Positions 1-64,000 of a stretch of DNA of 64,000 nucleotides are shown piece by piece. A model generated the notes under the pieces. That model saw only the letters and a program-made list of their open reading frames with translations. It was not told the origin of the DNA and ran no database searches. The position numbers were made by a program, and so were the translations under genes. The first letter of the stretch is position 1; each line of letters opens with the position of its first letter. Source of the DNA: Azorinus chamasolen (Eukaryota > Mollusca > Bivalvia > Cardiida > Solecurtidae); contig OY755247.1 of NCBI GenBank assembly GCA_963576725.1, positions 11,923,034-11,987,033 on the forward strand. The letters run 5' to 3'.

Positions 1-113
1 TTGAGCCTTTGGCTCAAATCTGACCAATCAAAAGCTTGAGAACTCAAATCTGACCAATCAAAAGCTTGAGAACGAAACTCAGACTCAACTAAAAGCTTTA
101 TAAGCATGGACCC
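1..113. mobile_element. F-family palindrome, right half, cut by window edge
   Basis: The window opens at the F centre (GAGCCTTTGGCTC) and runs down the right arm to GCTTTATAAGCATGGACCC. AACTCAAATCTGACCAATCA is locally doubled within the arm. Related F copies are at 2349, 54478 and 62350. Confidence 0.75.
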
Positions 114-208
114 AGATCAGGATTTACTCTTTTGGCAAAGGCATAGAAAGGTGTATTTATGGAGCACTGGGTTAAGCAGTCACTTGTCTTCAACAATATA
201 TGCTTTCC

Positions 209-430
209 TTAACCCTTTCCCTGTTCTATACTTATTTAAATTTTCAATACCTCCTGAATATTCATGGACAAAATAGTTAAAATGAATAGAGAAGGTATAA
301 CATTGTAGCCATTTTAGAAACTAAAGAAACAGATTCAATTACTTAGCTACTAGAGCAGACCCTGATCAGATGGCTCATCTCAAGATTGGTTTCAAAGTTT
401 GGTGTTCATAAAAGTTCTGTCTCAAACTTG
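209..430 (-). mobile_element. B1-family hairpin MITE, degenerate
   Basis: It starts TTAACCCTTTCCCTGTTCTA and keeps the B1 body in reverse orientation, but the palindromic core is decayed on one side. The following 430-565 is a fragment of B2. Confidence 0.65.
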
Positions 431-569
431 ATCCTAATACCAGTCTCAATTTGAGAAAGATTCATGTACACATGTAAGAAATAATGTCATCATGAATATT
501 AATTAACTAATACTTTTATATTGGCATTGAATACATGTAATTTAGACCATGTCAGCAGAATCAAACTGA

Positions 570-798
570 TTAACCCTTTCCTCCATAGGCTAATTTTAGA
601 CCCAACCTCTTTGAAATAATCTACCGAAAAGGACTATTAACTAGAGAAAAGGAAAATTTTAGAATTTTGTAGTTTGAATCCATTGTGATAAATAGAGCAT
701 TTGCTCCTATAAGAGCAAATGCTTTATTTATCACAATGGCTTCAAGAAGTGACTTTTACAGAGGCATAGAAAGGCGTATTTATGGAGGAAAGGGTTAA
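570..798 (+). mobile_element. A-family hairpin MITE
   Basis: TTAACCCTTTCCTCCATA at the left, TATGGAGGAAAGGGTTAA at the right. The core palindrome is at about 675-742, GCATTTGCTCCTATAAGAGC with one mismatch at the centre. Confidence 0.88.
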
Positions 799-913
799 AA
801 AGCTCCTGTAGCAGACCTTTGATCAGGGTTTGCCAGAGGTTTGCTTATGGTAATATATAAATCTTATTCAGTATCTGCAATGTTTTCAAAAGCTATTATA
901 AAAACTCAACACA

Positions 914-1361
914 TTAACCCGTTTATTTCCATATAAATGTGTTTTAATGCAAATGCAAACAGCATAGACCCAGATCAGAAGGCTCCTATTCGAGCTATCT
1001 GATCAGGGCCTGTTCTGTTTGCTAGTGGAATTTGAAAGATTGGTTTCTTTACTTTCTAAAATGGCTACAATTTATCACCTTCCATGTTTCATTATAGCTA
1101 TTTTGTCTAGGAATGTTCTGTAGGTATTGCAATTTGGAGTAAATATAGAACTGGGAAATAAATACGCCTTTCTACGCCTCTGTAATAGTCACTTCTTGAA
1201 ACCATTGTGAAAAAAATAGAGCATTAAATTTTGCTCTATTTATCACAATAGTTTCTATACTACACAATTATAACATTTTCCTTTTCTCTAGTAAATGCTT
1301 CTTTTCAGTAGATTCACTCAAAGAGGTTGGGTCTAAAACAGCCTATGGAGGAAAGGGTTAA
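914..1361. mobile_element. B1 element fused to an inverted A element
   Basis: TTAACCC at 914 starts a B1 copy with its GCAAACAG..CTGTTTGC stem. About 1160 it passes, without a TTAA boundary, into an A copy in reverse orientation whose right end is the first unit of the 56-bp tandem array. Confidence 0.7.
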
Positions 1362-1641
1362 CAGTAGATTCACTCAAAGAGGTTGGGTCTAAAACAGCCC
1401 ATGGAGGAAAGGGTTAACAGTAGATTCACTCAAAGAGGTTGGGTCTAATACAGCCTATGGAGGAAAGGGTTAACAGTAGATTCACTCAAAGAGGTTGGGT
1501 CTAAAACAGCCTATGGAGGAAAGGGTTAACAGTAGATTCACTCAAAGAGGTTGGGTCTAAAACAGCCCATGGAGGAAAGGGTTAACAGTAGATTCACTCA
1601 AAGAGGTTGGGTCTAAAACAGCCCATGGAGGAAAGGGTTAA
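1306..1641 (+). repeat. Six tandem copies of a 56-bp unit
   Basis: Units of exactly 56 bases start at 1306, 1362, 1418, 1474, 1530 and 1586 and differ at only a few sites. Each is the terminal part of an A-family element, from AGTAGATTCACTCAAAGAGG through TATGGAGGAAAGGGTTAA, so this is satellite-like growth from a transposon end. Confidence 0.95.
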
Positions 1642-1813
1642 GGAAACCACATCCAGATCTTATTTAGGAACCCAACCAGTTTTCATGTTGAGGAGGAACA
1701 GCAAACAAAACATTGGCTGGTATTTACATGGGTTCACCAAACAGAGCAGACTCTGATCAGAGGGCTCCTTCAGGATCCCTTTGACCTGCATCTACACTGT
1801 TTGCCTATCTGTT

Positions 1814-2042
1814 TTAACCCATTCCCTCATAGGCTATTTTTAGATCCAACCACTTTGAATAAATCTACGAAAAAGGAGCATTAACTAGAGAAAAGGAAAT
1901 TTTCAGAATTTTGTAGTCTGAAACCATTGTGATAAATAGAGCATTTGCTCCTATAGTAGCAAATGCTCTATTTATCACAATGGTTTCAAGAAGTGGTTAT
2001 TTCAGAGGCGTAGAAAGGCGTATGTATGGAGGAAAGGGTTAT
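1814..2042 (+). mobile_element. A-family hairpin MITE
   Basis: TTAACCCATTCCCTCATAGG at left; right end TATGGAGGAAAGGGTTA with the last base of the TTAA changed. Core stem GCATTTGCTCCTATAGTAGC at 1922-1987. It ends about 115 bases from exon 6 of the CARD-like gene. Confidence 0.87.
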
Positions 2043-2158
2043 GAGACACTGGGCACAAAGGGGTTACTATTCATGATGTCATTATGTCTTACATTAATAT
2101 TCATGATGTAAAGCATTAAGGTTGGGTAATAGGGGAAATAATAGGGGAAATAATTTAC

Positions 2159-2278
2159 CTGAGGCCCTGCCACCTGCTATCGGATCTCTCCGAGTGTCTG
2201 AAGACTCTTGATTTCGTCTGTATACAACAGTTGGGATAGATGATGGCCTTGGTACTTCATCTCTGGGAAATGCTTGAT
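2159..2278 (-). CDS. CARD-like gene, coding exon 6, second copy of the repeated exon
   Basis: Acceptor TTATAG, donor GTAAAT, phase 1 at both ends, 120 nt. It encodes RDEVPRPSSIPTVVYRRN and ends GGRAS. It is two codons longer than exon 5. The shared intronic flank ACAATGTCTTCACTGTTTGC lies just outside both acceptors. More copies may lie beyond the window. Confidence 0.66.
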
Positions 2279-2726
2279 CTATAATACAATGTCTTCACTG
2301 TTTGCACTCTGTATTGAGTATACCCAAATCAGATGATCCTGTAGGAGCTGCCAGATCAGGGTCCATGCTTATAAAGCTTTTAGTTGAGTCTGAGTTTCGT
2401 TCTCAGGCTTTTAATTGGTCAGATTTGAGTTCTCAAGCTTTTGATTGGTCAGATTTGAGCCAAAGGCTCAAATAGAGCATTTAGATATACTTCTTTACTT
2501 TTCAGAATTTTGTAGTTTGAAATCATTGTGATAAATAGAGCATTTGCTCCTATAGGAGCAAATGCTCTATTTATCACAATGGTTTGAAGAAGTGGTTTAG
2601 AAAGGCGTATGTATGGAGGAATGTCATTCAACTTCAAAAGTTGTGCACAAAAATATATAATATACATGTATATCATAAAAATTTGCACTGTTTACATATA
2701 AAAATGTATACATTATCATACATGTA

Positions 2727-2788
<62 letters not shown>

Positions 2789-5700
2789 GTTGAGATATAT
2801 ATACATTCACAGATGACCACGTAATACTCTAACAATTCAACCAGTAGAATACGGCAACTCCGCCTAGCAAACTTGCAGACTGTAAATATAGAACAAGGAA
2901 ATCCAGATCCCCAATAGGAAAGCTTTCAATCCCTGCTTATATAGACAGTCTATCAGAGCTTACACTTCTACCGGTTGAATTAATTTGCATCTTTCTGTAT
3001 GTTCTCTTGACAAGGCCTTATTTAAGGTTTCCTTTTAATATCAATGACATACCATCACTTAGATCGATCAGAAAGTCGCTGGATCACGAATGATACACAA
3101 ATTATATATATATATATATATTCTACCCAGATTTTTACAGAAATCCATGGACATGTTTAGCTTAACTCCGAAATGACTCTGAATCAATCATAAAACAATA
3201 GTATGAGTATTAATTACATGTTCACAATGCTTAGTCAAACTGACACACAGATTTTGTCAAAGGTGACTGAATCTGCAATGAAAAGAAGAAAATACAAATT
3301 CGGGTGAATGATGGATGCATTTCTATTGGTTTTGCAGCGATCAATGTTTTTCTCATTTTATCGATACAAAATCCAGTGCTACACAAATACTAAAATCATC
3401 ATTTCTCCATCAATCCCTATGTTGTGACCACTCTTTAAAGTTGTCTAGAAGAGACGATTCTAAAGTGTGGGCACAATGTAGGGTTTGGTGGAGAAGTAAA
3501 AAAGTTATTCTTGAAAATGTTTTAATTTACACATCTCATCTTGACCTCTGAAAATATTTTCTTACCCCATTCTTTAGCACTTAGTAAATTTCAAGTCACA
3601 TAGTTTTCAATTCTGAAGTCATTTTGTTACACAAAATTTGCAAAATACATCTTTAATCCATTCCCTCATAGACTGTTTTTAGAGTCAACCTGTTTGAATA
3701 AATCTACCAAAAAGGAACATTTACTAGAGGAAAGGAAATGCTAGAATTGTGTAGCACAGAAACTTTTGTGATAAATAGAGCATTTGCTCCTATAGGAGCA
3801 AATGCTCTATTAATCACAATGGGTTTCAATAGGTGATTTTTACAGAGGCGTAGAAAGGCGTATTTATGGAGGAAAAGGTTAATCATCATGAATTTCATGA
3901 TCGTTATCATTATCAGACTCTTGATTCCTCATGGATATTGGACCGACAAATTTTCATCCAGCCAGCTCTATCTCGTGTCTTTCTAAGCAGATCTGGCATT
4001 TCAAGGGCTGTCTACTCTTTAAACCTTTACTCCATAAATACGCTTTTCTATGTCTTTTTAAACAGAGTAGACCGAAAGCCGTCTGATAAGGGTCTGCTCT
4101 GTTTGCTTATGATAAACATCTAATATAGATATGATTCTATAGTTTTTGCAATGGCCAAAATATCCTGCATCATGTGCTATTTTAACTATGAATCTAATTA
4201 ATATCTTCCTGATGTCATTATTTCTGACATGAGTATTCATGTAGTAAAGGGTTAAACATTTATTCCATAGACACTCCTGAATAACCCTAAACAGAGTAGA
4301 CTCAGTTTTGAATGGTTCCTGTAGGAGCTCTATGATCAGGGTCTGCTGTGATTGCTTATAGAATTATATACATAGAGGATCTTACATGAGTGTTCTTGAT
4401 TATTGGATTTATTAAATGAGTCTTTTTAAAACGATAAAAAACGAGCTTTAGCGAGTTTTTTATCGTTTTAAAAAGACTCATTTAATAAATCCAATAATCA
4501 TGAACACGAATGCAAGATCCTATTTATAACATAACACACACAAATGTTATTTGCAGCAAATATTTCAGCAGTAACGTGGATTGTTATAAATTCTCCTTAC
4601 ATATAGAAATGATGAATGAAAGGTGTTATTAGGTTCGCTAGGTAACTGGGACAAAGTAGGTCAAAATTTTCCAACTTTTTTTTTACTTACTGTCATATCA
4701 ACCAGGATCTAATTCAGACCTCTCTGGTATTCAATTTAACTGTGATAGTTTATGATACAAAAACATACAGAAACACGTAAAATAAATTTACAGTTTTGAC
4801 ATACATAGATACAAACACGTCACATTATGACGTCATTGTACACAACATGTGTCTATGTAAAGCGCGCCATTTACATGAAGACCCACATACAGTCGCCAAC
4901 ACGTCCGACACTCACTGTCAATGGGATTCGAAATGCGCCTTCGTTTTGGTATATTAAGCCCTTCATTAGTGTTGTATGCATACACATGGACATGGACATT
5001 ACCACCGAGAAAAAAATCTCGATTCAAGTTCAGTGAAAATGTTTGAAATGGACAAAAGATTCAGTACGAACTGCTGCATAAAATGTGTTGGAACAGGAGG
5101 AAGATTTTCGCAATCAGCTGAGTTAGTGAGTATAGCATATTTGAAATATATTTGTGCTGTGCTGGATTCAGATGACTATAGTTGTTGATTGATGAGATAT
5201 TTGTATGAGTAGAAATCTGCATAAACAAAAGGACATGCGGTGAAGAAAATGCAAAGTTGAGGAGGCATTTTAAATGTAGAATGGATTGTATGGGTCAGAG
5301 TAGCTGGTAGATCTTTTTTGGCATACATTTTGTATATGATTCCTGACAGCGATTACAATTTGTATTATTTTATCGAAATTAAGGCGCAAGTGCCAACAAT
5401 CCTTTGCCATCTATCGTGACTCAATCGTGGACAGGTAGGTCGACCACCGTCTGCCAGTTTGTTTGTTTTGACGGCGCGTATGAATCGTTCGAATGTCATT
5501 TGGTCGTTCGAATGTTATTCACTAGTGAATAATTATATGCCCATGATTATCAAAAAATAAATGATAGTGTTAAGTCACGCTGAAGCCACGAGTTATGTTA
5601 TAAATGTATGTCTCCTATAGGAGCTGTCTGATCAGGGTCTGCTCTGTTTGCTAATAAAATTTGAAAGATATGCTTCTTTACTTTCTAAAATGGCTACAAT

Positions 5701-8700
5701 GTTCCACCTTCCATATTTTGTTATAACTTTTTTTTCCATGAATATTTAGTAGGTATTGAAATTGGAATAAACATAGAACAGGGAAGGGGTTAATATTCAT
5801 GATGCCGTTATTTCTTACATGAATATTCATGATGTAAGGTGTTAAGATCAATAATAGGGAAAATAATTCACCTGAGCCCCGGCCATCCGTTGTCGGATCT
5901 CTCTGAGTGGCTGAAGACGCTGGATTTCGTCTGTATAAAACAGTCGGGGAGGATGACCGTCTTGGCACTTCATCTCTGGCTTTATCTGTAAAATTTATTT
6001 TTTTAACAATGTCTTCACTGTTTGCACTAATCCTGTAGGAGCTGCCAGATCAGGGTACACTCTGTTTTAATGTGGAAATTGTACAAAACATTTGGGAGCA
6101 ATCTGATATGGGTCTACTTTGTTTGCAAAGGTTTATAGTTTTAGTACAATAAAGATGGTTATAAAGATGGTTATTGAGATTGCATTGTAGAGTATGAAAT
6201 GACAAGACTTTGGCAATTCCTTATTGGCTTTGCTAAATCTGTCTTCACCTATATCCTCCTACTGAATATTCATATAAGAAATAATGACATTATGAAATTT
6301 AATATTGATAATAGAACATAAACACAGGAAGTTTTGGCCATGGCAGAAACTAGAATTATATCTACACTATTTCATAAGCAAATAGAGCAGACCCTGATAA
6401 GACGGCTCCTAATGAATCCATCAGATCTTGGTCTACTTTGTTTGCAAAGGCAAAGAAAGGCGTATTTTTTAAGTAAAGGGTTAAACAATAATTAAAAAGA
6501 TGTTTAATTATGGGTCTTTAAGACAACTGGTAGCCTAGTACAGGATAAACGTGATATAGAGAGTACTAAAATCATCATTTCTCCCCTAAACACTATGTTG
6601 TGACCACTCTCTATAATCGCCTCAAAGAGATGATTCTAACGAGTGGTCACAATAGAAGGTATGAAGGAGAAATAATTGATTATTCTTGAAAATGTTATAA
6701 TTTTCTCTGTAAGATATCAAACAGTGTAAGAGGTCCAGATAAGATGCGTAAATTAAAACATTTTCATGCAAGAATAATTCTTTTATTTCTCCATCGAACC
6801 CTATGTTTTGACCACTCTTTAGAATCGTCTCAAAGAGACAATTCTAAAGAGTGGTCATAAAATATGGTATGGTGGAGAAATGACGATTTTAATATTTGAG
6901 TATGTGCCTTTATCTGTAGCTATGATTACATACCGTAAGCAAATAGTAGGGATTCAAGTAAAACTCCAAGTTACTTGGTATTTGGCATCAGAACCCAAAC
7001 TGTCTGATTCTATATCAAAATATTTTTTAATAAAACCAGAGTGTGTTTGTGAAACACTTATGCCTCGACCTTTTACCCCGAAGGATGACCTTGACCTTTG
7101 ACCGATAGACCAGGGAGTTGAACGCGACACATTATCTTTGTGTGGTGAACATTTGTGCCAGGTTATTTTTTAAATCCACCGGTAACATGCTTCTCATTAC
7201 CCTTGCCCAGTTCAATGAAATGATGACACCATGATTATTTATTAGCTGATATAATAATATTATAATTTTAACTTTTCTAGGGAATCTTTGCTTGGGCAAA
7301 AAAAATGTAGAATCAGATCTATATCATGTCACAAGCAAACAGAGCAGACTCTGGTCAGATGGCTCCTATATGAGCCATCTGATCTGGATATGTCCTGTTT
7401 GCAAATGTGTGAAAAAGCATTTACATGAGGGGAAAAGGGTAACTCCAGAGCCATGAAAACGGGTCTGTGATATCATATGCAGACAGTTTGGAACCAGATG
7501 AGATGCCAAATAACCCGGCGTCTCATCAGCATCCAAACTGTTTAAGCCATTCCTTCATATTGACGCCTTTTGACACCTCTGCAAAAGTCAGCTGTTGAAA
7601 CCATTGTGATAAATAGAGCATTTGCTCCTATAGGAGCAAATTAATGCTCTATTTATCACAATAGTTTCAAACCACAAAATTCTAACATTTTCCTTTTCTG
7701 TAATTAGTGCTCCTTTTCGGTAGATTTAGTCAAAAGAGTTTGGATCTAAAAATAGCCTATGAGGGAATGGGTTAAAAATCCGTTTATATTTTTATTAAGA
7801 CATTGAACAAGTGTCCACTTTAAAACTTAATGCAGACAACAATGCTGGGCCTTTACCATACCTTTATCGTTCCCAGGATCGTCATGATCTGAATCTGATT
7901 CCTGCAAGAAAATTAATACATTATTTATTATCTTTGTTCTTTTGCATGTACATAGTTAATGTCTCATAAAGATAAAACTAGAAAATTGTGTCTTTAAGAC
8001 ACAGCGATGCCCCCGTGGTGGTGCTTGCCTAGCTGCACGTAAAACTCCTAAGTTGTTTGACCTTGACCCTGGGCGTGCAGGCATTCTATCCTTTGTAAGC
8101 AGTGTGACAAAGTCTAAATTGGTGAGGCAAGCAGGAACTTCAGGTATAGACTTGATGAACATAAGATTTTTTTAAAAACTTTACACAATCATAAAGAAAC
8201 CATTGTGATCCTATAGGAGCAAATGCTCTATTTATCACAATGGTTTCAAACTACAAAATTCTAAAATTTTACTTTTCTCTAGTAAATGCTCCTTTTGGGT
8301 AGATTCGTTCAAAGACGTTGGGTCTAAAAATAGCCTATGAAGGAAAGGGAGTTTAGAAGGGTTTACTGTACATGTATGCATTTCATCAAGATTTAAACTA
8401 TTTGACACTCTGATTGTAGTTTTGAAAAAAAAATGTTCTGGAAAAATGAAGCAGGTGAAAAATTATGCAGGGGAAAATTCCTATAGGCATGCAAAGAATT
8501 AATCCATTTCTTCACAGGCTATATTACTATCTTCTGAACTGGTGCATTTACTAGAAAAAGGAAATTTTAGGATTCTGTAGTTCTGAAATAGGAGCAAATG
8601 CTAATTATTTATCACAATGATTTCAAAAGCGATTTTACAGAGGAATAAAAAATAAAAAATGAGGGAACGAGTTAAATAAATTTCTACTCACATCGTCTTC

Positions 8701-11700
8701 AATACCAAGTCTACGCTTTTCCTTTTTTATTTCTTCTAGCACCTTTTTCAGTCCCTCTTTTCCATTCTTTTTCTTTTCGTAATATTTCCTGTAGATAATA
8801 TGACATGACAATGTGGAATTTCCCTTGTACATGTATCGTGTTGGAGGACAGGGCTTCTCCATATCGAGGGCTTGGTGCAAAACTATTCTAACTCCTTCAC
8901 AAAGTGAGGGAGTTAGAATAGTTTTGCACCAAGCCCTCGATATATGGCTAGCAGCCCGGGATAAAATAACAGAGGTCCAGATAAGATGCGTAAAAGTAAC
9001 AGCTCCTTTATTTCTCCACCTATACTGTGACCACTCGTTAGAATCATCTAAAAGATATTATTCTAAAGAGTGGTCACAGTATAGGGCTTGGTGGAGAAGT
9101 GACGATTTAAGTATTTGGGTACACACCTTTACCCGTAGCTCTGAAATAAACACCCAGACAACTGTGAACAATGAAGCAGTGAAATGCAGTAGAATGCAAA
9201 GAAAATGGTCCAAAATACAGTAAAACCATTCTAAACCAGAATTCTAGCAGAGAAAAATTCAGATACTTTTAGGCAGATGGTTGCTAAATGCAGGATGAAA
9301 GTCATGCAGAAAGCTCCTACAGGAGCTTTCTGCATGACTTTCACCCTGCATTAAGCAGTCACCTGTCTTCAAGAGTCAAGACTGATATTTATACTAAATT
9401 TACAAAAGGTATTTCTCCATTGTTTGATTCTGAAGCCAAGATCAGAGTGTCAAACAGTTTGGACAGAGTGTCAAACAGTTTGGAGCCTGACGAGGCGTCA
9501 AGTTACTCTGTGTCTCATCTGGATCCAAACTGTCTGCTTGTGTAATCAGAAATTCACTGCTAGCAAGTAGCGACGTCTGCAAAATGTTATAAGGCACAAA
9601 TGTCAAAATGCAGCTGAAAAAATACTGAAAAATCAAATTCCCACCTAATCAGAAGTAATTAACTAAAATTTTTGATAATAATTTTTGTTGACATTACTAG
9701 TAGTGGGGTCTTTTCAGGATCCAAACTGTTTGACAGTACAGTAACTGATTTTAAAAGAAACGCAAGACAAATATTATTTCAACCCCTTCCTCCATAGGCT
9801 ATTTTTATATTCAACCACCTTGAATAATTCTACTGAAAAGGAGCATTAACTAGAGAAAAGATTTTTTTCTAGAATTTTGTAGTTTGAAACCATTGTGATA
9901 AATAGAGCATTTGCTCCTTAGCAAATGCTCTATTTATCACAATGGTTTCATAAAGTGACATTTACAGAGGCGTAGAAAGGCGTATTTATGGAGAAAATAA
10001 TGACTATAAAGATGACTAAAAATGACTATCAAGAATATTTATTAAAGTACATGTAATTTTAATAATGGTGGTACGCATGAATGTTTGGTATTGGTAGAAA
10101 GTATAGAGCTAGATCTACGAGGCTTGATCGGAAATCATTGAGACATTGGCTATTTTTCCAGATCTATTGAACGTACATCTCCAAAATTCTATACACACAG
10201 ATAGATAACATTCATAATTCATGCGAAACAAAAAGATATCATCTATTTACTACGATGCGAATTTAATATTTCCTAAACTTGTCCCGGTTGCAGATACCCG
10301 GAGCACGACGCCAGCACATGTATTTATGAACATACCTCTTTTATACGATTTGCAAGTTCTTATAGAAAAGGCGGGTGAACGTTGTTGTATCTAACTAGAA
10401 TAAACCGTCAAAATTATGACGTCACTTTGTCAACGTTATGCGCAGTTTGAACGATTTATAAAGAAGTTTAGTGCTTTTACTTGAAATTGCAGACATCAAA
10501 GTTATGCCAGAGATATGGAATCTGACGTCAAGGCGGAGCAGCCGAGCTACATCAAAATCTGTGTAGAGCTCGGAAAGACACCTGTGGAAATGAAGAAAAT
10601 GCTTGAAAAGACTAGATGCGGTAATGAGGTTTCGCATGCGTTAGTATATCGCTGGCACAAAAAATTTGCGCAAGATCCATCAACTCCACTAAAGTCCAAA
10701 GGTACAGGACGGCCGACAATCGTCTGTGAAAGCTTAACGACAAACATAGCCAGTTACATAAAACAAGATGCGCGTCAGACTGTGTGGGACTTTGCACTGA
10801 AAAATGATATCGGGGTAGCAACAGCTCATAAAATTTTGACCGAACATTTAAACATGTGTGTATGATAAATGGGTACAGCGACACATGAAGTGCATCAAGT
10901 TAGACTGTATTTACTTCCAGAAAGAGTAGTATGGACAGGTAATGTGCAGGCATAAATAACGCACAGACGACGTCGTGTTCATAACGTTGCTGTGCGCCGG
11001 GTCTTATTGGGTCATGCACTTCCAAGAGACACTGTAGTAAAACCAGAGGTGCTAGATCACAGCTTTTTTCGCCCGCTGATAGTAAAATCATGCATCTGTT
11101 CCGCTGGAAAAACGTCTGTCTCTTTTCTTGCGTTCAATATCTAGAGTGTCTCAATAATTTCCGAACAAGCCTCGTACATATAAATTCATAAGCAAAAAGG
11201 AGTGGTCTGATTGGGGTCTACTCTGTTTGCAGAGGGGTGAACAAGTGTCTGTATGAGGTAAAGTATTATGCCTTTACCACATACACCCTTTGCAAACAGA
11301 GCAGACCAACCCAGATAGCTCTGGTAGGAGATGTCTGATCAGTGATCATCACGGTCTGGTCAGTTTACTTCTGATACTATACAGATCTGATTTTACAGTT
11401 TCTTCCAATACCAAAACATCCTGTGTTCATAATTATGCCATTATGAAATTCAATAATCAGCTAATAAATATTCATTGTGTAATTATCTCTTACTTCTCTG
11501 TTTGCAAATACGTGAAAAGGCGTTTATATGAAGGAAAGGGTCAATTATTATCATTATTATTATACCACATTTATATAGCACTCGATCTTTTCACACAGGA
11601 TATTATGCGTTCAAAAGCATTAATCTAATCAATATTGATGATGTCAATATTTCTTACATGAAAATTGATGGAGTAAAGGGCTAAAGTTAACCCTTTCCTC

Positions 11701-14700
11701 CAAAGGTTATTTTTAGATCCAACCCCTTTGAATGAATCTACCCAAAAGGAGCATTGACTAGAGAAAAGCAAAATTTTAGGATTTTGTAGTTTGAAACCAT
11801 TGTGATAAATAGAGCATTTGCTCCTATTCAAGAAGTGGTTATTACAGAGGTGTAGAAAGGCGTGTTTATGGAGGAAAGGGTTAACCCTTTCCCTCATATA
11901 AACGTATTTTCAAGCATTTGCAAACACAGTAGACCCAGATCAGACGGCTCCTAGAGGAGCCGTCTGATCAGGGTCTGCTCTGTTTGCTAATAAAATTTGA
12001 ATACTCGGTTTCTTAACTTTCTAAAATGTCTACAATGTTCCACCATCCATATTCCTTTATAACTATTTTGCTAATGAATATTCAATAGGTATTGAAATTT
12101 GGCCAAAATACAGAACAGGGAAAGGGTTAAACATTAATACTGAGCCTATGTCTTACCTTGTTTCCCTAATCAAACGCTGTGCAATCGCTTTCTGTTCAGT
12201 TTTACATAGAGCAGCTATAAGAGTGTAAAAACTCTTCGGTTGCGAACGTATACAGTCAAAAAACAAACTGGACGCATGTGGCTCCCCCTGTTGAGCTGCT
12301 TGAGCCCTTATTTTTCCATTTAAATGAGCAGAAAATTTGAGGAATGGCAGAAGATCTACAACAAAAAGAAAATTACAGTAAAAACCCCTAAAAAAAAGGG
12401 TAAAGTGGTCAGTCTGTTAGGCAGGAGGTAGCTTAATAACCCTTTCCCTGTTGAATATGCATGTAAAATATAATGATATAGTTTTATTGGCAGCAGTTTT
12501 GTAATGACAGGTGTACGGAGGAAATTTTGGTATTGATAGAAACTGTAAATGTCAGATTTATCTTAACTTCATCAGCAAGCAAAACAGACCCTGATCAGAT
12601 GGCTCCAACAGGAGCTTTATTCAAACTTTATTTAACCCTTTCCTCCAGAAATACACCATTCTAATTATTTGCAAGCAGAGTAGATCCAGATCAGAGGGCT
12701 CCTATCAGGGTCAGCTCTGTTTGCATATGGAATTATATAAATCTGGTTTTACAGTTTCTAAATTTAGCAAAAATTGCATGTGTTAATATGCTATGTATAG
12801 TTATGGTTCTACATACAGTTCTGCCATTGCCAAAAAAGCATGTACCAATGTGCCATTATAACAATTAATCAAATTAATATAATACATGTACAATCATGAT
12901 GTCATGATTTTTTTCATGAATATTTATGGATAAAAGGGTTAAACGGACCCATGTTGATGCCAGAAAAGTTGTGACATTTTGAAGAAAATTGATTTCTTTA
13001 TTTCAAATCTAACTATTGGTACTATACAATTTATAAGCAGGTACTGTACCTAGTCCAAATCACAGGTGTTCGGCGTGTGCTACCCCCCCCCCCCCCCCAA
13101 ACACACACACACCCTACAACCCCCTCTACAACTCAAAAAATGAATATAAGACACTAAAACACGCATACATATGGTCAAATCATCTTAACATAGCATAACA
13201 ACCAGTTAAAATGAAAAATAAGCTTGTGTGACTGTCAAATGATTTGGACCACAGGTGTTCGGTGCATGCTGATCCCTCACCCCCGCCCACCCTACCCCAC
13301 CCCCTCTAAAAACCAAAAAAAAAATTTTTAAAAAAAAGACACTAAAACACACTAAAATATTGTCAAATCATCATAACATAGCATAACAACCAGTTTCTGA
13401 CAAACACCCCTCGGTGTCAAAATATACATGTATCAGGAATGTAGACATTTTCATGGAAAAGATGCCTCTATTGAAATAATAACCAACAATAACCACTGTC
13501 ATTCCAATACTCTAGCTATGTCTCTTTAAACATCAAACACGAGTTGGTCGGAAAAGATCTGATAGATTCGAAAGCACCATTTGACAAGAGGAAAACTGTG
13601 TAAATTCGATATAGACCAACGATTTATCTATCCATATTAACACATGTGGGTATTATTATGCACTCACCATCATAAAGTTCGTGCCTCGCTGTCTAACAGT
13701 CGTGAAACTGCCAATAAATTTGAACTTGATTTTCATATAACAACAATGACAGCCGCTGATCTATATCACCGGACACGTTTGACTCCAATGCCCGCATTAC
13801 ACAACAAGCCCCTGGCTGACGTTAATGGTGATCTCGGCTCTATCAGATCTTGTCCGACCAAAGTGTGTTTGTTGTTTGAAAAGGCATAGCTATTGTATTT
13901 GAAGGGCAGTGATTATTGTTGGTTTTCATTTTAATAGAGGCATCTTTTCCATGAAAAAAGAGCCACACGTTGTTAAGATTGATCAAGATTTAGCCAAGTT
14001 ACAGGCTTTAGAGCAAGTACGGATGGTGGTGATTTCTATCGGGGTTTCATGTCTACCTTCCTATGATTTACTTTGACACTGAGGGGTGTTTTAATTGTCA
14101 AAAACTGATTGTTACCCTAAGTTAAGATGATTTGACCATATTTTAGTGTGTTTTAGTGTCTTTTTTTAAAAAAAAAATTGTTTGTTTTTTAGATGGATAG
14201 GCGGGTGGGGTAGGGTGGGCGGGTTTTGGATCAGCATCATGCACCTAACACCTATGGTCCAAATCATTTAATTGACAGTCACACAAGATTATTTTTCATT
14301 CAAATAACCCTAGCTATAACCATTCTTCATTGTGTTTTTCACCATTCATAGTCATATTTAGTGTTGTCTGCTGGCATGGTCCTTCGTATTTCGCAGGAAT
14401 GATAAAAGTGAAAAACAATATTATTATTAAAAATTAATAGAAACAAAAAAGTTATAAAATGTGATGAAGAACTATAAGTACAGTGTTATATTTCGAAATA
14501 CATAAGTTTTATATAGTAGAACTAGTACTTTACCAGCAGGTAATTGAAGCTCAAGTACTCGGGTCAAAATATGCTAACTGCACCAGTAAAGTAATTGTTC
14601 TTGTACCAATGCCAAAGGTAGATTTTGTAGGAAACCACTGCATGTAAACAATGAGTATTGTGACCGAAGATTTATTTTTATACTATACAGTTGAACGACC

Positions 14701-14798
14701 TGCATTTTTCGGGATTGGCACTTACCGTATAGGTGAATTATGCCGTTAATCTCTGGTTCAACATTCTTTATTATTGACTTTACATCGTCAAAATCCAT
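2159..14798 (-). CDS. CARD-like death-fold protein, 5' six coding exons, continues beyond left edge
   Basis: Six exons on the - strand join in frame through GT-AG introns: 14798-14726, 12355-12157, 8788-8692, 7901-7862, 5985-5872 and 2278-2159. The product so far is about 195 residues. Residues 1-95 look like a CARD: a run of amphipathic helices with LLPFLKF, HASSLFFDCIRSQP, SFYTLIAAL and TEQKAIAQRL spaced as in CARD helices 2-6. A lysine-rich helix (EGLKKVLEEIKKEKRR), an acidic stretch (ESDSDHDD) and two Ser/Arg/Pro-rich repeats follow. CARD proteins assemble by like-like contacts in apoptosis and innate immune signalling; that role here is inferred from fold resemblance only. No stop is reached, so the C-terminus lies outside. 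An in-frame TAA just upstream supports the ATG at 14798. Confidence 0.7.
2349..2625. mobile_element. F half-palindrome joined to a truncated A element
   Basis: The F left arm (GGTCCATGCTTATAAAGC) runs exactly to its centre (GAGCCAAAGGCTCAAA, about 2475) and then switches to A-family sequence, whose stem GCATTTGCTCCTATAGGAGC lies at 2522-2588. The A element's left end is missing. Confidence 0.78.
2730..2786. repeat. (TA)n microsatellite
   Basis: About 28 uninterrupted TA dinucleotides. A shorter run lies near 3105-3120. The stretch 2800-3650 otherwise shows only a half C-family hairpin near 3390-3500 (TTGTGACCACTCTTTAAAGT). Confidence 0.95.
3653..3882 (+). mobile_element. A-family hairpin MITE
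   Basis: TTAATCCATTCCCTCATAGA to TATGGAGGAAAAGGTTAA. Stem centre GCTCCTATAGGAGC near 3792. Confidence 0.87.
4019..4255 (+). mobile_element. B2-family hairpin MITE
   Basis: TTAAACCTTTACTCCATAAA to GTAGTAAAGGGTTAA. The left half of the stem is shortened (AACAGAGTAGACC then GCCGTCTGATAAGGGTCTGC). A second partial B2 follows to about 4370. Confidence 0.82.
4376..4521. repeat. 146-bp near-perfect palindrome
   Basis: The arms begin AGGATCTTACATGAGTGTTC and close with GAACACGAATGCAAGATCCT. The core is TAAAACGATAAAAAACGAGC paired across a spacer TTTAGC. It belongs to none of the named families. Confidence 0.9.
4830..4837. promoter_or_regulatory. TGACGTCA (CRE-like) motif
   Basis: A perfect cAMP-response-element octamer in a locally repeat-free part of the intron. 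Similar TGACGTCA octamers also occur inside the foldback arms near 16120 and 16660, so it is not by itself evidence of a promoter. Confidence 0.3.
5039..5125 (+). CDS. Weak candidate coding exon, antisense within the CARD-like gene intron 5
   Basis: An ATG opens 29 codons (MFEMDKRFSTNCCIKCVGTG and onward) that stop at a good GTGAGT donor (5126). The surrounding 4550-5600 lacks the hairpin families that fill the rest of the intron, and a TGACGTCA motif lies 200 bases upstream. No downstream exon was found, so this is only a suggestion. Confidence 0.18.
5610..5793 (+). mobile_element. B1-family MITE, left-truncated at the stem centre
   Basis: Starts at CTCCTATAGGAGCTGTCTGA, so the left arm is missing, and runs to AACAGGGAAGGGGTTAA. 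A short B2 right end follows to about 5845, close to exon 5 of the CARD-like gene. Confidence 0.78.
5872..5985 (-). CDS. CARD-like gene, coding exon 5, first copy of a repeated exon
   Basis: Acceptor TTACAG, donor GTGAAT, phase 1 at both ends, 114 nt. It encodes a basic, Ser/Pro-rich stretch with RDEVPRRSSSPTVLYRRN and ending TDGRGS. About 26 of 38 residues match exon 6, and the flanking intron bases also match, so the two arose by segmental duplication. Confidence 0.68.
6250..6484 (-). mobile_element. B2-family MITE, reverse orientation
   Basis: Body with GAATATTCATATAAGAAATA and stem AGAGCAGACCCTGATAAGAC, ending AAGTAAAGGGTTAA. The left TTAA is lost. Confidence 0.75.
6566..6925. mobile_element. 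Two C-family hairpins side by side
   Basis: Stem 1 (6580-6670) and stem 2 (6785-6885) each pair GACCACTCTTTAGAATCGTC-like arms across AAGAG. Their outer flanks GGTCCAGATAAGATGCGTAA and TGAGTATGTGCCTTTATCTG are the C-family ends. Confidence 0.78.
7030..7200 (-). repeat. Bivalve interspersed repeat (J family), reverse copy
   Basis: GGATGACCTTGACCTTTGAC and TTGTGTGGTGAACATTTGTG match the complement of the copy at 29995-30220. Confidence 0.75.
7325..7441 (-). mobile_element. B-family MITE fragment with intact stem
   Basis: Stem GCAAACAGAGCAGACTCTGG ... CTGTTTGC with centre GGCTCCTATATGAGCC, right end CATGAGGGGAAAAGGGTAA. Confidence 0.75.
7466..7775. mobile_element. E hairpin fragment followed by an A-family MITE
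   Basis: The E stem (CAGACAGTTTGGAACCAGAT with CATCCAAACTGTTTAAG) runs to 7541. The A element 7542-7775, in reverse orientation, is bounded by TTAA on both sides. Its stem centre has gained TTAAT (GGAGCAAATTAATGCTC). It ends 86 bases from exon 4 of the CARD-like gene. Confidence 0.8.
7862..7901 (-). CDS. CARD-like gene, coding exon 4, 40 nt acidic exon
   Basis: A 40-nt exon between TTGCAG and GTATGG encoding ESDSDHDDPGNDK. Phase 0 in and phase 1 out match both neighbours, which supports it despite its size. Confidence 0.6.
7970..8160 (-). repeat. Bivalve interspersed repeat (I family), end fragment
   Basis: AGACACAGCGATGCCCCCGT and GTGCTTGCCTAGCTGCACGT are the complement of the right end of the I-family copy at 26910-27515. 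Confidence 0.75.
8196..8350 (-). mobile_element. A-family MITE, reduced left arm
   Basis: GAAACCATTGTGATCCTATA passes straight to the centre, so most of the left arm is deleted; the right arm and body to AGCCTATGAAGGAAAGGG are kept. Confidence 0.78.
8499..8675 (+). mobile_element. A-family MITE, degenerate
   Basis: TTAATCCATTTCTTCACAGG to GGGAACGAGTTAA. The left stem arm is deleted, leaving GGAGCAAATGCTAATTATTT. It stops 16 bases from the donor of exon 3 of the CARD-like gene. Confidence 0.78.
8692..8788 (-). CDS. CARD-like gene, coding exon 3, lysine-rich helix
   Basis: Acceptor CTACAG, donor GTGAGT, enters in phase 2 and leaves in phase 0. It encodes KYYEKKKNGKEGLKKVLEEI then KKEKRRLGIEDD, probably a charged helix. 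An A-family element ends only 16 bases beyond the donor. Confidence 0.7.
8862..8943. repeat. 82-bp palindrome
   Basis: TATCGAGGGCTTGGTGCAAA pairs with its complement over about 38 bases per arm, with centre TCACAAAGTGA. It is a singleton in the window. Confidence 0.92.
8969..9142. mobile_element. C-family hairpin element
   Basis: Ends GAGGTCCAGATAAGATGCGT and CACACCTTTACCCGTAGCTC. Stem TACTGTGACCACTCGTTAGA pairs with its complement at 9063-9092. Confidence 0.83.
9218..9395. mobile_element. D-family hairpin element
   Basis: Starts ACAGTAAAACCATTCTAAAC; the stem CATGCAGAAAGCTCCTACAG pairs with its complement to TTCACCCTGCATTAAGCAG. The right terminal repeat is missing. Confidence 0.8.
9447..9545. 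mobile_element. E-family hairpin fragment
   Basis: GTCAAACAGTTTGGA occurs twice, then TCTCATCTGGATCCAAACTG closes the stem. Confidence 0.65.
9783..9992 (+). mobile_element. A-family MITE
   Basis: CCCCTTCCTCCATAGGC to GGCGTATTTATGGAG. The stem is almost perfect with centre GCTCCTTAGC. The terminal TTAAs have mutated. Confidence 0.82.
10118..11174 (+). mobile_element. Decayed mariner-type DNA transposon, 1057 bp
   Basis: Terminal inverted repeats of about 28 bp (CGAGGCTTGATCGGAAAT at the left, the complement of CGAGGCTTGTTCGGAAAT at the right) are flanked by TA on both sides, the mariner target duplication. Inside is a transposase N-terminus and no intact DDE/D domain. At 1.06 kb it is shorter than the usual 1.3 kb. 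It lies in intron 2 of the CARD-like gene. Confidence 0.88.
10515..10865 (+). pseudogene. Mariner transposase remnant, N-terminal DNA-binding part
   Basis: A 116-residue open frame has two helix-turn-helix-like parts: YIKICVELGKTPVEMKKMLE and VSHALVYRWHKKF, then the GTGRP linker and KQDARQTVWDFALKNDIGVA. This order is that of mariner transposases ahead of the catalytic core. The frame stops at 10865 and the following 300 bases carry stops in place of the catalytic domain, so the gene is inactive. Confidence 0.85.
11687..12130 (+). mobile_element. A element and B1 element sharing one TTAA
   Basis: A at 11687-11884 has lost its right stem arm: GCATTTGCTCCTATTCAAGA jumps from centre to outer body. 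It ends GGAAAGGGTTAA, and the same TTAA (11881-11884) begins the B1 copy 11881-12130, whose stem (GACGGCTCCTAGAGGAGCCG) is intact. B1 ends 27 bases from exon 2 of the CARD-like gene. Confidence 0.87.
12157..12355 (-). CDS. CARD-like gene, coding exon 2 (residues 25-91), core of the domain
   Basis: Acceptor TTGTAG, donor GTAAGA, 199 nt, open throughout. It holds the diagnostic run DLLPFLKFSAHLNGKIRAQA followed by HASSLFFDCIRSQP and SFYTLIAALCKTEQ, matching the CARD pattern of helix, gap, Leu-rich helix, a Phe/Tyr helix and a final AxxL helix. The intron before it holds a 1.1-kb inverted-repeat element. Confidence 0.72.
12632..12942 (+). mobile_element. B2-family MITE with internal expansion
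   Basis: TTAACCCTTTCCTCCAGAAA to GGATAAAAGGGTTAA. The stem has a collapsed centre (GAGGGCTCCTATCAGGGTC). Confidence 0.8.
13210..14300. mobile_element. Inverted-repeat (foldback) element, about 1.1 kb
   Basis: Left arm 13210-13422 and right arm about 14073-14300 are inverted copies (TGACTGTCAAATGATTTGGA against the complement of TCCAAATCATTTAATTGACA). A second inner inverted pair lies at 13451-13479 and 13929-13957 (GGAAAAGATGCCTCTATT). A partial direct copy of the left arm occupies 13050-13209, including a C-run at 13081-13098. No transposase is readable. It sits in intron 1 of the CARD-like gene. Confidence 0.8.
14726..14798 (-). CDS. CARD-like gene, coding exon 1 (residues 1-24)
   Basis: ATG at 14798, with in-frame TAA two codons upstream. 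It encodes MDFDDVKSIIKNVEPEINGI then IHLY and ends at donor GTAAGT (14725 downwards), phase 1. It would supply helix 1 of the death fold. Confidence 0.68.
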
Positions 14799-15608
14799 CC
14801 TTTAATAAATCTGATGTCAATGAAAACCCTACTTTCGCTTTCGGTAGGCTGGGTCTAAGCCAACACAGGTCAATTCGTACCTTAGCCATTTCGAACTGTT
14901 AATTCTATCACGAAGTCAATACAGATGTATTTACTTCGTGATTCTATCTATCTATCTATATTGTGTCCCCTTCTGCTGTATTACCGTTCCCCTTAGCAAA
15001 ATAATGGTCATAAAAACAATTACTTTAAATGCAACAAGAAGCTTCCTTGAAGTGAGAAAAATATTTTTCTAACGGAAAATAACACTTTAAGTAAACAAAT
15101 AACCCATATATTTCGATATCGATACTGCCCAACTCCGCATTCGCATATTTATAAGTATTCTGAAAACCTAGGATCTCACTCGAGATTATAATTATATTTC
15201 TACTAAGGAACTACTAGTAGGTTCTCGCTGTTTATTTGCAAACTGCGAGATTTTAGGATCTCTAACGAAATCCGTTGTTTATTATGCGAAGGCATTGTCG
15301 TCAACGTTCTTCTAAAATGTCGTTTATCAATTCAGATCTGGCGCGAAAATTTTGTTCGTTTCATCTCAAATAGCGGAAAATTCTGCATCATCTGTGACTG
15401 TCTCGTTTTACTAGCCAATCAGAAGGCAAAGTTATGTCATGTGATTTCATTTCGCATTTGTCATTTACATCCATCATTTGGAATATTCCCTAGCAATTTA
15501 TAATACAATTGGCAAAAGGCATTTCGCATTACAATTTATACAATTGGCAAAACGCATTTCGCATTTTATATTATGCAATTAACATTGCAGAATGGCGTTC
15601 CATGGATC

Positions 15609-15764
15609 CGGAACACCTCAGCCATTTCTATCGAAATAGAACTCTGACGGAATACGGCGAGTATTTACGATTGCGGGCGCAGCCACTCGGAACACCTCAG
15701 CTATTTCTATCGAAATAGAACTCTGACGGAATACGGCGAGTATTTACGATTGCGGGCGCAGCCA
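15609..15764 (+). repeat. Two tandem copies of a 79-bp unit
   Basis: Units start at 15609 and 15688 with CGGAACACCTCAGC and each ends GATTGCGGGCGCAGCCA. They form the doubled left end of the foldback element. Confidence 0.9.
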
Positions 15765-16923
15765 AAGCGTAACTACTCGCCGTCAATCGTAACTACTCGC
15801 CGTATTCCGTCCCAACCTCCAACGCAGTTATCTCCCCTAATCGCTACGCTTTGACCGTCAACCTCAAACTCCTCACAGTGATCTCCCTTGTCACTACGTA
15901 CGGTGATCACTGCCACCACAAGTTTTTTTTAGCTGAATTTCAGCTAAAATTTGTTTTTGTATTTTTTATTTTTTTGAATATTAATTTCAATAGTTTTCGA
16001 TTTTGTTTCATATTTCAGCACCGGTAAAGCCAGTAAAGTAGAACAATAATCTGCTTTCCTAAAAAAAAAGATTTTTTGTAACCTATTACACGATTATTTT
16101 TAATTCTCTATATCGTGGTGACGTCACAATAATGACGGCGCCTTAACAACGTTGAAAACAATAGCTTAGTTACGCCGAAATAGCGTCTGCCATAGTTTGA
16201 TCACATGATGTACACCATGGTCACGTGGATGTTGTGGTGGCAGGGATCTCTTCAGCGTAGCGATTAGGGGAGATTACTGCGGTGGAGGTTGCGTCAACCT
16301 CAAACTCCTCACAGTGATCTCCCTTGTCACTACGTAGACCTCCAACGCAGTTATCTCCCCTAATCGCTACGCTGAAGAGATCCCTGCCACCACAACATCC
16401 ACGTGACCATGGTGTACATCATGTGATCAAACTATGGCTGACGCTATTTCGCCTGCAAACTCTTACCGCAGCCAATCGGCACTATTACACACTGTCCCGC
16501 AAGAAAATATTAAAACATTTAAGCTGTTCGGGAATTTGGTAAACTGGTCTAGATTTATTTCCTCGGTACCCCATACTGACCGAAATGCATAAGGCTGCGT
16601 GCAAGTGATACGTATCTAAGCTATTGTTTTCAACGTTGTTAAGGCGCCGTCATTATTGTGACGTCACCATGATATAGAGAATTAAAAAATTCTTTTTTTT
16701 AGGAAAACTGATTATTGTTCTACTTTATTGGTGTTACCGATGATTAAATATAAAATAAAATCGAACACTGCTGAAATCAACATTCATAAAAATAAAAATT
16801 ACAAAAACAAATTTTAGCTGAAATTCAGCTAAAAAAACTTGTGGTGGCAGTGATGACCGTACGTAGTGACAAGGGAGATCACTGTGCGGAGTTTGGTCCG
16901 ATAGAAGTAGCCGAGGTGTTCCG
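15609..16923. mobile_element. Foldback element with nested inverted repeats, about 1.3 kb
   Basis: Outer ends pair CGGAACACCTCAGC (15609 and 15688) with its complement near 16910-16923. Long arms at 15870-16175 and 16610-16885 are inverted copies (GGCGCCTTAACAACGTTG with its complement). An inner pair at 16173-16290 and 16337-16456 forms a second stem (ACATGATGTACACCATGGTC). A 79-bp unit at the left end is tandemly doubled (15609-15764). A fragment of the inner stem recurs at about 40495-40535. Confidence 0.85.
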
Positions 16924-17089
16924 AGTGATTATAATGTGCATATAAACCATAAAGATAATAAAGTCTTTTGATTAAACCAAATTCCTTTACGAAAACATTT
17001 AAAATTATTAAATTTAAAATAAATCGTGTTACGATAAAAGGTTTGCCCATATATTTGATGCTTTTGACTTTTCAATGAATTATGTTTAC

Positions 17090-17207
17090 CTTTGATAGCG
17101 TATGTGACCACATTTCCGGTTTCTCTTCGTACAAACACCGTTTCAACACACGCTTTATTGGGAATAGAAATAAGCTTTTTTATGTAGGTATAGTCATGTG
17201 TTATCAA
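17090..17207 (-). CDS. Candidate first coding exon, possibly an alternative start for the CARD-like gene
   Basis: An ATG at 17207 preceded by in-frame stops opens 39 codons (MITHDYTYIKKLISIP, then VETVFVRRETGNVVTYAIK) up to a GTAAAC donor in phase 1. That phase fits exon 2 of the CARD-like gene at 12355. Codon use looks protein-like and the segment is not repetitive here. I do not recognise the peptide. It could equally belong to another - strand gene or be chance. Confidence 0.3.
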
Positions 17208-17685
17208 TTTTGCTTGTTTGTAACTTAGCTGCCAACTAAGTCTTCCCCCTGTAAAATGCCGATAAATGCCAAATCAAATTACGGATGAACAATTAATCAA
17301 GACAATGTTTGCTTTTTAGTTTCGTCCATGGAGATTTCGTACCAAGAGGTTCCGCACCATTACAAGAAGTTTGAAACTTTCCGCATCATATTTGTTTGTG
17401 TTTATAAACAAGTGCGACCTGTAGCATTTATTACTTAATTATATTTATCCAATCAAGAAGAAGAAGAAGAATAAGTTTAAAAGAAATATAGCATGAACAT
17501 TTTTACAAGTCCATGAAGTCCGGTTGTTTGCAGACCACACTGCAGTCTTCCTTATAATTGACTCACCAGCAGATAGAAAGAGGGAGAAAAAACTTACCCT
17601 GTAGTTCTCTTCCCATGCAGTACAGTACGTACTTCTGTTACACATAATACGTGGTATATTGGATAAAAACATAGTGTCATTGACT

Positions 17686-17784
17686 CCCGTACGAATAGCG
17701 TACACGGTACTTATTTCTATTCGTGCGGAACTTCCGTACGAATAGCGGCTGGGGCTATTCGTACGGTACCGTACGAATAGCCAC
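17686..17784. repeat. Cluster of CGTACGAATAG motifs in both orientations
   Basis: CGTACGAATAGC occurs near 17688, 17735 and 17771, with its complement near 17755. The cluster can form alternative hairpins. It lies just before the SINE pair. Confidence 0.75.
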
Positions 17785-17818
17785 TGCCAAAAGTAAAATA
17801 ACAACTAAGTATACTCTT

Positions 17819-17970
17819 GAAGTAATTCTAAGGGAGAAAAAGTTACTGGCCTTTACCGGGATTCGAACCACGGATTCCTGGATACTAGTCCGACACTCTA
17901 ACCACGTGGCTAGAGGGTTAACCCAACAGCAAGGCTGTTGGAGATGCCTTATATAGGCCGATCACTACAC
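17819..17970 (-). mobile_element. tRNA-derived SINE, copy 1
   Basis: On the - strand it reads as a tRNA-like head: A-box TGGTTAGAGTG (17894-17904) and B-box GGTTCGAATCC (17859-17869), the RNA polymerase III promoter pair. A hairpin AACAGCCTTGCTGTT precedes it. Copy 2 is about 85% similar by eye and lies 254 bases on. The anticodon-arm pairing is imperfect, so it is not called as a functional tRNA. Confidence 0.75.
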
Positions 17971-18072
17971 TCCCCTCCCTTTTAACCTTTAGGAGCAATG
18001 CATATACCCATGCATGCCCCTAAGCCTTTACATGCATCCCCGCATACAAACCGAATTATCTTTGTCGCCAAT

Positions 18073-18223
18073 GAAGTAGTTCTAAAGGAGGAAATGTTAC
18101 TGGCCTCTACCGAGATTCGAATCACGGACTCCTGGATGCTAGACCGACACTCTAACCACGTCGCTAGAGGGTTAACCCAACAGCAAGGCTGTTGGAGATG
18201 CCTTATATAGGCCGATCACTACA
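18073..18223 (-). mobile_element. tRNA-derived SINE, copy 2
   Basis: This has the same layout as copy 1, including the GGTTAACCCAACAGCAAGGC junction and the ATATAGGCCGATCACTACA end. The B-box differs by one base (GATTCGAATCT). It directly abuts a reverse-transcriptase remnant. Confidence 0.72.
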
Positions 18224-18231
18224 TTCTTCAC

Positions 18232-18880
18232 AGACAAACTCTAGAACCTGTAAACTCAGCAAAATATTTAGGCGCTAAGGTTTAGACATGACACCTGACT
18301 GGAATTGGAACTCCCATATTTCTAAAATAACCTCAACTGCAAATAAGACTCTGGGGCTTATCAAGAGAAATGTAAATACTAATAGTTAAAATGTCAAAAC
18401 ACTGGCTTACAAAACACTGGCTTACAAAATCCTGGTCCGGCCACAGTTGGAATACGCTTACACTGCTTGGAATCCACACACACAGGCAAACATCCATACA
18501 ATTGAAATGGTTTAACAACAGGCAGTGAGGTACCGTGGGTAAGCAGTGATTGTTCTTCCCTTTCAAGTGTTACTGAAATGCAGGAGAAACTGGATTGGCG
18601 CTCACTTGAGCACAGAAGATTAGATGCTCGGCTGGTAATGTTTTACAAGATCTACCATCAGCTTGTTGCTGTATAAATCTACCAACATATGTACAAAAAC
18701 CTCTAAGATATACGAGGCTAATGCATCCTCTCAGTTTCAGACAGGTGCAAGTGACACCAGACTATCAAAAATGTTCCTTCTTTCCTCACAGCATCACCTT
18801 GTGGAATAATCTGCCAATCAACATTGTAACGCACCCCTCCCTTGATGTTTTCAGGGTAAGCGTGGCAGCAATCCAGTATT
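18232..18880 (+). pseudogene. Non-LTR retrotransposon reverse transcriptase, C-terminal remnant
   Basis: Read across stops and frameshifts, the + strand shows hallmarks of the C-terminal part of Jockey/CR1-like reverse transcriptases: SAKYLG, LTWNSHISKITSTANKTLGL, RRLDARLVMFYKIYHQLV and a closing FFPHSITLWNNLP. Stops and a small duplication (GGCTTACAAAACACTGGCTT) show it is dead. It may be the partner that mobilised the adjacent SINEs, but that is inference. Confidence 0.8.
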
Positions 18881-19223
18881 AGACCAGAAAGCAACAGTTT
18901 TTATCCCAACTCTTCATGTCTCACCTTTTAACATGTTATAACTATTTTTCTGTTACCGTCACCTTTCATTTTATTCTGTGTTGGATATCCAACACATATA
19001 TTCGTACCTGCGTATTGAAACTCAGATCGTGCATAATGATGTGCATACAGGATATTGAGTATGTAATTACAGAGGAGTTCTGAATTAGGTTTATATGCAC
19101 TTTCGCACACACAGTAGCTCGTACCATTCCAGTATTTGTTTTGGTAGATAGATCAGGAACTGTGACTCTCATTTTTCTGTTGCGATTTTTTAGATCGCGA
19201 TGAACTGTCCCTAACTAACATAC

Positions 19224-20207
19224 TTTAGTGATTGCCCTACTTTTCCATCCAATCAACGAGCCGCATTTTTGAAATTTTTCAGACTCTAATCCTCATAAAT
19301 TTTATAAAATCGACTCTAACTTTCGAAGACAAACCTTCCAGTGCGCATGCGCGACAAAACTCCGCCCACTACTAGACAAATCGAACGAGTTGCTGTTATG
19401 ACGCTATCGACACTTGAACGAGTATACACAAGTACACGTGTGTAAAACGTGGAGAGGAAGACTATGTAATGCAAACAACTGAGAGGCAGAATTATAGACC
19501 CAATAGAAAATGGACAAATAAATCACGAAACATCCCACCTGTTAAAGCAAGATTATATTGAAAAAGGACTCATGTAAATAAGCAAACAAATCAGGAAATA
19601 AGCGCAAACCTGTATTCGAAACCGTACTCCGTTCAACAAAACATGAACAATCAAACCTGTAATATTTTGTAATAATTCTTATTTCAATATTCTGATAATA
19701 ATATAATGAATGTTTGGGTTTCGGTACCAGTGAAGATTTAAATCTGTGTAAACCGAGTAGACCCTGGTAAGACAGCATAGGAGTCGTCTGATCTGGGTCT
19801 TCTCGGCTTACAAATCTTCGTTAGATAAGTCTGCTAGCTCGGTGCCAGAGAGCAGGTCAACGACAGATTGTTGTCATTATTGTTGTTATTATTTTGCCTC
19901 CAGAAAATTGTGTCAAACTGTTTTACACATAGACGGGGAATATTTGATTACGTGACAAAGCCAAATATGGCAATGTTTACAAGTAAAAGGCGCGAAATCA
20001 GTTTCACTGTGTAGGATTTTCAAAACATAAACACGTGAGAATATTAACAAAGACGACGTTTGTTTGATTGGTGGGTTTTCTGGGTATTTTGCATAAACTG
20101 ATGATGTTTTAGATGTACCATAATCACGTGACTATATACAAGTTTGTCATTGCTCAGTGGGCGGGGCTTATAAACTGAGCCTGTTGAAAAGTAGGGCAAT
20201 CACTAAA
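19224..20207. repeat. 984-bp segment bounded by an exact 22-bp inverted repeat
   Basis: TTTAGTGATTGCCCTACTTT at 19224 and its complement ending at 20207 are identical over 22 bases. A second shorter inverted match (TCCGCCCACT / AGTGGGCGG) lies inside. It could be a small DNA transposon spanning the putative EFTUD2 promoter, or a symmetric regulatory region. Confidence 0.7.
19342..19353. promoter_or_regulatory. NRF-1-like site TGCGCATGCGCG, candidate EFTUD2 promoter
   Basis: A near-perfect palindromic NRF-1 motif, typical of housekeeping promoters, followed by a GC-rich CTCCGCCCACT. It lies 2.8 kb upstream of the ATG exon, in the interval where the untranslated first exon must be. No clear TATA box or donor could be fixed. 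It falls inside the 19224-20207 inverted-repeat segment. Confidence 0.4.
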
Positions 20208-20209
20208 TC

Positions 20210-20321
20210 GGTTAGAGCTTATAAACTGCAGTCTTCGAAAATAAGACGGCCTAAAACGCTTCGCTTCGCTCGCGTTATCGGCCGTCTTATTTCCGAGGAC
20301 TGCAGTTTATAAGCTCTAACC
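20210..20321. repeat. 112-bp palindrome
   Basis: Arms of about 41 bases (GGTTAGAGCTTATAAACTGC and its complement, then AATAAGACGGC with GCCGTCTTATT) surround a short spacer rich in TTCGC. It abuts the previous inverted-repeat segment within three bases. Confidence 0.88.
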
Positions 20322-20484
20322 TATACGTAGTTGAGTCTGGTATATTCATGATGAAAAGCATTAGAAAAATTGTGATCAAATGTAGGGTACTGGCATCGGC
20401 CCCTGTTTATTGAAGGCTGCAAGGGGTTAGGGCCGAGAAATAGTCACATTGCCAGGGTTACAGATAAGATTTTGATGCAATAAT

Positions 20485-20592
20485 GAATTGGGTATTTACT
20501 CCTTCATTTTTTACAGAATTGGGTATTTGCAATTTTTATTGGGTATTGGCAATTTTCATAATTGGGTATTATTCATATTCTCATTAGGTATT
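20485..20592 (+). repeat. Degenerate short repeat of ATTGGGTATT
   Basis: Five or six imperfect copies of ATTGGGTATT (e.g. near 20488, 20518, 20540 and 20562) in AT-rich spacer. No gene is seen between 20322 and 21600 apart from further low-order duplications. Confidence 0.6.
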
Positions 20593-21028
20593 CTAAATTA
20601 TTTTTGCTTTTTGCTATATTTATTTGCTTTGTGTTACTCATTGTTTTGAAAAACAATTGCTTTTTCCACAATTTTATACCCCCAATACTCCCCTTATCTG
20701 TAACCCAGCATTGCAAACATCTAGTTGACAAACACAAAAATCGTTGCATTGTCTGGAGTTGTTCGGCAAAAGAGGAGAAAAAGCCCAGTTTGGATAAGTT
20801 TTTACTCTGTGATTGATAAGGTAATCCTTGATGAAAAACAAACTGGACAGATTTGTCACAGAAAAATGAGAATCACTGTTCTCCTTTTCAGTATTTCATT
20901 TTGACTTTCAGCATTGAAATTAAAATGTGCGCATACAGTACATTAGCATGTAAAAATGATCTGGGGCACTGCATTGCTGTGACAATTAATCCTTTCCCAG
21001 TTTTACCAGTGTTTCCCCATATCTATTG

Positions 21029-21460
21029 ATTACCTGTTTTAGCTATGTTTGCGTGCGTCTATCCATTACCTGTTTTAGCCGCGTTAGCCCTGTCTATAGA
21101 TTCCCTGTTTTACTTCCGTTTCCTGGCATCTCATTTTCAGTTGCATATTAAAATGCATTTTCTTTCGAAAAAACACATCAAAAGTTCATGCAAACATACA
21201 TTGTAAACAGCAACCAGTTCTTGACTTACAATACATAGTTGGCGTATATTGACATGTTTTAGATTGATATAGTCCTGAGATAGAGGAAAGTTTGTTATAT
21301 TTTCATGACTGATTTTGTTTTTAAATACTTGGCATATATACTGCTATTCTTCACTATAATTAACATGTTTATTTATACAGAGGAAAGTTAGTTAAATTTC
21401 CTTGATTGGTTTTATTTTCAAATACTTTACATACATATAATATTCTTCACTATAATTACC
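21029..21460 (+). repeat. Local direct duplications upstream of EFTUD2
   Basis: About three diverged copies of TCTATTGATTACCTGTTTTA occur at 21029-21120. A roughly 95-bp direct duplication (AGAGGAAAGTT ... TATTCTTCACTATAATTA) has copies at 21281-21365 and 21378-21460. Confidence 0.6.
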
Positions 21461-21610
21461 GTAACTTTGTTTTTGAATAGCCAATAAAATGTAACTCTAC
21501 GACCATGTTTGCCAAACTTTTTTAGTTAAAAAATGTGCTTGATAATGATTTTAGAGACAACATCACCAGAAGGGAGGCATCCGTGTCCTATGGAAATAGT
21601 TCTACCTGTT

Positions 21611-21856
21611 TTAACCCTTTCCCTGTTCTATGTTACAAATTTCAATGCCTACTCAATATTCATGGACAAAATGTCTATAATGAAATATGGGAGGTGGAAC
21701 ATTGAAGCCATTTTTAGAAAGTATAGAAATTGATCTATCAAACTCCATTAGCAAACAGAGCAGATCCTGATCAGATGGTTCCTATAGGAGCCATCTGATC
21801 TGGGTCTACTCTGTTTGCAGATGCGTGAAACACGTCTATATGAGGGAATGGGTTAA
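21611..21856 (-). mobile_element. B1-family MITE, nearly intact
   Basis: TTAACCCTTTCCCTGTTCTA to TATGAGGGAATGGGTTAA, with stem GATGGTTCCTATAGGAGCCA. Confidence 0.9.
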
Positions 21857-21936
21857 AACATTTTTCTTTTTCAGTTTTTGTCACAAATTATTACAAAGAC
21901 CTATTTTTGTGTATGGTTGCATCAGAGCAACAGATA

Positions 21937-22105
21937 AAGGTTCATACTCAAATACTAAAATCGTCCATTCTCCACCAAACCCTATGTTGTGACTGATCTT
22001 TAGAATCGTCTCTTCAAGACAACTCTAAAGAGTCATCACAACATAGGGTTTGGTGGAGAAATAAAGGACTTATTTAGTGAAAATGTTACACATCTTATCT
22101 GATAA
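21937..22105. mobile_element. C-family hairpin just upstream of the EFTUD2 ATG exon
   Basis: The stem CCACCAAACCCTATGTTGTG pairs with CACAACATAGGGTTTGGTGG. It ends about 30 bases before the acceptor at 22136. Confidence 0.85.
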
Positions 22106-22143
22106 CTTTGACACTGCTGTTTTTTTTTTTTTTCAGTTTTGCA

Positions 22144-58703
<36,560 letters not shown>

Positions 58704-58759
58704 ATTATAGATGTAATGATAGAAAGGACATTAAAGGAGTCAGGCTGGAATCAGAATCA

Positions 58760-59273
58760 CTTAACACTTTACTTCATAGAAATAAATTTTACACCCTTGC
58801 AAACAGAGTAGAATCAGATCAGATGGCTACTTATAGGAGCGGTCTAAGGGTCGTCTCTGTTTGCTTTATATGGAATAATATTGATCTAATTCTACAATTT
58901 CTGCACTGGCCTAAAGTTTGTGGTCATTGCCATTACAAAAAATCATCTAATTAGAATTCATTGTGTAATTATTTCTTACATGAATATTCATCAGGTAAAG
59001 GTTTAACCCTTTCCTTCATATAAATGCATTTTCATGCAATTGCAAACTGAGTAGACCCAGATCAGACAGCTCCTATAGAAGCCGTCTGATCTCCTATAGG
59101 AGCTGTCTGACCATGGTCTGCTTAGTTTGTTTTTGACATGATATAGATCTGATTCTACAGTTCTTGTCAAAGCAAAAATAGTCCTTGAAAGGTTTACATT
59201 TTAAAATTTCAGCTGATAAATATTAATGATGTCATTATTTCGTACATGAATATTGAACAGGGAAAGGGGTTAA
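58760..59273. mobile_element. B2 then B1/B2 chimera after EFTUD2
   Basis: B2 58760-59006 (TTAACACTTTACTTCATAG to ATCAGGTAAAGGTTTAA). The next, 59003-59273, has a doubled right arm (GAAGCCGTCTGATCTCCTAT AGGAGCTG) and ends GGGAAAGGGGTTAA. Confidence 0.8.
58781..58786 (+). promoter_or_regulatory. Possible EFTUD2 polyadenylation signal AATAAA
   Basis: The first AATAAA after the stop codon, 78 bases downstream. It lies within the left end of a B2-type element, so the signal may be donated by the element. Transcript ends are not visible from the sequence. Confidence 0.4.
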
Positions 59274-59358
59274 TTGGCCCTAGCCAGACCCTTTTTCATT
59301 GAGGCAATTGTAATGAATACAAAATAAGAAAGGGATTAATTTAGGACTAATGTGTTAT

Positions 59359-59890
59359 TAGCTTTGCAAACAGTTTGGACACAAATCGGACACATCTTAC
59401 CAGGATCCAAACTGTTTGACAATGAGGCCTGGTGCCTATAAAACTATGCTCAAGCTCCAGATTGGCGAGGTTTTGACATAGTCAAGATCTGACTGATCTG
59501 ATGCGCGAGTATGAGCTATGTGTACTCCAAATTATGTAAGCTTTAGTCAAAATATGACTGGGAAAATGCTTGAGAATGAAAGTATACTCAGACTCAAAAA
59601 GTTTTATAGGTACCAAGCCTGATTATTTTGAGAGAAAAAAAGATTGTGTAGTATGTGTTTAAACCCTGCTTTACTCCGTGAATATTCCTGTCAGAAATTA
59701 TGACCATAAATATTCATTACCTGATTTCATATATTCATTTACCTTGGCAGCAACTGTTGAATTAGATTTATGTTCTTTCATCAGGAAACAAAGCAGGCCC
59801 TGATCAAATCGTCTGATCTGTGTCTACTTTGTTTTTTGTTTGCTGTTTGCAAGGTTGTCAAGAGGGAGTATCATTAATGGAATGTGTCAT
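59359..59890. mobile_element. E fragment, F-like fragment and B2 fragment
   Basis: E stem GCAAACAGTTTGGACACAAA at 59364; TTTTATAGGTACCAAGCCTG near 59600 echoes F ends; B2 body 59660-59850 with AAAGCAGGCCCTGATCAAAT. No gene is seen here. Confidence 0.6.
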
Positions 59891-59903
59891 TCGGAAAGGT
59901 GTT

Positions 59904-60133
59904 TTAACCCATTCCCTCATAGGTTATTCTTAGGTCCAACCTCTTTGAATAAATCTACCAAAAAGGAGCATTTACTAGAGAAAAGGAAACTTTTAGAATT
60001 GTGTAGTTCTGAAACCATTGTGATAAATAGAGCACGAAGAAGGACATCAGGCGATCACAAAAGCTCACCCTGAGGAAATGCTCTATTTATCACAGTGGTT
60101 TCAAAAGATGACTTTTACAGAGGAAAGGGTTAA
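59904..60133 (+). mobile_element. A-family MITE with foreign sequence at the stem tip
   Basis: TTAACCCATTCCCTCATAGG to CAGAGGAAAGGGTTAA. Both arms are present, but the centre is replaced by about 40 bases (60035-60074) matching the complement of the G-repeat start. Confidence 0.88.
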
Positions 60134-60279
60134 CCAACCCTTAATTAACCTTGGCAAGTACAGCTGATGGTTAATATCTCAAGCTCAGATAACTCAGAAG
60201 TAAAGGTTTGGTCCTTCCAAAATTTACATTACAGAATAGTTCTAAAATGTATCACTACGCATATCTAGCAACACATGTG

Positions 60280-60375
60280 ACAGCTTAATACAGGTCGAAA
60301 TTAATGCTGAAAGCTCCTTTTGGAGCTTGCAGCATTACTTTAGACCTGCATTCAGCTGTGAACTTAAAGAAATTG
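60280..60375. mobile_element. D-family hairpin fragment
   Basis: GCTGAAAGCTCCTTTTGGAG and GCAGCATTACTTTAGACCTG form the stem. Confidence 0.7.
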
Positions 60376-60785
60376 TTCAGAGTAGAGATTGGATGACTAA
60401 AATTTTGTTATGGCCCGTCGAAGTTTGAGATATCAAAGTTCATCTATAGCTTGTTTCCTGGTGAGTCAATGAGTACAGTGGTATCCCTGATCGGGTTTTA
60501 CATAAAACATAACAAATTTAAGCCTTTCATACTGGGACAGGCATGCACTGTCATTTAAAAACAGTGTTGACCCAGATCAGAGGGCACCTAGAGAAGCCCT
60601 CTGATCAGGGTCTGCACTGTTAGTCACTCAAAATCCTCTATCAAGTTTAAGCCTTTCATACGGAGTGGACTCTATATGGTTATACACTGATGGGCTATTC
60701 TATTCTGAAAATTCGGGGTTGAAAGGCTTTACAAAAAAGGAAACTAGCAACAGTTTCTGCCAACAGAATTTGCACAGTAAGCTAT

Positions 60786-61180
60786 GTGGACCAAAGTAGG
60801 ACTCCAGATAAGAGGGGCAAGATGAATATTTGACAACAATGTGTTCAACAATTTTTCCACCGATTCCATATTTGTTACTACTCATTAGAACTGTCTTAAC
60901 CCATTACATAATAGGCTATTTTTAGATACAACCTCTTTGAATAAATATACCAAAAAGGAGCATTAACTATAGAAAAGGTAAATTTTAGAATTTTGTAATT
61001 TGAAACCATTGTGATAAATAGAGCATTTGCTCCTATAGGAGCAAATGCTCTATTTATCACAATGGTTTCACAAAGTGACATTTACAGAGTTGTCAAAAGT
61101 CGTCAATATGAGGGAATGGGTAAAGACTATGCTAATGAGTAGTCACAGTTATGAATTTGGTGGAGAAATTTGCTGCTTTA
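60786..61180. mobile_element. C-family hairpin split at its centre by an A-family MITE
   Basis: The C left arm TTACTACTCATTAGAACTGT is separated from the right arm GACTATGCTAATGAGTAGTC by A (60896-61124), whose TTAA start and TAAA end sit exactly at the C centre. Confidence 0.86.
60896..61124 (+). mobile_element. A-family MITE nested in C
   Basis: TTAACCCATTACATAATAGG to AGGGAATGGGTAAA, with perfect stem centre GCTCCTATAGGAGC. Confidence 0.88.
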
Positions 61181-61337
61181 AATTTTGCATCAGAATTACT
61201 CCTCCTTCTCTCTTCTCTGCATGTCTAGTACCAAGATTTTCCACTGTTTTGTTTTGTTTGTGGTGTAGAGTCTACACTGCTTGCCTGGTACAGAGGACAC
61301 CTTTTCTAATGATATTGTTCAAAATTATCATACATGT

Positions 61338-61560
61338 ACATAGGTCCAGATAAGATGTGTAAATTTAAATATAATTTAGGAATGCCTCCTTTATTTCCCC
61401 ACCAAACCTTATGCTGTGATCACTCTTAAGAAATGTCTTGAAACTCTCTTTAGAATCGTGTCTTTGAGGTGATTCTAAAGAGTGGTCAAAGAATAGGGTT
61501 TTGTGGAGAAATGACGATTTTAGTATGTGGGTACGCACCTTTATCTGCAGCTCTGTATCA
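61338..61560. mobile_element. C-family hairpin with a partly doubled arm
   Basis: Ends AGGTCCAGATAAGATGTGTA and TACGCACCTTTATCTGCAGC. AGAAATGTCTTGAAACTC and AGAATCGTGTCTTTGAGG are two versions of the left centre. Confidence 0.78.
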
Positions 61561-61649
61561 TGGTCATTTATATCATGGTCATCGTCATGCAATCATGTTG
61601 TGGATAAATAAATGAATGTACTACAGTGAGTTTTGATAATTTTTTATTC

Positions 61650-62276
61650 CTCCGCAAACATGTTTGGGGGGTATACTCGAATCACTGTCAGTTTTGAAGT
61701 TACTGAATTTATATTTTGTATACATAATAACCATGAATGGTAGATGAACAAGAAGCAATTTTCACGTGTTTTCTGCTGGCCATTGCAGAATTATCTCTCC
61801 CGGATTTTGAGCTGGGTTTTTTTTGTAGGTCCTCTACAAAAGTTATATAAATTATTCCCCTGGTGTCAAAATTGGCCCCGCCCCAGGGGTGGTCAGTTTT
61901 CAATAGAAACACATTGAAAACTGAAAATCTTCTCTGAAACTGAAAGTATTTGGCACATAGCATCATGTTCAAGTCCTCTACAAAAGTTACATAACTTATG
62001 CCCCTATGGTCAATATTGGCACTGCCCAAGGGGTAGCCAGTTTTCAATAGAACCATATAGTGAAAACTTAGAAAATCTTCCCCTCAGAAACTGGAAGGTT
62101 CTCAGCTTATATATTGGCAGATAGCATCATGTTCAGGTCCTCTACAAAGTTATATAAATTATGCCCCAGGGGTCAAAATTGGCCCCGCCCAGTTTTCTGT
62201 AGAAACATATAGTGAAAACTTTGAAAATCTTCTCCCATGTGTCTGGTGAGCGATATCAGCGTCATTCTGGCCCTCT
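61650..62276 (+). repeat. G-family repeat tail and a related fragment
   Basis: From 61800 the sequence is the G body (TCTACAAAAGTTATATAAAT, three units about 150 bases apart), ending GGTGAGCGATATCAGCGTCA then GGCCCTCTTG. The hairpin start is missing. 61690-61800 matches the repeat at 45283. Confidence 0.75.
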
Positions 62277-62279
62277 TGC

Positions 62280-62344
62280 TTATTATGTAAACTTTTCGCT
62301 GTTACAGGTGAGTCGCCTGTAACAGCGAAAAGTTTACATAATAA
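62280..62344. repeat. 65-bp perfect palindrome at the end of the G tail
   Basis: TTATTATGTAAACTTTTCGC pairs with its complement over about 29 bases per arm; centre CAGGTGAGTCGCCTG. It joins the G tail directly to the following F palindrome. Confidence 0.92.
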
Positions 62345-62349
62345 ACACC

Positions 62350-62486
62350 TGGGTCCATGCTTATAAAACTGTTAGTTGAGTCTGAGTTCGTTCTCAAGTT
62401 TTGATTGGTCAGATTTGAGCCTTTGGCTCAAATCTGACCAATCAAAAGCTTGAGAACTCAAATCTGACCAATAAGCATGGACCCTT
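62350..62486. mobile_element. F-family palindrome, complete
   Basis: GGGTCCATGCTTATAAAACT to AATAAGCATGGACCC, centre GAGCCTTTGGCTC. It has the same local doubling of AACTCAAATCTGACCAAT as at 1-113. Confidence 0.87.
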
Positions 62487-62489
62487 AGG

Positions 62490-63230
62490 TGACACATGTG
62501 TCCTCCGAACACTCTTTGTCTTCTGGTAGGTTGAGATTTTATAATAGTTAATGAATTTACTGCCGTTTATTACAGTTTAGTTCAGTTTTGTATGAGTTGA
62601 CACATTATTTTTGAGGGATTTAACACATGGATTAGGTTCTGGAAGTTTTCGTAGGAAGTTCGCTAAACTAAAGTTTCATTGTGTTTCTAAGCAAACTGGA
62701 ATTCGAGTCAGTGATGCTAGGATGATAATGGTTGTTTAACTGCTTCACAAGAAAAAACATGTTATTGTTTTGATTGAATCCTCATATTTACTGATGACCA
62801 TTGTGTAGGAAAGCAGGACAGCCCAAGTTGACCTGTAAATTCTCCATACCAAATATTGTGCCAGCACTTAAATCTTAAAAGCCAAATTCTTAACACTGTA
62901 GTTTAGAATTTTGGAAATAGGCTAAAAATAAACAGAAATGAACTTGAAACCCCTATAATTTGACTATCGCAATACTATTGCCATAGTTTGTCAGTATCGC
63001 AATATTAATTCTGACTATCGCAATGGTAAAATTGTATTCAATAGTCGCCCCTAGCACTGGTAGTTCTATTTGTTTTTAACTTTTCACCTTTTTTTCTGCT
63101 GACAGAACATTGTATACCATGGAAAAAGCAAACCTCTACATTAGAAAACAAATAGTACTATTTGTAGATACACAAATGAGTCAAGGAAAATTTTGTTATG
63201 TATTTGTGCCATGTTTAGTGTGACTAACAT
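62490..63230. other. No gene or clear repeat seen, apart from a K fragment
   Basis: TAGGTGACACATGTGTCCTC at 62487 is a K-family end. The rest is AT-rich. CTATCGCAAT occurs three times near 62960-63025. No open frame with splice signals was found. Confidence 0.5.
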
Positions 63231-63231
63231 T

Positions 63232-63860
63232 TTTAGCTCGACTATTCGAAGAGTTCTACTCGCCCCGGCGTCCGCATCTGGGTCCGGGTCCGCGTCACAC
63301 TTTGGTTAAGGTTTTTAGCTCACCAGAGCACAAAGTGCTCAGGGTGAGCTTTTGTGATAGCCTGATGTCTGTCGTCCGTCGGCGTGCGTCGTGCGTCGTC
63401 GGTCGTCAACAATTTGAACCTTTAAAATTCTTCTCCTCTGAATCTACAGGGGTCTCAGCTTTCATCTTTGGCACATAGCATCATCTGTAGGTCCTCTACA
63501 AAAGTTATATAAATTATGTCCCTAGGGTCAAAATTGGCCCCACCCCAGGGGTGCATTGTTTTCTATAGAAACATATAGTGAAAACTTTGAATATCATCTC
63601 CTCTGTAACTGGAAGGTTCTCAGCCTTCATATTTGGCACATAGCATCATGTTCAGGTTCTCTACAAAAGTTATATAAATTATGCTCATGTGGTCAAAATT
63701 GGCTACACCATAAGGTGGACAGTTTTCTAGCAAACTTATAGCTGACTGCCATTTTAAGCATCTTCTCTTTGCTCATAAATAGGTCATCCAGTCAAGCAGT
63801 GGGATAGATGACCAGTGGCTATTTTTAGGTCACCTGTATCTGGTGCTGGAGCTCTGTGCC
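63232..63860 (+). repeat. TAGCTCGACTATTCGAAGAG fragment, then G-family repeat
   Basis: TTTTAGCTCGACTATTCGAA with GCGTCCGCATCTGGGTCCG is a short lead fragment. The G copy starts 63315 (AGCTCACCAGAGCACAAAGT), has GTCGTCCGTCGGCGTGCGTC and three body units, and fades before 63840. Confidence 0.78.
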
Positions 63861-64000
63861 TTAACCCTTTGCCTGTTCTATGTTTATTATTAATTTGAAT
63901 GCCTACTGCATATTCATGAACAAAATAGTTAAAATGAAGTATGGAAGGTGGAACATTGTAGTCATTTTTTCCCAAATTTCACAACCTACTGAATATTCAT
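63861..64000 (-). mobile_element. B1-family MITE, cut by window edge
   Basis: TTAACCCTTTGCCTGTTCTA starts it. The segment CCTACTGAATATTCAT appears twice, so it may be an interrupted or doubled copy. Confidence 0.75.

What the first reader, a model, noticed from the sequence alone, without database searches (positions are those of the whole stretch)
570..61124. Unrelated hairpin families share one dyad centre, GCTCCTATAGGAGC
Family A (arms from GCATTT, TTAA ends), family B (arms from GACG and GCAAACAG, TTAA ends) and family D (arms from CTTTCTGCATGAC, TA ends) have no arm similarity, and D even belongs to a different insertion class. Yet their palindromes close on the same 12-14 bases: A at 3792, 30785 and 61040; B at 21783, 51180 and 57330; D at 9318, 23371 and 57522. 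C, E and F do not share it. Either the centre was spread by conversion at hairpin tips, or it is a functional site (protein binding, or a fold-back primer that generates palindromes). I know of no described rule that fixes the centre of unrelated MITE palindromes. The likeness is seen; the mechanism is inference.
Basis: partly seen in the sequence, partly recalled or inferred. Interest (0 to 1): 0.88.

Follow-up and report, generated by a model that had tools for sequence, protein, structure and literature searches.

The report
Mobile hairpins sharing one exchangeable tip
Several kinds of small jumping DNA hairpin in one animal genome end in the same 14-letter tip, and rare half-and-half copies suggest that tips can be swapped between different hairpins and the two arms then made to match again.

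Summary
The shared centre is real. GCTCCTATAGGAGC has 48 near matches in the window (0.14 expected) and 178,273 exact copies in the 1.72-Gb genome (reversed control 0), at the tip of three hairpin arm families, A, B and D.

Two corrections. A and B are not unrelated elements: one end of each agrees at 37 of 40 bases; only their hairpin arms differ. And the centre is not fixed: the same strict B arms carry other GC-rich tips at 10,704 sites against 47,113. Arms and tips are modular.

112 sites match an A arm joined to a B- or D-type arm across the centre. Of 13 read, 9 are half-and-half hybrids, 2 are short tip patches (D-in-A, A-in-D) and 2 are not hybrids. Arm changes tend to be mirrored: for one A variant 6 two-sided sites were listed where 0.14 is expected.

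I favour tip exchange by template switching, then copying of one arm onto the other (about 0.45). Deep common descent, a protein-binding site and convergence remain open. No symmetrical transferred tip was caught, and hybrids may follow from an already shared centre.

The parts
3653..3882 (+). A element, TTAA-ended, hairpin centre 3786-3799 (exact)
30643..30871 (+). A element, hairpin centre 30776-30789 (exact); left boundary from repeat alignment
60896..61124 (+). A element, hairpin centre 61029-61042 (exact), arms of 35 bases fully complementary
570..798 (+). A element used as family query, centre 703-716 with one mismatch
57252..57495 (+). B element with TTAA at both ends, inserted inside a D element at a TTAA of the D arm; hairpin centre 57318-57331 (exact)
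51006..51255 (-). B element, centre 51176-51189 (GCTCCTAGAGGAGC)
21611..21856 (-). B element, centre 21778-21791 (GTTCCTATAGGAGC)
57183..57630 (+). D element, both ends TACAGTAAAACCTCTC, split by the nested B element; hairpin centre 57520-57533 (exact)
23265..23472 (+). D element, TACAG..CTGTA ends, centre 23362-23375 (GCTCCTCTAGGAGC)
9216..9373 (+). D element, left end TACAGTAAAACC; palindrome 9266-9373, centre 9313-9326 (GCTCCTACAGGAGC); right end of element not located
40863..40893 (+). B-type arms (GATGAGA..TCTCATC) with a different tip (CCGCATACTGCGG): similar arms, other centre
59069..59103 (+). B hairpin in which the centre is present twice, each with one mismatch (59069-59082 and 59090-59103), as slippage or template switching at the tip would leave
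8207..8220 (+). Centre (one mismatch) of an A hairpin in which most of one arm beside it is deleted, by eye

Best explanation
The 14-bp centre is the tip of hairpins carried by very abundant non-autonomous DNA transposons. A and B belong to one TTAA-inserting group with piggyBac-like ends; D is a TA-flanked group with CAGTAAAACC ends. Hairpin tips are an exchangeable part. While DNA is copied or repaired, a strand at a hairpin tip switches to another hairpin and switches back, leaving a short foreign tip (patch), or does not switch back and leaves a half-and-half hybrid. One arm is then copied onto the other by fold-back synthesis at the tip, which restores a perfect hairpin with a new tip and old outer arms. 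Such elements can amplify, so one tip can end up in several arm families and one arm family can carry several tips. Shown: modular combination of arms and tips, hybrids and patches, mirrored arm changes, and sharing of element ends by A and B. Inferred: the switching mechanism, its order, and that the centre first reached D (or A/B) in this way.
For: Same centre on three arm families, and other tips on B-type arms. 112 sites match an A arm joined to NNTCTG (B- or D-type) across an intact centre, control 0. Of 13 that I chose and read, 9 are half-and-half (7 A with B, 2 A with D3), 2 are patches and 2 are B elements with a deleted arm. Patches: L085 is an A element whose right arm is A for 24 of 25 bases and then D2 for the last 17 of 17 (12 of arm, 5 of centre); L086 is a D element whose left arm is D2 for 30 of 32 bases and then ends as A (27 of 30 in an overlapping alignment), its right arm being D2 (39 of 42). 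Differences between subfamily consensus arms are mostly mirrored: D1-D2 6 of 7, D2-D4 10 of 10, B-Bs 7 of 10. For one A variant, 6 mirrored sites are in the first 100 rows where 0.14 is expected; they lie in more than one A end type, by eye. Template switching is published as a way to create and maintain perfect hairpins (PMC8794818, passages read).
Against: Hybrids are rare and may simply be deletions or repair between neighbours through 14 bp that they already share, so they show what happens now, not how the centre first moved. The search for D bases with an A tip gave 3 sites, none symmetrical. Locally, 0 of 168 classified hairpins are mixed and 0 of 286 assignable half-arms are discordant. 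Within a copy the two arms are hardly more alike than arms of different copies (A 0.884 against 0.888; B 0.725 against 0.745; D1 0.907 against 0.873), so arm correction is not frequent after insertion. The A variant used for the mirroring test was picked because it had been seen on both sides, so it is a favourable case, and some shared descent of its copies cannot be excluded. Whether the other tips also occur on other arms, and whether B x D hybrids exist, could not be tested: those searches did not complete.
Confidence: 0.45

Rival explanations
1. Deep common descent. The hairpins of A, B and D come from one ancestral palindrome whose arms diverged in lockstep (mirrored changes) while the tip changed more slowly. 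D acquired the hairpin once by recombination or nested insertion.
For: One A end and one B end agree at 37 of 40 bases, up to the hairpin base, and arms are of similar length (A 34-36, B 39-46 bases among the longest pairs). B and D share CAGA..GCTCCTA, 11 of 13 half-site bases (consensus). Seven columns agree in A, B and D2 in register, p=0.0056 uncorrected, the best of five triples tried. Lockstep divergence is seen between D subfamilies.
Against: No pair of arms between families is clearly alike (p 0.0385 to 0.995 by the two scores). In B the arms stay the same while the tip changes, the opposite of a slow tip. Core-less D elements are only 40 sites (up to 2 mismatches), and the five read carry differing D-type ends (of one only the right-hand end lies in the stretch read), so they look like losses rather than an ancestral state.
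Confidence: 0.2
2. A functional two-fold symmetric site. A dimeric protein binds GCTCC..GGAGC. piggyBac-type transposases bind short palindromes inside the transposon end through their C-terminal domains; a host protein could serve both classes.
For: In piggyBat and piggyBac, two cysteine-rich domains of the dimer bind a palindromic sequence just inside the end; in piggyBat it is imperfect with an A/T-rich centre (PMC11707139, passages read). A and B centres lie about 89 and 73 bp from one end. The half-site GCTCCT is kept while the central two bases vary, in B and D1 above all.
Against: Strict B arms do without the centre at 10,704 sites. D ends and TA flanks are not piggyBac-like, so its transposase would not need the site. 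No binding evidence exists. The tip is not clearly better conserved than the arms within families.
Confidence: 0.15
3. Structural convergence plus chance. Hairpin tips are selected, or survive, as GC-rich clamps with a short loop, and D and A/B hit the same one independently.
For: Tips seen here are mostly GC-rich with short loops; this tip is among the most stable 7.6% of 7-base half-sites by composition. Of seven other tips (13 to 17 bases, so not equal in length) six are more stable and one about equal.
Against: Given a stable tip, the chance of the same GCTCC is about 0.5% per pair of families (my arithmetic), several percent after allowing for the number of families; the additional CAGA match of B and D lowers it further.
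Confidence: 0.15
4. Fold-back capture of new arms: the centre is a short inverted repeat that repeatedly primes the making of new palindromes from whatever lies beside it.
For: Short inverted repeats are reported to seed palindromes (search listing with abstract starts only).
Against: Only 138 of 178,273 sites have C/G then C/T beside the centre on both sides, against about 5,800 if arms were random (my arithmetic); each of the 20 read shows A, B or D arms on at least one side, by eye.
Confidence: 0.05

Closest known systems
Template switch mutations in hairpins (Monttinen and Loytynoja 2022, PMC8794818; passages read)
   Same: Perfect stems created and kept by copying one arm onto the other; mirrored (compensatory) changes; four-base and some stable loops enriched among such changes.
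   Different: There in RNA genes; here in transposon hairpins at very high copy number, with exchange between different families as well as between arms.
piggyBac-type TTAA transposons, piggyBat and piggyBac (PMC11707139; passages read)
   Same: TTAA sites; palindromic sites inside the transposon end.
   Different: Here long hairpins of about 70 bp; no transposase was examined; site binding unknown.
Kolobok and KolobokP (PMC9587614; abstract and passages read)
   Same: TTAA target duplications; animals; KolobokP is rich in bivalves.
   Different: Kolobok termini are 5'-RR..YY-3'; A and B have 5'-CC..GG-3'. A and B (about 230-250 bp) are shorter than the KolobokP terminal repeats of about 450 or 660 bp.
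pogo/Tigger-like MITEs of the Tc1/mariner group (recalled, no call)
   Same: TA flanks and CAGT..ACTG ends in D.
   Different: The assignment rests on recall of end sequences; no transposase was linked to D.
Palindrome formation at short inverted repeats (search listing only)
   Same: A short inverted repeat as fold-back point.
   Different: The listed reports concern rearrangement and gene amplification; here arm families are few, so free capture of arms is not the rule.

Membership tests
TTAA-inserting, piggyBac-type MITE (A and B) | TTAA target duplication | tested here: met
   One case: the B element 57252-57495 lies inside a D element exactly at TTAA, with TTAA on both sides and D sequence continuing
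TTAA-inserting, piggyBac-type MITE (A and B) | CC..GG ends next to TTAA rather than 5'-RR..YY-3' | tested here: met
   Consensus TAACCC..GGGTTA; the contrast with Kolobok is from PMC9587614; that CC..GG is typical of piggyBac is recalled
TTAA-inserting, piggyBac-type MITE (A and B) | Moved by a piggyBac-family transposase | not tested
   The one transposase search did not complete
Kolobok / KolobokP | 5'-RR..YY-3' termini | tested here: not met
   A and B termini start CC
pogo/Tc1-mariner-type MITE (D) | TA flanks and terminal inverted repeats | tested here: met
   Consensus ends ACAGTAAAACC..GGTTTTACTGT; TA on both outer sides at 57183-57630 and 23265-23472; no empty site was compared
pogo/Tc1-mariner-type MITE (D) | Moved by a pogo/mariner transposase | not tested
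   No transposase search was made for D
Template-switch evolution of hairpins | Excess of mirrored arm changes | tested here: met
   one variant, picked as a favourable case; no clear excess within single copies of A, B or D2
Template-switch evolution of hairpins | Observed single-event switch with known ancestral state | not testable with these tools
   No second individual or related genome is held

The most novel reading that the evidence does not exclude
Hairpin tips act as transferable units: exchange at palindrome centres, followed by re-symmetrising of the arms, lets a short tip colonise transposon families of different insertion classes, so that tips and arms evolve as a reticulate, modular system at very high copy number.
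Probability: 0.35. Interest if true: 0.8.

Novelty: new variant of a known kind. Interest (0 to 1): 0.6.

Why it matters
How palindromic MITEs arise and stay perfect is, as far as I know, open. This genome offers 178,273 copies of one tip, several arm families, several tips on one kind of arm, and hybrids, so template switching between and within hairpins could be measured directly. It would also mean that likeness at a palindrome centre is no proof of common descent of the element.

Tried and rejected
Core of D as a TTAA insertion: the D core is flanked by TTAA on both sides, so I looked for empty sites. Only 40 were found (up to 2 mismatches), and the five exact ones, the only ones read, lie in D-type elements with differing ends, so they look like separate losses; one of the five (L073) shows only its right-hand D end in the stretch read. 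The idea that D's centre came in as a TTAA element is not supported.

Homology of arms across families: not clear in pairs; lowest p 0.0385.

Ongoing arm-to-arm conversion in each copy: not seen for A, B and D2; a slight excess for D1 and D3.

Fold-back capture of new arms as the main source: argued against.

Rfam at gathering threshold: no match in the window. Viral and prokaryote collections: no match to B or B/D patterns, not informative for an animal.

Papers: 8 searches. In the listings (titles and abstract starts) I saw no rule that fixes MITE centres; two searches listed nothing; the library lacks most subscription journals. Three papers were opened, in passages.

Never answered: B x D hybrids; the CCGCAT tip on other arms; the loose count GCTCCNNNNGGAGC (asked once); the piggyBac transposase search (asked once).
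Full report
What was checked. In the window, 48 sites match GCTCCTATAGGAGC with at most 2 mismatches, against a mean of 0.14 and a largest value of 1 in 100 dinucleotide shuffles. By eye, 10 of these are A, 5 are D and the other 33 are B or B-like. The window belongs to a 1,723,440,353-base assembly in 137 contigs, which holds 178,273 exact copies; the reversed control has none. In 200 kb taken at round-number positions on contigs 1-7 there are 22 exact, 33 one-mismatch and 26 two-mismatch sites; the genome mean would give about 21 exact. The species was not identified; that it is an animal is inferred. A reading frame at 57816-58211 has an EF-G C-terminal domain; of 120 listed relatives 9 bear a name, 8 of them U5 snRNP component.

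The carriers. A elements are about 229 bp and B elements about 245 bp, with ends TTAACCC..GGGTTAA. A B element at 57252-57495 sits inside a D element exactly at a TTAA of the D arm, which shows the TTAA target duplication directly in one case. D elements are about 208 bp, TA-flanked, with ends ACAGTAAAACCTCTC..GAGAGGTTTTACTGT and the palindrome in the middle. In A and B the hairpin is subterminal. One A end and one of two B end types agree at 37 of 40 bases (33 of 36 without TTAA; 0 of 20,000 shuffles); the other B type agrees at 30 of 40. So A and B are related elements that differ in their hairpin arms.

Arms. With up to 2 mismatches in GCTCCTNNAGGAGC, 238 centres were collected from the window, the 20 stretches and 30 loci that had been fetched for the exact centre. 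Both arms could be classified in 168 (B-B 109, D-D 38, A-A 21), one arm in 59, none in 11; none of the 168 joins two families. Of 476 half-arms, 286 could be assigned in both outer and inner part and none was discordant. Between families the arms are not clearly alike: ungapped p values run from 0.0385 to 0.68, gapped from 0.06 to 0.995. Two results lean towards old common descent: 7 columns shared by A, B and D2 (p=0.0056, uncorrected, the best of five triples) and CAGA..GCTCCTA shared by B and D (11 of 13; consensus).

Tips are exchangeable. Of 119 palindromes in 264 kb (20 clusters), only clusters of A, B and D type carry the centre. But the B cluster also holds B-type arms with other tips: of its 10 members without the centre that were printed, 8 have CCG tips. 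The types are CCGCATWATGCGG, CCGCCTTGAAAAGGCGG and GCCGAGTTACTCGGC; the arms with the last type are more diverged (GATGAGAC). A related one is in the window at 40863-40893 (the output was cut). Genome-wide, strict GATCAGACG arms carry CCG tips at 10,704 sites and the GCTCC tip at 47,113 sites. A D-like palindrome with tip GCGCCTTAAGGCGC is in L073. Most tips are GC-rich with short loops; by DNA energies the shared tip is in the most stable 7.6% of half-sites, and of seven other tips, unequal in length, six are more stable and one about equal.

Few arm types. Only 138 of 178,273 sites have C/G then C/T next to the centre on both sides; about 5,800 would be expected for random arms (my arithmetic). 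Of the 50 sites listed, 33 are the same on both sides. I read 20 of the 50, picked mainly among the symmetrical ones (17 symmetrical, 3 not); by eye each has A, B or D arms on at least one side, with small changes. The search pattern demanded a change on both sides, so this alone is no test of mirroring.

A test of mirroring. A hairpins with the exact 26-base core number 50,407. The variant with one T to G change, the other arm either normal or mirrored, gives 358 matches on the two strands. I picked this variant because one search had shown it on both sides, so it is a favourable case. In the 100 listed rows, 88 are one-sided sites and 6 are mirrored sites (two rows each). Extrapolated, that is about 315 and 21; independence predicts 0.49 in the genome and 0.14 in the listed part. 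The six mirrored copies were read and by eye lie in more than one A end type, so they are not one recent subfamily, though partial shared descent cannot be excluded. Between subfamily consensus arms, changes are mostly mirrored (D1-D2 6 of 7, D2-D4 10 of 10, D1-D3 4 of 6, D1-D4 5 of 6, D2-D3 8 of 9, D3-D4 4 of 5, B-Bs 7 of 10; the D4 consensus rests on 7 half-arms). Within single copies the arms are not clearly more alike than between copies (A 0.884 and 0.888; B 0.725 and 0.745; D1 0.907 and 0.873; D2 0.884 and 0.880; D3 0.906 and 0.860), so correction is not frequent after insertion.

Hybrids and patches. The pattern of an A inner arm, an intact centre and NNTCTG occurs 112 times, control 0. 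I read 13 of them, chosen to cover the main right-arm types. Nine are half-and-half: L076, L077, L079, L081, L082, L083, L084 (A with B) and L087, L088 (A with D3). Two are patches. L085 is an A element in which the last 17 bases of the right arm and half-centre are D2 (17 of 17) after 24 of 25 A bases. L086 is a D element in which the left arm ends as A after 30 of 32 D2 bases, its other arm being D2 (39 of 42). Two (L078, L080) are B elements with a deleted arm, not hybrids. D bases with an A tip occur at 3 sites, none symmetrical: L086; one D arm running into a whole A arm at GAAA; and one nested A with a deletion.

Explanation. The observations fit a cycle: a switch at the tip gives a hybrid or patch; one arm is copied onto the other; the new hairpin amplifies. 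The copying step is proposed for hairpins in RNA genes (PMC8794818, passages read). What is shown is modularity, mirrored change and possible intermediates. What is not shown is a finished, symmetrical transferred tip, or that the centre first moved this way. Hybrids could arise because the centre is already shared. The rivals are deep common descent, a binding site (piggyBac-type transposases bind palindromes inside their ends; PMC11707139, passages read) and convergence on a stable tip. None is excluded.

Novelty. The parts are of known kinds. The sharing of one tip by elements of two insertion classes, with several tips on one kind of arm and intermediates present, I did not see in the listings of eight searches, which cover only an open-licence library.

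Noticed in passing
1306-1641: Six tandem copies of a 56-base unit that matches the left end of the A element including TTAA (98% matches): a transposon end turned into a small tandem array.
   Followed up: no
L071-L075; 40 sites genome-wide: D-type elements that lack exactly the stretch between their two TTAA sites, leaving one TTAA at the centre; possibly excision by a TTAA transposase or deletion between repeats. In L073 only the right-hand D end is in the stretch read.
   Followed up: partly
L073: A D-like palindrome with a different tip, GCGCCTTAAGGCGC.
   Followed up: no
window 57252, about 12433 and a minus-strand D arm; L012, L030, L047: In at least six places an A- or B-type end begins at the TTAA position of a D arm, so hairpins of two classes lie nested in each other.
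   Followed up: partly
57816-58211: Exon-like reading frame with an EF-G C-terminal domain; named relatives are mostly U5 snRNP component.
   Followed up: partly
10485-10865: Reading frame of 126 aa that looks by eye like a mariner-type DNA-binding domain (recalled); no Pfam match at 0.01.
   Followed up: no
44647-45154, 40117-40416, 52199-52586, 52673-52980: Tandem arrays of 160-168-base units, about two to three copies each.
   Followed up: no
contig C8, among the first 100 rows: A-arm junctions with CATCTG on the right are listed seven times on contig 8, all on the + strand; a possible small local family. Three were read: two are hybrids with different flanks, one is a B element with a deleted arm.
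   Followed up: partly
palindromes such as 6785-6881, 8861-8943 and, outside the window, L038, L041, L049: Other palindrome families here close mostly on three-base loops, often AAA or TTT, a second kind of recurring tip.
   Followed up: no
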